Shown: positions 1-64,000 of the stretch, piece by piece
Position numbering within the stretch: the first letter of the stretch is position 1
Layout of the letters: each line of letters begins with the position of its first letter
NCBI GenBank assembly: GCA_016931995.1
Contig: JAFGDS010000059.1
Span: 1 to 64,000 of the forward strand
From: Pirellulales bacterium
Lineage (GTDB): Bacteria > Planctomycetota > Planctomycetia > Pirellulales > Thermoguttaceae
Direction: 5' to 3'
Length of the DNA stretch: 64,000 nucleotides
Translations under genes and position numbers: made by a program
The notes under the pieces: generated by a model
The model's database searches: none
What the model was told of the DNA's origin: nothing
The model's input: the letters and a program-made list of their open reading frames with translations, nothing else

Positions 1-546
1 AGAGGCCCCAACTTTTCCAACCCCAATCCCTTACGCCCCCCCAACGCCCCCCCAACGCCGGACGGCGTAGGGTGGCACTCAACGGCGGAGCCAGTGGCAT
101 GGGGCGTCTTTGAGCGGCGGATGAGTGTCTCCGCGCGCAACCCATTTCTCATAAACAGGTTGCGTCCTTCTCGTCACAACCCCTTCCTGCCCTACGACTG
201 CGAAGCGCGGCAAAATCGAAAAAAACCTTCCTCTCGGCACAATCGGGAACCGAAACCTATATATCAGACAGCAATCCACGGACACGGAAGTTGCGCCGGG
301 GGGAGAACCGCGACTTTCCGGCCGCGCCGTCCCATGGGACGGCGCGCGGCCGCCCCCCATCGGTCCTTCTGAGCCCGTTTGCTGAACCTGGGTAACGCAA
401 GGAAACAGGGTTCCCCACGTCCCGGGAAACCACGCGACCCCACGGCGAGGCGATGCCTCGCGGGGCTTGGGGCCGCGGTCGATTCGCCGGCGGCGTCGGA
501 TTCCGAGGTGACCCACCTTGGAAGAGATCCTTACAGGAGGGAAGGC
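1..546. other. Leading stretch without a convincing gene
   Basis: No credible gene is seen here. Open frames in this stretch have low-complexity, arginine/proline-rich translations with no family resemblance. Positions 84-99 read GGCGGAGCCAGTGGCA, which matches part of the 21-nt inverted repeat near 41.6-41.75 kb, so a copy of that dispersed repeat sits at the window edge. The rest probably contains the promoter and leader of the BON-domain gene, but I see no clear -35/-10 pair. Confidence 0.5.
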
Positions 547-1410
547 ATGCGACGTTTGTTCATTGGATTGGCGGCGGTGATTGGCACCGTCGTGCTCCCC
601 GTCTGGGCGCTGGCTGGAAACCAGGAGGTGGCCGAGCGGATCGCCGCCAACCTCCGTCAGAGCGGCCAGTTGCAGGATTACAAGATCGGCGTGAAGTACC
701 AGGACGGCACGGCCTGGCTTCGGGGTCGGGTGGCCGACGCGCGGCAGCTCAAGCAGGTGCTGCACGTCGTCTCCCGGACCGAGGGCGTCAACCGCGTGGT
801 GAACCACCTCGCCGTGGGCGTGACCACCGAGGACACGACCTCGCAAATGGAGCTGAAGACGCCCTCCGGCTCGCTGGCGCCCGAGCAGGTCTCGCGGCCC
901 GTGCGCACGGTGCGGCAGCGGGATTCCGGGGCGGTGTCGCATCCGGCCCGACGGCTACAAGAGGTGGTCGATTCCGGCGTCGCGTACCATCGCGCGGAGC
1001 CGGTGGCCAGTTCGTACGTGCCGCGGCCCATCCGGCAAACCGTCGCGACGAGCGAGGCGCCGGATCTGGTGCCGGTCGAGCAGATGGCGCCGCGGATGGG
1101 CAATCGCCCCATGCCGGTGGCCTACATCAACGGCGCCCCGGGCGAGGGCGGCCCCGTGCCGGCCTACGCGGCCCCGATGGGCGCGGGCGTGGCCCCGGCC
1201 CGCTACGACCAGCCGCACATGCCCAACCATGCGTGGCCCAGCTACGCGGCCTATCCGAACTACGCGGCGGTGACCTATCCGAAGCAGTACTCGCCCACCG
1301 CGTGGCCGTACATCGGTCCGTTCTATCCCTACCCGCAAGTCCCGCTCGGCTGGCGCAAAGTCACCCTGGAATGGGACGACGGGTGGTGGATGCTCGACTT
1401 CAAGGACTGA
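547..1410 (+). CDS. Secreted BON-domain protein
   Basis: This encodes a 287-residue exported protein. ATG 547 was chosen because it follows an AGGAGGG Shine-Dalgarno and opens directly on a signal peptide (MRRLFIGLAAVIG, cleavage near ALAGN, about residue 25). Residues about 27-95 form a BON domain, with the typical alternation of 'V..RI...L' and 'VWLRGRV.....V' type strands ending in a 'GV.RVVN.L' segment. BON domains are known to bind membranes or periplasmic ligands. The C-terminal two thirds is rich in Pro, Ala and Tyr and ends in an aromatic block (GWRKVTLEWDDGWWMLDFKD), probably a conserved lineage-specific tail. The gene is monocistronic and is followed by a strong terminator. The exact role is unknown; a cell-envelope function is inferred. 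Confidence 0.85.
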   Translation: MRRLFIGLAAVIGTVVLPVWALAGNQEVAERIAANLRQSGQLQDYKIGVKYQDGTAWLRGRVADARQLKQVLHVVSRTEGVNRVVNHLAVGVTTEDTTSQMELKTPSGSLAPEQVSRPVRTVRQRDSGAVSHPARRLQEVVDSGVAYHRAEPVASSYVPRPIRQTVATSEAPDLVPVEQMAPRMGNRPMPVAYINGAPGEGGPVPAYAAPMGAGVAPARYDQPHMPNHAWPSYAAYPNYAAVTYPKQYSPTAWPYIGPFYPYPQVPLGWRKVTLEWDDGWWMLDFKD

Positions 1411-1447
1411 GCGCCCCCAGCCAAAGACCTCACCGACGCAACACCCG

Positions 1448-1486
1448 ACACCCCCGCGAACGAAAGTTCGCGGGGGTGTTTTGTTT
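1448..1486 (+). terminator. Rho-independent terminator after BON-domain gene
   Basis: A perfect 14-bp stem (ACACCCCCGCGAAC pairing with GTTCGCGGGGGTGT) closes on a GAAA tetraloop and runs into TTTTGTTT. It lies 37 nt past the stop codon of the BON-domain gene. Confidence 0.93.
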
Positions 1487-1712
1487 GCGCTCAGCCAATG
1501 CAAGAACTCGCAGGGGCTCTGCCCCCGCACCCCCGGGATTTTGGGAGGCATGACTCCGGTGTCCAAAATGGCATTGGTGACGGCACGGCGATTTGTTTAT
1601 CAGCTATCCGGGTTTCCAGGAATGTCCATACTCTGTGGTTATTTTGGACCGCTTGCGGAGTGGCTACACTGGAGACGGGGATCTTGGGCATTCGCCGTCA
1701 TGGAAAGAGACT

Positions 1713-2510
1713 ATGAATAGGGCTGGGTTGATCGCGGGCGGGTTGGCCATGCTGGCCGTCGGATTGCTGTTGGGGCTCGGGATCGCCGCGGCAACGGCGC
1801 CTGACATGGAAGCGATACCAACGAAGACGACGGTCGCGGGATCATGGCCGACCAGCGGCCCTGCCTCGGAGGATCGCGATGGCAAGGCGGCGACCATCGC
1901 ATCCAACTCGCCAGTTATCGACGCAAAAGATCCAACCATGCTTCGTTGTGTCGCCTTGGTCGATTTTGGGTGTCGCGGGGACACCAAGTCTTGTTTTGAG
2001 GATGTGGTCTTGGCCATTCACACGATTGGCAAACACTCCGGATCGGATGATCTGCTCACGAATCTGGCCCTTTTCTCAGCTATCTGGCGTAGTTCGGGGA
2101 TCACCGACAAACAAGACGTCGCCAACCACCTGATTCCGGCTATCATCGAGGCCATGCAATACGGAGGTTCCTTTTGTGATGAGGCAGCGCTGGCTTGCAC
2201 GATCGCCCGAGAGTCTGGCGACAAGATGGGCGAGGTTTCAAGCCGGGCCGCCGTCGTGTGTGCCCGCAATCTACACACGTTTTTTTTGGAGCCCGACCGC
2301 TACGTCGCCGGTGACTGTGATTGGACGGGCGTTGAACCGGAGCAACTGGCTGTCATCCTGCTTTTAGCGGGCGGGCCAGTGAACCGAACCATGGATCAGG
2401 CGCACGCCGGCGCCGACATGTGGAACTCATTGAAATCGGAACTACACGTTTTCAATGTCTTGATGGGCCAAGCGAGGTGGACTGACTTTGGGGACGACGT
2501 CGAGGAGTAG
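1713..2510 (+). CDS. Hypothetical membrane-anchored protein
   Basis: This is a 265-residue protein that I do not recognise. ATG 1713 was preferred over an in-frame ATG 120 nt upstream because it opens on a clear N-terminal hydrophobic helix (AGLIAGGLAMLAVGLLLGLGIAAA, about residues 4-27), is preceded by a purine-rich GAAAGAGA, and the upstream extension has no sensible composition. The helix is either a signal anchor or an uncleaved signal peptide. The rest is soluble, mixed alpha-helical and contains about eight cysteines (for example CVALVDFGCRGDTKSCF near residue 80), which is high for this genome and would fit disulfides in an exported domain. Neighbouring genes give no functional hint. 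The codon usage is a little less GC-biased than in the flanking genes. Confidence 0.65.
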   Translation: MNRAGLIAGGLAMLAVGLLLGLGIAAATAPDMEAIPTKTTVAGSWPTSGPASEDRDGKAATIASNSPVIDAKDPTMLRCVALVDFGCRGDTKSCFEDVVLAIHTIGKHSGSDDLLTNLALFSAIWRSSGITDKQDVANHLIPAIIEAMQYGGSFCDEAALACTIARESGDKMGEVSSRAAVVCARNLHTFFLEPDRYVAGDCDWTGVEPEQLAVILLLAGGPVNRTMDQAHAGADMWNSLKSELHVFNVLMGQARWTDFGDDVEE

Positions 2511-2839
2511 TCCAGCGGTCTTTCTTTGTGACTTCATCTCAAAACCATCCATTCACCCATGCCGCGGGGGCGCATTGCCGTGCCTTAGCGAGGCGGCACA
2601 AGAAGAAGTCGAAGAAACGGCGTCAGGCTCTTCCCGCGACGTAATCTGGCGAGGAGAATCCAGGCTGATGGCGTGCCAATCGCGCATTCGGTCGCCCAGG
2701 CGGCCAGTGGGGCCCACAATGTCCATGCCCATTGGACACCGGAGCCATGCCTCAAAAAATCCGGTTCATCCGGCGGCAAAGCCGCACCGGCAGGACTACT
2801 CGTGGCGATGCAACCTTCGCTCCTTCGCTCAATCACTCC
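2511..2839. other. Gene-free stretch next to IS remnant
   Basis: I see no credible gene here. The open frame running from 2488 to 2898 overlaps the IS remnant antisense and has no family features. The stretch probably includes decayed insertion-sequence flank, but no clean terminal inverted repeat could be identified by eye. Confidence 0.4.
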
Positions 2840-3010
2840 TTAGGTGGGCTTGGGGGCTAGGTCGAGGTCTCCACGGTGGAAGTAGATGGCGTTCTTGAAG
2901 TTCTCAAAGTTGCGGAAGCCTCGCGCCGTGTATTTCACCCATTGTATTTTGGAGTTGATGCTTTCGCTGGTCGCGTTCGTGATCGCGTGGGTGAGATAGG
3001 CGAGGATGCC
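2840..3010 (-). pseudogene. ISL3-family transposase, C-terminal remnant
   Basis: Read on the minus strand, this segment gives about 57 residues (GILAYLTHAITNATSESINS followed by KIQWVKYTARGFRNFENFKN and a short tail) ending in a TAA at 2842-2840. This is the characteristic C-terminal signature of ISL3-type transposases, with the conserved 'ITNA.SE..NSKIQ..K..ARGFRNFENF' block. No start codon and no upstream catalytic region (the DDE domain) is present, because homology stops abruptly at about 3010. It is therefore a truncated transposase left from an old insertion, and unlikely to be expressed. Confidence 0.85.
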
Positions 3011-3181
3011 CCCTTCAACTCCCTAACACCAACCAGCAAGAATTCCAGTTCCCGGTGAACCGGGACACCGGAACGACCCGGTATACTCTGGGGCAAGAAC
3101 CGGGCTCCCACTTCGAAGGAGACAGCCCCCGGGCCGCGGACACGGCCGATAGACGGGATTCGCAAGACGGACGCGCCTGAC

Positions 3182-5908
3182 TCAAGACGATTTCCGCGCG
3201 GCGGGTTTCTTCGGGGCGTTGGCCGCCTTGCGCGCGGCGGGTTTTTTGGCGGCCTTGGGCGCGGCCTTTTTCGCGGTGGCCTTTTTCGCGGTGGCCTTTT
3301 TCGCGGTGGCCTTTTTGCGGGGGGCTTTCTTGCGGCCGGGGCCGCGGGCGGCGCGCTCCGCCAGAAGATCGAGCGCCCGCTCCAACGTGACTTCTTCCGG
3401 CGACATCGTCCGCGGCAGCGAGGCGTTGGTCGAGCCGTCTGTTACGTACGGACCGTAGCGCCCGTCCAAAAGCCGGACCGGCTCGTTCGTGACGGGCGAG
3501 GGGCCCAGCACGGCAAGCGGCTCGCGCGCCCGACCCGCGCCGCGGCGGGCCTTCGGCTGCGACAACACATCGAGCGCCTCTTCCAGAGTCACCTCCAGCG
3601 GCGACACGTCGTCCGGCAGCGACCGCGTTTCGTCGCCGCATTTGACGTACGGGCCAAACCGGCCCGTCTGCGCGCTGACCGGCTGGCCCGTTTCCGGATG
3701 CGCGCCGAGCGTCCGCGGCAGCGCGAGGAGCTTCAGGGCCGTCGCGAGATCCACGTCCTCGGGCTGCATGCCTTTCAGAAGGGAAACGTTCCGCGGCTTC
3801 TGGTCGTCGTCGGGCGTGCCGCGCTGGACGTAGGGGCCAAAACGCCCCACCTTGAGAAAGACCGGCTTGCCCGTCTCCGGACAGGTCCCCAGCGGCTCGT
3901 CCCCCTGCGCCGCCTTGTCCAATAGAGCCAGCGCCGCCTCGATCGTGAGCTCGTCGGGCGGCATCTGGTCGGGCAGACTCGCCCGGCGGTCGCCCTGTTC
4001 CAGAAACGGACCGTAGCGGCCGATCCGCACGACGATTTCCTCGCCGCTGGCCGGTCGTCCGATGCGGATCCGGCTGACGTCCCGGGCGTCGATCTCGTCC
4101 ACCTTGCTCTGCAGTTGCTGCTTCAAGCCAGGATGGGCGTTGCCGAAGTAGAACGCCTTCAAGTATTCCACGTGCCCCATCTCGCCGCGGCTGATGGCGT
4201 CCAACTCGTCCTCGAGCTCCGCGGTGAACTGGTAGTCGACCAGGTCGGGCAAGTGCTCCTCGAGCAACTGGCACACGGCAAACGCCACCCAGGTGGGCAC
4301 GAGCACGTTATTCTTTTTGAAGACGTACTCGCGGGCCAGGATCGTGTCGATGATCGAGGCGTAGGTGCTGGGTCGGCCGATGCCTTTCTCTTCCAGCGTC
4401 CGCGTGAGCGACGCTTCGCTGTAGCGTCCCGGCGACTGCGTCGTGTGGTCCTTGATCTCCAGCCGCCGGCACTCGAGCGCCTCGCCGGCCTCGACCGAGG
4501 GCAAGATCGTCTCGCGGTCGGCCAGGTCGCCACTGGGATCGTCCGAGCCCTCGACGTAGGCGCGGAGGTAGCCGGGGAATTCGATCGTCTTGCCGCTGGC
4601 CTGGAACACCGCCCCGTCGTGTTCCACGGTGATCGTCGTGCGATACCCGCGGGCGTCGGCCATCTGGCTGGCCACGGTGCGTTTCCAGACCAGGTCGTAG
4701 AGCTTGAATTCGTCGGCGGTCATCTCCTCGCGGTGGTCTTCGGGAAAACCGAAGTGCGGCCCGGCCGGGCGTATGGCCTCGTGCGCCTCCTGGGCGTTCT
4801 TCACGCTGGTGCGGTAGGCGCGGGCGGCGGCGGGGAGGTATTCGGCTCCGTAGGTCCTCTCGATCAACTCGCGGGCCGTCTGGACCGCCACGTTGGCCAG
4901 ATTCGTCGAATCCGTGCGCATGTAGGTGATGTGGCCGTTTTCGTACAGGCTTTGGGCCGCCTGCATCGTCCGCCGCGCGGTGAAGCCGTGCTTGCGGTTC
5001 GCTTCCTGCTGCAGCGTGCTCGTGGTAAACGGAGGAGCGGGCTTCGACGTGAATGGCTTGCTTTCCACCCGCAACACGCGGCACTCGCCCGCCTCAAGCC
5101 GCCGGCGCAGCGCCTCCACGCCTGGCTGGTCGAGCCACAGGAGCGACGCGTCCTTGAGCTTGCCGGTGGTCGGCTCGAAGTCGCGGGCCGCGGGAATCCT
5201 CCGGCCGTCCACGGACACCAGCGCGGCCTGGAACGTCTCGTTTTTCGTCGTGGCGAACGTGCCCAACAGGTCCCAATACGTCGCCGACACGAAGGCCATC
5301 CGCTGGCGTTCGCGCTCGGCGATCAGCCGGACCGCGACGCTCTGGACCCTGCCCGCCGAAAGACGCGGCCTGACCTTCCGCCACAGCAGCGGAGACACCT
5401 CGTAACCGTAGAGGCGGTCGATGATTCGCCGGGTTTCCTGCGCGCGGACCAAGGCTTGGTCCACCTCGCGAGGGTGCTTCAGGGCGTCGTGGATCGCCTC
5501 CTCCGTGATTTCGTGAAACACCAGCCGGCGGACCGGGACCTTCGGCCGGAGCACCTCGCACAGGTGCCAACTGATGGCCTCGCCCTCGCGGTCTTCGTCG
5601 GTGGCCAGATACAGCTCGCTGGCCCCGCGCAGCATTTCGCGGAGCTTGCCGACCTGTTTGGCCTTACCCCGCGGAATGACGTAGACCGGCTCGAAGTCCT
5701 TCTGGACGTTCACTCCCAGATAGGCCCAGGCCTCGCCCTTGAACTCCGCGGGGAGTTCCTTCGCGCCCTGGGGAAGATCGCGGATGTGCCCAATGCTGGC
5801 TTCGATCTCGAATCCTCTACCGAGGAATTTGCCGATCGTGCGCGCCTTGGCGGGCGATTCAACGATCACCAACGGTTTGCCGCCGGCGGGGGTCATTTTT
5901 TTGGGCAT
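3182..5908 (-). CDS. topA: DNA topoisomerase I
   Basis: This is a type IA topoisomerase of 908 residues that relaxes negative supercoils by a transient 5'-phosphotyrosine break. The N-terminus (PLVIVESPAKARTIGKFLG) opens the TOPRIM domain, with DEDREGE at residues 104-110 and the catalytic tyrosine at about residue 329 in HITYMRTDSTNLA. Four C-terminal Topo_C-type repeats carrying GRYGPF/GRFGPYV signatures follow; no CxxC zinc fingers of the E. coli type are seen. The last 50 residues are a Lys/Ala/Pro-rich tail made of AKKAT repeats, resembling histone H1-like tails. The DNA for this tail holds three perfect 15-bp tandem copies at 3263-3307. The gene is divergent from the SurA-like gene. The family assignment is certain. 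Confidence 0.97.
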   Translation of the reverse strand: MPKKMTPAGGKPLVIVESPAKARTIGKFLGRGFEIEASIGHIRDLPQGAKELPAEFKGEAWAYLGVNVQKDFEPVYVIPRGKAKQVGKLREMLRGASELYLATDEDREGEAISWHLCEVLRPKVPVRRLVFHEITEEAIHDALKHPREVDQALVRAQETRRIIDRLYGYEVSPLLWRKVRPRLSAGRVQSVAVRLIAERERQRMAFVSATYWDLLGTFATTKNETFQAALVSVDGRRIPAARDFEPTTGKLKDASLLWLDQPGVEALRRRLEAGECRVLRVESKPFTSKPAPPFTTSTLQQEANRKHGFTARRTMQAAQSLYENGHITYMRTDSTNLANVAVQTARELIERTYGAEYLPAAARAYRTSVKNAQEAHEAIRPAGPHFGFPEDHREEMTADEFKLYDLVWKRTVASQMADARGYRTTITVEHDGAVFQASGKTIEFPGYLRAYVEGSDDPSGDLADRETILPSVEAGEALECRRLEIKDHTTQSPGRYSEASLTRTLEEKGIGRPSTYASIIDTILAREYVFKKNNVLVPTWVAFAVCQLLEEHLPDLVDYQFTAELEDELDAISRGEMGHVEYLKAFYFGNAHPGLKQQLQSKVDEIDARDVSRIRIGRPASGEEIVVRIGRYGPFLEQGDRRASLPDQMPPDELTIEAALALLDKAAQGDEPLGTCPETGKPVFLKVGRFGPYVQRGTPDDDQKPRNVSLLKGMQPEDVDLATALKLLALPRTLGAHPETGQPVSAQTGRFGPYVKCGDETRSLPDDVSPLEVTLEEALDVLSQPKARRGAGRAREPLAVLGPSPVTNEPVRLLDGRYGPYVTDGSTNASLPRTMSPEEVTLERALDLLAERAARGPGRKKAPRKKATAKKATAKKATAKKAAPKAAKKPAARKAANAPKKPAARKSS
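3263..3307. repeat. 15-bp tandem repeat (x3) inside topA
   Basis: Three perfect head-to-tail copies of GGCCTTTTTCGCGGT encode repeated AKKAT units of the TopA tail on the minus strand. As a 15-bp (five-codon) unit it can expand or contract without a frameshift. Confidence 0.9.
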
Positions 5909-6193
5909 GGCGGGTTCGTTCGAGGGAAAGGGGGCAAAGTGTAACGGTTGTCCTCTGTATCAGCGATTGGGCGGTCCATTTTTGAGCCGGCCGCGACGTG
6001 GCCGAACCACCCGCGCATTCCGCCGGATCGGACCGTCCTACCCGCCTCCGAATCGGGATGGTGAGGAATTGTAGCACTCCCGCCCATCCGCACAATCGGC
6101 ATTTCTCGGATACTGGGCTATGCCATACCACCCATCGTGCGTACCAAACGCGGCCCCATGTTGCCCACACGTCTTTACTGTTTGCGACTGGCA

Positions 6194-6221
6194 TTGCATT
6201 TAATGTGGGCCGTTTTAGAAT
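6194..6221 (+). promoter_or_regulatory. Possible sigma70-type promoter for the SurA-like gene
   Basis: TTGCAT, a 16-nt spacer and TAGAAT lie 64 nt upstream of the ATG at 6285, in the divergent topA intergenic region. The -10 box matches consensus at five of six bases and the -35 box only at three. The position is plausible, but support is by eye only. Confidence 0.28.
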
Positions 6222-6284
6222 CACGGGATTCGGCCCTTTGCGCACGGCATCCGCTCGCCCGTTCCAACCCCAGGACACTTCCCG

Positions 6285-8612
6285 ATGGCCAGTCCTTTCA
6301 GCATCTTCCGCAAGCACCAGAAGTTCATGATCGCCACCTTGTGCTTGTTGGCGATGATCGCGTTTGTCTTTCTGCCCATGGTGGTGCAGAGTCAGCAGGA
6401 GAGCCAGGCGGCCGAGAATCCCGTGGTCATTTCGACCGAGAAATACGGCGACCTGCGGGAATCGGACGTGTATGCCCTGCTGGTGCGGCGGCAGCGGCTG
6501 TTTCATTGCCTTAGCCAGGCCATGTTCGAGGCCGGCGCCACCGGTCCCCAGGCGGAGGCGATCCTCAGCGGGCTACTGGGCAACCAGAACGAGGAGGCGG
6601 CCGTCGTGTCCTGGCTGCTGGCTCTGCGCGCCGAGGAGATGGGCCTCGTGGTCGACGATCAGATGATCAGCCGGCTCCTTTACGATCTAACCGACAAGCG
6701 CCTGGTCGCCCAGGATTTCCTGAATCTCTATCGGCGGTTGGAGATGTCGGAGAAGGAGGTCTTCGATTCGCTTCACGACGCCCTCTTGGCCACGAATCTG
6801 CAAAACATGACGTACGTGGGTCTGACCGCCAGCACGCCGGCCCAACGCTGGGAGTTCTACCAGCGGCTCAATCGAAAGGTGAACGCCGAGGTGCTGCCCG
6901 TGGCCGTAGCCGGCTTCACGGGCGAGGTGCCCGATCCCGACGACGAAGAGCTCAAGGCGTTTTTCGAGAAGTACAAGTCGGACTTCGCCGTGCCCGGCTC
7001 GCCCGAACCCGGATTCCACGTGCCCAAGCGGGTGGCCTTCGAGTACGTCAAGGCGGACTATAAGAAGTTCGCGGACTTGGAGGCGGTCACCCGCGAGGAG
7101 ATTGAGGAGTACTACAAGGAGCACCGCGAGGATTACCAGAACATCTCGCTTCCGGGATTGGACTTCGATCTGCCAGCTTTGCCGCCCACGACAACGCCGC
7201 TGGAGCCCGCGGAACCCAAGACCGAAAATCCCGACGTTTCCGCGCCCGAGAAGGCAACGCCGGAAACGGCCGAGCCCACTCCCGGCGACACGTCGTCGGC
7301 CGCGGGACCCACGTTGCGGCTCGTTTCTTTCCAGGAACCCGAGGCGAAGTCGGACGAAGCCACGCCGGCCCAACCGACCGACGAAGCGAAGGGTGACGAG
7401 AAGGACGAAGCGTCCAAGGGCGAGACCACGCCCGCCGCCGAGGAAACAAAGGCCGCCGAAGCGCCCAAGGAGGACGCGAAGAGCGAACCGCCGATCCAGC
7501 TTCCCGGCCCTCTGCCCGAGTTGCCCGGCGAAGCGCCGGGAACGCCGACCGTGCCGCCGGCCGCGCCGGCCGCCGCGCCATCCGCGCCATCCGCGCCGGC
7601 CGCTCCAGACGCTCCCAAGCCGAAGTACAAGCCGCTGGAAGAGGTCGAGGGCGAGATCCGTCAGATTCTGGCCGGGCGGAAGGCGACCGAACGGATCCTC
7701 TCGGCGATAGGGCCCATCGAGTCGAAGATGCGGGAGTTCCGTTCCGCGCGGATCCGTCACGAATTCGACAAGGCCGAGGGCAAGGACGTCAAACTGCCCC
7801 CACTCGATCTGGCGTCGCTGGCCGCGGCGGCCGGAATGACGTTCCACCGCGTGGACTTGCTCGACGCGGAACAGGTCTGGGAGACGGACATCGGCAAGTC
7901 GCTCATTCTCGAATTTCCCGCGGACGAGCCAACCGGCCGCGTCGGCCGGAGCTTCCTTGAGACCACCTTCGAGGGAATGCCCGAGTTCCAACCTCGCATT
8001 AGCCGCGACGCGCAGGACAACCTTTATCTGTTCTGGATGACCCAAAGGGCCGACGAGCGGATCCCCGAGTTTACCGACGAGGGCGTCCGCGAACAGGTCC
8101 TTGCCGCCTGGCGGATGGTCCAGGCCCGCAAGCTGGCCGTCCAGCGGGCCGAAGAGCTTGCCGAAAAGGCCCGCAAGAGCGGCCAGTCGCTTCTGACCGC
8201 GCTGGGCGGCCAGAAGGGCGTCGAAGTCTTCCAGACGGGGCCGTTCACGTGGATGACCACGGGCACGGTTCCGCTGGCGCAGTCGCGGGCGTTGCCGCGG
8301 ATCAGCCGCGTCGAGCACGTCGAGATGGCCGGCCGCGACTTCATGCGGGCCGTGTACGATCTGAATGTGGGCGGGATCGGCGTCGCCCTGAACGCGCCGC
8401 GGACGGTCGCCTACGTCATCCGCCTCACCGAGACCACGCCCGACGAAAAGGTCCTCCTGCAGGGATTCAAGGCGGAAGACCCCAGCCGGTACGACACGGT
8501 CGCCCTGGACGACTACCGCGAGGTCTTCAAGGCCTGGCGCGACCAGATCGAGCGCGACGCCGGCCTCCAGTGGCAGCGCGAACCCCGTCGCCCCGAGCCA
8601 ACCCGGCAGTAG
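6285..8612 (+). CDS. SurA/PpiD-like membrane-anchored protein
   Basis: This is a 775-residue protein with one N-terminal transmembrane helix (about residues 14-35, KFMIATLCLLAMIAFVFLPM). The helix is followed by a helical region (about 50-190) resembling the chaperone N-domain of SurA/PpiD-type peptidyl-prolyl isomerases. Residues about 290-450 are a disordered Pro/Ala/Glu/Lys-rich stretch, and a second globular region (about 450-760) follows. I cannot point to a canonical parvulin active site, so isomerase activity is uncertain. The architecture (single TM anchor with the bulk outside) suggests an envelope-protein folding factor. It is divergent from topA. The ATG at 6285 gives the short cytoplasmic leader expected for such anchors. 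Confidence is high for a real gene, moderate for the family. Confidence 0.8.
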   Translation: MASPFSIFRKHQKFMIATLCLLAMIAFVFLPMVVQSQQESQAAENPVVISTEKYGDLRESDVYALLVRRQRLFHCLSQAMFEAGATGPQAEAILSGLLGNQNEEAAVVSWLLALRAEEMGLVVDDQMISRLLYDLTDKRLVAQDFLNLYRRLEMSEKEVFDSLHDALLATNLQNMTYVGLTASTPAQRWEFYQRLNRKVNAEVLPVAVAGFTGEVPDPDDEELKAFFEKYKSDFAVPGSPEPGFHVPKRVAFEYVKADYKKFADLEAVTREEIEEYYKEHREDYQNISLPGLDFDLPALPPTTTPLEPAEPKTENPDVSAPEKATPETAEPTPGDTSSAAGPTLRLVSFQEPEAKSDEATPAQPTDEAKGDEKDEASKGETTPAAEETKAAEAPKEDAKSEPPIQLPGPLPELPGEAPGTPTVPPAAPAAAPSAPSAPAAPDAPKPKYKPLEEVEGEIRQILAGRKATERILSAIGPIESKMREFRSARIRHEFDKAEGKDVKLPPLDLASLAAAAGMTFHRVDLLDAEQVWETDIGKSLILEFPADEPTGRVGRSFLETTFEGMPEFQPRISRDAQDNLYLFWMTQRADERIPEFTDEGVREQVLAAWRMVQARKLAVQRAEELAEKARKSGQSLLTALGGQKGVEVFQTGPFTWMTTGTVPLAQSRALPRISRVEHVEMAGRDFMRAVYDLNVGGIGVALNAPRTVAYVIRLTETTPDEKVLLQGFKAEDPSRYDTVALDDYREVFKAWRDQIERDAGLQWQREPRRPEPTRQ

Positions 8613-8634
8613 CGCGTCTTCTCATTAAGGTATT

Positions 8635-8752
8635 GTGACGGAATAACGCACGGAATTGTCATTCCGAGCGCAGCGAAGAATCTCCCGCGATTCTCGGACG
8701 AGATCCTTCGCTTCGCTCAGGATGACTCGTTCCATTCTGTCACGTTATTCCG
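8635..8752. repeat. Dispersed palindromic repeat, family A, copy 1
   Basis: This is a nested inverted repeat. Inner arms 8658-8684 (GTCATTCCGAGCGCAGCG...) and 8700-8726 (...CTTCGCTCAGGATGAC) flank a 15-nt loop. Outer arms CGGAATAACG (8639-8648) and CGTTATTCCG (8743-8752) bracket the whole. It lies in the convergent gap between the SurA-like gene and the esterase gene. Related copies occur at 10261-10342 and, inside the uvrA reading frame, at 22871-22968. Confidence 0.9.
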
Positions 8753-8851
8753 CTACGATGTCTCATGATCTCCAGTGGAAGCCGCGGCATCCACCCTGCC
8801 CGCGGCAAACGCGCGGGACGCCCCACCGGCACGAATGTGGCGAAAGACGCG

Positions 8852-9952
8852 CTAGGGGCTTGGGACGGCGACGGGACCGGGGGGCGCCTCGACATCGCGG
8901 CCCAAGAGATGTTTGGCGAAGAACGCGCTAACCCGCTTCTCCACCTCGGGACCGCCCAGGCCGTGGCCGGCGCCTTCGACCTCGAACAGCGTTGCATCGA
9001 CCCCGGCGGCTTTGAGCGCCGCATGCAGCTTCTCCGCCTGGGCGATGGGCACCAGCGGATCCTCCGTGCCGTGAACGAGCAGAAACGGCGGATCGCCCTG
9101 GCTTGCCCAAACGACCGGCGAGGCCGACTTGGCCGCTTCGCGCTTCTCGCGAGCCGGCCCGCCGAGCAGTTGCTCGACCGGATTGCCCGCCGCGCCGCCC
9201 AAATGGCGCAGATCCGACGGCCCGCAAAACGCGACGACGCAGGCGACGCGGCTGGGGGCGTCGGGCGAGCCGCAATCGCCCTCCAGCGACGGCTCGTCGC
9301 CGGTCGTGCCCAGCATATTCACCAGATGCCCGCCGGCCGAGATGCCCCAAACGCCGATCCGCTTGGGATCGATGCCCAGTCGCTCGGAGTTGGCCGCGAG
9401 CCAGCGGATGGCCGCTTTGCAGTCGTGGATCTGCGCCGGCCAGATCGCCTCGCCCGACAGACGATAGCCGACCGATGCCCCGACGTAATCGCCGCTGGCC
9501 GCGAACCTGGCCACCAGCGCGACGCCGTGCGACTTGTCGCCCGCCTGCCAACCGCCGCCGTGGATAAACACGATGACCGGCCGAGGCTTGTCCGAGGGCT
9601 TCTTGGGCAAAACCAGGTCGAGTTTCAATGATCGCTCGCCCGCCTTGCCGTACTCGACGTCCCGCTGGACCGCGACCTTGTCCCACAGGGCCGGATTGCC
9701 GCCGCGGAGCCGGTTGAGCCGCTCGCGCGCCTCCTTGGGCAGGGCGAGCCGCCCGCTCTGGATGTCCTCGCGAATGGCCCGCCACTCGCCTCGCTCGAGC
9801 TTGCCATTGCCGTCCTTGTCATACCGCTTCAGAAGCGCCGCCCGGTCGAACGGGTCCGCCTTCTTAGCCGGCGGCTGGGCCCAAACGGTCTGACACGCGA
9901 GCGAGAAACCGAGAGCCGCAAAAAGCAATCCGCATCGTAGGGACCGGTTCAT
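8852..9952 (-). CDS. Secreted alpha/beta-hydrolase (esterase) with EF-hand
   Basis: This is a 366-residue exported hydrolase of the BD-FAE/esterase-lipase type. ATG 9952 was chosen because it opens on a signal peptide (MNRSLRCGLLFAALGFSLAC, cleavage near VWAQ). An upstream extension of 48 codons has no such feature. After the signal peptide comes an EF-hand-like calcium loop (DKDGNGKLERGEW, about residues 42-54). The catalytic domain shows the oxyanion-hole motif IHGGGWQAG, the nucleophile elbow GISAGG, the acid in HGTEDPLVP and the histidine in GHGLGG. This completes a Ser-Asp-His triad. The substrate is probably a carbohydrate ester (acetyl or feruloyl); this is an inference from the family. 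The gene stands alone and is flanked by repeats on both sides. Confidence 0.9.
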   Translation of the reverse strand: MNRSLRCGLLFAALGFSLACQTVWAQPPAKKADPFDRAALLKRYDKDGNGKLERGEWRAIREDIQSGRLALPKEARERLNRLRGGNPALWDKVAVQRDVEYGKAGERSLKLDLVLPKKPSDKPRPVIVFIHGGGWQAGDKSHGVALVARFAASGDYVGASVGYRLSGEAIWPAQIHDCKAAIRWLAANSERLGIDPKRIGVWGISAGGHLVNMLGTTGDEPSLEGDCGSPDAPSRVACVVAFCGPSDLRHLGGAAGNPVEQLLGGPAREKREAAKSASPVVWASQGDPPFLLVHGTEDPLVPIAQAEKLHAALKAAGVDATLFEVEGAGHGLGGPEVEKRVSAFFAKHLLGRDVEAPPGPVAVPSP

Positions 9953-10191
9953 GGCAGGAGTCTCCGGGAGTGGAAAGAAGCGCGCCGTGCTCCCGATGGA
10001 ACCCCGCCGGCGGGCTGGAGTTCCGAGAGGCGAGCACGTCCTGAGCATAACAAAACCGTGCCGGCGGGAGTTGAGATATGCCGCTTCCTTCGGCACGTCG
10101 GATGCGGCCGGGGCGAACCGCGTCCCCGCCCCCGCCGCCGGTTGACAAGTCTTGCCCCAGCGTGCTACATAGGAAGCTCTACAAACGTCGG

Positions 10192-10226
10192 TCTCCTCTC
10201 CCTCCGGGAGAGGGTTGGGGTGAGAG
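10192..10226. repeat. Dispersed palindromic repeat, family B, copy 1
   Basis: CTCTCCCTCCGGGAGAG with a following GGTTGGGGTGAGAG is one of four copies in the window of a CCTCTCCC...GGGAGAGG palindrome with a CTCACCCC/GGGGTGAG side arm (others at 16846-16889, 24099-24141 and 30211-30260). The hairpin sits in the gap upstream of galE. Confidence 0.85.
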
Positions 10227-10260
10227 CCAGGGCCGACACATGTTCACATCTTCCAGAGGT

Positions 10261-10342
10261 CAGCCTGAGCGAAGCGAAGGATCTCGGCGGGAGGGAGATT
10301 CTTCGCTTCGCTCAGAATGACAATTCGCTCAGAATGACAACG
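10261..10342. repeat. Dispersed palindromic repeat, family A, copy 2
   Basis: Arm CAGCCTGAGCGAAGCGAAGG at 10261-10280 (extending to 10285) pairs with the arm at 10295-10321 (GAGATTCTTCGCTTCGCTCA...). A shortened extra half-arm, TTCGCTCAGAATGACA, follows at about 10324. The same extra half-arm follows the copy in uvrA. The repeat lies about 80 nt upstream of galE. Confidence 0.9.
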
Positions 10343-10420
10343 CAAAGGGAGAGGGGAGTTGTACACCGATTTGCCCCACGGACCACTCTTCTTTGAGCCA
10401 AATACTGTTGAGGACACACG

Positions 10421-11434
10421 ATGCGCGTACTGGTCGCCGGTGGGGCGGGATACATCGGGTCGCACGCGGCCAAGCAGCTTCTCGAAGCGGGCCACGAGGT
10501 CGTCGTGGTCGATAATCTCTTCCGCGGCCACGAGCAGGCCGTGCCCGACGGGGCGGTCTTCCGCCGCGCCGAACTGGCCGACACGTCGGCGCTGACCGGC
10601 ATCCTGGGCGAGCACCGCATCGAGTGCGTCATGCACTTCGCCGCCCTGACCAGCGTGGCGGAATCGGTCGCCCAGCCGCTGGACTACTGGGCGAACAACA
10701 CGGCGGGCACGATCAGTCTTTTGCGGGCGATGCTCGCGGCGGGCGTGAAGCGGATCGTGTTCAGCTCCACGGCGGCCGTGTACGGCGAGCCGGAACAAAC
10801 GCCCATTACGGAGGACTGCCCCCGGCGGCCGATCAATCCCTACGGCTGGTCGAAGGCGTGCGTCGAGCAGATCTTGCAGGACCTTTCGGCGGCGGACGGC
10901 GAGTTCGCGTCCGTGGCGCTGCGGTATTTCAACGTGGCCGGCTGCGCCGCGGACGGTTCGCTGGGCGAGGATCACCGCCCGGAGACGCACCTCATTCCGC
11001 TCGTGCTCCTGGCCGCGCTGGGCCGGCGCGACAAGCTAACCGTGTTCGGCACGGACTACCCGACGCCCGACGGCACCTGCATCCGCGACTACATCCACGT
11101 CGAGGATCTCTGCGCGGCGCACATCCGGGCGATGGAGTCGCTGCGTCCGGGCAGGGCCGCGCGGTACAACCTGGGCATTGGGCGCGGCTATTCCGTGCGG
11201 CAAGTGCTCGACGCCGCGCGGGCCGTCACGGGCGAGGCGATTCCCGTGGCGATCGGGCCTCGCCGCCAGGGCGATCCGGCGGTGCTTTTCGCCGACTCCC
11301 GCCGCGCGCAGGCCGAGCTGGGTTGGTCGCCGCGCTACACCGACGTCGAGCCGATCATCGCCACGGCCTGGAACTGGTTCCAAAAACACCCCGACGGCCA
11401 TGCCCCCAACGCAACGAAAACTCCCGCGCGCTGA
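10421..11434 (+). CDS. galE: UDP-glucose 4-epimerase
   Basis: This 337-residue short-chain dehydrogenase-type epimerase interconverts UDP-glucose and UDP-galactose (or the N-acetyl forms) using bound NAD. The N-terminal Rossmann motif GGAGYIGSH is at residues 7-15. The catalytic set is Ser in FSSTAAVYGE (about residues 114-123) and YGWSK with Tyr141 and Lys145. The length matches the family. The 3' end overlaps the next gene by 35 nt, indicating co-transcription. It would supply activated galactose-type sugars for surface polysaccharide, and the exopolysaccharide locus in the same window is a likely consumer (inference). The UDP-Glc versus UDP-GlcNAc preference cannot be read by eye. Confidence 0.93.
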   Translation: MRVLVAGGAGYIGSHAAKQLLEAGHEVVVVDNLFRGHEQAVPDGAVFRRAELADTSALTGILGEHRIECVMHFAALTSVAESVAQPLDYWANNTAGTISLLRAMLAAGVKRIVFSSTAAVYGEPEQTPITEDCPRRPINPYGWSKACVEQILQDLSAADGEFASVALRYFNVAGCAADGSLGEDHRPETHLIPLVLLAALGRRDKLTVFGTDYPTPDGTCIRDYIHVEDLCAAHIRAMESLRPGRAARYNLGIGRGYSVRQVLDAARAVTGEAIPVAIGPRRQGDPAVLFADSRRAQAELGWSPRYTDVEPIIATAWNWFQKHPDGHAPNATKTPAR

Positions 11435-11945
11435 CGACGCGGCCGCGTCCCGCTCGGACGATCTTCCGCTGGCGTTCGTCGATGGGCCCATCGAGGGCGT
11501 CGTCGTCCGGCCGCTGGCGGCGCACGTCGATCCGCGGGGATGGCTCATCGAGGTGTTTCGCCAGGACGAGATTGCGCCGGCCAACTGGCCGATGATGGCC
11601 TACGTCAGCCAATCCGAGCCGGGCGCGGTTCGCGGACCGCACGAGCACGTCGCGCAGTCCGACCTGTTCGCGTTCCTCGGGCCCGGCGACTTCGCCGTGT
11701 ATCTATGGGACATTCGCCCGGACTCGCCCAGCCGCGGCCGGCGGATGAAGCTCCTGATGGGCGAGTCGAACCGGCGGAGCGTCTTGATTCCCGCCGGCGT
11801 GGTCCACGCGTACAAGAACACCAGCGCCACGCCCGGCTGGGTTATCAACCTGCCCAACCGGCTCCACGCCGGGCCCGGCCGAGGCGAGCCGGTGGATGAG
11901 ATACGATACGAGGATCGGGGGGAGACAAGGTTTGGGGTGGAGTGA
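11400..11945 (+). CDS. dTDP-4-dehydrorhamnose 3,5-epimerase-like cupin
   Basis: This is a 181-residue cupin resembling RmlC/RfbC. ATG 11400 overlaps the end of galE by 35 nt in another frame; longer in-frame starts would run further into galE. Family features are GVVVRPLAAHVDPRGWLIEVF at the start, RGPHEHVAQSDLFAF (active-site His region), the LWDIRPDSPSRG stretch matching the 'D.R..SPTFG' block, and IPAGVVHAYKNTS near the C-terminus. Canonical RmlC has RGLHYQ, so the substrate may be a different NDP-4-ketosugar. No rmlA, rmlB or rmlD is seen in the window. It probably works with galE in making a modified sugar nucleotide. Confidence 0.8.
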   Translation: MPPTQRKLPRADDAAASRSDDLPLAFVDGPIEGVVVRPLAAHVDPRGWLIEVFRQDEIAPANWPMMAYVSQSEPGAVRGPHEHVAQSDLFAFLGPGDFAVYLWDIRPDSPSRGRRMKLLMGESNRRSVLIPAGVVHAYKNTSATPGWVINLPNRLHAGPGRGEPVDEIRYEDRGETRFGVE

Positions 11946-11951
11946 GGAGAT

Positions 11952-12065
11952 AACCCCAATGACCAAACACCAATGACCAGGAAATGACCAAGTGTCAATG
12001 ACCAATGGACGTTGGTGCTTGGGGCTTCGTGCTTATTTGGTCATTGGTGCTTGGTCATTGGGGTT
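11952..12065. repeat. Long nested inverted repeat built on CAATGACCA units
   Basis: Outer arms AACCCCAATGACCAA (11952-11966) and TTGGTCATTGGGGTT (12051-12065) are perfectly complementary over 15 nt. Inner CACCAATGACCA and TGGTCATTGGTG continue the pairing. Several more CAATGACCA units lie between them (for example around 11993-12005). The element fills the gap between the RmlC-like gene and xthA. Confidence 0.92.
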
Positions 12066-12101
12066 TTGCTTTCCGCTGCTTTTCTCACATCGCGTTTGGC
12101 C

Positions 12102-12869
12102 ATGAAGATAGCCACGTGGAACGTCAACTCGGTTCGCGCCCGGCTCGACCGGCTGCTGGCGTGGCTCGAGCGGGCCGCGCCGGACGTGGCGTGTCTCCAG
12201 GAGATTAAGGTCACCGACGAGGCGTTTCCCCGCGAGGCGATCGAACGGGCCGGCTACCGCGCCGCCGTCTTCGGCCAGAAAACGTACAACGGCGTGGCGA
12301 TCCTGAGCCGGCGCGAGCCGGACGCGGTGCATCGCGGCCTGGGCGACGATCCGCAGGCGCGGTTTCTCGCGGCCGCGTTCGGCAAGCTGTCCGTGCTATG
12401 CGCCTACGTGCCCAACGGACAGATGGTCGGCTCGGACAAGTGGGCGTACAAGCTGGACTGGCTCGCCCAGCTTCGGGCGTATCTGGAGAAGAACCACAAG
12501 CCGAGCGGGCAGGTTGTCCTCTGCGGCGATCTGAATATCGCGCCGGATGATCTGGACGTCGCCGAGCCCGAGGTCTGGGCCGATTCCGTGCTGTGCCATC
12601 CAGAAGGCCGCGCGGCGCTCGAGTCCGTCGTGGAGTGGGGCCTGGTGGACGTGGTCCGCAAGCACCATCCCGACGGCGGCGTCTACTCGTGGTGGGACTA
12701 CCGCCAGCTGGCGTTTCCCAAAAACCGTGGCCTGCGGCTGGATCACATCCTGGCCACCGAGCCGCTGGCGTCGCGTTCGACGGAGGCCGCCGTCGACCGC
12801 GCCGAGCGCAAGGGCGCGAGCCCCTCCGATCACGCCCCCGTGGTGGCCGCGTTCGACGCGCGGTTGTAG
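12102..12869 (+). CDS. xthA: Exodeoxyribonuclease III
   Basis: This is a 255-residue member of the exonuclease III/AP endonuclease family, acting in base excision repair at abasic sites. ATG 12102 was chosen because it gives the exact family N-terminus MKIATWNVNSVRARL; an upstream extension lies within the palindromic repeat. The conserved metal and catalytic motifs are CLQEIKVTDEAFP, Y in LCAYVPNG, GDLNIAPDDLDV, WDYR, LRLDHIL and the terminal SDHAPVVAAF. It is a stand-alone gene, convergent with the GH36 gene. Confidence 0.95.
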   Translation: MKIATWNVNSVRARLDRLLAWLERAAPDVACLQEIKVTDEAFPREAIERAGYRAAVFGQKTYNGVAILSRREPDAVHRGLGDDPQARFLAAAFGKLSVLCAYVPNGQMVGSDKWAYKLDWLAQLRAYLEKNHKPSGQVVLCGDLNIAPDDLDVAEPEVWADSVLCHPEGRAALESVVEWGLVDVVRKHHPDGGVYSWWDYRQLAFPKNRGLRLDHILATEPLASRSTEAAVDRAERKGASPSDHAPVVAAFDARL

Positions 12870-12962
12870 CGGCGTCCGGCCATGCGGTTGTTGTCTCATC
12901 CTGTTGCCTGCCCAACGCGAGCACGGGCGAATCCCGTGACACACTCGCGAAATCCCGTGTTA

Positions 12963-12982
12963 CCCCGGCGCGAAGCCCGGGG
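12963..12982. repeat. Small hairpin in the convergent xthA/GH36 gap
   Basis: CCCCGG, a CGCGAAG loop and a CCCGGGG arm form a short GC hairpin between the two convergent genes. It has no U-run, so terminator activity is doubtful. It may be another repeat family or a weak bidirectional stop. Confidence 0.45.
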
Positions 12983-12994
12983 CATGCTCGCCGG

Positions 12995-15535
12995 TCACGG
13001 CTTGCGCCGATAGGTCATCACCGCCGCGCCGGGTTTGTCGTCGATCTGGATCAGGACGCCCTGGGTCATGAGTTCCGCGCCCGTGGCCTCGCGGGCTTGC
13101 GAACCGTCGACGTTGGCGACTTCGTATTTGGCGTCGGGTACAAGCCCTTGGAGTGGAAAGCGGGCGCTCTGGTAGGGGCTGTCCGCGCGGCGGAACGCCT
13201 GGATCATGCCCCGGCCTTCTTCCGGCAGGTCGAATTGCCAGGCCGCCCACACGTCGCCGGTTTGGGTGTAGGGCATCAGGGGATAAAAATCCCCGGCGTA
13301 ACACGGATTGATCTCCTGCCACTGGCCGATGAGCCGGCGCAGCGCGTCGTAATCCAGCCCGCGCTCGCGGATGTCGATGCCCAGGCCGGTGCTCGGCGCG
13401 ACGTTGCTCCAGAACACATACGGCTCGACCGGCGTGACCCCGCCGCCGTAGTAGCCCACGTTGGCGCAGGCCACCGTGCCCGTCCCGTGGTACGGAAGCC
13501 AGAAGGAGATGCCGTGCGTCATGCACTGCTGCGAGATCGGCACGTAGGGGTGGTCGGTTCGCCACAGCGGCACGGCGCGACGCATCGTCTCCAGATCGTT
13601 GCGCCGCCCGCCCGAGGCGCACGAGTCAATGAGCATGTTCGGGTGTCGCTTGCGCAGCGCGTCCCAATAGGCCAGATAGCCGGTGACGTGGCGGATCTCG
13701 GTGATGCCTTGCCGGTCCGGGGCGTCGTTGCGCCGCCAGAAGTCCAGCGGGTCCATGTTGAAATCCTGGCGATACAGGTCGATGCCCTGCTCGGTGATGA
13801 GGAGATCGACGTGCTCGACGAGCCATTTCCACGCCTCGGGATTGCCGAGATTCAAGAGCCCGCCCTGGGCCCCGCCCAGGATCCACTCGGGATGGTTCTT
13901 CGCCAGCCACGTGTCGGCGGCCACTCGTTCGGGCTCGAACCAGACGAGGATCTTCATCCCCTTGGCGTGGGCGTGGTCGCTGATGGGGCGGAGGCCCTTG
14001 GGAAATCGCTTCGGGTCCACCTCCCACGTGCCGACCTGGGGCCAGCCGTGCTCTTGGACGTACCAGCCGGCGTCCATCCACCAGTAGGCAATCGGGATCT
14101 TCTCCTCGCGATACCGGTCGATGTGCATGATCTGGTTGGCCTCGGTGGCCCCGATCATCTCCTCGTACGCGCGGGAGCTGCCGGCCACGACCATCGGCGG
14201 GGGCAACTCGCCGCCGGGCTTGGGCATCCCGTGGGCCCGCATCCAGCGCCGCCACACGTTCTGCGAGCGGACCCGGTTGCCGTGCCAGAATTGCAGGAGC
14301 ACCAGCGGCGAGCGGACCTCCTCGCCCGGCAGGAGCTTGAAATGCGTCAGCTCCTGGCCGGCCACCAGATGGATTGACGTCCCGGCGTCGCGGGTCATGT
14401 TGGCCGCCCACTGGCCGGGCCACCCGACGACGACGATCATGCCGCGCGAGCCCCAGTCCAGATTGAAGTAGGGCATCTCCGTGTTCGACGGTCGCCCGCC
14501 CGCCGCGGCCAGCCGTTTGGTCGCCCCGGGTCCCAGCGGTGTCACCAGCGGCCCGTAGTCCGACGGACTGGCCAGCGAGCCGACCGCGTGGTGCAAAACA
14601 AATTCGCCGATCGGCCCCCGATTCCACGCGATGTCCAACGCCTGAATGTTCTCCAGGATGGGCGAGTCCGCATGGCCGGCGTTCTTGAAGTACAGCGTCC
14701 ATTCGACCGTCGGGAAATCGAGATACTCGATCGCCTCGCAGCGGACCTCGAGCTTCGACTCGGGATCGGTCCATACGAGCGTGTGCCCGCGACGATTGTT
14801 GTCCAGCGAGCGGATCTCGCGCCGGCAGGGCCATTGGGCCAGCAGTTCGGCCGACGGCTTGCCGCCGTAGGTGAACGAGAACGGCGGGTCGGTCGCGAAC
14901 AGTCCGGACTCGCCGGCCACCATCGGCAAGTCGCCCAGCCAGACGACCGTGCCGTCTTCCAGCGTCGCGCGGGCGTCGGCCCAGTCGGCCTGATCGCACG
15001 AGATCCCGTCGCCGCCGTCGGACACTTTGAGCACCAGCTCGCTCGCGCCGCCCAGCGGCACGGCGATCGGTGTGCCCGGCATGCCCTCGCGGATCAACTC
15101 GGAGCGATAGGCTTCCTTGCCGGCCACTTCGACCGAGAACACGACACTTCCGCGACCGGGCCGCGTCTGATCGTTGCTGTCCACGCCGACCGTGGCCTCG
15201 AACGTCTTGCCCGGCCCGGGCAGACGGACGACCACGTCGCTGGGCGCGTGGCAGTAGAGCCCCCGGGTGAATCGCGCCTCGCCCAGGGCCAGCGGCTGGC
15301 CGCCCCGGGCGTTGCGGTGCACGGGGTCGTGATTCGCCCGGACGAAGATCCCCGGCTGGGCGTCTACCGGCTCGGCCTTGGCCTGAAATCGCGCGTCCGC
15401 CCACCGGCCCGCCTCGGCCATTTCGTCCGGCAGGACCTCGACCGCCCAGGCCTGTGCAGAGGCCAGGAACAGAAGGCAAATGGTCGCGACCAAAACGGTC
15501 CATCGAACGCACGCGCCTGCGCGGAAGCGGATCAT
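12995..15535 (-). CDS. Secreted GH36-type alpha-galactosidase with NPCBM domain
   Basis: This is an 846-residue exported glycoside hydrolase. Residues 1-31 are a signal peptide (hydrophobic WTVLVATICLLFLASAQAWA). Residues about 32-200 resemble an NPCBM carbohydrate-binding module, with the ending 'SDGGDGISCDQADWADAR'. The catalytic TIM barrel (about 430-720) is of the GH36/melibiase type. IDLYRQDFNMD holds the candidate nucleophile Asp591, and LIDSCASGGRRND the candidate acid/base Asp637; WMDAGWY and VWFEPERV are also typical. It likely removes alpha-linked galactose from plant- or algae-derived saccharides outside the cytoplasm. The C-terminal 100 residues form a beta-rich cap. It is not linked to transport genes. 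Confidence 0.9.
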   Translation of the reverse strand: MIRFRAGACVRWTVLVATICLLFLASAQAWAVEVLPDEMAEAGRWADARFQAKAEPVDAQPGIFVRANHDPVHRNARGGQPLALGEARFTRGLYCHAPSDVVVRLPGPGKTFEATVGVDSNDQTRPGRGSVVFSVEVAGKEAYRSELIREGMPGTPIAVPLGGASELVLKVSDGGDGISCDQADWADARATLEDGTVVWLGDLPMVAGESGLFATDPPFSFTYGGKPSAELLAQWPCRREIRSLDNNRRGHTLVWTDPESKLEVRCEAIEYLDFPTVEWTLYFKNAGHADSPILENIQALDIAWNRGPIGEFVLHHAVGSLASPSDYGPLVTPLGPGATKRLAAAGGRPSNTEMPYFNLDWGSRGMIVVVGWPGQWAANMTRDAGTSIHLVAGQELTHFKLLPGEEVRSPLVLLQFWHGNRVRSQNVWRRWMRAHGMPKPGGELPPPMVVAGSSRAYEEMIGATEANQIMHIDRYREEKIPIAYWWMDAGWYVQEHGWPQVGTWEVDPKRFPKGLRPISDHAHAKGMKILVWFEPERVAADTWLAKNHPEWILGGAQGGLLNLGNPEAWKWLVEHVDLLITEQGIDLYRQDFNMDPLDFWRRNDAPDRQGITEIRHVTGYLAYWDALRKRHPNMLIDSCASGGRRNDLETMRRAVPLWRTDHPYVPISQQCMTHGISFWLPYHGTGTVACANVGYYGGGVTPVEPYVFWSNVAPSTGLGIDIRERGLDYDALRRLIGQWQEINPCYAGDFYPLMPYTQTGDVWAAWQFDLPEEGRGMIQAFRRADSPYQSARFPLQGLVPDAKYEVANVDGSQAREATGAELMTQGVLIQIDDKPGAAVMTYRRKP

Positions 15536-15845
15536 GGCGACACTCCTTCGGAAGGAAACGGAATAAGGCGGCAGGGCCCGCGTGAAGGGGCCCTAACGGA
15601 GGGGCAATGTGTAGGGCAGGCAGCTTCAGGCAGGGGGGCACACCGAGGCCCGCGCCTCGCCCCAATCGACCGCCAGTAGACGCCCCCGGTGCGGCGGTGT
15701 CAAGCCAGGGGGCGGGTCGGCGGGCCGTATTCCAAAACCGCAGTCCAGCCCGTTGACGGGGAGACCGGCTTAGGACTTCGAGCCGAAAGGGGGAACCAAA
15801 GCGGCACTTCATCGAAAGGGCAACTTGATCCGCTATGCGTTTTCA

Positions 15846-15890
15846 AAAGGGGTCAGAACTGTTTTGTCGCAAAATAGTTCTGTCCCTTTG
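15846..15890. repeat. Palindrome of the REP type
   Basis: The arm at 15846-15866 (AAAGGGGTCAGAACTGTTTTG) and the arm at 15870-15890 (CAAAATAGTTCTGTCCCTTTG) form a near-perfect hairpin around a TCG loop. The form (GGGTCAGAAC...GTTCTG.CCC) resembles REP-like palindromes found near REP-associated tyrosine transposases, but no such transposase is in this window. Confidence 0.8.
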
Positions 15891-15925
15891 TGCGTCCCTT
15901 TGTGCGTCCCCGACCCTTTGTGCGT
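15884..15925. repeat. Short tandem repeat CCCTTTGTGCGT (x3)
   Basis: Copies at 15884-15895, 15896-15907 and 15914-15925 directly follow the hairpin. The third is offset by a CCCCGA insertion. The arrangement looks like serial duplication of the repeat edge. Confidence 0.85.
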
Positions 15926-16010
15926 CCCCGAAAAACACGCGAATTGCGCCGTTATTGTCGCGCGGCCGGCGGCGCATGGCAAGGGGGCCATCCAAGCGGA
16001 CGAAGGACGC

Positions 16011-16709
16011 CTACGCGGCCCGTTTATGTCGCCGCCACGCGGCCACCAACCCAAAAACGCCAAGTAGCGACCAGATCGCCAGCGCGGCGGGCTCGGGAAC
16101 CGCCCCGGGCGTGTAGTCGATCGTAAGGATGGGCCGAAACTGCTCGGACGAGTCGGACGATCGGAAGAAGGCGGTCGCCGATCCTTGGACGGGGATCTCC
16201 TCGATCCACATTCCGAAGTTGCTGTACGTTCCGTCCACCCAGCCCTGCACCAGGCCGGTTACGTTCCAATTCCTGTACAAGTCGACACTGCTGTCGGGAA
16301 TCGTCAAGGAGGAGGCGGCCACCGGATCGAACGTCGGCGCCGTGTTGAACGTGACGGTGGATTCATCCCATGACGACGTCACGCGGAAGATGTCGTATTG
16401 GCTGTTTAGACTTCGGTTCAAGCTGTGTAAGAGCGACAGCGTGGCGGAGTTGATCGTGGAGCCAGCCGGAACGATCCCCAGCGCGAATTCGATCAGCCCG
16501 ATCGAGCGGGCGTTGTCGACGATATTAGTGATGAGATAGGGAAACGCGCCGGAATTGGTAGCGCTATCGATTCCGCCAATAAGCTGCGCGTCCTTCCCCG
16601 CGACGGGGTCGGGCTTGAGCACCACGACCGCGGCCGCCCCCCGCTGGGCCACGGCTGCCAACAACGCCACGGCCACCGCCACGCCAAAACCGGATCTCAT
16701 GTATCGCAT
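16011..16709 (-). CDS. DNRLRE-domain protein with PEP-CTERM sorting signal
   Basis: This is a 232-residue secreted protein. An N-terminal signal peptide (GVAVAVALLAAVAQRGAAA) is followed by a beta-sandwich matching the DNRLRE type, with features such as GLIEFALGIVPAGSTINSAT, WDESTVTFNTAP, WNVTGLVQGWVDG and FRSSDSSEQFRPILTIDY. The C-terminus is a textbook PEP-CTERM signal: VPEPAALAIWSLLGVFGLVA, then WRRHKR. This predicts processing by an exosortase like the one at 44.7 kb. Start 16709 has an AAAGG-type RBS; an in-frame ATG three codons downstream is an alternative. It is a stand-alone gene. Confidence 0.9.
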   Translation of the reverse strand: MRYMRSGFGVAVAVALLAAVAQRGAAAVVVLKPDPVAGKDAQLIGGIDSATNSGAFPYLITNIVDNARSIGLIEFALGIVPAGSTINSATLSLLHSLNRSLNSQYDIFRVTSSWDESTVTFNTAPTFDPVAASSLTIPDSSVDLYRNWNVTGLVQGWVDGTYSNFGMWIEEIPVQGSATAFFRSSDSSEQFRPILTIDYTPGAVPEPAALAIWSLLGVFGLVAAWRRHKRAA

Positions 16710-16845
16710 TTCAGTCCCTTTCTGGCAAAAAAACGATTTGACCCTCCTGGCCGTTCGCCGCGCGAAGGCCTGAGGCCACTACCGCTAACGGTCAATTCTA
16801 GGCAGCCCGGCAAGGCCGATGCCGTGGGGTGCGCGCGTCTCGAAT

Positions 16846-16889
16846 CCCCTCACCCCCAGCCCCTCTCCCGCACGGCGGGAGAGGGGAGA
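16846..16889. repeat. Dispersed palindromic repeat, family B, copy 2
   Basis: CCCCTCACCCCCAGCCCCTC followed by TCCCGCACGGCGGGAGAGGGGAG forms a hairpin around CACGG. It lies upstream of uvrA. Confidence 0.88.
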
Positions 16890-16895
16890 TGCCGG

Positions 16896-16919
16896 CATGT
16901 CCACGCAAACGTGGACATG
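16896..16919. repeat. Perfect 10-bp palindrome upstream of uvrA
   Basis: CATGTCCACG, loop CAAA, then CGTGGACATG directly abuts the family B hairpin. There is no U-run, so it is probably a repeat rather than a terminator. An operator role for uvrA, about 120 nt downstream, cannot be excluded. Confidence 0.7.
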
Positions 16920-17039
16920 GCACCCAGAGCCGTTTGGGCAAGGTTGACCTCGCGCCGCCGATGTCTTGCCCCCTGTACACATGTGCGGTAAAATCCAGGA
17001 TTCGCCGACGTGGGCACCCCCCGGCCGGAACTGGAAGTC

Positions 17040-20000
17040 ATGGCTGCCTCGGATATCGTTATCACCGGCGCGCGGGAGCACAACCTGCGAGACGTCAGCC
17101 TGGTGCTGCCCCGCAACCGGCTGATTTGTTTCACGGGGGTGAGCGGGTCGGGCAAGAGCTCGATGGCGTTCGACACGCTCTACGCCGAGGGGCAACGGCG
17201 CTACGTCGAAAGCCTGTCGAGCTACGCCCGGCAGTTCTTGGGCCAGATGCCCAAGCCCGAGGTGGACTCGATCGAGGGCCTGAGCCCGTCGATTTCGATC
17301 GCCCAGAAGTCCACGGGCCAAAGCCCCCGCAGCACGGTCGGCACGATCACGGAGATCTACGACTTCCTCCGCGTGCTGTACGCCCGGGTGGGCCGAGGGC
17401 ATTGCCCCGAGTGCGGCCGGGCCCTCGAAGCGCAGACCCGCGAGCAGATCCTCCAGCAGATCCTCGGCCTGCCGGATCGGACGGCGATCCTCGTGCTCGC
17501 GCCCTTGATCCGCACGCAGAAGGGCGAGTTCCGCGACCTGTTCGCCGACTTGCGCCGGCAAGGGTTTGTCCGCGCCCGGGTGGACGGCCGCGTGGTCCGC
17601 CTGGGCGACGATCTGAACCTCGACCGCCAGATGCGGCACAACATCGAGGTGGTCGTCGACCGGCTCGCGGTCGGCGCGAAGGTCCGCGCCCGGATGGCCG
17701 AGGCGGTCGAACTGGCCTTGAAGCTCGGCGAGGGCAATCTGATCGTGGCTGGCGAGGAGGGCGGGCAGGACGTGAGCCTGTCGGCCCACTACGCCTGCAC
17801 GCACTGCCGGCGGAGCTTCGAGCCGCCCAGCCCGCAGATGTTCAGCTTCAACAGTCCGCAGGGCATGTGCCTGGCGTGCGACGGGCTGGGCGAGATCTAC
17901 GGATTCGATCCGGACCGCCTGATCGCCGACCCGGCCAAGTCGTTCCAACAGGGCTGCGTCGAGCTGATCGGCCGATGGCGTCAGATGGGCCGATGGCGCC
18001 GGCACATCTTCCGCGGCGTGGCCGACACGCTCGAACGCGAGTACGCCCTCGAGCCCGGCACGATCCTCGAAACCGCCTGGGAAGAGTTGGACGAGCGGGT
18101 GCGGCGCGACCTTTTGTTCGGCACGGGCGATCGGCACATCACGTTCACCTGGCGGGCGGGCTCCTCCGGGCGCAAGTGGGGCGGCAAATACGAGGGGATC
18201 ATCCCCAAGCTCCTCTCGCAATACCGCAACACCCGCAGCCGGATGCAGCGCCGGGCGCTGGAGAAGTACATGCGGGTGATCCCGTGCGGTCCGTGCCAGG
18301 GCGAGCGGCTCAACCCACAGGCCCGCGCGGTGACGCTCACCACCGCCTCGCCGGCGTTTGCCGACGCGCCGGCGCGGTCGCTGCCGCGGCTTTGCGCCAT
18401 GCCGGTCACCGCCGTGAAGGAGTTCTTCACCGCGCTGGAACTGGACGCCACCGGCCGGGTCATCGCCGAGGACGCGCTGAAGGAGATCCGCGGGCGGCTG
18501 GGATTCTTGACCGACGTGGGGCTCGACTACCTCACGCTCGATCGCACGGCGCCGACGCTCTCCGGCGGCGAGATGCAGCGGATCCGCTTGGCCGGGCAGA
18601 TCGGCTGCGGGCTGGTCGGCGTGCTGTACATCCTGGACGAGCCGTCCATCGGCCTGCACGCCCGCGACAACGACCGGCTGCTGGCCACGCTCGCGCGGCT
18701 TCGCGATCAGGGCAACACGGTGGTGGTGGTCGAGCACGACGAGGAGACCATGCGGGCGGCCGATCACGTGGTCGATTTCGGCCCCGGCCCGGGAGTGCGC
18801 GGCGGGCACGTCGTGGCCGCCGGTCCGGCCGATCGCGTGGTGAAAGAGCCCGAAAGTATCACGGGCGCGTTTCTCTCCGGCAAGCGCGCCATCGCCGTCC
18901 CCGAGCGGCGCCGCTCGGGCAATGGCCACCGGCTCATCGTCCGCGGCGCGACGCACAACAACCTCAAAGACATCGACGTCGAGATCCCGCTAGGAAGGCT
19001 CGTGTGCGTCACGGGCGTGTCCGGCTCGGGCAAGAGTTCGCTGGCCAGCGATATCCTCGTCGAGGCCCTGCGGCGCGACCTGAACGGCGGGCTGGGCCAG
19101 CCGGGCGAGCATCGGGCGATCGAGGGACTGGAACACCTCGACAAGATGATCGCCATCGACCAGTCGCCCATCGGCCGCACGCCGCGGAGCAACCCCGGCA
19201 CGTACATCAAGGTGTTCGACGAGATCCGCCACCTCTACTGCCAGCTTCCCCAGTCGAAGGCCCGGGGCTACAAGCCCGGCCGGTTCAGCTTCAACGTCTC
19301 CGGCGGGCGTTGCGAGGCGTGCGAGGGCAACGGGTCCACGCGGCTCGAGATGGACTTCCTGGCCGACGTGTGGGTGACCTGCCCCGTGTGCAAGGGCCAC
19401 CGCTTCAACCGCGAGACGCTCCAGGTGCAGTTCAAGGGCAAGTCGATCGCCCAGGTGCTCGAAATGGACGTCCAGGAGGCCCTGGCCCATTTCGAAAACA
19501 TGCCCAAGATCCACCACAAGCTCCAGACGCTTCACGACGTCGGCCTGGACTACATGAAGCTGGGTCAGCCGTCGCCCACGCTCTCCGGCGGCGAGGCCCA
19601 GCGGGTGAAACTCGCCCGCGAGCTGGTCAAGAAGAGCACCGGCCGGACGCTTTACCTCTTGGACGAGCCGACCACGGGCCTGCACTTCGCCGACATCGAG
19701 CTCTTGCTGCGGGTGCTGGATGGATTCGTCGAGGCGGGCAACACCGTGCTGGTGGTCGAGCACAATCTCGAAGTCATCAAGACCGCCGATTGGATCATCG
19801 ACCTGGGGCCCGAAGGCGGCGAGGAGGGCGGGCGGATCGTCGCGGCGGGCACGCCCGAAGAGGTCGCTCGCGTCAAGGAGTCGCACACGGGCCGGGTGCT
19901 CCGCGGCGCGCTGGATGGGTCGGCGCCGCATCGGCGCAAGCCGGCGGCGCGAAAACGCGGCGCTCGATCCCGCCCGATCGAGGCCATCCGCGTCCGCGGC

Positions 20001-23000
20001 GCGAGGCAGCACAACCTCAAGGGCGTGGACGTCGACGTGCCGCGCGATCGGATGACGGTCTGCTGCGGCGTGAGCGGTTCGGGCAAGACCTCGCTGGCCA
20101 TGGACACGATCTACGCCGAGGGCCAGCGCCGCTACGTCGAGAGCCTAAGCGCCTACGCCCGGCAGTTCGTCGGCCAGATGCAAAAGCCCAAGCTCGATCA
20201 GATCGAGGGCCTGTCGCCGGCCGTGGCCATCGAGCAGAAGCATGCGGGGCACACGCCCCGCAGCACGGTGGGCACGGTGACGGAGATCTACGACTACCTG
20301 CGGATCCTGGTTGCCCGGCTGGGGCAGCCCTATTGTCCCGAGTGCAACGTGCCCATCGGCACGCAGTCGGCCGACGAGATCATCGGCAAGATCATGGCCC
20401 TGCCGCAGGGCACGAAGCTGCACCTCATGGCGCCGCTGGAGATCCAGGTGGGCGAGCGATACGAGACGTTTTTCGAGGAGATCCGTTCGTCGGGGTACGT
20501 CCGGGTGCGGATCGACGGCCAGACCTATCCGATCGACGAGGCGCCCTTGATCGATCGCCGACGGCGGCACGCGGTCGAGGTGGTGGTGGATCGCGTGACC
20601 GTCCAGCACGACGCCCGCAGCCGGATCGCCGACAGCGTGGAGAACGCTCTGTCGCTGGGGGCGGGCGTCTTGCGCGTGGCCCACGTGTGCGAGGACCGGC
20701 CCGAGCCCGATTGGCCGGTCCAGACGCACAGCCAGCACTACGCCTGCGACGGTTGCGGGCGGAGCTTCGAGCCCTTGGCCCCGCACCACTTCTCGTTCAA
20801 TAGCGCCTTGGGCTGGTGCCCCGCGTGCGAAGGGCTGGGCACCCAGATCGGCGCCAATCCGGCGGCTCTGCTGCACGACACGAAGAAGACGCTGGCCCAG
20901 GGCGCCGTGGATCTTTGGCCCAGGACGGACAGCCGGCTGTTCCAGCGGATGCTCGAAGCGTTCTCCCACGGCACGGGCGTGCCGGTGGACGTGCCCTACG
21001 AGCAACTCGCCGCGCGGCATCGCCGCGTGATCCTGCACGGATCGGGGACGCAGTGGTTCGACGTCCGCGCGGGCGCGGGCAAGCACGCGCAGACGGTCTT
21101 GCGATTCCAGTATAAGGGGCTCTACCCCGCCCTGGACGAGGCCGCCCGGCTGTCGGTGCGTTTGCGCGGGCAGCTTGAGCATCTGGTGGACGAGGTGGAA
21201 TGCTCCGAGTGCGGCGGGAGCCGGTTGCGCGACGACGCGGCGGCCGTGCGCTTTCGCGGGCAGACGATCGACGAGATCTGCCGCAAGCCGCTGGGCGCGG
21301 TGCTCGAGGAGTTCCGCCAGTGGCAGCCGGATGAAGTCGAGCGGCAGATCGCCGGCGAGGTGGCCCGCGAGGTGGTCAACCGGCTGACGTTTTTGGTGGA
21401 CGTGGGGCTGGAGTACCTGACGCTCGCGCGGCCCGCGCCGTCGCTCTCCGGCGGCGAAATGCAGCGGATCCGCCTGGCCGCCCAGGTCGGAAGCGGACTG
21501 TGCGGCGTGCTCTACGTGCTGGATGAACCGACCATCGGGCTGCATCCCCGCGACAACCGCCGGCTGATCGCGGCGCTTCATAAGCTCCGCGACCTGGGCA
21601 ACACGCTCCTTTTGGTCGAGCACGACCGCGAGGTGATCCGCGGGGCCGACCGACTGTTGGACTTCGGCCCCCGCGCCGGGCGGCTCGGCGGCCAGATCGT
21701 CGCGCAAGGCACGCCCGAGGAAATCGCCCGGCGGCGCCAGTCGGTCACCGGACCGTATCTCTCGGGCAAGCGGGCGATTCCCGTGCCGACGAATCGGCGG
21801 ATACGCTCGGAGGATGACACGCCGCCCGGCGGCGGATGGCTCGAAGTGCTCGGGGCGCGGCACCACAACCTCAAGAACATCGACTCGCGGATTCCGCTGG
21901 GCACGTTCACGGTGGTCACCGGCCCGAGCGGCAGCGGCAAGAGTTCGCTGGTGGACGACGTGATCCACGCCGAACTTGCCCGGACGCTCCATCGGGCCAA
22001 GGCGTTCTCCGGCGCGCACGACGCCCTGCGCGGCGTGGAGCGGATCAGCAAGGTGATTCAGGTGACCCAGCAGCCGCTGGGGCAAACGCCCACGTCGAAC
22101 GCGGCCACGTTCACCGGCGTGTTCGACTTGATTCGCTCACTTTTCGCCCAACTGCCCGAGGCCCGAGTGCGCGGCTACACGGCGCGGCGGTTCAGCTTCA
22201 ACGTGCCCGGCGGGCGGTGCGAGAAGTGCGAGGGCAATGGGCAACTCAAGATCGAGATGCACTTCCTGCCCGACGTGTGGGTCGAGTGCGATGCCTGCGG
22301 CGGCAAACGCTACGACCGCGAGACGCTGGAGGTAAAGTACCACGGCCAGTCGATCGCCGACGTCTTGGACATGCCCTGCGGCGAGGCCCTGCGGCTGTTC
22401 GCCAACATCCCGAAGATCCGCCGGATCCTGCAGACGCTCTCGGACGTGGGGCTGGACTACCTGACGCTGGGCCAGTCGGCCCCGACGCTTTCCGGCGGCG
22501 AAGCGCAGCGCGTGAAGCTGGCCGCGGAACTCGCGCGGCCCGAGGGGGGCAACACGCTCTATTTGCTCGACGAGCCCACGACGGGCTTGCACTTCGACGA
22601 TCTGGCCAAGCTGTTGGACGTGCTCAACCGGCTGGTCGAGCTGGGCAACACGGTCGTCGTGATCGAGCACAATCTGGACGTGATCAAGACAGCCGACTGG
22701 GTAATCGACCTAGGCCCCGAAGCCGGCGACGATGGTGGCTACGTCGTGGCCGCCGGCACGCCGGAACAGGTCGCCCAACGCGGCTTGCGGGCGTCCGAGA
22801 CAAACACCGCGGAACAACCGCGTGCACGACGGAAGACGACGGCAGTTCAACCGAAGCGCGGCGCGGCCGTCATCCTGAGCGAAGCGAAGGATCTCAAAAA
22901 GAAGCGGATTCTTCGCTCCGCTCAGAATGACGGACGCAAAAAGAGTGACGGACTCGCTCAGAATGACATGTTGCGTTCCCACACGGGCGAGGCCCTCGCG

Positions 23001-24047
23001 CCGGTGCTGGCCGCCGGACCGCGCGAGCCGCGCAAGGCGCACGATTTCGTCCGCGAGGGCCGCACGCGCCAGGGCGACTTGGACATCGCCGAGGTGGGCG
23101 GCCAGACGCGGATGCCCTGGGAAGCGGACGGGCGGCGGTGGCACACGCGCGATCGCGTGGGCCACAACGGTCGGCCGTGCCGCTGGGACGGGCGGATCCT
23201 GGCCGAGGTGGTCGATCGGATCGAGCAGGCCAATCTGTTCGGGCCCACGGACTGGAGCGAGCGGACCATCGTCGAGATCCGCCCGGAGAAAAAATCGCTC
23301 GGCTGGTTCTTCCACGCGCTAACGGCGGAAGAGTGGCTTCTGAAGATGAAGTTCCGGATCGCGCGGAGCACGTTCCGCCGCGACGATCTGGTCGAACGGC
23401 TCGACCTGAAGCCGCTCAACGACGTGCCCGAGCTGCCGCTTTACGGCACGGAGCCGCGGGTGCGCTGCGGCAACCTCGCCGGCCCGTGGCAAGAGGTCGA
23501 GCTGCGCGTGCACAACTTCGCCGAGATCGACCGGCCGGCGTTTTGGGAGTTTTTGGATCGGGCGATCGACGGATTCCGGCGGTTTGTCCAGCACGCCGAG
23601 AAGAAGCCTTCGGATCTGATGCCCTGGAAGGCCCTGGGCCGCAAATGGCACTTCCTGCACAAGGGCTTCCCCCGGGGTAAGACGCCGGCCTGGCACGCCG
23701 ACACGCTGGAGAGCGTGTGCGCGCTGGTGGAAAAGACGGCCGGCCGCGGCGAGTTTGCGTGGACCGCGAAGCAACTGGTCCACTTCACGCTGCCCGGCGT
23801 CGAGGGCCCCTGGCTCACCGTGCTCACCAAGAAGGTGGACGCGGTCCACGTGGTGCTCTATGGCCCGGCGGGCCGGTTTCCGCTGGGGCGGATCAAGGAC
23901 CTCGGCCACGAGGCCGAGCTACTCCCGCAGTCCGACGGCCGCGACGCGCTGCGGCTTCGCTTCCGCAACGGCGCGGACCTCGCCCGCGGCGATCTGCCCC
24001 GGTTTCTCAAGGAGCACCTGGCGGCCGTGCGGGGGGGCGGTGGTTAG
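17040..24047 (+). CDS. uvrA: Giant double UvrA (tandem fusion) with C-terminal extension
   Basis: This is one 2335-residue frame containing two complete excinuclease ABC subunit A proteins in tandem. UvrA normally dimerises to find DNA damage and load UvrB. Unit 1 (about residues 1-960) has Walker [10 protein letters not shown] twice (near 34 and 659) with signatures [12 protein letters not shown] (near 506) and [12 protein letters not shown] (near 848). Unit 2 (about 965-1935) repeats the plan with [32 protein letters not shown] and [14 protein letters not shown]. Both keep CPEC and CxxC zinc motifs and the LDEPTTGLH walker/D-loop. Residues about 1945-1978 are encoded by a dispersed DNA repeat. 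The remaining 350 residues are unassigned. ATG 17040 matches the usual UvrA N-terminus; ATG 17010 is a 10-codon longer alternative. No uvrB or uvrC is nearby. Confidence 0.95.
22871..22968. repeat. Dispersed palindromic repeat, family A, copy 3, inside uvrA
   Basis: CATCCTGAGCGAAGCGAAGG (from 22871, arm to 22895) and GGATTCTTCGCTCCGCTCAG (from 22906, arm to 22931) form the same inverted repeat as at 8.7 and 10.3 kb, followed by the extra half-arm TCGCTCAGAATGACA at about 22953-22967. It is translated in frame as [20 protein letters not shown] and a short continuation, with no stop. Confidence 0.93.
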
Positions 24048-24098
24048 GCCGCGGGCAACACGCCGGTTGTGGGTGGCACGCTCCCAAGTGAGGCGAAT

Positions 24099-24141
24099 CC
24101 CCTCACCCCCGGCCCCTCTCCCGCAAGCGGGCGAGGGGAGA
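24099..24141. repeat. Dispersed palindromic repeat, family B, copy 3
   Basis: CCCCTCACCCCCGGCCCCTC and TCCCGCAAGCGGGCGAGGGGAG form the family B hairpin in the convergent gap between uvrA and ilvC, where it could slow transcription from both sides. Confidence 0.88.
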
Positions 24142-24194
24142 CGTGCGCCCTCGCCCCAAGTCCCGCGTGCGTCCTCGCCACACCGCCCCCAACG

Positions 24195-25199
24195 TCACAC
24201 TTCCTTCGCGTTGATCCAGGGCATGAGGCGGCGGAGGCGGCGGCCGACTTCTTCGATGGGGTGCTCGCGCTCCAGGCGGCGCAGGGCGAGAAACGACGCC
24301 GCGCCGGCCTTGTTTTCGAGGATCCACTCGCGGGCAAACTCGCCCTTGCGGATCTCGGCGAGGATCCGGCGCATCTCGGCCTTCGTCTCGTCGGTGACGA
24401 TCCGCGGGCCGCGGGTGTAGTCGCCGTATTCGGCCGTGTTCGACACGCTGTAACGCATGTAGTTCATGCCGCCCTGGTAGAGCAGATCGACGATGAGCTT
24501 CACCTCGTGCATGCACTCGAAGTAGGCCATCTCGGGCTGATAGCCGGCCTCGACCAGGGTTTCGTAGCCGGCCTTGATCAGCGCGGTAAGCCCGCCGCAG
24601 AGGACCACTTGCTCGCCGAACAGGTCCGTCTCGACCTCCTCGGCGAAGGTGGTTTCGAGCACGCCCGCCCGCGTGCCGCCGATGCCCTTGGCGTAGGCCA
24701 GGGCGACCTTGCGCGATTTGTCGTCGGCGCCGGGTCCCAGGGCGATGAGGCAGGGGACGCCGCCGCCCTTGACGAACTCGGAGCGGACGAGGTGGCCGGG
24801 GCCCTTGGGCGCGACGAGGATGGTGGCCACGCCGTCGGGAATTTTGAACTGGTTGAAGTGGACGTTGAAGCCGTGCGCGCAGACGAGGACTTTGCCCGGC
24901 GCGAGGTTGTCGCGGACCTCCGCGCGGAAGACGTCGGCCTGCACTTCGTCGGGCAGGAGGATCGTGATGATGTGGGCTTTCCTGGTGGCCTCGGCGGCCG
25001 AGAGGGGTTTGAATCCGTCCTTGACGGCCTGCTCGTGGTTGGGCGTGCCCTCCAGCTCGGCGACGATCACGTCGCAGCCGCTGTCGCGGAGGTTTTGCGC
25101 GTGGCCGTGGCCTTGGGACCCATAGCCCAGGATGGCGATGGTCTTGCCCTTCAGAAGTCCCAGATCCGCGTCCTTATCGTAATAGACCTCGGCCGGCAT
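24195..25199 (-). CDS. ilvC: Ketol-acid reductoisomerase
   Basis: This is a 334-residue class I KARI catalysing isomerisation plus NAD(P)H reduction of acetolactate or acetohydroxybutyrate in Val/Leu/Ile synthesis. The Rossmann motif [17 protein letters not shown] is at residues 25-41. The catalytic acids are in the helical domain (ETDLFGEQ, with E in the [13 protein letters not shown] segment). The cofactor loop, residues 47-55 AELEGTPNH, lacks the usual Arg/Lys and Ser phosphate contacts and has Glu48, which hints at NADH preference. It follows ilvN with a 48-nt gap, so both are probably one transcript. The start gives the family N-terminus [13 protein letters not shown]. Confidence 0.97.
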
Positions 25200-25247
25200 G
25201 TTGAACGCTCCTCAAACGTAAAGGGTGAACGGTGAATGCAAGCGGCC

Positions 25248-25763
25248 CTACGCCTCGGCGTCCTTGGCCTGGGCTTTCGAGGCGTGGTTGGTTCCGCGGA
25301 CCATGGCGATCCGGCCGGTCCGCACGAGTTCGACGATGCCAAAGGGGCGCATCAAGTCGATGAAGGCTTGAACCTTGCGTTCCTGGCCGGAGATTTCGAT
25401 CATGACCATGTCGGCCGAGACGTCGACGATCCGCCCGCGGAAAACCTCGGTCAGCTCGCGGACCTCGCTGCGCTGTCCTCGGGCGGCGGCCACGCGGATG
25501 AGCATGAGATCGCGTTCGACGTAGTCCTGCGAGCTGATGTCATCGACGCGGACGACGGTGACGATCTTCTCAAGCTGCTTGCGGACTTGCTCCAGGACGC
25601 TGTCGTCGCCGACGATGACGAAGGTCATCCGCGACAGATCGGGGTCCTCCGTCTCGCCCACCGCGAGGCTGTCGATGTTATATCCCCGCGAGGCGAGCAT
25701 GCCCGAGATGTGCGAAAGCACCCCGGGCCGGTTCTGCACCAAGGCCGACAAGACGTGCCGCAT
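25248..25763 (-). CDS. ilvN: Acetolactate synthase small (regulatory) subunit
   Basis: This is a 171-residue ACT-domain subunit that activates acetohydroxyacid synthase and confers valine feedback. ATG 25763 gives the family N-terminus MRHVLSALVQNRPGVLSHIS; a 54-codon upstream extension has no homology. The N-terminal ACT domain spans about residues 2-75 (RGYNIDSLAVGETEDPDLSRM is diagnostic) and the C-terminal small-subunit domain about 85-160. It is the first gene of the ilvN-ilvC pair. The catalytic subunit gene ilvB is not adjacent and is not elsewhere in the window. The last residues (ASKAQAKDAEA) are a charged tail. Confidence 0.96.
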   Translation of the reverse strand: MRHVLSALVQNRPGVLSHISGMLASRGYNIDSLAVGETEDPDLSRMTFVIVGDDSVLEQVRKQLEKIVTVVRVDDISSQDYVERDLMLIRVAAARGQRSEVRELTEVFRGRIVDVSADMVMIEISGQERKVQAFIDLMRPFGIVELVRTGRIAMVRGTNHASKAQAKDAEA

Positions 25764-26072
25764 GGGCCGGGTTCCTCCAAGGAAGCCAAAAATTGCATGG
25801 TATGGGCCACCCCCAGCTTGGACAAGGCCCGAAGCGGGAAGTTCGCTCCGCCAGAGCGATACCCCCCGCGCGGAAAGCGATTCTCGCGACGGAGTCAATT
25901 CCACCCGATGGAGTGGCTGTCGCAAGAAGTGTCGCCTGGCTGCGATAAAACGCTTGATCGGCGCGACGGGGTGGGTATATTGGGGGCAGTTTTCTTGTCA
26001 GGTGGGGTGGCATGATCCGGTTTTGTTGCCACCGGGCTGTAACGCAACAGACTTCATAAGGGTGGTTCAGCC
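25764..26072. other. Divergent 309-nt regulatory gap ilvN / FGE-like gene
   Basis: No gene is seen. The gap should hold promoters for both directions. GGTGGCA (about 26004) and TGCCACC (about 26025) form a small dyad some 45 nt before the FGE-like start. No leader-peptide attenuator with runs of Val/Leu/Ile codons is recognisable upstream of ilvN. Confidence 0.4.
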
Positions 26073-27095
26073 ATGTATCGCCACAATGGGATTGCGTTGG
26101 TCGGATGCGGCATTCTCTGCACATTGATGGCCGGTGCGGTCTCGGCAGATGTCTTTTCGATGTCGGGCGGGGCCTACAGTCTGGAATTCGTCACCGTGGA
26201 CAATCCGGGCAACGGACCCGACGCGACCGGCTACGGCGCGGTTGATCGCACGTTTGGCATCGGCAAGTATGAGGTGACCGCCGCGCAGTACACCGAGTTC
26301 CTCAACGCCGTGGCGAGGACATCGGACCCCTACGGCTTGTGGAACTACAACATGCAAGGGGCATTATACAAGCCGGGCATTATCCGAGGCGGTTCGGCGG
26401 GCAACTACCAGTACACGGTCTCGGAAGACAAAGCCAATCTGCCTGTTGGCAACATTTCGTGGGGTGATGCGGCTCGGTTCTGCAACTGGCTGGCCAACGA
26501 CCAGCCCACGGGCGAGCAGGGCCTCGGCACGACCGAGGATGGCTCGTATTTCCTCAACGGCGCGACGACGGACGCGGCGCTCATGGCCGTCACGCGCAAG
26601 CCGGGCGCCGCGTATTTCCTGCCCAACGAGGACGAATGGTACAAGGCGGCCTACCATTGCGGCGACGGCGACACGGCCAACTACTGGGCCTACCCAACGG
26701 CAAGCAACGAGGAACCCAGCTCCGACATGTCGGACCCAGATCCCGGGAATACGGCGAACGTGTGGCGCTCATCGGGCGTTGGCTTCGCGCCGGTTGGCGG
26801 TTGCGAACACTCCCCCAGCGCCTACGGCACGTTCGACCAGGGCGGCAACGTCTGGGAATGGAACGAGGCCGTCATCGGAGAGAAGCGCGGTCTGCGGGGC
26901 GGCGCGTTCGGCGATTCCGTGGATCGCCTCGCGGCCACCTATCGCTATCAGGCCTTGCCGACCAAGGAGCACATCTCCTGGTCCTGCGACATCGGGTTCC
27001 GCGTGGGCACGATTCCCGAGCCTTCGGTGCTCGCGGCGGCGATCGCGGGTCTTCTGGCCCTGGGGGTCGTGGGATTGCGGCGCCGGCTCGGTTGA
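26073..27095 (+). CDS. FGE/sulfatase-modifying-fold protein with PEP-CTERM signal
   Basis: This is a 340-residue exported protein. Signal peptide residues 1-25 (ALVGCGILCTLMAGAVSA) are followed by a SUMF1/FGE-sulfatase fold (about 35-305) with GIGKYEVTAAQYTEFLNAVA, GNISWGDAARFCNWLAN, YFLPNEDEWYKAAYH, GGNVWEWNEAVI and LRGGAFGDS. The C-terminus is IPEPSVLAAAIAGLLALGVV then GLRRRLG, a PEP-CTERM signal. True formylglycine-generating enzymes use two active-site cysteines just after the 'RGGS' strand. Here that region reads GGAFGDSVDRL without them, so it is probably a non-catalytic, substrate- or surface-binding member. An AAGGGTGG RBS precedes ATG 26073. It is convergent with the receiver gene. 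Confidence 0.92.
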   Translation: MYRHNGIALVGCGILCTLMAGAVSADVFSMSGGAYSLEFVTVDNPGNGPDATGYGAVDRTFGIGKYEVTAAQYTEFLNAVARTSDPYGLWNYNMQGALYKPGIIRGGSAGNYQYTVSEDKANLPVGNISWGDAARFCNWLANDQPTGEQGLGTTEDGSYFLNGATTDAALMAVTRKPGAAYFLPNEDEWYKAAYHCGDGDTANYWAYPTASNEEPSSDMSDPDPGNTANVWRSSGVGFAPVGGCEHSPSAYGTFDQGGNVWEWNEAVIGEKRGLRGGAFGDSVDRLAATYRYQALPTKEHISWSCDIGFRVGTIPEPSVLAAAIAGLLALGVVGLRRRLG

Positions 27096-27139
27096 GCCCT
27101 GACCCATCGCGGGACCTGCACGGGATTCCGCGTCACGGG

Positions 27140-27538
27140 CTACACCGTGGCGTGCCAGTTGTACGTCCGCTGCAGGGCTTGGGTGACCACGCCGACCAAC
27201 TGCCCTCGGCTGACGGGCTTGCGGAGCACCGAGAACGCCCGCTCGCGCCGCGCCTGCTCGGCCAGCACCTCATCCAACTGGGCCGATAGCAGGATGCACG
27301 GCAGAATCGCCCGGAATTGACGGACCATCCGGAGGGTCTCCAAGCCCGTCATTCGGGGCATGTGCATGTCCAAGAGGACGACATGCACCTCTTGGGTCTT
27401 CACGATCCGCAGGGCTTCCTCGCCGTCGCCGGCCAGCAGGGTGCGACACCCCAACGGCTCGAACACGCTGCGGAGCGTCTCGCGCAGCGCCGCGTCGTCG
27501 TCCGTGATGAGCAGGGATGGCAGAAAGGTGGCTGGCAT
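27140..27538 (-). CDS. Single-domain response regulator (receiver)
   Basis: This is a 132-residue CheY-type receiver. ATG 27538 was chosen because it leaves a short lead into the first strand (SLLITDDDAALRETL). A start 42 codons upstream is possible but adds non-homologous sequence. The acidic pocket is ITDDD, the phospho-accepting Asp is in LLDMHMPRMTG, the Ser switch is in ILLSAQ and the conserved Lys is in LRKPVS. There is no output domain, so signal output must be through protein contact. No histidine kinase lies beside it. The chemotaxis-related partner could be FliM, encoded 3.8 kb away, but that is speculative. Confidence 0.88.
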   Translation of the reverse strand: MPATFLPSLLITDDDAALRETLRSVFEPLGCRTLLAGDGEEALRIVKTQEVHVVLLDMHMPRMTGLETLRMVRQFRAILPCILLSAQLDEVLAEQARRERAFSVLRKPVSRGQLVGVVTQALQRTYNWHATV

Positions 27539-27935
27539 CGCACTGGCTCCAGCGAGCCCCGACAGAGGGTCTCGGAAGGATACGTCCTCGTGCTGAAGGT
27601 GCAAGTCGGGTGCCAATGCGGTCCAACCGGGCGGCGAGCGTGCCGAAATCGCCATAAGACGCATATTGGCAATGGTTTATAAAGAGCGCGTCCGGCTGGA
27701 TCAGACGCCGTTCTGAAGGACCTCGGCCACCACGGGGACGCGTGCCCTGCCAAATCGGCAGGAGTCCGTCAGGCACAGCCTGACCTACGGGTGATTGTCT
27801 TGCGGACGTGCCGGCCCCCCGCTTGGATACGCCCTCCGGCCTACACTACCCCAGGCGGGATGGTTTGTTAGAATCCGGGCTTCGGGTCCGGCTGGACGGT
27901 CAGAAGTCACGCAAGCGAACGGGAAAGGCTGCCCC

Positions 27936-30203
27936 ATGTCAGAACAAGGCGCACACGGCGGATTGGACGCGGCACGGCGCGGAATCGACGGTTTTCTGCA
28001 AAACGCCCGGGCGGCGGGCCAGATCGACCAGCAATCGTACGAGCAGGCCAACCGCAACGTGGTGGCGCGGCTTGCCGAGTGGCTCCAGGACGAGTCGATC
28101 GCGGCCATCTCGCCCCATCTGCCCGAAGGGCTCCGCCGAGCCATTGCCGAGGAGCGTTGGGAGGACCTGGTGAACGCCTTCCGCCAGCCGGCCCGCTTCG
28201 GCACGGGCGGCATCCGCGGCATGATGGCCTTCCACAAGAAGGCCATCGAGCAATTGGCCGCCGAGGGGATCGGCGCGCCCATCCTCAAGGGCACGAACAC
28301 GATGAACGACGTCGTGTTTCTCTTGACATCGGTGGGCGTGGCCAAGTTCGGCAAGCAGCAGCGGCCGGCGCTGGACCGCGTGGTGATCGGCTACGACAGC
28401 CGCATCCGCGGGCAGGACTTTGCCCAAGCGATCGCCGAACTATTCCTCTACTACGGCTACACGGTCTACTTCTTCGACGAGCCCTGTCCGTATCCCGAGA
28501 TGACCTTTGCGATTCCCTATAGCGAGATCAAGGGCGACATCGGCATTCTGATTTCGGCCAGCCACAACGATTACCGTTACAACGGGTACAAGCTATCCTG
28601 CGCGAACGGGTCGCAGTTCGACCCCAAGCAGCGGGACGAGATGTACGAGCAGCACATCGCCAAGGCCCGCCCGGCCGACGCGCGGCGGATGCCCTTTGCC
28701 GAGGCGCCGCGGGATAAGCTCGTTTTTCTGGGTGGAAACGAACCTCTGCCCGACTTCGACTATCTGGGCCGGGAGGACCGCATCATCAACGTACATCGCG
28801 CCCACTGCGAGCACGTCAAGTCCTTTCTGCTCACGCCCGACCTGGCCAAGCGGCAGAAGGCCTCGGCCTCGCCGCTTTGCATCGCGTATTGCGCGTTCCA
28901 CGGGGCGGGCCGCCGGGCCGTGCCGCGGCTGTTGAAGGAGGTGGGCTTTAACGACGTGCGGGTGATTACGCACGGCGGGCTGAATGACTTAAACGGCCTC
29001 TTTCCGTCGTTTTCGAGCGAGGCCGGCAAGGAGCAGCAGCCCGATCCCGGCGACCCTCGCGCCGCCAAGACGGCCGTCAAGGCGTTTGAGGACCAGAAAG
29101 ACCTGGGCAGCTTCGACGACGTGGATATCTTGATCGGAACCGACCCGGACGCCGACCGCTGCGGCGTGGTGGTCAAGGTGCCCCAGGATCAACGATCGCT
29201 TTGCGGCGGCGAGGATTGGACGCTTCTGTCGGCCGACAGCATGTGGGCGCTGGTGCTGTGGTACCGGTTCCAACGCGAGATCGAGCGGCACGGCCGGGTG
29301 CTGGACGCGGATAAAAAGTTCATCGTCCTGTCGCACACCACGTCCGACAGCATCGTGCTCTTGGCGCGCAAGCACGGCCTGGGCGTCATCAAGACGTGGG
29401 TGGGCTTCGCCGCGCTGGCCGCGGCGGTGCGCGACGTGTGGGAAGGCAAGGAAGTGATCGACCTGGTCGAGGGCCGCACGTCGCCGCGGGCGGAATTGTG
29501 CCATCCGTTCGTCTGCGAGTATCAGGACGTGAAGCAGGGGGCTCGATCGTTCAACGTCGCCGCGATGGAGCAGAGCAACGGTTTTTCCATCCTCGGCGGT
29601 CCTCCGCCCGACGCGCGGTCGCTCGGCGTGGGCGGCCACGTCCGCGACAAGGACGGCACGTTGGCCGCGCTTCTCATTGCCGAGATCGCGGCCTGGGCCA
29701 AGGAGCGGGGCGCCACGCTCTTCGAGCTGATCGACCGCGAGATCTTCCTCGACCCGGCGATCGGGCTGTTCGTGAACCACTACGAGCCCGATCCCTTGGA
29801 CGGCGAATACCCCGGCATCCAGGGCGACCGTAAGAAGAAGGACATCCTCCGCCGCGCGCTGGGCTACTTCCAGCTTGCCCTGGCCGGCGACATGACCATC
29901 GCCGGGCGAAAGGTGACGGGCGCGGCTCTCTACCGCACCGGCAAATACGACGCCATCTACGAGCCCACCCACGACTTCCAGTTCCCCGACGAGGGCGTCC
30001 GGCTCTACCTCGGCAGCCCCTTGAGTCACCTTACGGTTCGTCCCTCGGGCACGGGCAACTCGCTGCGGTTCCACGTGCAGCTTCACGAGCCGCACCCCGG
30101 CCCGGGCCTGCCCGAGTTGATCGAGAAGAAGAAGGACCTCGCCGCCGCGGCGGTGGCCGTCGTCGACGAGATCCGCCGCATGCTCGACGCGCCGCGGGCG
30201 TAA
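27936..30203 (+). CDS. Large alpha-D-phosphohexomutase (PGM/PMM family)
   Basis: This is a 755-residue phosphosugar mutase interconverting hexose 1- and 6-phosphates. The substrate-binding and catalytic motifs are RFGTGGIRGMM (residues 87-97), phosphoserine Ser209 in ISASHNDYRYNGYK, the metal loop GTDPDADRCGV, the sugar loop in EGRTSPRAEL and the phosphate loop VRPSGTGNSLRF. At 755 residues it is about 200 longer than most PGM/PMM enzymes. The excess is an N-terminal lead of about 80 residues and insertions in the middle domains. ATG 27936 follows GGGAAAGG and starts a well-formed helix. Glucose-, mannose- or glucosamine-phosphate specificity cannot be decided. It may feed nucleotide-sugar synthesis for the polysaccharide locus. 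Confidence 0.92.
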   Translation: MSEQGAHGGLDAARRGIDGFLQNARAAGQIDQQSYEQANRNVVARLAEWLQDESIAAISPHLPEGLRRAIAEERWEDLVNAFRQPARFGTGGIRGMMAFHKKAIEQLAAEGIGAPILKGTNTMNDVVFLLTSVGVAKFGKQQRPALDRVVIGYDSRIRGQDFAQAIAELFLYYGYTVYFFDEPCPYPEMTFAIPYSEIKGDIGILISASHNDYRYNGYKLSCANGSQFDPKQRDEMYEQHIAKARPADARRMPFAEAPRDKLVFLGGNEPLPDFDYLGREDRIINVHRAHCEHVKSFLLTPDLAKRQKASASPLCIAYCAFHGAGRRAVPRLLKEVGFNDVRVITHGGLNDLNGLFPSFSSEAGKEQQPDPGDPRAAKTAVKAFEDQKDLGSFDDVDILIGTDPDADRCGVVVKVPQDQRSLCGGEDWTLLSADSMWALVLWYRFQREIERHGRVLDADKKFIVLSHTTSDSIVLLARKHGLGVIKTWVGFAALAAAVRDVWEGKEVIDLVEGRTSPRAELCHPFVCEYQDVKQGARSFNVAAMEQSNGFSILGGPPPDARSLGVGGHVRDKDGTLAALLIAEIAAWAKERGATLFELIDREIFLDPAIGLFVNHYEPDPLDGEYPGIQGDRKKKDILRRALGYFQLALAGDMTIAGRKVTGAALYRTGKYDAIYEPTHDFQFPDEGVRLYLGSPLSHLTVRPSGTGNSLRFHVQLHEPHPGPGLPELIEKKKDLAAAAVAVVDEIRRMLDAPRA

Positions 30204-30585
30204 GGCCTCCACTCTCCCCTCTCCCGCCTCGCGGGAGAGGGGCCGCACGGTGAGGGGATTCTCCCGCCGCGTTGGCCGCGGGCTTTTCGACCAGCCGGGC
30301 GCGTCGGAAGAACCGATACGCGCGGCGTTTTCGTGCCGGACGCGCGGTGGGAGGCGTTCGGCTTGGAAAAACCGCGCCAGTCGGACCCGGCTCGAGCGGG
30401 CCGCCGCGCGGCTGGTAGCGGGCGTGTCCGAAGTGCGCGATCTGCCGGTTCGTGCGGATGCCCGCGATGTGTGGCGGGCCGTGGAATCGCTCCGCCGCCG
30501 CCCGTCGATGGGCCGATACCTCGGGTAGTCCAGCCGTACAGCCGCTCGATTGCCGCGAGCGGGTGGAGTCATTCGAGGAGCACGC
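30204..30585. other. 382-nt gap holding family B repeat copy 4
   Basis: No convincing gene is seen. A 92-codon open frame from 30250 is arginine-rich and begins inside the repeat. The gap contains the hairpin at 30211-30260. Confidence 0.5.
30211..30260. repeat. Dispersed palindromic repeat, family B, copy 4
   Basis: CTCTCCCCTCTCCCGC, loop CTC, then GCGGGAGAGGGG and a GGTGAGGGGATT arm. It starts 8 nt after the phosphohexomutase stop and is in reverse orientation to copies 2 and 3. It may act as a stop or mRNA-stabilising hairpin. Confidence 0.88.
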
Positions 30586-30891
30586 ATGAAGAAAGACACC
30601 TTCCGGATTGTCACGCGAGGGACCGACGGAAAAATCTTGATTCGAGATTACGACAGCACGGAGGCGATCATGAAACGGCACATCCAGGTTGGCGTGGACG
30701 ATTGCAGCACGGACCTGGATCTTCGCGGCCTGCCCGTCTTTCGCGGCCTGATCGGCCCGATTCCGGAAGGCGCGAACGTCATCCGCTACGAGTCGCCGGA
30801 GGTATTCGAGACGCTCACCAAGGAGTGGACCATCGAGAAGCCGCAACGTCGCGGCGGCCCGCGACCCCACAACCACGTGCCCAGCGCGTAA
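30586..30891 (+). CDS. Small hypothetical protein
   Basis: This is a 101-residue protein of unknown function. ATG 30586 has a good RBS (GAGGAG, 5 nt upstream). The sequence opens MKKDTFRIVTRGTDGKILIR and has a charged, beta-rich character with two cysteine-poor halves and a basic, Pro-rich end (KPQRRGGPRPHNHVPSA). There is no signal peptide or membrane segment, so it is cytosolic. It is followed by a strong terminator, which supports it being a real transcription unit. I do not recognise a family. Confidence 0.7.
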   Translation: MKKDTFRIVTRGTDGKILIRDYDSTEAIMKRHIQVGVDDCSTDLDLRGLPVFRGLIGPIPEGANVIRYESPEVFETLTKEWTIEKPQRRGGPRPHNHVPSA

Positions 30892-30922
30892 ACCGCGCCG
30901 CACGCGCCACGTGAACCCCACG

Positions 30923-30959
30923 CGCATGGCCAGGCTCGCTTGGCCATGCGTTGTTTTTT
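30923..30959 (+). terminator. Rho-independent terminator after the small hypothetical gene
   Basis: A perfect 10-bp stem, CGCATGGCCA and TGGCCATGCG, around an 8-nt loop is followed by TTGTTTTTT. It begins 31 nt past the stop codon and ends just before the convergent fliM gene. Confidence 0.93.
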
Positions 30960-30971
30960 GGGCCGTGCATG

Positions 30972-32024
30972 TCACTTCACGGCCGAGGGCGGCGGCTTGG
31001 TGATCTGCTCGTCGACGCAGACGGCCTTGTGGCCTTTGTACGCGCCCGGCTGGGCGAGGAATTTGGCCAGACCCTCGACGGTGACCAGAAGCGGCCGGTG
31101 CACGTCCTGCTCGGTCGTGATGACGTCGCCCACGCGCAGGCCGATCAGTTCGCCCGTGCTAATGTTCGTGCGGGCCAACTGCACCCTCAACTCGACCAAC
31201 GAGCTGCGCAGGGCTTCGGAGATTTGCCGGATGGTGTCGGGCGTGGCCTCGCGGCGGCCGTACGCCACCCAACTGTTGGCCGAGAGCTTGCTGCTGATCC
31301 GTTCGATCGTATTGTACGGGATGCACAAATTCACCATCCCGCGGACTTCGCCGATCGTGAGCTCGAAACTGATGAGCACCACCACTTCGTTGGGCGGCAC
31401 GATCTGGACCAACTGCGGATTGCTCTCCACGCGAATGACTTCCAGATTCAGGTCGAGCACGTTTTCCCACGCGCGGTGGAGCTCTTCGAGGAAGAGATTC
31501 GTGATCCGCGAGACCAGGCGCAGCTCGATTTCGGTCAGCGGTCGGCGGGCAAGCGGCCCGCCTTCCCGCCCCCCGCCCAGCAGGCGGTCGATGATGGGGT
31601 AAAGGATGGAAGGGTTGATGTCGAGGATCAGATTGCCTTCCAGCGGCTCGGCCTTCAGCAGGTTGAAGCAGGTGGGGTTTTCGAGGCTGAAGACGAACTC
31701 GCTGTAGGTGAGCTGGTCGACGCTGGTGAGCTTCACCTCGACCATGCTGCGGAGCATGGCCGACAGGCCCGCCGCGAAATTGCGCCCAAAGCCCTCGTGC
31801 AGCGTCTGCAGCGCCCGCATCTGCTCCTTGCCGACGCGCTCGGGCCGCTTGAAGTCGTAGGGCGTGATCTTCTCGCGGGGGCGCGCGGCGCCGGCCGCCG
31901 AGGGCATCGGCGGGGCCTTGGGCATGTCCGGCGGCGGCGCCATCTCGGTCGCCAGGTGGCCCCCGGCCGACATCGCGCTGAGCAGGCTCTCGACTTCCGC
32001 CTGGCTGAGAACGTCTCCGCTCAT
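30972..32024 (-). CDS. fliM: Flagellar motor switch protein FliM
   Basis: This is a 350-residue switch-complex protein that binds CheY-P and sets the direction of flagellar rotation. The N-terminal CheY-binding peptide is conserved (LSQAEVESLLSAM, residues 6-18), followed by a Pro/Ala linker. The middle domain (about 55-240) has typical GRNFAAGLSAMLR and RIESNPQ-like blocks. The C-terminal SpoA/FliN-like domain (about 260-335) includes ELRVQLARTNISTGELIGLRVGDVI. It starts 13 nt after proA with RBS AAAAGGGCGAG, so it is likely translated from the proA transcript. No other flagellar gene is in the window. Confidence 0.95.
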   Translation of the reverse strand: MSGDVLSQAEVESLLSAMSAGGHLATEMAPPPDMPKAPPMPSAAGAARPREKITPYDFKRPERVGKEQMRALQTLHEGFGRNFAAGLSAMLRSMVEVKLTSVDQLTYSEFVFSLENPTCFNLLKAEPLEGNLILDINPSILYPIIDRLLGGGREGGPLARRPLTEIELRLVSRITNLFLEELHRAWENVLDLNLEVIRVESNPQLVQIVPPNEVVVLISFELTIGEVRGMVNLCIPYNTIERISSKLSANSWVAYGRREATPDTIRQISEALRSSLVELRVQLARTNISTGELIGLRVGDVITTEQDVHRPLLVTVEGLAKFLAQPGAYKGHKAVCVDEQITKPPPSAVK

Positions 32025-32037
32025 CGGCTCGCCCTTT

Positions 32038-33309
32038 TCAACCCCGTATCTGCCCCGTGCCGTAACACACGTACTTGTAGCTGGTCAGCTCCTCCAGGCC
32101 GCAAGGCCCGCGGGCGTGGAACTTGTCGGTGCTGATGCCGATTTCCGCCCCCAGGCCGAACTCGCCGCCGTCGTTGAACCGCGTGCTCGCGTTGATCATC
32201 ACGGCGGAGCTGTCCACCCGCGCGGCGAACTGGCGGGCCGCGTCCAGGTCGCGCGTGACGATCGCGTCGGTATGGCGCGAACCGTACGCGTTGACGTGCT
32301 CGATGGCCTCGTCCAGCGACCCGACCACCTTGATCGAAATCACCGGCCCAAGATATTCCGTCCGATGATCCTCGTCGGTCGAGTCCAAAGCACCTGGCAG
32401 ATGCCGCTTGGCTTCCGCGTCGGCGCGGAGCTCGATGCCGCGGTTGGCCAGCTCCTCGCCAATCCGCGGCAGGATCGAGCCGGCCACGTCGGCGTGGACC
32501 ACGAGCGACTCCGCCGCGTTGCACACGCCCATCCGCTGGCACTTCGCGTTGACGACGATCCGCACGGCCACGTCGGGGTCGGCCGCCTTGTCGACGTAGA
32601 CGTGGCAATTGCCGGCGAAATGCTTGATGACGGGCATTTTCGCCTCGGCCGTGACGCGGCGGATGAGCCCCTCGCCGCCGCGGGGAATGGCCACGTCGAT
32701 CAGCTCCGGCATATTGAGGAAGTGGCCCACCGCGTCGCGATCCGGCGTGTCGACCAACTGCACGGCGTCGCCGGGCAAGCCCGTCTCGGAGGCCGCCTCG
32801 GCCATGATCTGGGCGATCGCCCGGCTGGAATGGGCCGCCTCCTTGCCCCCGCGAAGAATCACCGCGTTGCCGCTCTTGACGCACAGCGCGGCCGCGTCGG
32901 CCGTCACGTTGGGGCGCGACTCGTAGATGAAGAAGATCACCCCGAGCGGCACCCGCACTTTTTGCACTTCAAGTCCATTCGGCCGGATCGACGAGCGGAT
33001 GATCTCGCCCACCGGATCGGGCAGTTGGGCCACCTCGACCAGGGCCGCGGCCACGGCCTCGATCCGCTCGGGCGTGAGCCGCAGGCGATCGATCTGGGCG
33101 TCGGATAGGCCATAGTCGGGCGCGGCGGCCAGGTCCAGCCGGTTGGCCTCGGCCAGGGCCACGCCGCGCTCGCCCAATAGATCCGCGCCGCGGCGCAGCC
33201 ACGCCTGCTTCTGGGCCCCGGTAACCAGGGCCAGCTCGGCGGCCGCCCGCTTCGCCCGCTGCGCCATGGCCTGACAGTAGGCCCGAAGGTCGTCCTGCCC
33301 TGCGCTCAT
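32038..33309 (-). CDS. proA: Glutamate-5-semialdehyde dehydrogenase (gamma-glutamyl phosphate reductase)
   Basis: This is a 423-residue aldehyde-dehydrogenase-fold enzyme reducing gamma-glutamyl phosphate with NADPH, the second step of proline synthesis. ATG 33309 leads into the usual N-terminal helix (CQAMAQRAKRAAAEL); a longer upstream frame has no homology. Diagnostic blocks are VPLGVIFFIYESRPNVT, GNAVILRGGKEA, PRGGEGLIRRV and the active-site Cys in CQRMGVCNAAESLVVH, with GPCGLEELTSYKYV at the end. The length is normal. It is the first gene of a proA-fliM pair. proB (glutamate kinase) is not nearby. Confidence 0.96.
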   Translation of the reverse strand: MSAGQDDLRAYCQAMAQRAKRAAAELALVTGAQKQAWLRRGADLLGERGVALAEANRLDLAAAPDYGLSDAQIDRLRLTPERIEAVAAALVEVAQLPDPVGEIIRSSIRPNGLEVQKVRVPLGVIFFIYESRPNVTADAAALCVKSGNAVILRGGKEAAHSSRAIAQIMAEAASETGLPGDAVQLVDTPDRDAVGHFLNMPELIDVAIPRGGEGLIRRVTAEAKMPVIKHFAGNCHVYVDKAADPDVAVRIVVNAKCQRMGVCNAAESLVVHADVAGSILPRIGEELANRGIELRADAEAKRHLPGALDSTDEDHRTEYLGPVISIKVVGSLDEAIEHVNAYGSRHTDAIVTRDLDAARQFAARVDSSAVMINASTRFNDGGEFGLGAEIGISTDKFHARGPCGLEELTSYKYVCYGTGQIRG

Positions 33310-33681
33310 CGTCCACCCTCGCGGTACACCATCCGCCACACCCCGGCCAGAACAATCCGCCCCGCGAGGAAGTATTGCGAGAACCGTTTCCCGAGTCAAC
33401 GGAGATTGGGAGGGCTGGCGCGACGGCGAGGAATAGCGAACGCAACACCTTGCCACCCCGCCAATGGGAGGGCATTCATGCAAAATAGAATAAGCCCAGA
33501 TTATACCCCGTTGACAGGGGGGCTAAACCCTAACACAATGGAGCCTGATTGGGCCGACGCCAGGGATCCAGCAGGTCGGGTCTCCGAGCCGACATGCGCG
33601 GTTCCCGCAGCGCCGCGTCGGATCGATCGAGGCGTCTTCGTCTTCTTCCCGGGATAGGCGAGATCACAAGGAGCACCAGAG

Positions 33682-35574
33682 GTGAGAAAATCCATCATCG
33701 CGGCATTATTGGCGGGCGCGTGCGTCGCGTTTTTGCCGGGCGTGGCGGCGCCGGCGGACTATTCCTGGACGGGCCCCGTGTCGGGCGACTGGTCCGACCC
33801 GGCCCTGTGGACGCCAACCGGCGTGCCCGGGACCGATCCGGCCGACACGGCCTCGATCACGGCGGCCACGGGCGTACCCTACACGGTGACCGGCCTGCGA
33901 TCGCTTTCGGCGTTCACGCTCGACTCGCTCGACGCCACGGTGCTGCTGGCGACCGCGATGCAGCAAGTCTCCGTCAACGGACCCTATGTATTTCAGAACG
34001 GCACGGTCGCCTGCGCCCGCTCCATGACCTGGGCCGGCAGCGGCACGTTAACAAACCGCGCGGAGATGTCGATCCTCGACAACGTCTGGATGCACTGCCC
34101 CTTCGTGCAAAATGGCATTCTGGATATCAAGAGTGTCGTTAACTCAACCTACTATTCCGGCGCGAGGTTCACCGTGGACAACGGCTTCACGAACATCGGG
34201 AACATTACGCTCGGTTCCACCGATCCTTTGTTCGGTAGCCGACTCACGGTGCTCAACGGGACGTTGGCCAACAAGGGCTGGATCATGACTTTCGCCGGCG
34301 CGGGCGGTGCCCGTGAGATTGACGCCACGGTGGTCAACGACGGCGACATCCTCGTGTACGCTGATACAGCCTTCATCAAATCGGGTGGCGTACACGTCAA
34401 CCGCAACATGGTTCAGGTTGACCCCGGCAAGACGCTCACCATCACCGGACGCGACAACGACATTGGCCTTGTCGGCGGCCAGACCTTCAGCCAGGACGCC
34501 GGCACGCTCCAGATCGACGGCACGCTAGCCATCACCAACGGCGCCACGTTCAACTACAACGGAGGGACCATCCTGGGGACCGTGCTGTTCACGGAGGACG
34601 CGGACTCGTCCTATCCAAAATACATCAACTACCTGAATATCGCGGCCGGCGCGACCGAGCCGGCCGCATTCCTCGTTCGCGGCATGTGCGTCCTCGGCGG
34701 CGACGTCCACGCCGGCCAGACGATCACGGTCGGCTCGCGCGACTGGATCTGGAGCGGCACGATCGCCGGCAGGATCGGCGGCACGCTGGGGATGCAGGGC
34801 AGCCACACGAACCACGGAACGATTACCATCGGCGAATACGGCGGCGCCCTGAGCGGCGACACCCTCGTCAACGCCGGCCTCCTCAACGTCAACGCGGCCT
34901 CGGCTCCCGGCAACACGAGCGGCATCGCTCTCAGCCTGACCAACAACGGAGAGGTCAACGTCGTCACGCCCGTGATGCTCGCCAAGAACAACGGCGAGTA
35001 CACGAACAACGGCGTCTTCCGCCTTCACAACACCGCGATGACGCTGAAGCAGTGCCGTCAATTCACCAACGGGCCGGACGGCACGTTTTCCGGCGCGGGC
35101 ACGATCGACGTTCGGGAGGCGACGTACTTCCCCCCGGCCAATGAAGGCGTGTTCATGAACGAAGGAACTCTCGCCCCGGGGCTCTCCATCGGGACGCTTG
35201 CCTTCAATGGGTTTCAGTCGCCCAAGGCGTTCGCCCAATCCGATTCCGGCGTGCTGGAAATCGAAATCGGCGAGGCGGGCCACGACCTCTTGGCCATCAC
35301 CGGCACGGCCGCGCTGGCCGGCCTGCTCGACGTGCAGCTTTTCGACGGATTCACGCCGCAGTGGGGCGACGCGTTCGACGTGGTGACCACGACGCGCGGC
35401 ATCACGGACTACGGCCTGGCCCTTGCGCCCGAGGACCGAGGGCTGTGGACCGTGCAGTACGTCGACGACGGCAACACGCTCCGGCTCGTGTGCGTGCCCG
35501 AGCCCGCGACCATTGCGATGCTGATCGCCGGCGGTCTGGGTTTGCTCGCGGTCGCGAGGCGACGACCGTGGTAG
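33682..35574 (+). CDS. PEP-CTERM beta-strand repeat protein (autotransporter-like), paralog 1
   Basis: This is a 630-residue exported protein. GTG 33682 is preceded by AAGGAG and begins a signal peptide (RKSIIAALLAGACVAFLPGV). The body is made of repeated Gly/Asn/Thr-rich beta-strands such as SGTLTNRAEM, NGTLANKGWI and DAGTLQIDGTL, typical of right-handed beta-helix secreted proteins. A C-terminal cap (DSGVLEIEIGEAGHDLLAIT onward) precedes VPEPATIAMLIAGGLGLLAV then ARRRPW, a PEP-CTERM signal. It would be cleaved and anchored by an exosortase. A close paralog lies 86 nt downstream. The function is unknown; a surface or matrix structural role is inferred. Confidence 0.92.
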   Translation: MRKSIIAALLAGACVAFLPGVAAPADYSWTGPVSGDWSDPALWTPTGVPGTDPADTASITAATGVPYTVTGLRSLSAFTLDSLDATVLLATAMQQVSVNGPYVFQNGTVACARSMTWAGSGTLTNRAEMSILDNVWMHCPFVQNGILDIKSVVNSTYYSGARFTVDNGFTNIGNITLGSTDPLFGSRLTVLNGTLANKGWIMTFAGAGGAREIDATVVNDGDILVYADTAFIKSGGVHVNRNMVQVDPGKTLTITGRDNDIGLVGGQTFSQDAGTLQIDGTLAITNGATFNYNGGTILGTVLFTEDADSSYPKYINYLNIAAGATEPAAFLVRGMCVLGGDVHAGQTITVGSRDWIWSGTIAGRIGGTLGMQGSHTNHGTITIGEYGGALSGDTLVNAGLLNVNAASAPGNTSGIALSLTNNGEVNVVTPVMLAKNNGEYTNNGVFRLHNTAMTLKQCRQFTNGPDGTFSGAGTIDVREATYFPPANEGVFMNEGTLAPGLSIGTLAFNGFQSPKAFAQSDSGVLEIEIGEAGHDLLAITGTAALAGLLDVQLFDGFTPQWGDAFDVVTTTRGITDYGLALAPEDRGLWTVQYVDDGNTLRLVCVPEPATIAMLIAGGLGLLAVARRRPW

Positions 35575-35660
35575 ATCCTCTTGGATAACGATACCCATTG
35601 GGCTCTCGTTCGGCATTCTCCATACCATGCGTGCTCTCCTTTTCCCGTGGAGACGGATTG

Positions 35661-37517
35661 ATGAAAACGCTCGTTGTTACGGCTTCGGTGATTGGCGCGT
35701 GCGTGCCGTTCTTGGCTGATGTGAACGCGGCAGGCGCGGTCGACTATACCTGGGCGGGCCCAGTGTCGGGCGATTGGGCCGACGTGGCGAAGTGGAATCC
35801 AACCGGCGTGCCCGGCGGCGATCCGGCCGACACGGCCTCGATCACGGCGACCGGCGCGGCGTACACGGTCAACGGCATGGGGTCGCTTTCGGCGTTCACG
35901 CTCGACTCGCCCGACGCCACCGTTCTCCTTGCGACGACCAGGATAATCCCCGTCAACGGGCCGTATCGGTTCGAGAACGGGTCGGTCACCTGCCGCAGTT
36001 ACATCAATTGGTCTGGCTCGGGCACGCTCACGAATAACGCCCAGATGACGATCCTCGACCACGTGAACGTGTCCTGCCCCTTCGTCCAGAACGGCCACCT
36101 GCTGATCCAGGGCGGACCCGTGAACGACGCGCACATCTCGTCGGGCAACTTCATTAACGCGGGCACCATCACGCTCGACTCCACCGATCCCGCCTTCGGC
36201 AGCCGATTGAGCGCCGGGGATTTGACGAACGCCGGTACGATTCACAGCGCCGCCGGCGCGGGCGGCGCCCGGGACATCAACGCCTTGGTGACGAACGAGG
36301 GCCAAATCTTGATTGACGCGGATACCGTGCTGACCCCGACCGCGGGCGACCACGTCAACCGGAGCTTCACTCGCGTCGCGGCCGGCAAAACGCTGACCGT
36401 GATGGGCGCCAGCAAGCACTACGGCCCGGTTTTCAATCAGGACGCCGGCACGCTCCAGATCGACGGCGAGCTGGTCCTCAGCAACTCCGCCACGTTTAAC
36501 TACAACGGCGGGACGATCCTCGGCCCGGTCGTGCTGGCCGATACGTTCATGGAAATGACGCTGTTGCACCCCAATCACCTGAACATCGCGGCCGGCGCGA
36601 CCGATCCGGCCGAGTTCGTGCTCCGCAGTTCGTGCGCGCTCGGCGGCGATTTGCACGCCGGCCAGACGATCACGCTCGATATCCCCGTTCCGATCCAAGG
36701 CATGTCGGCTTGCACGCTCTACGCGGCCGGCAGCACCAACTTCGGCACGATCGCGCTCGCCGGACACGGCGGCGTGTTGAGTTGCGGAACGCGGCCCGGC
36801 GACACGCTGACCAACGCCGGCATCCTCAACATCAACGCGACCCGTTCTCCCCAGATTGGCACGTACATCGAGGGCAGATTAACAAACAACGGAGAGGTCA
36901 ATATCAGCTCGCCCGTGGCTTTCATCGAGCCCCTGGGCGGCGCCCCCTCTCGGCCTTTCGGAGCGGTCAACAACGGCCACCTTCGCCTCCTGAACACCAC
37001 GATGACGTTTAACATGGGCTGCAAATTGACGAACGGGCCGGAGGGAACGCTCAGCGGCGGCGGCACGATTGACGTGAGGCACGCGCTCGGCCAGAAGTTG
37101 ACTAACGAGGGCGTCCTCGCGCCGGGCTTGTCCGTCGGGACGTTGACTATCGACGGGCTGGGCGTGACCTTCCATCAAACCGACTCGGGCGTTTTGGAGA
37201 TCGAGATTGGCGAGGCGGGACACGACGTTTTGGCCATCACGGGCGGGGCGTCGCTGGCCGGCTTGCTCGACGTGCAACTCCAAGACGGCTTTGTACCGCG
37301 ACCCGGCGACGCGTTCGACGTCCTGACCACGACCCTCGGGTTCATGGACAACAGCCTGGTCCTGTCGCCCGAGGATCGAGGGCTGTGGACCATGCAGTAC
37401 GTCGATGAAGGCAAGACGCTCCGGCTCGTGTGCGTGCCCGAGCCCGCGACGTGGGCGCTTCTCGCCCTGGGCGCGGCGGCGATGGCTGCCGTCCGGCGGC
37501 GGCGGGCGACGACCTGA
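35661..37517 (+). CDS. PEP-CTERM beta-strand repeat protein, paralog 2
   Basis: This is a 618-residue protein. ATG 35661 opens a signal peptide (KTLVVTASVIGACVPFLADV); an upstream in-frame ATG lacks this. It matches its upstream neighbour along the whole length, for example GPVSGDW.D, TGVPG.DPADTASITA, SLSAFTLDS.DATVLLAT and LEIEIGEAGHD.LAITG. The two clearly arose by tandem duplication and have since diverged most in the middle repeats. It ends in VPEPATWALLALGAAAMAAV then RRRRATT, a PEP-CTERM signal. The short 86-nt spacing suggests joint transcription with paralog 1. Confidence 0.92.
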   Translation: MKTLVVTASVIGACVPFLADVNAAGAVDYTWAGPVSGDWADVAKWNPTGVPGGDPADTASITATGAAYTVNGMGSLSAFTLDSPDATVLLATTRIIPVNGPYRFENGSVTCRSYINWSGSGTLTNNAQMTILDHVNVSCPFVQNGHLLIQGGPVNDAHISSGNFINAGTITLDSTDPAFGSRLSAGDLTNAGTIHSAAGAGGARDINALVTNEGQILIDADTVLTPTAGDHVNRSFTRVAAGKTLTVMGASKHYGPVFNQDAGTLQIDGELVLSNSATFNYNGGTILGPVVLADTFMEMTLLHPNHLNIAAGATDPAEFVLRSSCALGGDLHAGQTITLDIPVPIQGMSACTLYAAGSTNFGTIALAGHGGVLSCGTRPGDTLTNAGILNINATRSPQIGTYIEGRLTNNGEVNISSPVAFIEPLGGAPSRPFGAVNNGHLRLLNTTMTFNMGCKLTNGPEGTLSGGGTIDVRHALGQKLTNEGVLAPGLSVGTLTIDGLGVTFHQTDSGVLEIEIGEAGHDVLAITGGASLAGLLDVQLQDGFVPRPGDAFDVLTTTLGFMDNSLVLSPEDRGLWTMQYVDEGKTLRLVCVPEPATWALLALGAAAMAAVRRRRATT

Positions 37518-37677
37518 CGTCTCGGCGCCGGAAGGACGGGTTTTGCGCGGGCGATCCGCGGCGCGGCCCGTTGACAAGATCGGCCTGGCTGCCAAAATAG
37601 TGGGCGGCGCGTCTCGCGCGCCGAGACGCGGATCCGACAACGCGACCGCTCGCCGGTCCCCAACCACGGCGCCGCCC

Positions 37678-38502
37678 ATGAGGCTCCTGGATCGACTCGA
37701 ACGACGCTGGGGCCGCTGGGCCGTGGGCAATGTGACGCTCGCCCTGGTCATCGGGCAGATCGCCTGCTACGTCCTTGGGAAGGCCGACGCGGCCGCCCTC
37801 GATCGGCTTGCCTTCGTACCGAGCCTCTTCCTGGCGGGCGAATTCTGGCGCCCCTTCTCGTTCGTCTTCCAGCCGCCGCAGTGCCACCCGGTCTTCGCGT
37901 TTTTCGCCTGGTATCTCTTTTACCTGATGGGCACGGCCCTGGAGCATACCTGGGGCGCGTTCCGTTACAACGTGTTCCTGTTGACCGGCTACGTCGCCAC
38001 GGTGGCCGTCGCGTTTCTCACGCCGGACGCGCCGGCGTCCGTGGCGTTTCTCGGCGGCTCGGTCTTCCTGGCCTTCGCGTATCTGTATCCCAACTTCCAG
38101 CTCCTCTTGATGTTCATCCTGCCGGTCCGCATCAAGTGGCTGGCCCTGATCACGTGGATCGTGTACGGCTGGGTCATGATTGTCGGACCGATGCCCGCCC
38201 GCATCCTGATCGGCGCGTCGGTGGTGAACTTTTTCCTTTTCTTCGGCGGCGACGTCGCGCGGCGGATGTGGGCGGGCCACCGGACCATGCGCCGCGGCGT
38301 CAAGCAGATCGCCCAGCGCACGGCCGTCCGGCATCGCTGCGCGATCTGCGGCGTGACCAATCTGACCGACCCGACGATGGAGTTCCGTTACTGCTCGAAG
38401 TGCGCGGGCACGCCGTGCTACTGCGCGGTTCACCTGCGCAATCACGAGCACGTTGTGGACGCGGCGTCAGTCCAGCCCGCCGGCCGCGGCGAAGAGGAGT
38501 AG
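37678..38502 (+). CDS. Rhomboid-like membrane protein with C-terminal zinc ribbon
   Basis: This is a 274-residue integral membrane protein. Six hydrophobic helices lie between about residues 18 and 190, with a WRPFSFVFQPPQCHPVFAFF stretch and WYLFYLMGTALEHTWGAFRY reminiscent of the rhomboid fold (GTALEHTWG matches its G..LE..WG block). The usual rhomboid serine motif GxSG is replaced by LGGSVFLAFAY, so protease activity is doubtful. The cytosolic tail (about 225-260) has CAICG and CSKC plus CYC.H, a probable zinc ribbon. The 3' end overlaps the convergent folP end by 36 nt. ATG 37678 was chosen because it leads directly into the first helix. Confidence 0.75.
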   Translation: MRLLDRLERRWGRWAVGNVTLALVIGQIACYVLGKADAAALDRLAFVPSLFLAGEFWRPFSFVFQPPQCHPVFAFFAWYLFYLMGTALEHTWGAFRYNVFLLTGYVATVAVAFLTPDAPASVAFLGGSVFLAFAYLYPNFQLLLMFILPVRIKWLALITWIVYGWVMIVGPMPARILIGASVVNFFLFFGGDVARRMWAGHRTMRRGVKQIAQRTAVRHRCAICGVTNLTDPTMEFRYCSKCAGTPCYCAVHLRNHEHVVDAASVQPAGRGEEE

Positions 38503-39345
38503 CGCCTGGCGCGCGGCGGCCACGTCGTGGACGCGGAGGATCTGGACGCCGGCGCGGGCCAGGGCCAAGGCGACGCCCAGCGTGCCGGCCGTCCGATCGG
38601 CCGACGGATCGCCCAGCACGTGGCCGATGAATCGCTTGCGCGAGGGGCCCACCAGCACGGGGCAACCCAGCGCGTGCAGCCGGCCCACCGACGCCAAAAG
38701 CGCAAGGTTGTGCTCCGCGGTCTTGCCGAAGCCAATGCCCGGGTCCAAGGCGATCCGCGCCCGGTCGATGCCCGCCGCGACCAGCCGATCGCGGCATCGG
38801 GCCAAATAGTCGAACACGTCGGCCACCACGTCGTCGTAACGCGGCGCGTCCTGCATGTTTTCGGGCGTGCCTTGCATGTGCATCGCGCACACGCCGACCT
38901 CGCTTTCGACCGCCACGGCCAGCATGTCCGGATCGCCCGACAGGGCCGTCACGTCGTTGATCACCGTCGCGCCCGCCTCGACGGCCGCCCGGGCGACCGC
39001 CGCCTTTGACGTGTCGATCGAAAGCGGCACGGCGGTCTGGTCCGTGAGGCCGCGGAGCACGGGCAGGACGCGGGCGAGCTCCTCGTCGGCGCCGACCGGC
39101 GCGGCCCCGGGTCGGGTGCTCTGGCCGCCGACGTCCAACAGGTCCGCCCCGTCGGCCGCCAGCGCCAGCCCGCGGGCGATCGCCGCGGCCGGCTCGCGAT
39201 ACCGGCCGCCGTCGGAGAAGCTGTCCGGCGTGACGTTCACCACGCCCATCAGAAGCGGCAGCCGGCCCAGCGCCAGCGTCCGCCCCCGGCCAATCCGCCA
39301 GCGTCGGGCCCGCTCGGGCAACGCGAAAGGAGGGTCTGGGCACAT
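38467..39345 (-). CDS. folP: Dihydropteroate synthase
   Basis: This is a 292-residue TIM-barrel enzyme that condenses para-aminobenzoate with the pterin pyrophosphate in folate synthesis. All signature loops are present: MGVVNVTPDSFSDGGRY (about residues 33-49), DLLDVGGQSTRPGA, VINDVTAL, MHMQGTPENMQ, LDPGIGFGKTAEHN and VGPSRKRFIG. The length and start fit the family with a short N-terminal lead. It is convergent with the rhomboid-like gene, overlapping by 36 nt at the 3' ends. No other folate gene is in the window. Confidence 0.96.
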   Translation of the reverse strand: MCPDPPFALPERARRWRIGRGRTLALGRLPLLMGVVNVTPDSFSDGGRYREPAAAIARGLALAADGADLLDVGGQSTRPGAAPVGADEELARVLPVLRGLTDQTAVPLSIDTSKAAVARAAVEAGATVINDVTALSGDPDMLAVAVESEVGVCAMHMQGTPENMQDAPRYDDVVADVFDYLARCRDRLVAAGIDRARIALDPGIGFGKTAEHNLALLASVGRLHALGCPVLVGPSRKRFIGHVLGDPSADRTAGTLGVALALARAGVQILRVHDVAAARQALLLFAAAGGLD

Positions 39346-39405
39346 GTCACTGGAACCGTTGGAAGTCCGATGAAAGGAGAGCCTGTCGGTTTGGTCAAGG
39401 AAGAA

Positions 39406-39645
39406 ACCGCAGATGGACGCGGATGAACGCAGATTACCGCAGGCAGAGGCGTTTGGCTAGACGCCGCGAGAAGGAAAGGAAAGGGAAGAGAAGGGAAGGG
39501 AAGCGAGGCGGACGACCGGGGCAGATGCGGCATTTCGAGGATCGTCCGACCATGCAGTCGCACTGGACGAAGTTATTGCGGGGAAACATTACAGATTCCT
39601 CGCCCCCTGGCTATCTGCGTTTATCCGCGTCCATCCGTGGTTCCT
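39406..39645. repeat. Widely spaced inverted repeat (CAGATGGACGCGGAT family)
   Basis: The left arm AACCGCAGATGGACGCGGAT continuing GAACGCAGATTA (39411-39442 region) pairs with the right arm around 39610-39645, whose reverse complement reads AACCACGGATGGACGCGGAT continuing AAACGCAGATAG. About 170 nt lie between the arms, including a purine-rich GGAAAGGAAAGGGAAG tract. The element occupies the folP/lptE gap, and no gene is seen within it. Confidence 0.85.
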
Positions 39646-39646
39646 T

Positions 39647-40195
39647 TCACTCCTTTCCTCCCCACGGCGCTTCCATCATGCTGACGATCTGCTCGGCGAC
39701 GCTCTGGATGGCCTGTTGCTGCGTCGTGGCGACCGATTGACCGACTTCGGGCATCATGTCGGCCGTGGCGCCGACGGCCACGGCGGGCGGAGGAAGCTCG
39801 ATCGCGCCGCCCTCGCGCAAGGCAACGCCCCGCCGGTCGATCCAGTTCACCAGCACCTGCATCCGCGCTTCGACCTGCCGGGCGTCGCCGTAGCGGTTCT
39901 GCGCCACGACCCGCTTGCCTTCGTCCACGAGCACGCCGGTCAGAACGCTGTCCGCGTCGGGCGTGCCGACCACCTTGTACGGCGTCTTCAGCTCGATCTC
40001 CTTGACCACGGCCTCCGTGAGCCGCTCGCCCAGGTCGCGGCGGAAACTGGTCGAATCGAACGTGGGCACGTAGACGGTGTGGATGTGCCGCGGATAGAGA
40101 CCCTCGTTGCCAAGCTGATACCCGGCGCAACCGCCAAGCGCCAGCATCGCGGACGGCAAGAGTAGGAGGGCGGTTCGCATCGCGCTAACGATCAT
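39647..40195 (-). CDS. LptE-like outer-membrane lipoprotein
   Basis: This is a 182-residue probable lipoprotein: signal segment ALLLLPSAMLALGGC with the lipobox cysteine in LGGCAGYQLG, followed by the LptE/RlpB-type motif HIHTVYVPTFDSTSFRRDLGERLTEAVVKEIE. LptE normally sits in LptD and helps insert lipopolysaccharide in the outer membrane. The C-terminal half predicts a helix-strand pattern (QVEARMQVLVNWID). The start at 40195 overlaps the upstream TPR gene by 11 nt. ATG 40180 is an alternative and gives a tighter signal peptide. It is probably co-transcribed with the TPR lipoprotein, suggesting both act at the outer membrane. Confidence 0.75.
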   Translation of the reverse strand: MIVSAMRTALLLLPSAMLALGGCAGYQLGNEGLYPRHIHTVYVPTFDSTSFRRDLGERLTEAVVKEIELKTPYKVVGTPDADSVLTGVLVDEGKRVVAQNRYGDARQVEARMQVLVNWIDRRGVALREGGAIELPPPAVAVGATADMMPEVGQSVATTQQQAIQSVAEQIVSMMEAPWGGKE

Positions 40196-41546
40196 CCGGA
40201 AATAGATCCGTCAGGAACTTGAACCGGTTGGGCGGCTTGTCCGGATAGTCCTTGATCTCGGCCAACCGCGCCTGGGCCGCTCGGGCCATCTCGCCGCCGG
40301 GATAGTCCTTCAAGATCTGGCGGTAGTAATACTTCGCGGCGCCGTACTGCCGTCGCACCTCGTAAAACTTCGCCATCTGCCAATCGCGCTCGGCCATCTT
40401 GGCCTCGAAGCGATTTCGGGCGTGGACCACGTTGGCTCGCTCCTCGCCCAACTGGTGGCCAAACTGCCGCAGCGCCTGGTCGGCGATCTCGCTGGCCTCT
40501 TCCAAGGGCTTGCGATCGTACATCGCCCCTTGATAGACCTGCTCCTTGCTCTTCATCCCCAACAGGTGCGCCTCGACGATGTGCGCGCTATTGGGATACT
40601 CCTTGCGAAGCCGGTCGTACTGGAACGCCGCTTCCTCGAACCGGCCCTTGCGGAAGTAGCTGTTGCCCAGGGCCATCAACGCGTCGTCGGCCAACGGGCC
40701 GGTCGGGTCGTGCAAGGTGACCATCTCGTACGCTTTTCGGGCATTGCCCAGCGTGTCAAAACGCGGCCGGCCCGCGTCGTTCAGGTTGGGCGTGACCGGC
40801 CAGTGCGGCTCGGCCTCGTGCAGGTCGTCCCAATACTTGGCGATATCGAACAATCGCCGCGAGACCTTGTCGAGATGGCGCGTGTTGTCGTGCTTCTTGA
40901 GGAGATTGCAGAGCGTGTCGAACGACTTCGAGTATTCGTCGGCGAAGAAATGGCTCTCGGACGCCATGAACAGGGCGTTTTCCTCCAGCGACGAGTCGGG
41001 CCAGCGGCCGGCCGCCGCGCGGAATTTCACCGCCGCCTCGCGGTAACGCTTCTGTTGGTAGAGGGCCCAACCCTCCTGGTAGTATTGCTTGGCGATCCCC
41101 TTGTCGGCCCCAAAACCCGCGGCCGCCTTCAGATTCTCGTAAACCCGGTCCGGGGCCAAATCCGCCAGGTCAAAGCCCGACTTCTCGTCCTTCTTCTTCG
41201 GACCGTCGTCCTCGTCAAAGGCGTCGGCGTCGAGCACCGGGATGGCCGAGGCTTCGTTCAGGCCGTCCGCGCTGGGCAGCGGCTGCACGGCCGAGGTCTG
41301 CTGAACGCCGGAGTCGGAGGGCCGCGCGACCTCCGACGCGGCGGGCGAGCGACCCCGCAGCCGGTCGAACAGCCACCCGCCGCCCGAATCGTCGTCGTAC
41401 CCGCCGCCGGAGCTCGCCGAGGGCAAATCCGGCCGGACGGCCCCGCCCGTGGGCGCCGGGGGCACGGAATGGCAGCCCGCGACCGCCAGCGCCAGCCCCA
41501 GGGCCGATCCCAGCATCCGCCATCCTTGCGCTACCGAGTGGGACAT
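40185..41546 (-). CDS. BamD/YfiO-like TPR lipoprotein
   Basis: This is a 453-residue protein with an N-terminal lipoprotein signal (LGSALGLALAVAGC, lipobox Cys near residue 25). A disordered acidic, Gly/Ser-rich linker (about 30-130) comes next. A TPR array follows, with repeats like YYQEGWALYQQKRYREAAVKFR, FRKGRFEEAAFQYDRLRKEY and YGAAKYYYRQILKDY. The spacing and the 'YP.S' endings resemble BamD, which helps assemble beta-barrel proteins in the outer membrane. The central part also has a long block (about 200-260) unlike E. coli BamD. It overlaps the LptE-like gene by 11 nt. Start 41546; ATG at 41516 is an alternative nearer the signal. Confidence 0.8.
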   Translation of the reverse strand: MSHSVAQGWRMLGSALGLALAVAGCHSVPPAPTGGAVRPDLPSASSGGGYDDDSGGGWLFDRLRGRSPAASEVARPSDSGVQQTSAVQPLPSADGLNEASAIPVLDADAFDEDDGPKKKDEKSGFDLADLAPDRVYENLKAAAGFGADKGIAKQYYQEGWALYQQKRYREAAVKFRAAAGRWPDSSLEENALFMASESHFFADEYSKSFDTLCNLLKKHDNTRHLDKVSRRLFDIAKYWDDLHEAEPHWPVTPNLNDAGRPRFDTLGNARKAYEMVTLHDPTGPLADDALMALGNSYFRKGRFEEAAFQYDRLRKEYPNSAHIVEAHLLGMKSKEQVYQGAMYDRKPLEEASEIADQALRQFGHQLGEERANVVHARNRFEAKMAERDWQMAKFYEVRRQYGAAKYYYRQILKDYPGGEMARAAQARLAEIKDYPDKPPNRFKFLTDLFPDDR

Positions 41547-41599
41547 CCGTGTCCTGGGTGGTAATCGACTGTGTTGTGAGAAGAGACCGGGTTATCCGT

Positions 41600-41754
41600 G
41601 TGCCACTGGCTCCGCCAGTGCCGAATTCCGCAAGTGTGTCACTGCTGGCTTGCCCAGCAGTGCCTTCCCTGGAGCATTGGTTTCGTTCCTCGGCCACTCC
41701 CCATGCCAGTGCCGAATCTCCCGTGTTGTTCCACACTGGCGGAGCCAGTGGCAC
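41600..41754. repeat. 21-nt perfect inverted repeat pair
   Basis: GTGCCACTGGCTCCGCCAGT plus G at 41600-41620 is exactly complementary to 41734-41754. Each arm is itself a palindrome (CACTGGC..GCCAGTG). A further GTGTCACTGCTGGCTTGCCC unit lies between them at about 41636. A partial copy sits at 84-99. The element fills the recO / TPR-lipoprotein gap. Confidence 0.92.
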
Positions 41755-41774
41755 TCAAGGATCGGGCCTTCTTT

Positions 41775-42530
41775 CTATTCGCAGCGGCAGGTCAGGTACG
41801 GCTGCAATCGCGGCCGCCGGCCGATCAGATGAGCCATGTAATGATTCATTACTCCCCGCAGCCGCCCGCCGGTCTGGACGTTCCACGCGGCCGTTTGCCA
41901 CGCCTTGTCGTCCGGCTCGGCGAGCCGGCGCATCGCGTTGATCACGTCGGCCTCGACGGAGGCCACGGTCGTTCGTCCCGCGCGGCACGCCGCGCAGAGC
42001 ACGCCGCCGTCGAGATGCCCGAAGGCGACCCGCCGGCCCGAAGGCACGCGACAGCCGCATCCGGCGCACACGTCCAACGAAGGCAGCAGTCCAATGGTTC
42101 GCAGCAATGCTAGTTCAAACCGTAACACCCGCCGCCCGACCCGGTCGCCCGCCGCGAAGGCCGCCAGCGCGTCGTCGGCCAGGTCGAACACTTCTGGATG
42201 AGGGTCGTCATCCTCGGTCAACTCGCCCAACAGCTCGGCCACGTAATAGCCGGCGTAGAGCCCCGCCAGGTCCCGCCCGGCCGGGCGGAACCGCCGCAGG
42301 AGCTTCGCCTCGGTCACCAGGTCGAGCGCGTCGGACGTTTTGCGGAGGAAGACTATTCGACAGACGGCCAGCAGGTCAAGAGCAGACTCGAAGGGACCCT
42401 TGAGCCGCCTGGCCCCCTTCGCCAAAGCCCCCACCTTGCCAAACTCCCGCGTGAAAAGCGACACGACAAGGCTCGTCTCGCTAAACTCCGTCGTCCGTAG
42501 GACAATCGCCGTGGCTTTTTCGGTGGACAT
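41775..42530 (-). CDS. recO: DNA repair protein RecO
   Basis: This is a 251-residue RecO, which loads RecA with RecR in the RecF pathway. ATG 42530 gives the family N-terminus (STEKATAIVLRTTEFSETSLVVSLFT), the OB-fold. Then come GKVGALAKGARRLKGPFESALDLL and the helical domain with YVAELLGELTEDDDPHPEVFDL. The zinc site is CAGCGC with a later CAAC, as is usual. A 22-codon longer start is possible but has no homology. Upstream is the tRNA-Pro gene. Confidence 0.95.
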   Translation of the reverse strand: MSTEKATAIVLRTTEFSETSLVVSLFTREFGKVGALAKGARRLKGPFESALDLLAVCRIVFLRKTSDALDLVTEAKLLRRFRPAGRDLAGLYAGYYVAELLGELTEDDDPHPEVFDLADDALAAFAAGDRVGRRVLRFELALLRTIGLLPSLDVCAGCGCRVPSGRRVAFGHLDGGVLCAACRAGRTTVASVEADVINAMRRLAEPDDKAWQTAAWNVQTGGRLRGVMNHYMAHLIGRRPRLQPYLTCRCE

Positions 42531-42671
42531 GGGCAGGCAGGATGGCCCAATACCGGTGAGAGGGTGCTGACAAGACGTGTGGCCCGTGAACATCAATGAC
42601 CGTGGTTCTGCCCAAGACTTGTCACGTTGTGGCTACCTCTTGAACAAAACCATTGCCAAAACGAGCACGAC

Positions 42672-42709
42672 AAAAAGGGGGACAAGTTCAATCACTGAAC
42701 TTATCCCCC
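42672..42709 (-). terminator. Rho-independent terminator of tRNA-Pro
   Basis: On the minus strand GGGGGATAAGTTCA, loop GTGAT, TGAACTTGTCCCCC is followed by TTTTT. The stem is 14 bp with one G-U type mismatch. It begins 10 nt past the tRNA 3' end. Confidence 0.92.
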
Positions 42710-42716
42710 ATCGTAG

Positions 42717-42793
<77 letters not shown>

Positions 42794-43150
42794 GGGTTGG
42801 GCTGGCGGGGACGAGACTCTGCCCGCGACGGCCTCGAGGACCTGGCTTGCGAGGATGCTGGGTGAATGGGCCACGGCAACATCTCTCTCAAGTGGGGCTC
42901 CGATCGCCGCAACCTCGGCCACGTCGAGCCAGCTTGGCTCGTCATCGGGAACCGCCGGGCCGCGCCGCGCGGGCACGTCCGACGACAGGTCCCAGGACGA
43001 ACCCGTAGTATGGCAGATCCGGAGCGGCCTGGCAATGGTGGCCGTCACGTTGGGGGAGAGGGGTCGTCAACGGCCCTCCGAACGGCGACAATGATGCCCT
43101 GGCGTGAGAATGCCAGGCCGTGATCCGCTCGGAGAAGGAGATTAGGAAGC

Positions 43151-44071
43151 ATGTTCGCCGACCAATTGGCGGAACACGTTCGCCAGCGGGGAAACCCGGT
43201 GCTGGTGGGGTTGGACCCCCGGGCGTCGATGCTTCCGGCGGGGTTATTGCAGGGGGGCGCGGCGGCCCCGCCGGCGCGGCAGGCCGAGGCGTACAGGCGA
43301 TTCTGTTTTGGCGTGATTGACGTGGTCGGCCCGCTGGTGCCGGCCGTGAAGCCGCAAATGGCGTTTTTTGAACAGCTTGGTCCCGCCGGCATGATCGTAC
43401 TGGCCGAGGTGGTCCGACACGCCCAATCCAGAGGCATGTTGGTGATCCTGGATGGGAAGCGGAACGATATTGGCACGACGGCGTCGGCCTACGCCGAGGG
43501 GCTGTTGGGGCGCGAGAGCCCCTGGGGGGCCGACGCGGCGACGGTCAGCCCCTACCTGGGCGCCGACAGCCTGGACCCCTTTGTCGAGGTGGCCCAGGCA
43601 CGCGGAGCGGGGATCTTCGTGTTGGTGAAGACCTCGAATCCGGGCGGAGGCATGCTTCAAGACGTTGTTGCGGACGGACGGACGGTTTACCGGCGCGTGG
43701 CCGAATACGTCGAGCGGCTTGCCGAGCGGACGGCGGGCGGCTCCGGCTATGGACTGGTGGGCGGGGTGGTGGGCGCGACGTATCCCGAGCAGTTGGCCGA
43801 ACTCCGCGAGGCCATGCCGCACGCGTGGTTTCTCGTGCCGGGCTTTGGCAGCCAGGGCGGCACGGCCCACGACGTGGCCGCGGCGTTCGATCCGCGCGGC
43901 GGCGGCGCGATCGTGAACAACTCGCGGGGGATCATTTTCGCCCACGCCCGAGCGCCCTACGCGGAGCGTTTTGGCGCGGCGCGGTGGCAGGAAGCGATCG
44001 AGGCGGCAACCCGCGACATGATCGACGAACTTCGCGGCCAGACGCCGGCGGGGCGATTGACCGGCGGCTGA
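43151..44071 (+). CDS. pyrF: Orotidine 5'-phosphate decarboxylase
   Basis: This is a 306-residue OMP decarboxylase, the last step of UMP synthesis. It is of the longer type 2 form. The start MFADQLAEHVRQRGNPVLVG leads into LDPR. The catalytic block VILDGKRNDIGTTASAYAEG holds the Lys and Asp catalytic charges. NPYLG is replaced by SPYLGADSLDPF. The phosphate-binding end reads VPGFGSQGG and NSRGIIFA. RBS GAAGGAGATTAGGAAG precedes the ATG. It is a single gene; the next gene is 624 nt away. Confidence 0.96.
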   Translation: MFADQLAEHVRQRGNPVLVGLDPRASMLPAGLLQGGAAAPPARQAEAYRRFCFGVIDVVGPLVPAVKPQMAFFEQLGPAGMIVLAEVVRHAQSRGMLVILDGKRNDIGTTASAYAEGLLGRESPWGADAATVSPYLGADSLDPFVEVAQARGAGIFVLVKTSNPGGGMLQDVVADGRTVYRRVAEYVERLAERTAGGSGYGLVGGVVGATYPEQLAELREAMPHAWFLVPGFGSQGGTAHDVAAAFDPRGGGAIVNNSRGIIFAHARAPYAERFGAARWQEAIEAATRDMIDELRGQTPAGRLTGG

Positions 44072-44695
44072 AACGGGCTGGTGGCGCGGTGGGGCAACAA
44101 TCAGACTGGACCAACCCCTTGCCCTTGGGCCGGCCGCGGCGGCAAATCCTGCTCCGTAGTCCAGCGGGCAGGGCCGCTGTCTTATTGGTGCGGCTGGCGC
44201 GTCGGCCAACCGGACTCAACCGCAGTTGATGATAGGCCAGAATGCCCCCCCTTTGCGTGGGAGCCTCGGCCGTTGTCGCACGACGTGGCGGGGGATGACG
44301 CAGGCGGGCGACATCGGGCCAAGCGACGTTGCCCTTATGCAACGCACGGCCACCGCAAGCGGGAACGCGGAGGCGGCGCAACGTTCGATGGCTTTTCCGG
44401 TTACGTTGACGTCGCCGCAGGCGCCGGGGGTTGGCATCGAACTTGCTCCCTTCCCGTGGCGTCTGGTCCGGTAGCTTGACATTTTGACAGTATTGGATCA
44501 TGCTGTGGGGATAATGCGGTGTTCTGTCGCGATTTGGCTGCCTTATCACGCCGGGGACGCTTTTTAGCGCGGCGGGGGCGGGGTGTGCGCGGGAATGCAC
44601 CGCGGCAGGACGCAAGGCGGCTAGGGGGGGTTCGCCGAGCCGTCGCCGGCGTGGATTGTTTGCCTTATTAGGAAACCGGTTTTCGCGGCCGGGCG
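44072..44695. other. 624-nt region upstream of the exosortase locus, no gene seen
   Basis: No convincing coding sequence is seen; open frames here are arginine-rich shadows. Between about 44476 and 44515 lies an AT-richer segment that is the best candidate promoter region of the exosortase/exopolysaccharide locus. The large untranslated distance suggests regulatory input. Confidence 0.5.
44476..44515 (+). promoter_or_regulatory. Candidate promoter of the exosortase/exopolysaccharide locus
   Basis: Two overlapping TTGACA boxes (44476-44481 and 44484-44489) precede GATAAT (44510-44515). The spacing of 20 nt from the second box is longer than the sigma70 optimum, so the call is weak. It is the only such combination in an otherwise GC-rich gap. 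Confidence 0.28.
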
Positions 44696-45703
44696 ATGTT
44701 CGACATCGCCACGGAAAGGGCCGCGCCAGGATTTGCCATGCACGCTTCGCCCTCGAATGCCATAACCGGTCGGAAATCCCAGACGACGTTTGTCACGGCG
44801 TTTGCCCTGGTGGCGGTTCTCGCGGCCGTGGTGAATTGGGAGACGATGGCGTGGTTGGTGGGGATGTGGTGGCATTCCGCCGACTACACCCACGGGTTCT
44901 TCGTCATTCCGTTTGCTTGCCTTTTGTTGTGGGACCGGCGCGACATGCTCGCGGAGGTCGATTTGGAGGGCAGCCTCTGGTCGATCCCGTTTTTGGCGAT
45001 TGGCGGGGGCCTGGCGTGGTACGCGTCCTACGAATACCGACTGACTGGCGCCGCATTGGCCATGGTGCCGCTTCTTTTGGGCGTCGTGCTGTTGTTGGGA
45101 GGATGGAAGGCTCTTCAGTGGGCGTGGTCGGCGATCGTCTTTCTGGTGTTCATGGTGCCTCTGCCGGGAGCCGTCGCGGGGTTGCTCCGATTGAAGCTGC
45201 AGTTGTTCGGCACGCAGGTGAGCGTGTTCACGTTGCAGACGCTGGGAATGCCGGCCGTGGCCGAAGGAAATCTGATCATACTGCCCAACTCGCAGCCTTT
45301 GGAGGTGGCCGACGCTTGTAGCGGGATCCGGATGTTGATGTTGTTCTTCGCCGCGTGCATCGGAGCGGCGTTTTATTTGCGTCGCGAGATCATGCTCATC
45401 CGGGTGCTCATCGCCTTAAGCGCCATTCCCATCGCCATCATTTCGAACGTGGTGCGGATCACGGTGACGGCTTTTTTGCACCAGGCGGTGAGCCAGGCGC
45501 TTGCCGACCGGGTATTTCACGACTTGGCCGGCTGGTTCATGATGCCCTTGGCCATCGTGATCCTTTGGGCCGAGACGGCCTTGTTTACTCGATTGTTCAC
45601 GGCTCCCGAACGGGAGGCCCCGCTGGCGTTCGGCGTGGGGGCGCCTGCGGGCGCGAACCGAGCCGGCGCCCCATCGCGCCCTCGCGGCGACAACGCGCCC
45701 TAG
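44696..45703 (+). CDS. Exosortase (PEP-CTERM processing transpeptidase)
   Basis: This is a 335-residue polytopic membrane protein of the exosortase/EpsH family. The family is proposed to cut PEP-CTERM proteins at the membrane and transfer them to a surface acceptor. About eight transmembrane helices are visible. The catalytic set is Cys208 in VADACSGIRM, Arg254 in SNVVRITV and His275 in FHDLAGWF. The N-terminal ADYTHGFFVIPFACLLLWDR is also a family hallmark. ATG 44696 or ATG 44738 could be used; the first gives a longer cytosolic lead. It is the first gene of the polysaccharide locus and likely acts on the four PEP-CTERM proteins of this window. Confidence 0.95.
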   Translation: MFDIATERAAPGFAMHASPSNAITGRKSQTTFVTAFALVAVLAAVVNWETMAWLVGMWWHSADYTHGFFVIPFACLLLWDRRDMLAEVDLEGSLWSIPFLAIGGGLAWYASYEYRLTGAALAMVPLLLGVVLLLGGWKALQWAWSAIVFLVFMVPLPGAVAGLLRLKLQLFGTQVSVFTLQTLGMPAVAEGNLIILPNSQPLEVADACSGIRMLMLFFAACIGAAFYLRREIMLIRVLIALSAIPIAIISNVVRITVTAFLHQAVSQALADRVFHDLAGWFMMPLAIVILWAETALFTRLFTAPEREAPLAFGVGAPAGANRAGAPSRPRGDNAP

Positions 45704-45859
45704 GATTCGGGTTTTTCGCGGCCGGCCGCCCGCGGACGTTCGAACGCGGCCATCACCTCGGGAAGAGGACCTTATCTGACATCTACTCCGTACCGTGTAT
45801 TCGTTCTGAATGCGACTCCCGAAACCCGCACCCTAATCTGAGAAGTCGAGGAGAGGTTC

Positions 45860-48103
45860 ATGTCCGTCAAAGACGAAACGACGTCCCTGGAACGTGGCGC
45901 CAACGGTCAATCGTTGGTCGTGCAGCGCAACGCGCCGTTGGGGGGCCTTGACGCCGAATGGTCCATGCTGCCGCCGGCGCCGGCAATGGCTCAACGCGAT
46001 CCCTCGGCTTATCTGCACGCCATTCGCCGGCACTGGCTTCTGGGTTGCGTGCTCGGCGTGATCGCGGCGGTCGCCCTGGCCACGACGACCTGGTTCGCGC
46101 TGCCCCGGCACTACACCGCGACCGCCCTGATTAACGTCGCAATGTACACGAACAGCTTTACGGGCAGGGATCAGCGGTACCTTCCGCCGCAGGAGTACGA
46201 GAACTTCAAGGCGACGCAGGTGCAGCAGATCCGAAGCACCGGCGTGCTCAACGCCGCCCTGCGCGACGATCCCAAGATCACCATGCTCTCGATCTATCAG
46301 CGCGAGAAGGCCGACCCGATCACGTGGCTTCAGGACGAACTCGTGGTGGGCTACGCCGGCGACGGCGGGCTCATGATGGTGAGTCTGACGGACAACGATC
46401 CGAAGGAGGTCACCACGGTCGTTCAGGCCGTGGTCGACGCGTACGACCGCGTCGTGATCGAGGCCGAGGCGAAGGCCAAACGCGACCAATTGACCCAGCT
46501 CGGCCAGATTCTCGTCGAGCGGGAAGCGAAGGAGCGGGCCGTCCGCAGCCGCGTTCAGAACCTCTCCGAGCAAACCAAGGCCACGGACAGCCGAAGCATC
46601 AGCGTCGCGCAGCAGGTGGCCGTGCAGCGGCTGGGCGACTACCGCCGCGAGCACGTCCGCGTCCAGTTCGAGCTGCGCAACGCCCGGGCCGATCTCTCCG
46701 TCGCGGATGCCGCGCTGAAGCGGATCGACGACGATGAGACGGGCAGCTTCGCCGAATTCGAGATCGAGCAGCTCCTGTTGCGGGATCCGATCTACAATGA
46801 ATACAACAAGATGATATCCGGTCTCGGCATGGCCGTGGCCCAGACCGAGGCGGCGGCCCAGAAAGGCATCGACCGTCCCTTCCTGAAACGCCTCAAGGAG
46901 CAGCAGGAGGCCGCCCAGGCCGCCTTGGATGAGCGGGTCGAGGTCCTGCGAGAGATGATGAAGAAGGGCAAGCGGTCCGAATTGGACGAGGAGGCCGCCG
47001 GGCTGCGGGTGAAGGTCGCCATCCTGGAAGGCGACGAAAAGGTCCTTCGCGAGGAGGTCGCCGCGCAGGAGCGCGAGGTCGAGGAGCTGACGAGATCGTC
47101 CGTCGACTTCGAGATGGCTCTGGCGGAATTGGATAACATCTCGGCCACGCGGGCCAAGATCGCGGAGGAGCGCGAAGCGCTCGAAGTGGAAACCCGGGCT
47201 CCGGCGCGCATCGAAGTGAAGCAACCGGCGTTTGAGCCGATGAGCCACGATAATCCCGGCCTTATCATCGCCGTGACCGTGTTGGCGGGCGTGGCGGGGC
47301 TCGTGCTGCCGCTGGCGGGCATCGTCTTGTGGGACGTCCGGAAGCAGAGGATCAACTCGTCGGAGGACGTGGCGCACCGCCTGGGTCTGCCGGTGATCGG
47401 CTCCGTGCCCGTGATTCCCAGTCGAACGATCCGACGGCTTGGCTCGCCGACGAAGACGAGCCGGCAGTGGAACGTTCGGTTGACCGAGTCGATCGACGCC
47501 ATTGCGGCGAAGCTGTTGCGCAACGCGGCCATCGACGAAGACCGCGTCGTGCTGATCACCAGTGCCGTCAGCGGCGAGGGGAAGACGACGCTGGCCACGC
47601 AGATTGCGATGAGCCTTGCCCGCGCGGGGCGCCAGACGGTCCTCGTGGATTTCGACCTCCGGAGGCCGGCGATCGACAAGGCGTTTCAATTGCCCCTGCA
47701 GCCCGGCGTCAGCGAAGCGCTTTGCGGCGAGAGCGAGATCCACGATCTTGCCCAGGCGACGGGCACGAAGAACCTGTCGGTGATCACGGCGGGGCGCTGC
47801 GACCGGCACGCGCTGCAGGCTTTGGCCAACGGCATGGATCAGCGGATTCTGGACACGCTTCGGGCGGAGTTCGAGTTCGTGATCGTCGACGGCAGCCCGA
47901 TTCTGCCGGTGGCCGACTCGCGCTACGTCGCCCAGCACGTGGACTCCGTGGTGCTATCGGTCTTCCGCGACTACAGCCGCGCTCCGAAGGTGATGGCGGC
48001 CTGCGAGATTCTCGAGACGTTTGGCGTCCGCGACGTGGAAGCCGTGGTGACGAGTTCGAGCGAGGACGGATACGGCGTCATGGACAACGTGCCGCAGGAG
48101 TAG
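45860..48103 (+). CDS. Wzc/GumC-type chain-length regulator with BY-kinase domain
   Basis: This is a 747-residue inner-membrane protein controlling polysaccharide chain length and export. An N-terminal helix (about residues 57-78, LLGCVLGVIAAVALATTTWF) and a second near 475-495 (LIIAVTVLAGVAGLVLPLAG) bracket a periplasmic domain rich in coiled coil (about 190-450). The cytosolic kinase follows: Walker A SAVSGEGKTTLATQIA (about 567-582), Walker A' VLVDFDLRRPAID and Walker B VIVDGSPILPV. The C-terminus has only a single Tyr (EDGYGVMDN), not the usual Tyr cluster, so autophosphorylation control may be reduced. RBS GAGGAGAGG precedes the ATG. Confidence 0.93.
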   Translation: MSVKDETTSLERGANGQSLVVQRNAPLGGLDAEWSMLPPAPAMAQRDPSAYLHAIRRHWLLGCVLGVIAAVALATTTWFALPRHYTATALINVAMYTNSFTGRDQRYLPPQEYENFKATQVQQIRSTGVLNAALRDDPKITMLSIYQREKADPITWLQDELVVGYAGDGGLMMVSLTDNDPKEVTTVVQAVVDAYDRVVIEAEAKAKRDQLTQLGQILVEREAKERAVRSRVQNLSEQTKATDSRSISVAQQVAVQRLGDYRREHVRVQFELRNARADLSVADAALKRIDDDETGSFAEFEIEQLLLRDPIYNEYNKMISGLGMAVAQTEAAAQKGIDRPFLKRLKEQQEAAQAALDERVEVLREMMKKGKRSELDEEAAGLRVKVAILEGDEKVLREEVAAQEREVEELTRSSVDFEMALAELDNISATRAKIAEEREALEVETRAPARIEVKQPAFEPMSHDNPGLIIAVTVLAGVAGLVLPLAGIVLWDVRKQRINSSEDVAHRLGLPVIGSVPVIPSRTIRRLGSPTKTSRQWNVRLTESIDAIAAKLLRNAAIDEDRVVLITSAVSGEGKTTLATQIAMSLARAGRQTVLVDFDLRRPAIDKAFQLPLQPGVSEALCGESEIHDLAQATGTKNLSVITAGRCDRHALQALANGMDQRILDTLRAEFEFVIVDGSPILPVADSRYVAQHVDSVVLSVFRDYSRAPKVMAACEILETFGVRDVEAVVTSSSEDGYGVMDNVPQE

Positions 48104-48152
48104 GTCAACGAGGTTTGGGCTTCGTGCCCGGTGCGTGAATGATTTCGGGAGC

Positions 48153-48182
48153 GTCCCCGACTTCGCCCGGCGAAGCGGGGAC
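48153..48182. repeat. Hairpin between the kinase and initiating transferase genes
   Basis: GTCCCCGACTTCGCC (48153-48167) pairs with GGCGAAGCGGGGAC (48169-48182) with one bulge. There is no U-run. It is probably a GTCCCCG-type repeat that could stabilise or attenuate the transcript inside the operon. Confidence 0.7.
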
Positions 48183-48250
48183 CGTTCCTTTCGGCCAGCG
48201 CGGCCCATCCCATCGTGGAATAAGCACCCTCTGGATCGTCCTTGCTTGCC

Positions 48251-49960
48251 ATGGGTCCTCAATCCGAACCGACGATCTTCCTGGTTGCCTGCGCCGTGAG
48301 TCTGGCCCTGACGGGACTGATTCGCGAGATCGCTCCGCGGATCGGGTTGACGGACAACCCGGACGGGCGCCGGAAGCTGCACGGCCGGGCAATCCCGCTG
48401 GGCGGCGGCTTGGCCGTCTTCGTGACGACGGCCGTGATTCTCGGGTCTCTGTGGATCATTCCCTCGGGAAACGACGCCGCGGTGGCCGCGCCCGACGCCG
48501 CGGAACGCGTCGAGGAGTCGGGGGAGTCTTCGGACGCTGCCCCAGCCGAGGCGGATTCAGACGCGCCGGAGGCGGTCTACACCGACGTTCGCACGAAGCT
48601 TCGCGTGGGCTGCCCCAACTTGCCGGCGCTTCTGTTGGCCGGCCTCGTGATCGTGATCGTTGGCCTGATCGACGACTGCAAGGGGCTGCCCGGCAAACAG
48701 AAGCTGGTGGGCCAAATGGTCGCCGTCGCGATCCTATTGTTGGACGGGTTGTTGATCCGCCGCATCGAGCTTTTCGGAAGCTGCATCGACCTGTGGTGGT
48801 TCGCCTATCCGGTCACCCTCCTCTGGCTGTTGGGGGCCATCAATTCGCTGAATCTCCTGGACGGCATCGACGGTTTGGCCGCCATGCTGGGGATCATCCT
48901 GAGCTGCACGATCGCCGCCATGTCCGTGGTCACCGGAAACCACGGCGTGGCGATTATCGCCATGGTCTTTGCCGCGAGCCTGTTGGGATTTCTTCGGTTC
49001 AACTTCCCGCCGGCGTCGATCTTCCTCGGCGACACGGGAAGCATGTTGATCGGGCTCGTGGTGGGAGCTCTGGCGATCCAAGGATCGCTCAAGGGCGCCG
49101 GCACCGTCCTGTTGGCGGCGCCGCTGGCCGTTTGGACGCTTCCGTTCTTCGATTCGTTCGCGGCCATCCTCCGACGGAAGCTGACCGGCCAAAGCATCTA
49201 TGCCACCGATCGCGGCCACCTGCATCATCGCATGTTGGCCTTGCTGGGAAGCAATCGCAAGGTGCTCGGCTGGCTCGCCCTCTGCTGCGCGATCCTTTCC
49301 TTCGCCACGCTCGTCGGCTTGGTGCTCAGAGACGACCGGATCACCGTATTGACGTGCCTCTCGGTCGTCCTCATCTTCATCGCCACGGGCGTTTTTGGCC
49401 GCGTCGAGTTGATGCTGGTCGGCACGCAGTTGCGCAACGTCGGGCGGAGACTGGTCGCGCCGATCATCTGGCGAGGCCCCAGGGCCTGGCAGACGAGTGT
49501 CCGCCTGCAGGGTTCGCGGGAGTGGGACTTGCTTTGGACCACGTTCATCGAATCGGCCGACAAGCTCAGTCTGACCGACGTCCGCTTGGACGTGAACCTT
49601 CCGACGGCGCACGAGGCGTACCACGCCGCGTGGGAGCGCCCACGGCGTTCCAAGACCGAGTTCTCTTGGCGGGTGGAAGTCCCGTTGGTGATGGGTGGCT
49701 TTCCCGTGGGGCGAATCCGGATCGCGGGAGAGCGGAATGGACAGTCCGCCTGCCTCGACATCCAACAGCTCATGGAGCTTATCGAACCATTTGAATCCCG
49801 GCTTTGCACGTTGGCCGATTGGCGCCAATTGCGGCCGGATTCCGACGGGCAGGGTGAATCCTTGCCCGACACGCGCGGCAAGAACCACGGCGCGGGGTAC
49901 GTTGCCGGAGGCGGCCACGCGCCGCGGCCGCACGTTTCCGAGGGACCGCCGATTCCCTGA
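48251..49960 (+). CDS. WecA/TagO-type undecaprenyl-phosphate sugar-1-phosphate transferase
   Basis: This is a 569-residue polyprenyl-phosphate transferase of the MraY/WecA superfamily. It starts the lipid-linked polysaccharide by moving a sugar-1-phosphate, probably from UDP-GlcNAc, onto undecaprenyl phosphate. Motifs are KLHGRAIPLGGG, the catalytic GLIDDCKGLPGKQK, NLLDGIDGLAAMLG, FLGDTGSMLIG and HLHHRMLALLG; about ten helices lie in residues 1-380. An acidic loop (about 80-118) is inserted early. Residues about 385-569 form a soluble extension not found in WecA. ATG 48251 was chosen over a TTG three codons upstream. Confidence 0.92.
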   Translation: MGPQSEPTIFLVACAVSLALTGLIREIAPRIGLTDNPDGRRKLHGRAIPLGGGLAVFVTTAVILGSLWIIPSGNDAAVAAPDAAERVEESGESSDAAPAEADSDAPEAVYTDVRTKLRVGCPNLPALLLAGLVIVIVGLIDDCKGLPGKQKLVGQMVAVAILLLDGLLIRRIELFGSCIDLWWFAYPVTLLWLLGAINSLNLLDGIDGLAAMLGIILSCTIAAMSVVTGNHGVAIIAMVFAASLLGFLRFNFPPASIFLGDTGSMLIGLVVGALAIQGSLKGAGTVLLAAPLAVWTLPFFDSFAAILRRKLTGQSIYATDRGHLHHRMLALLGSNRKVLGWLALCCAILSFATLVGLVLRDDRITVLTCLSVVLIFIATGVFGRVELMLVGTQLRNVGRRLVAPIIWRGPRAWQTSVRLQGSREWDLLWTTFIESADKLSLTDVRLDVNLPTAHEAYHAAWERPRRSKTEFSWRVEVPLVMGGFPVGRIRIAGERNGQSACLDIQQLMELIEPFESRLCTLADWRQLRPDSDGQGESLPDTRGKNHGAGYVAGGGHAPRPHVSEGPPIP

Positions 49961-50077
49961 TGGGCGAAAGGATCGGCAAGCCACGGTGGATCGGCCGCCG
50001 CGGCGCCCCATTGGCAGCGCGTCCTTCCGCGGCATTGCCCGGCGAAGGCGCCACAATAATCTGGAGAACGCAACGCA

Positions 50078-50794
50078 ATGAGAGCGCTGGTGGTACGAAC
50101 GACGATCACCGTGGCTGTCGTGGTCGGGATAGGCATCGGAAGCCAGGTTTTGCTCGTGGCCAGCGGATCCAAAAAGGCCGTGGCGCCGCCCGAGCACACG
50201 CTGTCGTCGTTGCCGTTGGAGATTGGATCGTGGCGCGGCGAGGAGGTTCCCATCGCCGACGAGCGCAGGGAGGAAGCGATCGGCGCCGACGAGACGATCA
50301 ATCGACGCTATCGTAACGCGTCCGGCGACTCGATCTCGTTGCACGCCGCTTGCTTCGTGAAATTTGACCGATCGGTGCCCCATTCCCCCGACGTCTGTTA
50401 TCCGGGCAACGGCTACACGAAGATCACGGACAAGACGGTGGAGCTGCCTTGCAGCGAGGGCGCGCCGGGCCGCGCGAAGCTGGTCGCGTTTGAGATGAAC
50501 GGTCGCCGCGTCTACGTGCTGTTCTGGTTTCAGCTTGGGGATCAGATCTGCCTGGGGATTGACGACATGGCCGCCGCGCGACGGGAACTGCGACCGCGTT
50601 CGACGGAGTGGCCGTCGATCCTGAAGTTCCTTCTCGAAACGCCCATCGACGATCTGGAAGCGGACGAGGCGCGCCTTGTCGAGTTCGCCACCCGATTGCA
50701 CGAGAAGTCCAGGAATTTGCAGGGGACGTCGTATCTGAAGCCGGCTGCTTCGACAACGCCGAGTGACGCGTCAAACGGCGGCGTCCCGGACTGA
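50078..50794 (+). CDS. EpsI-family exosortase-associated protein
   Basis: This is a 238-residue single-pass protein. One N-terminal helix (TITVAVVVGIGIGSQVLLVA) is followed by an extracytoplasmic domain. The family block HSPDVCYPGNGYT (residues 102-114) is diagnostic of EpsI, which co-occurs with exosortases either fused or separate. Its biochemical role is not established; it may assist the exosortase or polysaccharide export. Here it is separate from the exosortase by two genes. A 15-nt gap to the flippase indicates shared transcription. Confidence 0.9.
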   Translation: MRALVVRTTITVAVVVGIGIGSQVLLVASGSKKAVAPPEHTLSSLPLEIGSWRGEEVPIADERREEAIGADETINRRYRNASGDSISLHAACFVKFDRSVPHSPDVCYPGNGYTKITDKTVELPCSEGAPGRAKLVAFEMNGRRVYVLFWFQLGDQICLGIDDMAAARRELRPRSTEWPSILKFLLETPIDDLEADEARLVEFATRLHEKSRNLQGTSYLKPAASTTPSDASNGGVPD

Positions 50795-50808
50795 GGCGCA
50801 GCAGGCCG

Positions 50809-52326
50809 ATGGATCTCTCTACGTCAACTGTCTCGTCGGAATCGCCGGCCGACGCCCCGGCGTCACGGACTCCCTCCGTGGCGCGGTCCGTTGCCAAGCT
50901 CGTGTCCGGCCGCACGGCGGCGACGCTCGTTACGGCCGTCTCGTTGCCCATTCTTGGACGTCTCTACGACGACCAGAGCATGGCCATTTTCGGAATCTTC
51001 AGCACCTTGGTTCTCTGCCTCCAACCCGTCAGTTGGGGATTCTGCTACAGTCAGGCCATGCCGCTAGCCAGAACGCTCTCGCAGCGGCGCGATCTTTTCG
51101 TGCTCTCGCTCTTGCTGGGCGGCGCCTCCGTTTTCGTCTTGGGATTGGCGACAATGCTCGCCGGGCCGGCCGTCGTCGCGGCGCTGGGAAAACCAGAACT
51201 GGCTCCTTACCTGTTCTACCTTCCTCTGCTTTGTCTCGGCACAACCATCGGCGGCGTGACCTCGATGACGCTGAATTGCGAACGGCAGTTCGGCCTGCTG
51301 GCCCTGAGGGCGGTTACCCAGGACGTGGTGCGTCGAGGCTTCCAGATCGCCAGCGGCCTGCTCGCGCTGGCCAGGCCGGCCCATGGGCTGCTCGTGGGAG
51401 GTCTCCTGGGCACGTACTGCGATTCGTTCGCCTTCTCCTTCAAGGCGGTCCGGTCGCTTTGGCGCCGCGGCGAACAGCCGCTTTCTTGGCGCGGCCTCAA
51501 GGAGGCGGCCTACCGCTTTCGGTCGTTTCCGATGTTCCGGTTCTGGAACGACACGGCGACGGCGTGCGCGGGCAATTTCCCGCTGCTTTTTCTGGGCGCG
51601 TTCGCGCCACTGAAGGTCTCCGGCACGTTCTGGATGGCCAAGACCCTGCTTATTCTGCCGGTGCGCCTGTTCACGATCTCCAGTCGCGAGGTGTTCTACG
51701 TGGAGGTGGCGCAGCGGTTGGGCCGCGGCGAGTCGACCGGCCGTATCACCGAGGACTTGCTGCGATGGCTGAACGTGCTGATGGCCTTCCCGCTGACTCT
51801 GGTTCTCGTATTGGGGCCGTTGCTTTTCGAGGTTGTCGTCGGCCCCCAGTGGCACGAGGCAGGCGTGTACGCCCAGATTCTCGTTCCCTGGATCGTCTTG
51901 TCCAGCATCAGCCAGCCGCTCTCCGCCATGTTCGACGCCACGAACCGGCTCGACGAAGGGCTACTTTTCAACGTCACGTTGCTGGCGTCTCAATCGGCCG
52001 CGATGGCGGCGGGCTTGTTTCTGGTCGGCCCGCGCACGGCGCTGGCCTGCTGCACCGTCGTCACGGTTGTCGTTTCGACGTCCATTCTGGCGCGGACTCT
52101 CCGCTTGGCCGGCGCGGGCCGGCGGCGCGTGGCCCGGTCTCTGGTGTCGTCCTACGGCGAGGTCGGGCTGTTGCTGGCGCCGGCGGGGTTGCTGTATTGG
52201 TGCGGCCCATGGCGTTGGCTCGCTCTGGCCGCGGCGGGCGCGGCGGGCGCCGTCTACACGGTCATTCTGGATCGGCGTCTGCCGCAGATCCGGCGGTCCA
52301 TTGTCGCCCGGCTGCGGCGTGGCTAA
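50809..52326 (+). CDS. Oligosaccharide flippase (Wzx-type)
   Basis: This is a 505-residue polytopic protein of the MOP/polysaccharide-exporter superfamily with about 12-14 helices. It should flip lipid-linked repeat units across the inner membrane. ATG 50809 starts a Ser/Ala-rich lead (about 35 residues) and the first hydrophobic helix begins near residue 42 (TAATLVTAVSLPILGRLYDD). Features like FGIFSTL, MPLARTLSQRRDL and ALGKPELAPYLFYLPL fit the family. It lies directly downstream of epsI and upstream of a Wzy-like gene after a 335-nt gap. Confidence 0.88.
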   Translation: MDLSTSTVSSESPADAPASRTPSVARSVAKLVSGRTAATLVTAVSLPILGRLYDDQSMAIFGIFSTLVLCLQPVSWGFCYSQAMPLARTLSQRRDLFVLSLLLGGASVFVLGLATMLAGPAVVAALGKPELAPYLFYLPLLCLGTTIGGVTSMTLNCERQFGLLALRAVTQDVVRRGFQIASGLLALARPAHGLLVGGLLGTYCDSFAFSFKAVRSLWRRGEQPLSWRGLKEAAYRFRSFPMFRFWNDTATACAGNFPLLFLGAFAPLKVSGTFWMAKTLLILPVRLFTISSREVFYVEVAQRLGRGESTGRITEDLLRWLNVLMAFPLTLVLVLGPLLFEVVVGPQWHEAGVYAQILVPWIVLSSISQPLSAMFDATNRLDEGLLFNVTLLASQSAAMAAGLFLVGPRTALACCTVVTVVVSTSILARTLRLAGAGRRRVARSLVSSYGEVGLLLAPAGLLYWCGPWRWLALAAAGAAGAVYTVILDRRLPQIRRSIVARLRRG

Positions 52327-52661
52327 TTGCACGAAGGGGCCGAGGACGATGGGTTTTCACTTGGTGGAACAGCCAGTAAAGTCGCGTCAATGCGGTCAAG
52401 CCCTAGAAACCAAAGAAACCGACGACCTTCCCCGCCCGGTTCCGGCGGGGCTTCCGACGGGACGGCTTGGGAGGCCTTTATTCACTATATAATGGAGAGT
52501 ACGAGGACTACGACGGGATCGCATGACGCGGATCGGTCGCCCACGCGCCGAGAACCGGCCGAGAGACGCCACTGGCCGAAACGCGCTTGCGCGCAAGACG
52601 AACCCGGTGAGGCTGCGTCGGAGAAGCCTTTAGTAGTCCCAGTTTCCATGGGAATATCGCG
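52327..52661. other. 335-nt gap between flippase and polymerase genes
   Basis: No gene is seen. It contains the candidate promoter at 52468-52494 and so may split the locus into two transcription units. Confidence 0.5.
52468..52494 (+). promoter_or_regulatory. Candidate sigma70-type promoter for the second half of the locus
   Basis: TTGGGA, a 15-nt spacer and a perfect TATAAT. The spacer is a little short. It lies 168 nt before the polymerase start, in the only long gap inside the biosynthesis cluster. Confidence 0.35.
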
Positions 52662-54095
52662 ATGCTAGAGACCCTCCTCGTTTTCTTGAGTTGGCTGTTC
52701 ATCCTAACGATGTTCTTGCTGATTGTCGTCCCGTACCTGCGGGGACGGGCCGATCTGGTCACGGCATGGAACATGTTTCTGGCAGGTTCGGCGCTCTTCG
52801 TCGGCTACGCCACCATTGCCGCCGTGGCGCCGCGAACGGGCGGCTTTGGGGCGTGGGGGTTCACTCGGTACGTCGCGGCCGATTACCTCCGATACTGCGC
52901 GGGCGTCGTGGTGTTTTTCGCGACCATAATCGTTGTCTACTACAAGGCGAGACTCCCCCGCCGGCTCGCGGGACGCCTTTTTTTGAAGTGGCCTCCCAAT
53001 AGCGCGGGTGTTCTCTATCTGATGTTGCCCGTCTGCGCCCTCCCGATTCTCGCCATGTTTTTCGCGCCGAACGTCCACGGTCTCGGGCCGTTTCTCACAA
53101 GCATCGGGTTTCCGGTGATTGCCTTTGTCGTCGTCTTCTCGTTTGTCGCCTGGTACAAGCACCCCATCAATCCGGTGCTGCTTGCCACGTTCGTCGTTGC
53201 CCTCATGGGAATGTTGATTCTCGCGTCGATCGTCTTCGGACGGCGTCCCTTCGTGGGCGTTCTCGCCTCGATTCCGATAGCGCTATATTGGCTTCGATGG
53301 CGATATCGACGACCACTCAGGGTGTTGGTGGCCGTGTCGTTGGTCTCTTTTGCCGCTCTTTGCCTCGTGGGAGCTTATCTTCAGGTTCGCGAATTCGGCG
53401 TCAACCTGACCCTGGCCACCGTGATTGAACGGACGAAGAATATCGTCGCCCGAGTTTTCACGCCCAATCTCGGCAGCGGAAGCATGTTGGTGCAAGACAC
53501 GGCTGCCTGCTCCTTGCTTACAATCCACATGTACACGCACGAACTGTCCCCCAAGCCATTCAATGCCGCCTACTTCGTTCTGGTCAACCCCATTCCGCGC
53601 GCGATCTGGCCGGGCAAACCCGACAGCCTCGGGCACACGCTTCCCGCCGATTCCGCCGAGTTGTATGGCCTTCGCGGCATGGATCCCTCTTTGAACCTGG
53701 GACCGGGAATCATTGGGCACGGCTACCACGAGGGGGGGCTGATCATGCTCGTGTTCTATGCGATCCTCGCGGGTCTTGCCCTTCGATTCATCGACGAGAT
53801 TTTGATGCGGCAGCCCGACAATCCGTACTTCCTCGGGTTCTTGGCCGCTTCATCGGGCCATATCGTCGGCTGGGCGCGGGGCGACATCGGCAACTTTTCG
53901 TTGAATATCATTGGCGCGGGAATCGCCATGGTCGTCTTGTGTTGGATGGGTCGCCTGGCCTTCGGAACCGGATTGGTCTATCCTCGCACCGAGAATCGCG
54001 ATGCGCCGGCACTGGGCATGGTCCGACGGCGTCTCGCCGCAATGGCCGGAGCCCAACGACTTTGGAGAAGGCGCATTCAGCGTCGCCGAGGCTGA
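52662..54095 (+). CDS. O-antigen polymerase-like membrane protein (Wzy)
   Basis: This is a 477-residue integral membrane protein with about 11 transmembrane helices from residue 2 on (LETLLVFLSWLFILTMFLLI). The position between a flippase and glycosyltransferases, plus a large extracytoplasmic loop near residues 260-350 with NPIPRAIWPGKPDSLG and GHGYHEGGL, fits polysaccharide polymerases, which share little sequence. It would join flipped repeat units at the outer face. The C-terminus is a basic tail (RRRIQRRRG). The assignment rests on topology, motif and context rather than a strict signature. Confidence 0.75.
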   Translation: MLETLLVFLSWLFILTMFLLIVVPYLRGRADLVTAWNMFLAGSALFVGYATIAAVAPRTGGFGAWGFTRYVAADYLRYCAGVVVFFATIIVVYYKARLPRRLAGRLFLKWPPNSAGVLYLMLPVCALPILAMFFAPNVHGLGPFLTSIGFPVIAFVVVFSFVAWYKHPINPVLLATFVVALMGMLILASIVFGRRPFVGVLASIPIALYWLRWRYRRPLRVLVAVSLVSFAALCLVGAYLQVREFGVNLTLATVIERTKNIVARVFTPNLGSGSMLVQDTAACSLLTIHMYTHELSPKPFNAAYFVLVNPIPRAIWPGKPDSLGHTLPADSAELYGLRGMDPSLNLGPGIIGHGYHEGGLIMLVFYAILAGLALRFIDEILMRQPDNPYFLGFLAASSGHIVGWARGDIGNFSLNIIGAGIAMVVLCWMGRLAFGTGLVYPRTENRDAPALGMVRRRLAAMAGAQRLWRRRIQRRRG

Positions 54096-54145
54096 GAGAA
54101 CATGGAACGATTGATGCCGCGAGGTAAACAAGGCGCGTCGTCGGC

Positions 54146-55324
54146 ATGATTCGCGGCGCCTTCGGCCCGCCGCCGCGCGGACGCGACGCCCTTGAGTTGG
54201 AACGCCCCATGCAACGCGCAACGAAAAATCTGGTTGTCGACGTGCAGGCCGTCCGCCCCGACTCGGCGGGAGCGCTGACCTACATCCGAGGCATGTTGGA
54301 GGGGTTGTCGCGGGTCGAGCACGACTATCGGGTAATCCTGGTTGGCCACCGCGCGAGCTTGAACGTCCTGTCTCGCGACGTCCATGCCGGGGTTCTGGAA
54401 TTACCTCTCAACACGCAGTCCACTTTCAACCGCCTGCTTTACGTGTGGCGTTTGAGGCGTCGGATCGAGGAGGAGTTCGAAGGCGGTAACACGGTCTATT
54501 GGATGCCCTTTTCCATGGGCATCGTTTCCCCCTTCAAACGCATCAAGACAATCGTGACCGTCCACGATCTTCTCGTGTTTCAACACCCAAAGCGCCTTCC
54601 GTGGCGTCGTCGGATTCCTCGGAAATACGGCATGCGGAAGGCGATCGCGTATGCCGACGCCATCGTCTGCGTGTCCGAGTTCACGAAACAGCAGCTTTAT
54701 TTGCTTTTCGGGCACGTGATCGCCGACAAGAAGATTGACGTCATTTACGAAGGGTACAAGGTTGCGCCCACGGAATGCGAGAGGACGCATGCCATCCTCG
54801 ACCAGCGCGAGCCCTTCCTGCTGATCGTTGGCGTAAACAAGAACATGGAGTTTCTCCTGCGGTGTTTCCACCGGCTTCGGCGCGAACACGGATACGCGGG
54901 CAAACTGTATATCGTGGGAAACATTGGTTCCCATAAGGAGATCCCCCTCGCGATACGCCGTTACGATCTGCATCAGTCGGTTCGGTGCCTGGGCTTCGTG
55001 GACGACGCGGAACTGCCGTCGTTGTACAGGGCGTGCGACGCGTTTGTCTTTCCGAGCGACTACGAAGGCTTCGGACTCCCGATCCTGGAGGCCAGCTACT
55101 ATGGCGCGAGGATTTGCACGTCCGATGCCGCCTCCTTGGCGGAAGTGGGGCCTCTCTGCAAGGCGCAATGCGCCAATCCCTTCAATGAGAAGGAATTCAC
55201 GCAAGCCATCGACCGCACCTTGAGAATGGAAAAACCCTCGCCCACCGTGCATGACGGCTTCAGTTGGACGAAGGCGAGTCAGGCGTTGGTTCGGATTTGC
55301 GACTCGTTGTTGGCGGGTGACTAG
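54146..55324 (+). CDS. Glycosyltransferase, GT4 family
   Basis: This is a 392-residue GT-B fold enzyme. The N-domain starts LVVDVQAVRPDSAGALTYIR. The donor-site region has VHDLLVF, the helix-capping VSEFTKQQL, the GFVDDAELPSLYRACDAFVF block and PSDYEGFGLPILEAS, the E..G...E signature of GT4 retaining transferases. It adds a sugar to the lipid-linked repeat unit; the sugar is not predictable. ATG 54146 and ATG 54209 are both possible; the second removes a non-conserved basic lead. The gap to the polymerase gene is 50 nt. Confidence 0.9.
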   Translation: MIRGAFGPPPRGRDALELERPMQRATKNLVVDVQAVRPDSAGALTYIRGMLEGLSRVEHDYRVILVGHRASLNVLSRDVHAGVLELPLNTQSTFNRLLYVWRLRRRIEEEFEGGNTVYWMPFSMGIVSPFKRIKTIVTVHDLLVFQHPKRLPWRRRIPRKYGMRKAIAYADAIVCVSEFTKQQLYLLFGHVIADKKIDVIYEGYKVAPTECERTHAILDQREPFLLIVGVNKNMEFLLRCFHRLRREHGYAGKLYIVGNIGSHKEIPLAIRRYDLHQSVRCLGFVDDAELPSLYRACDAFVFPSDYEGFGLPILEASYYGARICTSDAASLAEVGPLCKAQCANPFNEKEFTQAIDRTLRMEKPSPTVHDGFSWTKASQALVRICDSLLAGD

Positions 55325-55400
55325 CCCGCCCACGCCGCGGGGCGATTCACGCGAACGCAAGGTCGAGGAGTTGCCGAAGCGCCAACGCGCGAGGACGATC

Positions 55401-56294
55401 ATGACGAAAGTGCCCGTCACCGTCATCATGCTCACTCTCAACGAGGAGTTCAACCTCCCGGGCGCCATGGAGAACGTCCAAGACTGGGCGGAAGAGGTCT
55501 TCATTGTCGATAGCTGCAGCACGGACCGCACCGTCGACATCGCGATGGAGAAGGGCGTGGGAATCGTGCAGCGCCCCTTCACGAACTTCGGCGACCAATG
55601 GAACTTCGCGCTGGAGCGCCTGCCCATCAAGACGCCTTGGACGTTCAAACTGGATCCCGACGAGCGACTCTCGCCGGAACTCAAAAGCGAGATCGCGGAT
55701 CTCTTGGCGGGCGAGCCCGAGCACGACGGCTTCTGGATGGATCGGCGGCTCTGGTTCATGGGCAAACCGCTCCACGTGTTGGCCCCGGTGTTGCGGCTGT
55801 GGAAAACGGGAAAGTGCCGCTTCTCGGACGTTCTGGTCAACGAACATCCCCTGATCGACGGCTCCGTGGGAGGACTCCGGGGCCTTATCGAGCATTTCGA
55901 CAGCCCGGACCTGCACCATTGGTGGGACAAACAGAACCGGTACACGACCATGGAGGCGATCATGAAGGCCCGGGGAGCCGCTCCGTCTGCCCAACCGAGG
56001 CTGTTCGGATCGCGTCTGGAACGACGCGTCTTCTGGAAGAAGGTCTTTTACCGCCTTCCGTTTCGCTATCAGTTGCAGTGGATTCACGAGATGCTCGTCC
56101 GCGGCGCGTGGCGCGATGGTCCGCAGGGGCGACAATGGGCGCGCCTGCGCATCGAAGTGCGGCGCATGATTGAATTGAAGGTGAAGGAAATGCGGGCGAC
56201 GGGGCGTATTCCCGAGATCCCCAAGGCGCCCCGCGGAGGGTTCGACCCGAGGATCCTGGCGTCTCCCCTGCAGAAACAGGTGCTTCCCCAATGA
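55401..56294 (+). CDS. Glycosyltransferase, GT2 family (WaaE/KdtX-like)
   Basis: This is a 297-residue GT-A enzyme. ATG 55401 begins exactly on the family N-terminus VTVIMLTLNEEFNLPGAME; an upstream extension overlaps the GT4 gene. The SCSTDRT block, the DPDER metal site (LDPDERLSPEL) and GFWMDRRLWFMGKPL resemble GT2 enzymes related to WaaE. There is no membrane helix, so it acts at the cytoplasmic face. It probably adds one sugar to the repeat unit. RBS support is weak (GAGGACGATC). Confidence 0.9.
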   Translation: MTKVPVTVIMLTLNEEFNLPGAMENVQDWAEEVFIVDSCSTDRTVDIAMEKGVGIVQRPFTNFGDQWNFALERLPIKTPWTFKLDPDERLSPELKSEIADLLAGEPEHDGFWMDRRLWFMGKPLHVLAPVLRLWKTGKCRFSDVLVNEHPLIDGSVGGLRGLIEHFDSPDLHHWWDKQNRYTTMEAIMKARGAAPSAQPRLFGSRLERRVFWKKVFYRLPFRYQLQWIHEMLVRGAWRDGPQGRQWARLRIEVRRMIELKVKEMRATGRIPEIPKAPRGGFDPRILASPLQKQVLPQ

Positions 56295-56466
56295 CGATGG
56301 CGGCGTTTCTCGGCGACTCGGCCAAGGGGCAGACGCGGCGCGGAAATGCCGTTAACATGCTTTGATGGGATTTGCCGGAGTGCACGGCGATTTCGCCCCG
56401 GCCGGAAGACTCCGGTCGATCCCGAAACGCCAATTCGGTAGGTTGCGTTAGAGAGGGCGGCCGACG

Positions 56467-57900
56467 ATGTTGCGCCGGTTGATTCCATTCAGTCGCTTGA
56501 AGGCGTGGTACGAGGGAAGCCCAACGTGGCTCAAGGCGGCCTACGCGGCCGTCCCGTTTTCGCTCCGCATGGGGCGGGTTTACCGCCATACCCAACGTCT
56601 GATCGAGAAGACCGACTTCGCCAGCCGGGAGGAACTCGACCACATGCAGGCCGAGTCGCTGGGACGCCTTATCGAACACGCCTACCGGCACGTGCCACAC
56701 TATCGGCAGGTGATGCGGCAGAGGGGACTGGGACCGAACGATATTCGGTGTCCCGCGGATCTCGCCAAAATGCCCCTCGTCTCCAAGTCGCGGATGCAGC
56801 TCCATATCGAACAGTTCGCGGCAACCGGCGGACTCCGCGAACGCGTCTTTTGGGACAACACGGGCGGGTCCTCGGGAACTCCGTTTCGGTTTCTCGCCCT
56901 GAATAGCACGTATCCTGTCGAGATGGCCTACATTCTGGCGCAATGGAAACGCGTGGGCTATTCGCCCCGCGAGCGCCGGCTCACGTTGCGAGGACGCGTG
57001 GTCGGCGCCGGGCACGGAGAGGCGCGATGGCAGTACAACCCGATCTACAACGAGCTGCGCGCGTCGTCCTACCACATCGACGCCGACGCAATCGCCCGGC
57101 TCATGCCCGAATTGAAGCGTTTTCGCCCCACCTTCGTTTATGGGTATCCTTCCGCCGTCGCGCTGTTCCTCCGAATCCTGGACGAGAACCACGTGGAGTT
57201 CCCGTGTCGGGTCAAGGGAGTCTTGTGCGGCTCGGAACCGCTCTTCGATTATCAACGGGAGCTGATCCGCCGCGTGCTGGGGTGCCGGGCATACTCGTGG
57301 TACGGCCAAAGCGAGCGCGTCCTCCTCGCCGGCGAATGCGAGCGCACGACGGCCTATCACAGCTTCCCCCTCTACGGAATCGCCGAGCTCGTCGACGACG
57401 CCGGCGATCCGATCACCACGCCCGGCATGGAAGGCGAAATCGTCGCCACGTCGCTGCACAATCTGGCGATGCCCTTCATTCGCTACCGCACGGGCGACCG
57501 AGGCGTGTTCGACACGAACGATACTTGTATTTGCGGACGAAACCACCAACGCATCAAAAAGGTGGTCGGCCGGACCCAGGACTACGTCTACACGCGGGCT
57601 GGAAGAGCCGTTCCCGTCACCGCCATCGTTTTCGGGCAACACTTCCGAGCATTCGCGCGCATGTTCGCCATGCAACTGGCGCAGGATACTCCTGGCGAGG
57701 TGACCGTCCGGATTGTCAGGGGGCCCGAATTCACGGACGCCGACGAGAAGGAAATCCGCGATACAATGGAAAACGCGGTGGATCGCGAGATCCACGTCCG
57801 CGTTGAATACCCAAAGGAGCTTTCGAGGACCGATTCGGGCAAGACCCCGTTCGTGATTCAGGCGATCGCGAAGGAAAGCCTGCCTCCTCGTTCGCAATAA
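56467..57900 (+). CDS. PaaK/CapK-like AMP-forming ligase
   Basis: This is a 477-residue member of the phenylacetate-CoA ligase-like adenylate-forming family found in capsule clusters (CapK). The nucleotide-binding loop is WDNTGGSSGTPFRF (about residues 134-147). The central region has VYGYPSAVALFLRIL and GVLCGSEPLFDYQRELI, then the YGQSER motif, DTNDTCICGRNHQRIKKVVG and a C-terminal domain. The cysteines in CICG are as in CapK-type proteins. The acid it activates is unknown; acyl or amino-acid decoration of the polysaccharide is one guess. An RBS (GAGAGGGCGG) precedes the ATG. Confidence 0.88.
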   Translation: MLRRLIPFSRLKAWYEGSPTWLKAAYAAVPFSLRMGRVYRHTQRLIEKTDFASREELDHMQAESLGRLIEHAYRHVPHYRQVMRQRGLGPNDIRCPADLAKMPLVSKSRMQLHIEQFAATGGLRERVFWDNTGGSSGTPFRFLALNSTYPVEMAYILAQWKRVGYSPRERRLTLRGRVVGAGHGEARWQYNPIYNELRASSYHIDADAIARLMPELKRFRPTFVYGYPSAVALFLRILDENHVEFPCRVKGVLCGSEPLFDYQRELIRRVLGCRAYSWYGQSERVLLAGECERTTAYHSFPLYGIAELVDDAGDPITTPGMEGEIVATSLHNLAMPFIRYRTGDRGVFDTNDTCICGRNHQRIKKVVGRTQDYVYTRAGRAVPVTAIVFGQHFRAFARMFAMQLAQDTPGEVTVRIVRGPEFTDADEKEIRDTMENAVDREIHVRVEYPKELSRTDSGKTPFVIQAIAKESLPPRSQ

Positions 57901-57985
57901 ACAACGTGACAATCGCACCACCTTGGTTCTGAAAGACCGCTTCAGAATTCGTGACACCCGCGCAAAGGGGATCAGGTCGCCTCCC

Positions 57986-60178
57986 ATGAAACAAATGCTC
58001 CAAAACCTCAAGTCCGGCAAAATCGCCGTGGCCGACGTGCCCAGGCCGCTGTTGCTGCCCGGCGGAATCGTCGTCCGCACGCGCAAGTCGCTCATCTCGG
58101 CCGGCACCGAGCGCACCGCGCTCCAATTGGGCAAGAAGAGCCTGCTGGGCAAGGCCAAGGAACGGCCCGACCTCGTTCGCAAGGTGCTCGACAAGGTCCG
58201 TCGCGACGGCATCCTGGCCACCTTCAAGGCCGTGCGCGACAAGCTCGATAGCGACATGCCGCTGGGCTACAGCAGTTGCGGCGACGTGGTCGAGGTCGGC
58301 GCCCGCGCCCGCGAGTTCCAGGTCGGCCAGCGCGTCGCCTGCGCCGGAGCCAAATACGCCAACCACGCCGAGGTGAATTTCATCCCCCGCCTCTTGGCCG
58401 TGCCGGTGCCCGAGGGCGTTTCGACCGAGGCCGCCGCCTACGCCACGGTCGGCACCATCGCCCTGCAGGGCGTCCGCCTGGCCGATCTCCGCGTGGGTGA
58501 AACGGCCGTCGTGCTGGGTCTGGGGCTCATCGGGCAGTTGACCGCGCAGATCCTCAAGGCGGCGGGCTGCCGCGTCGCCGCGCTCGATCTGGCCCAAGGG
58601 CGCGTCGATTTGGCCGCCGCCCACGGCGCCGAGCTGGCGCTGACGCTCGACGGCGAGAAGACCGAACGCCAGGTGCTCGACTTCACGCGCGGACGCGGGG
58701 CCGACGCGATCCTGATCACCGCCGCCACGTCGAGCAACGAGCCGGTCGAGCAGGCCGCCCGCCTGGCCCGCGACCGCGCCCGCGTCATCATGGTCGGCGT
58801 GACCGGCATGAACATCCCGCGGACGCCCTACTTCAAAAAAGAGCTGACCTTCATGGTCTCGCGGAGCTACGGCCCGGGCCGCTACGATCCGGAGTACGAA
58901 GAGCACGGCCACGACTACCCGGTGGGCCACGTCCGCTGGACGGAGAACCGCAACATCGAGGCCTTTCTCGATATGGTGGCCGCCGGCGCGGTCCGGCCCG
59001 AAGCGCTCACCACGCATCGCTATCCGATCGCCGAGGCCGAGAAAGCCTTTGAACTGATTCTGCGCAACGCGGAGCCCTATCTGGGCGTCGTGCTGGAGTA
59101 TCCGGAGGCCGACGGCGGGCCGGCGGCGGTCGAGGCGGCGCGGATCGAGCTTCCCAGGACAACCGCGCGGGCGACCGGCGACGCGGTGGGCGTGTCGTTC
59201 GTGGGCGCGGGTGGATTCGCCCGATCGTTCCACCTACCCAACCTGGCCAAGCAGCCCCGCGCGCGGCTGCGGGGGATCATGGACGCCTCGGGCGTGGCCG
59301 CGCGATCGGCCGGCGAGAAGTTCGGCTTTGCCTTCTGCTGCTCGCAAGAAGAGGAGGTGCTCGACGACGCCCAGACGCACGTGGTCTTCCTCACCACGCC
59401 GCATTCGCAACACGCCGACGGCGTCTGCCGGGCGCTGGCCGCCGATAAGGCCGTCTTCGTCGAGAAGCCGCTGGCCTTGGACGTGGCGGGCTTGCGCCGG
59501 ATACACAAGACGCTCGCGGAGCATCCGCAAACCCTCATGGTCGGATTCAACCGGCGATTCGCGCCCTTGGCGGTCGAAATGAAGGCGCATCTGACGGGGC
59601 GCGGTCCCCTGAGCGTCCAATACCGCTGCAACGCCGGCCCCGCGCCCGCCGAGCATTGGATCGCCGATCCGGCCGAGGGCGGGCGGATCCTCGGCGAGGC
59701 GTGCCACTTCTTCGACTTCTTCGCGTTCCTGACGGACGCCGCGCCGGCAACGGTCTTCGCCGCGGCGCCGCGGACCGGCTCGACCGACGACGCGGCCGTC
59801 ACGGTCGCCTACGAGGACGGATCGGTTTGCCAATTGGTCTACGCCACGACCGGCCCTCCGTCGTACAGCAAGGAGCGCGTCGAGGCTTTCGCCGGCGGCG
59901 CGGCCGGGGTGATCGACGACTTCCGCGTGCTCGCGCTATGCGGCGGCGCGGCGCGGGGTAAGCCGCGCAAGCTCATGCAGGCCGACAAGGGGCACGCCCA
60001 GGAAGTGAAGGCCCTGCTCGATGCGCTTGCCGAGGGCGGCCCAGCGCCCATCCCCGTCGCGTCGCTCTTCGACACAACGCTGGTCGGCATCGCCGCCATC
60101 CAGAGCATCCAGCGCGGCGAGCCCGTGGTCATCGCCGCTCTGCGCCAGGAAGTGGCCGCCGAAGACACAACGACGTGA
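57986..60178 (+). CDS. Fused zinc-type dehydrogenase and Gfo/Idh/MocA oxidoreductase
   Basis: This is a 730-residue bi-domain oxidoreductase. Residues about 1-365 are an MDR-type (alcohol dehydrogenase-like) domain with SAGTERTALQLGKKSLLGKA, GYSSCGDVVEVG and the nucleotide motif VLGLGLIGQLTAQILKAAG. Residues about 385-730 are a Gfo/Idh/MocA domain with VGAGGFARSFHLPNL, FVEKPLALD and MVGFNRRFAP. Such fusions are a known class in polysaccharide clusters, next to heparinase II/III genes. Both halves could oxidise a sugar nucleotide or a cyclitol; the substrate is unknown. The start ATG 57986 was chosen for the family N-terminus MKQMLQNLKSGKI. The TGA is overlapped by the next gene's GTG. Confidence 0.93.
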   Translation: MKQMLQNLKSGKIAVADVPRPLLLPGGIVVRTRKSLISAGTERTALQLGKKSLLGKAKERPDLVRKVLDKVRRDGILATFKAVRDKLDSDMPLGYSSCGDVVEVGARAREFQVGQRVACAGAKYANHAEVNFIPRLLAVPVPEGVSTEAAAYATVGTIALQGVRLADLRVGETAVVLGLGLIGQLTAQILKAAGCRVAALDLAQGRVDLAAAHGAELALTLDGEKTERQVLDFTRGRGADAILITAATSSNEPVEQAARLARDRARVIMVGVTGMNIPRTPYFKKELTFMVSRSYGPGRYDPEYEEHGHDYPVGHVRWTENRNIEAFLDMVAAGAVRPEALTTHRYPIAEAEKAFELILRNAEPYLGVVLEYPEADGGPAAVEAARIELPRTTARATGDAVGVSFVGAGGFARSFHLPNLAKQPRARLRGIMDASGVAARSAGEKFGFAFCCSQEEEVLDDAQTHVVFLTTPHSQHADGVCRALAADKAVFVEKPLALDVAGLRRIHKTLAEHPQTLMVGFNRRFAPLAVEMKAHLTGRGPLSVQYRCNAGPAPAEHWIADPAEGGRILGEACHFFDFFAFLTDAAPATVFAAAPRTGSTDDAAVTVAYEDGSVCQLVYATTGPPSYSKERVEAFAGGAAGVIDDFRVLALCGGAARGKPRKLMQADKGHAQEVKALLDALAEGGPAPIPVASLFDTTLVGIAAIQSIQRGEPVVIAALRQEVAAEDTTT

Positions 60179-61932
60179 ACCTTTCCCGCTATCTCCGCAC
60201 GTACCGCACGCTCCGGCGCCTGCGCCCGTCGCAGGTCTATTGGCGGTTGCGCTACCAACGCGAGCGCGCGAGACCGGCTCGGCCGATCCGCGTGCCGTTG
60301 ACGTTGTGCCCGCGGGCCGGGTTTTCCGAAGTGCCGGGCGTTCACGATCCCAGCGACGTCGATGAACAACTCGCCGATCGGCTGGACCGCGGCGAGTTCG
60401 AGCACCTTGCCGAGCGCCGCGCGCTCGGAAAAAGCCAAACCGACTGGCTCTTGGGCGAACAGGCGTCCGGCCGGCTCTGGGCCATCACGCTGCACTACCA
60501 CCAGTGGGCGTGGGAACTGGCCGTGCTGGCGCGGCGAGGAGGGCCGGCGGCGGATCGGGCCGGAGCCCTCTTGCGCCACTACCTCGGCGACTGGATCACG
60601 CGATGCGACCTGACCGGGCCGGGCAGCCGCGAGTTGGCCTGGAACGTCTACGCCATCGCCACGCGGCTGGGTTGGTGGTGCCGGCTCTGGCACGTTCTCG
60701 GCCCCGAGGGCCGACGCGATTGGGGCCCGCTGGAACGACTTTTTCTCGAAAGTCTCTTCAGCCAGGCCGTGTATCTCGACGGCCATTTGGAATACGACCT
60801 TCGGGCGAACCACCTGCTGCGCGACGCGGTGGGGCTCGCCTGGGCCGGTCGATTCCTGGAGGGGCCCTCGGCGCGGCGGTGGCTCGATCGGGCCACGCGC
60901 CTGGCCCTGGCCCAGGCCGACGAGCAGGTGCTGGCCGACGGCGGCCATTTCGAGCGGTCGCCCATGTACCATCTGCACGCCATGGAGGACTTTCTTCAGT
61001 TGGCCTTCCTCGTCGAACGACCGGCCGCCCGAGAGCATCTCCGGCGGACGTGGTTGCGGATGGCCAGCTTTTTGACCTGGGCGCGCCACCCGGATGGACG
61101 GATCCCGCTCCTGAACGACGCGGCCCTCAATGGCGCGTGCTCGCCGGGAATGATGCTCTCCACCGGCGGCGCGGCCTTCGGCCAAGCGTTCGCAACGGAT
61201 CTGCCTCGCGGGGGCAGATGCTTTTCCGACGTCGGCCTGGTCGTCTGGCACGGCGAGCCGTGGACCGTCTTCTTCGACGCGGGACCCGTGGGCGTCGATT
61301 ACCAGCCCGGCCACGCCCACGCGGACACTCTCTCGATTGAAGTCTCCTATCGCGGCCAACGGCTGTTTGTCGATCCCGGCACGTTCGGCTACGACCGCGA
61401 CGACCGCCGCCGCTACGATCGCGCCACCGCCTCGCACAACACGGTCGCGATCGACGGCGTCGATTCGAGCGAAGTGTGGCACGTCTTCCGCGTCGGCCGG
61501 CGCGCCGTGCCCGTGGACATCGAGACGGAGATCCGCCCGGACGCACTCCGCGCCGCCGCCAGCCACACCGGCTATGACCACCTGCCGGGTCGCCCAAGAC
61601 ACCGGCGCGTTGTCGCGGTCTCCGACGACGACGCACTTGTCCTGAACGATTCATTTCGGGCGCGCGGCCGGCATGCGATTGCCGGCGCTCTGCTTCTCGC
61701 CCCTGGCTGGGAGGCAAAAGCCGCGGAAAGCGGCTGGATTCTGTCCCGCGGAAACATTGCGTTGCGGGTAGCCTTTGATGGCGGCGGCGGATGGGAATTG
61801 TCGCAGTCGGCGCAACCCTGCCATCCGGGCTTTGGAGTGGAGGAGATGACCACGCGCCTGCAATGGCGCGCCGTGCTAGCTTTGCCGTGCGAAACGGTCC
61901 TTCGGATCGAGCCGTTCGCCCCGGACGAATAG
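60175..61932 (+). CDS. Heparinase II/III family protein
   Basis: This is a 585-residue protein whose N-terminal half is an alpha/alpha toroid (LHYHQWAWELAVLARRGG, WNVYAIATRLGWWCRLWHVL, YDLRANHLLRDAVGLAWAGRFL). Its C-terminal half is a beta domain with PGHAHADTLSIEVSYRGQRL and VDPGTFGYD, the usual heparinase II/III hallmark. No signal peptide is seen, which is odd for a lyase but typical of copies coded in biosynthesis clusters. GTG 60175 overlaps the preceding TGA (GTGA). It may trim, modify or degrade the uronate-containing polymer. A lyase role is inferred from the family only. Confidence 0.9.
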   Translation: MNLSRYLRTYRTLRRLRPSQVYWRLRYQRERARPARPIRVPLTLCPRAGFSEVPGVHDPSDVDEQLADRLDRGEFEHLAERRALGKSQTDWLLGEQASGRLWAITLHYHQWAWELAVLARRGGPAADRAGALLRHYLGDWITRCDLTGPGSRELAWNVYAIATRLGWWCRLWHVLGPEGRRDWGPLERLFLESLFSQAVYLDGHLEYDLRANHLLRDAVGLAWAGRFLEGPSARRWLDRATRLALAQADEQVLADGGHFERSPMYHLHAMEDFLQLAFLVERPAAREHLRRTWLRMASFLTWARHPDGRIPLLNDAALNGACSPGMMLSTGGAAFGQAFATDLPRGGRCFSDVGLVVWHGEPWTVFFDAGPVGVDYQPGHAHADTLSIEVSYRGQRLFVDPGTFGYDRDDRRRYDRATASHNTVAIDGVDSSEVWHVFRVGRRAVPVDIETEIRPDALRAAASHTGYDHLPGRPRHRRVVAVSDDDALVLNDSFRARGRHAIAGALLLAPGWEAKAAESGWILSRGNIALRVAFDGGGGWELSQSAQPCHPGFGVEEMTTRLQWRAVLALPCETVLRIEPFAPDE

Positions 61933-61946
61933 AAGAGGTCTGCCCC

Positions 61947-63245
61947 GTGCGCATTCTCTACGTTTCGCAATACTTCCCGCCCGAGATGGGCGCTCCGTCC
62001 GCCCGCGTGTACGACATGGCGAGGAACTGGGTCGCCCAAGGGCACGAGGTGACCGTGCTGACGGCGTTCGCGCATCACCCCGTCGGCGTGAAGGCGCCCG
62101 AAGACCGCGGCGTCATCACCCGGCGCGAGACCGTCGACGGCATCGACGTGGTTCGGACCTACGTCTACGCCGCGCCGAACCGCGGGATCGCCAGACGCAT
62201 GCTCTCGTATGCCTCGTTCATGATGTCGGCCACGGCGATCGGATTCTTCCGAGTGCGCCGACCGGACGTGGTGATTGCCACGTCGCCGCAACTGCTCTGC
62301 GGCGTCGCCGGATATCTGCTGGCGTGCCTCCTGCGGCGTCCGTTCGTGTTTGAAGTCCGCGATCTTTGGCCCGAATCCATTCTGGCCACGGCCGTCGTCC
62401 AGCGCGAGAACGCGTTCATCCGCGCGCTCAAGGCCGTCGCCCGCCACCTGTACCGCCGCTGCGACCGGATCGTCGCGGTGGGCGAGGGCTACGCGACGGG
62501 CATCCATGCGCTCTACGGCATCGATCCGGGAAAGATGAGCATCATCCACAACGGAATCGACGCGTCGCTGTTTCGGCCCGGCCCGCGCGACAACGACGTG
62601 CGGCGCGAGTACGGTTGGGGCGACAAGTTCGTGGCCCTCTACCTGGGCACGCACGGCCTGGCTCACGGCCTGGAGAGCGTCTTGCGCGCCGCGCGCACGA
62701 TGCGAGACGACCCAAACACGTTGTTCGTCCTCGTTGGCGAAGGCGCGGAGAAGGACCGGCTCAAAGCGCTGGCGGCCGAATGGGGCCTCCCCAACGTCCA
62801 GTTCATCGACCAGCAGCCGCGCCGCCGCGTCGTGGACTTTTACGCCGCCTGCGACGTCGGAGTCGTCTGTCTCCGCGACGCCCCGCGATTCCAGGAGGTC
62901 CTTCCCTCCAAGATCTTCGAGTATTTCGGCATGGAAAGGCCAATCGTGCTCGGCGTGTCGGGCGAGGCCGCCAAGCTCGTCCGGCGCGCGGACGCCGGCG
63001 TGTGCGTGCCGCCGGAGGACTCCGACGCCCTCGTGGCCGCGATCCAACAACTTGCCGACGCCCCCCGGCAACTCGAGGAAATGGGACGCCGCGGCCGGGC
63101 GTTCGTCCTCAAACACTTCAACCGCGCGGAGTTGGCGGCCAAGTACGTGCGCGTCCTCGATGCCGTGATCCAGCGAGGCGAGGCGCCGGCCGAATCGGCA
63201 TTCACCATCGGACGGCCGGCTTGCGGCAACGGTCCAGACGGATGA
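61947..63245 (+). CDS. Glycosyltransferase, GT4 family (WbuB-like)
   Basis: This is a 432-residue GT-B enzyme. GTG 61947 has an AGAAGAGG RBS at 8 nt and gives the family N-terminus RILYVSQYFPPEMGAPSARV; longer ATG starts would overlap the heparinase gene. Also present are EVRDLWPESILATAVV and IHNGIDASLFRP. VGEGAEKDRLKALAAEWGLPNV and the acceptor/donor end block PSKIFEYFGMERPIVLGVSG fit WbuB-like GT4 transferases. It likely adds an N-acetylated sugar to the lipid-linked unit. The end overlaps an in-frame ATG of the next gene (ATGA). Confidence 0.92.
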   Translation: MRILYVSQYFPPEMGAPSARVYDMARNWVAQGHEVTVLTAFAHHPVGVKAPEDRGVITRRETVDGIDVVRTYVYAAPNRGIARRMLSYASFMMSATAIGFFRVRRPDVVIATSPQLLCGVAGYLLACLLRRPFVFEVRDLWPESILATAVVQRENAFIRALKAVARHLYRRCDRIVAVGEGYATGIHALYGIDPGKMSIIHNGIDASLFRPGPRDNDVRREYGWGDKFVALYLGTHGLAHGLESVLRAARTMRDDPNTLFVLVGEGAEKDRLKALAAEWGLPNVQFIDQQPRRRVVDFYAACDVGVVCLRDAPRFQEVLPSKIFEYFGMERPIVLGVSGEAAKLVRRADAGVCVPPEDSDALVAAIQQLADAPRQLEEMGRRGRAFVLKHFNRAELAAKYVRVLDAVIQRGEAPAESAFTIGRPACGNGPDG

Positions 63246-63286
63246 CAATGGAGCGTCCGGACTGGCCCATTTCACCAAGACAATCC

Positions 63287-64000
63287 ATGGCAAGAGAACA
63301 CACCGTGACCCATCCGCGTTTCGCCTGCATCGTCGGGGCCCGTCCCAACTTCATGAAGATGGCCCCGTTGCTCCGCGCGCTCGGGGCGCATCCGGGCGTC
63401 GAAACCGTGTTGGTTCACACCGGCCAGCACTACGACAAAAACCTGTCCGACGTCTTCTTCGAAGAACTGGAAATGAAACGGCCGGACGTGAGCCTCGATG
63501 TGGGCTCCGGCTCGCACGCCCAACAGACCGCCCGCGTGCTCGAACGTTTTGAAGAGGTCCTGCAAAACGCGGCGGCCGAGGGCAAGCCGTTCAATCGGGT
63601 CATCGTGGTCGGCGACGTGAACTCGACCATGGCCACCACGCTGGCCGCCGTGAAGCTCGGCGTGCCCGTGGCCCACGTCGAGGCCGGTCTGCGGAGCTTC
63701 GACCGAACCATGCCCGAGGAGATCAACCGCATCCTGACCGACGCCGTGGCCGATCTGCTGTTCGTCTCCGAGCCGGCCGGGATGGAGAATCTCCGCAACG
63801 AGGGCCACCGGGAGGAAGAACTCAAGCTGGTCGGCAACGTGATGATCGACACGCTCCTGACGCTCCTGCCCAAGGCGCGAAGCCGCGACACGCTCGCGCG
63901 GCTGGGTGTCGCGCCGGGCGGGTACGGTCTGGTCACGCTGCACCGGCCGGCCAACGTCGATCGGCCCGAGACGCTTGGCCCCATGCTCGACGTGCTCGCC
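63287..64000 (+). CDS. wecB: UDP-N-acetylglucosamine 2-epimerase, partial (cut by window end)
   Basis: The first 238 residues of a non-hydrolysing UDP-GlcNAc 2-epimerase, making UDP-ManNAc. The frame stays open to the window end. Family blocks are CIVGARPNFMKMAPLLRAL, LVHTGQHYDKNLSDVFFEEL, VVGDVNSTMATTLAAVKLGV, HVEAGLRSFDRTMPEEINR and GNVMIDTLL. ATG 63287 is preferred, but in-frame ATG 63242 overlaps the GT4 stop (ATGA) and GTG 63305 is also possible. ManNAc-type sugars in the repeat unit are implied. Confidence 0.93.
   Translation, partial: MAREHTVTHPRFACIVGARPNFMKMAPLLRALGAHPGVETVLVHTGQHYDKNLSDVFFEELEMKRPDVSLDVGSGSHAQQTARVLERFEEVLQNAAAEGKPFNRVIVVGDVNSTMATTLAAVKLGVPVAHVEAGLRSFDRTMPEEINRILTDAVADLLFVSEPAGMENLRNEGHREEELKLVGNVMIDTLLTLLPKARSRDTLARLGVAPGGYGLVTLHRPANVDRPETLGPMLDVLA

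Follow-up and report, generated by a model that had tools for sequence, protein, structure and literature searches.

Two exosortase lineages and two types of PEP-CTERM tail in a Pirellulales genome

Results and Discussion

A Pirellulales bacterium of the Thermoguttaceae carries two exosortases of separate lineages together with two types of PEP-CTERM tail, and the new element is the evidence that these co-resident lineages go with different tails. We lean towards the view that two parallel exosortase-tag-polymer systems operate in this cell, one in which the lineage called W below serves classical PEP-CTERM tails and one in which the lineage called C serves tails with a tryptophan six residues after the PEP motif. 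Much about the choice of targets by exosortases is still open, and several of these enzymes are present in many genomes; two lineages and two tails in one genome, set apart by one conspicuous residue, offer a direct test of specificity. The window, that is, the whole stretch of DNA analysed (64,000 nucleotides), covers positions 1-64,000 of contig C100 (77,467 bases) in a genome of 5.43 Mb and 153 contigs. The host genus is represented by one genome in our comparison collection, and the closest relatives of the window exosortase are from Pirellulales, Blastopirellula and Thermoguttaceae.

An exosortase heads a polysaccharide locus

From position 44696 onwards all family-matched genes of the locus lie on the + strand, and an intact exosortase gene of the EpsH family and lineage W (44696-45703) comes first, in agreement with the first-pass annotation, which had placed an exosortase at the head of a polysaccharide locus. 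The protein matched PF09721 (E 2.7e-58, 197.8 bits, cut-off 25.7) and TIGR02602 (153.4 bits, cut-off 105.55). The three EpsH motifs given in the accessible text of Haft 2006 (C-x-G, N-x-x-R and H-x-x-x-G; PMC1569441) are all present, as CSG at 208, NVVR at 251 (N251/R254) and HDLAG at 275, and C208, R254 and H275 were invariant in a nine-row exosortase alignment. No named exosortase subtype model scored over its cut-off for this protein; on the XrtA model TIGR03109 (cut-off 208), neither the window exosortase (148.2 bits) nor the second exosortase of the genome, on contig C7 (154.5 bits), reached the threshold.

The next gene (45860-48103, +) encodes a Wzz plus BY-kinase-like chain-length protein. 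Its earlier designation as a chain-length kinase is supported by an AAA_31 match, a weak Wzz match and the Walker A, A' and B motifs, all kept, but not by the C-terminus, where the last 30 residues hold a single tyrosine in place of the tyrosine cluster of BY-kinases. A WecA-like polyprenyl-phosphate sugar-phosphate transferase for initiation (48242-49960, +; PF00953, E 1.1e-39) and EpsI (DUF3485; 50078-50794, +; PF11984, E 3.2e-21) follow, so that two genes, the Wzc-like and the WecA-like one, indeed stand between the exosortase and EpsI. Further along the + strand are a Wzx-type flippase (50809-52326; PF13440, 28.7 bits, cut-off 23), the polymerase-like protein discussed below, a GT4-type glycosyltransferase (54146-55324; PF00534/PF13439), a GT2-type glycosyltransferase (55251-56294; PF00535, E 2.6e-8), a PaaK-like adenylate-forming enzyme (56467-57900; PF00501, AMP-binding, under cut-off, and PaaK-like NCBIfam models, none over its cut-off, the lowest E being 5e-37), a fusion of alcohol dehydrogenase and GFO/IDH/MocA domains (57923-60178; PF00107 and PF01408), a heparinase II/III-like protein (60175-61932; PF07940, E 9.4e-43), a second GT4-type glycosyltransferase (61791-63245; PF00534, E 1.5e-22; WcaI-like, under cut-off) and the first part of the UDP-GlcNAc 2-epimerase WecB (63275-64000; TIGR00236, 307 bits, cut-off 210), which ends near contig position 64414. 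RmlA (contig 64671-65573) lies beyond the window end.

The initiating transferase, the flippase and the three glycosyltransferases of the earlier description were thus all recovered by family matches. Its wording of a full Wzx/Wzy locus suits the Wzx protein but goes too far for the whole: WecB and RmlA extend beyond the window and no outer-membrane exporter (Poly_export, Wza/OPX, PF02563) matched on C100 in a profile search of the genome, where such matches were found on C121, C140, C44, C148, C60 and C103, with another under cut-off on C48. Scanning the locus for promoters and terminators gave one promoter-like site, compared with 2.6 in shuffled sequences, which tells little.

The protein at 52662-54095 (+) is likely a Wzy/WaaL-like polymerase or ligase, judging from its predicted fold. 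No Pfam or NCBIfam model matched it at E<=1. Its AlphaFold model (mean pLDDT 86.8, from 25 sequences) returned nothing at E<=0.001 in Foldseek, where the best match was WaaL (E 0.21, probability 0.92). A second structural comparison gave six rows with at least 240 aligned residues at Z 6.9-7.8, namely two FtsW complexes, one RodA-PBP2, two peptidoglycan synthase entries, which we take to be RodA, and WaaL. The earlier name of polymerase is therefore backed by a predicted fold like that of the FtsW/RodA/WaaL-type membrane glycosyltransferases but not by any sequence family, and since Z values below 8 may reflect merely a common arrangement, the Wzy/WaaL identity is not proven. The family is present in 26 of the 196 genomes of the order, and R243, K319 and R406 are invariant in 25 rows.

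Taken as a whole, this is an ordinary exosortase-polysaccharide locus and a member of known systems. Polysaccharide loci with exosortases have been on record since 2006, planctomycetes included (Haft 2006, PMC1569441, accessible text). The window locus shares with the EpsH/PEP-CTERM system described there the three motifs, EpsI, a chain-length protein and glycosyltransferases, and the genome shares with it the scattering of PEP-CTERM proteins; planctomycetes are named there as PEP-CTERM-positive. It differs in that EpsI is two genes away from the exosortase, the initiator is of WecA type and a second exosortase of another lineage is present. The same text reports that disruption of EpsH in Methylobacillus left methanolan production unaffected.

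PEP-CTERM genes in the window and across the order

Four genes of the window encode proteins that end in PEP, a hydrophobic stretch and a basic end. Three of these tails are classical: that of an FGE-sulfatase-domain protein (26073-27095, +; PF07589, 17.6 bits, under the cut-off of 20.7) and those of two further PEP-CTERM proteins (33682-35574, +; TIGR02595, 21.2 bits, cut-off 16; and 35598-37517, +; TIGR02595, 26.6 bits, and PF07589, 27.1 bits). The fourth, in a DNRLRE/CBM96 protein (16011-16709, - strand), is of the Trp type (VPEPAALAIWSLLG...RRHKRAA) and was found by the tail scan and the Trp-tail profile. All four PEP-CTERM genes previously listed thus have tripartite tails, but only two of the four exceed the TIGR02595 cut-off, one exceeds that of PF07589 and one is of the other type. 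They all lie outside the locus, and a tripartite-tail scan of the window found no cargo-like tail gene inside it.

The first-pass annotation had argued that four PEP-CTERM genes so close by make a functional link between protein sorting and polymer export likely. This argument is weak. The genome has 83 scattered matches over the Pfam cut-off (110 PF07589 matches in all), and with that many genome-wide the four window genes are no strong sign. At a density of 83-110 matches in 5.43 Mb, two genome-search matches in the window have P 0.26-0.37, and enrichment was rejected as evidence for the link; even four genes give P 0.02-0.04, with a tandem pair among them.

Better support for the link comes from co-occurrence. 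Among the 196 genomes of the order, 154 have both an exosortase and PF07589 matches, 9 an exosortase only, 8 PEP-CTERM only and 25 neither (Fisher p 1.8e-17, a test that, like the Mann-Whitney tests below, ignores the shared ancestry of the genomes, many of which are incomplete assemblies). In the bacterium's own family (n=36) the corresponding numbers are 26, 1, 1 and 8. A lack of co-occurrence in close relatives, which had been named as the finding that would speak against the link, is thus not what we see. A connection with polymer export itself is suggested solely by gene order. Five genomes have 16 to at least 41 PEP-CTERM matches and gave no exosortase match, also on a repeat search; assembly gaps probably account for this.

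A second exosortase locus of another lineage

The genome encodes one further exosortase, on contig C7, in a run that reads exosortase, Wzc, a 1516-residue PrsT-like TPR protein, EpsI, a bacterial sugar transferase, an XrtA-type deacetylase and an stp1 glycosyltransferase. The deacetylase (TIGR03006) and the glycosyltransferase (TIGR03087) score over the cut-offs of these XrtA-system models, while the PrsT-like TPR and EpsB-like proteins stay under theirs. The C7 locus therefore resembles the XrtA system of NCBIfam in these companions, which the window locus lacks, although neither exosortase passes the XrtA cut-off.

In exosortase trees of 72 and of 132 rows (the larger drawn from 299 matches in the order), the window exosortase falls in clade W, with M as its sister, and the C7 exosortase in a separate clade, C; every match could be classified in 80 of the 163 exosortase-positive genomes. 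Companion genes follow these clades. Near the 31 W rows, Wzc was found in 29, EpsI in 26 and WecA in 14, whereas WecA was near none of the 50 M rows or 37 C rows. TPR genes were near 32 of the 37 C rows and two of the W rows, and near none of the M rows. Six relatives keep the order exosortase-Wzc-WecA-EpsI, which makes the split between EpsI and the exosortase a feature of the clade. The genes 3' of EpsI vary among relatives, and only the WecB-like protein recurs of the later proteins of the window, directly after EpsI in four of those six.

Two side observations concern the companions. The Wzc-like proteins of the W and M lineages retain Walker A, A' and B and have few C-terminal tyrosines, the median in the last 30 residues being 2 for W (n=26) and 1 for M (n=45), compared with 4 for C (n=35). 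Open frames of 1739-1794 residues with C-lineage exosortases also occur, at the loci L077 (1583-6814, -) and L078 (4124-9430, +) and in the genomes G006, G099, G178 and G058; at L077 and L078 the reading frame runs on from the exosortase into a TPR region that resembles the C-locus PrsT-like protein, and EpsI adjoins. This fusion points to a direct partnership, and no description of it was found in the accessible text of PMC1569441 or PMC9850573.

Lineages W and M go with classical tails

Exactly one exosortase match was found in 68 genomes, of which 38 are M-only, 12 C-only, 8 W-only and 10 others. What was counted here is profile matches, of which some proteins yield two, and this leaves a few one-protein genomes outside the set; identical rows had been removed before the tree was built, and one M and two W genomes were restored by hand for this comparison. 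Classical PEP-CTERM matches were counted up to 41 per genome, anything higher being entered as at least 41. The M-only genomes have 0 to at least 41 classical matches, with 5 or more in 36 of the 38. The values for the C-only genomes are 0, 0, 0, 0, 0, 1, 2, 2, 4, 16, 21 and at least 41, that is, 5 or more in three and 0-4 in nine (Mann-Whitney p 1.7e-4 against M-only). The W-only genomes have 0, 1, 1, 3, 3, 5, 23 and 33, the other single-exosortase genomes 0-38, and all seven genomes with exactly one W and one C exosortase, our own included, have 14 to at least 41.

These numbers fit W and M as the enzymes of classical PEP-CTERM proteins and C as not, with six PEP-poor W-only genomes (0-5 matches) as the exception, and these six group together in a single, weakly supported subclade of the tree (0.577). 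The split among the W-only genomes means that W alone is no guarantee of classical tails. The proposal that the window exosortase is not a PEP-CTERM enzyme, some of its carriers being PEP-poor, was overturned by the subtype profile, as far as the part of the clade on the window's side is concerned.

The same six genomes are part of the case for the opposite assignment, in which the C7 exosortase sorts the classical PEP-CTERM proteins and the window exosortase serves few or other targets. So is the fact that the companions that take their name from the XrtA/PEP-CTERM system, over or under cut-off, are at C7 and not at the window locus. This assignment is, however, unlikely, as nine of the 12 C-only genomes have 0-4 classical matches, 23 and 33 such matches occur in two of the W-only genomes, and beside C exosortases Trp tails far outnumber classical ones.

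A tail with a conserved tryptophan goes with lineage C

In the tail scan, most tripartite tails beside C exosortases had a tryptophan six residues after PEP, with a consensus of roughly [VI]PEP[AS]xxx[VI]W[SG]xLG. Eight seed tails, of which six come from genes next to C exosortases, went into a profile, and because of this origin the seed genomes (7) or seed matches were left out of the tests. The profile found matches in 87 of the 196 genomes. Among non-seed genomes, 39 of the 48 with C had a Trp-tail match, against 41 of the 141 without C (p 2.5e-10); the 55 C genomes were chosen by eye from bit scores plus the tree. Trp-tail matches are absent from nine of these 55 and present in 41 genomes with no detected C exosortase. 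Counted by tails, the M-only genomes have 29 Trp-tail and at least 1051 classical matches, and the C-only genomes 37 and at least 87.

Exceptions on both sides, together with the relatedness of the genomes and the fragmented state of many, would be expected if both exosortases read both tails and the associations came from shared ancestry and incomplete genomes. We consider this doubtful, because the contrast persists in the classical-rich subset: among non-seed genomes with at least 20 classical matches, Trp-tail matches occur in 24 of 27 with C and in 27 of 60 without (Mann-Whitney p 1e-7). Gene proximity also argues against it, 11 non-seed Trp-tail matches in eight genomes lying within 15 kb of a C exosortase where 0.8 would be expected, among the matches listed; in this comparison the distance limit was set after the list had been viewed, the 154 rows on the list were estimated visually, and G094, among the eight genomes, had also given a seed.

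The genome studied here has 15 Trp-tail matches, and all 13 of those listed outside the window have the tryptophan at +6. Among the 14 listed, only one is also among the 110 PF07589 matches. Ten of these proteins were compared with the tail models, and none scored over the cut-off of any NCBIfam tail model or matched PF07589 at E<=0.01. The Trp tail is missed by current Pfam and NCBIfam models, and such tails add a class of surface proteins overlooked by automatic annotation. PEPxxWA-CTERM (NF035944) is likewise a PEP-type tail with a conserved tryptophan, but judging by its name that residue is nearer to PEP, and our proteins that list this model score between 16.9 and 21.9 bits (cut-off 35). 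In the open-licence literature we found no paper on PEPxxWA-CTERM, on the Trp tail or on such an exosortase pair in planctomycetes.

Counting against the pairing of tails with lineages, two genomes have W-clade exosortases with TPR and sugar-transferase neighbours that adjoin a Trp tail. In the genome studied here, a Trp-tail protein (L266, C121:13000-16000) adjoins the best-scoring Poly_export (OPX) match.

A proposed model of two tail-specific systems

Under the reading that we prefer, with W serving classical tails and C serving Trp tails, the window locus would make, flip and polymerise a lipid-linked surface polysaccharide. The window exosortase, as a Cys-Arg-His enzyme, would work on the outer face of the inner membrane and clip the C-terminal anchor off classical PEP-CTERM proteins, which would thereby pass into the extracellular polymer layer. 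The C7 exosortase, of the other lineage, most likely reads the tail with tryptophan six residues after PEP. What the data show directly are the genes and their conserved order, the two lineages and two tail types, and their co-distribution and proximity; cleavage, the pairing of enzyme with tail and any attachment to the polymer are our inference. In the accessible text of the sources concerned, a Nostoc crtB deletion study (PMC12188702) bears on the mechanism and was counted for this explanation; work on floc formation and PEP-CTERM in Aquincola, a review that covers ArtA active-site residues, a rhombosortase paper and two planctomycete papers bear on it as well.

Put more broadly, Pirellulales cells may have two exosortase systems told apart by tail, W/M with classical tails and C, with its XrtA-like locus and PrsT-type TPR protein, with the Trp tail that the models miss; the label of XrtA/PEP-CTERM system would then name the wrong tag for the C companions. 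We regard the case for this broader statement as evenly balanced. That the window exosortase instead acts mainly on the product of its own locus, polymer-linked or a single dedicated protein, with PEP-CTERM sorting incidental, is very improbable: the enzyme does keep Wzc and EpsI beside it where PEP-CTERM matches are few, but the locus has no cargo-like tail gene and exosortases co-occur with PEP-CTERM proteins across the order.

Other features of the contig

A single open frame of 2345 residues at 17010-24047 (+) is possibly a double UvrA, which we presume from its size. Just 3' of the locus, contig C100 65789-72672 (L074 5789-10408 and 12049-12672) encodes a 1540-residue TPR protein with sub-threshold similarity to PrsT, a Ser/Thr kinase and an Rce1-like CAAX protease; EpsH-CAAX fusions are mentioned in the accessible text of Haft 2006 (PMC1569441).
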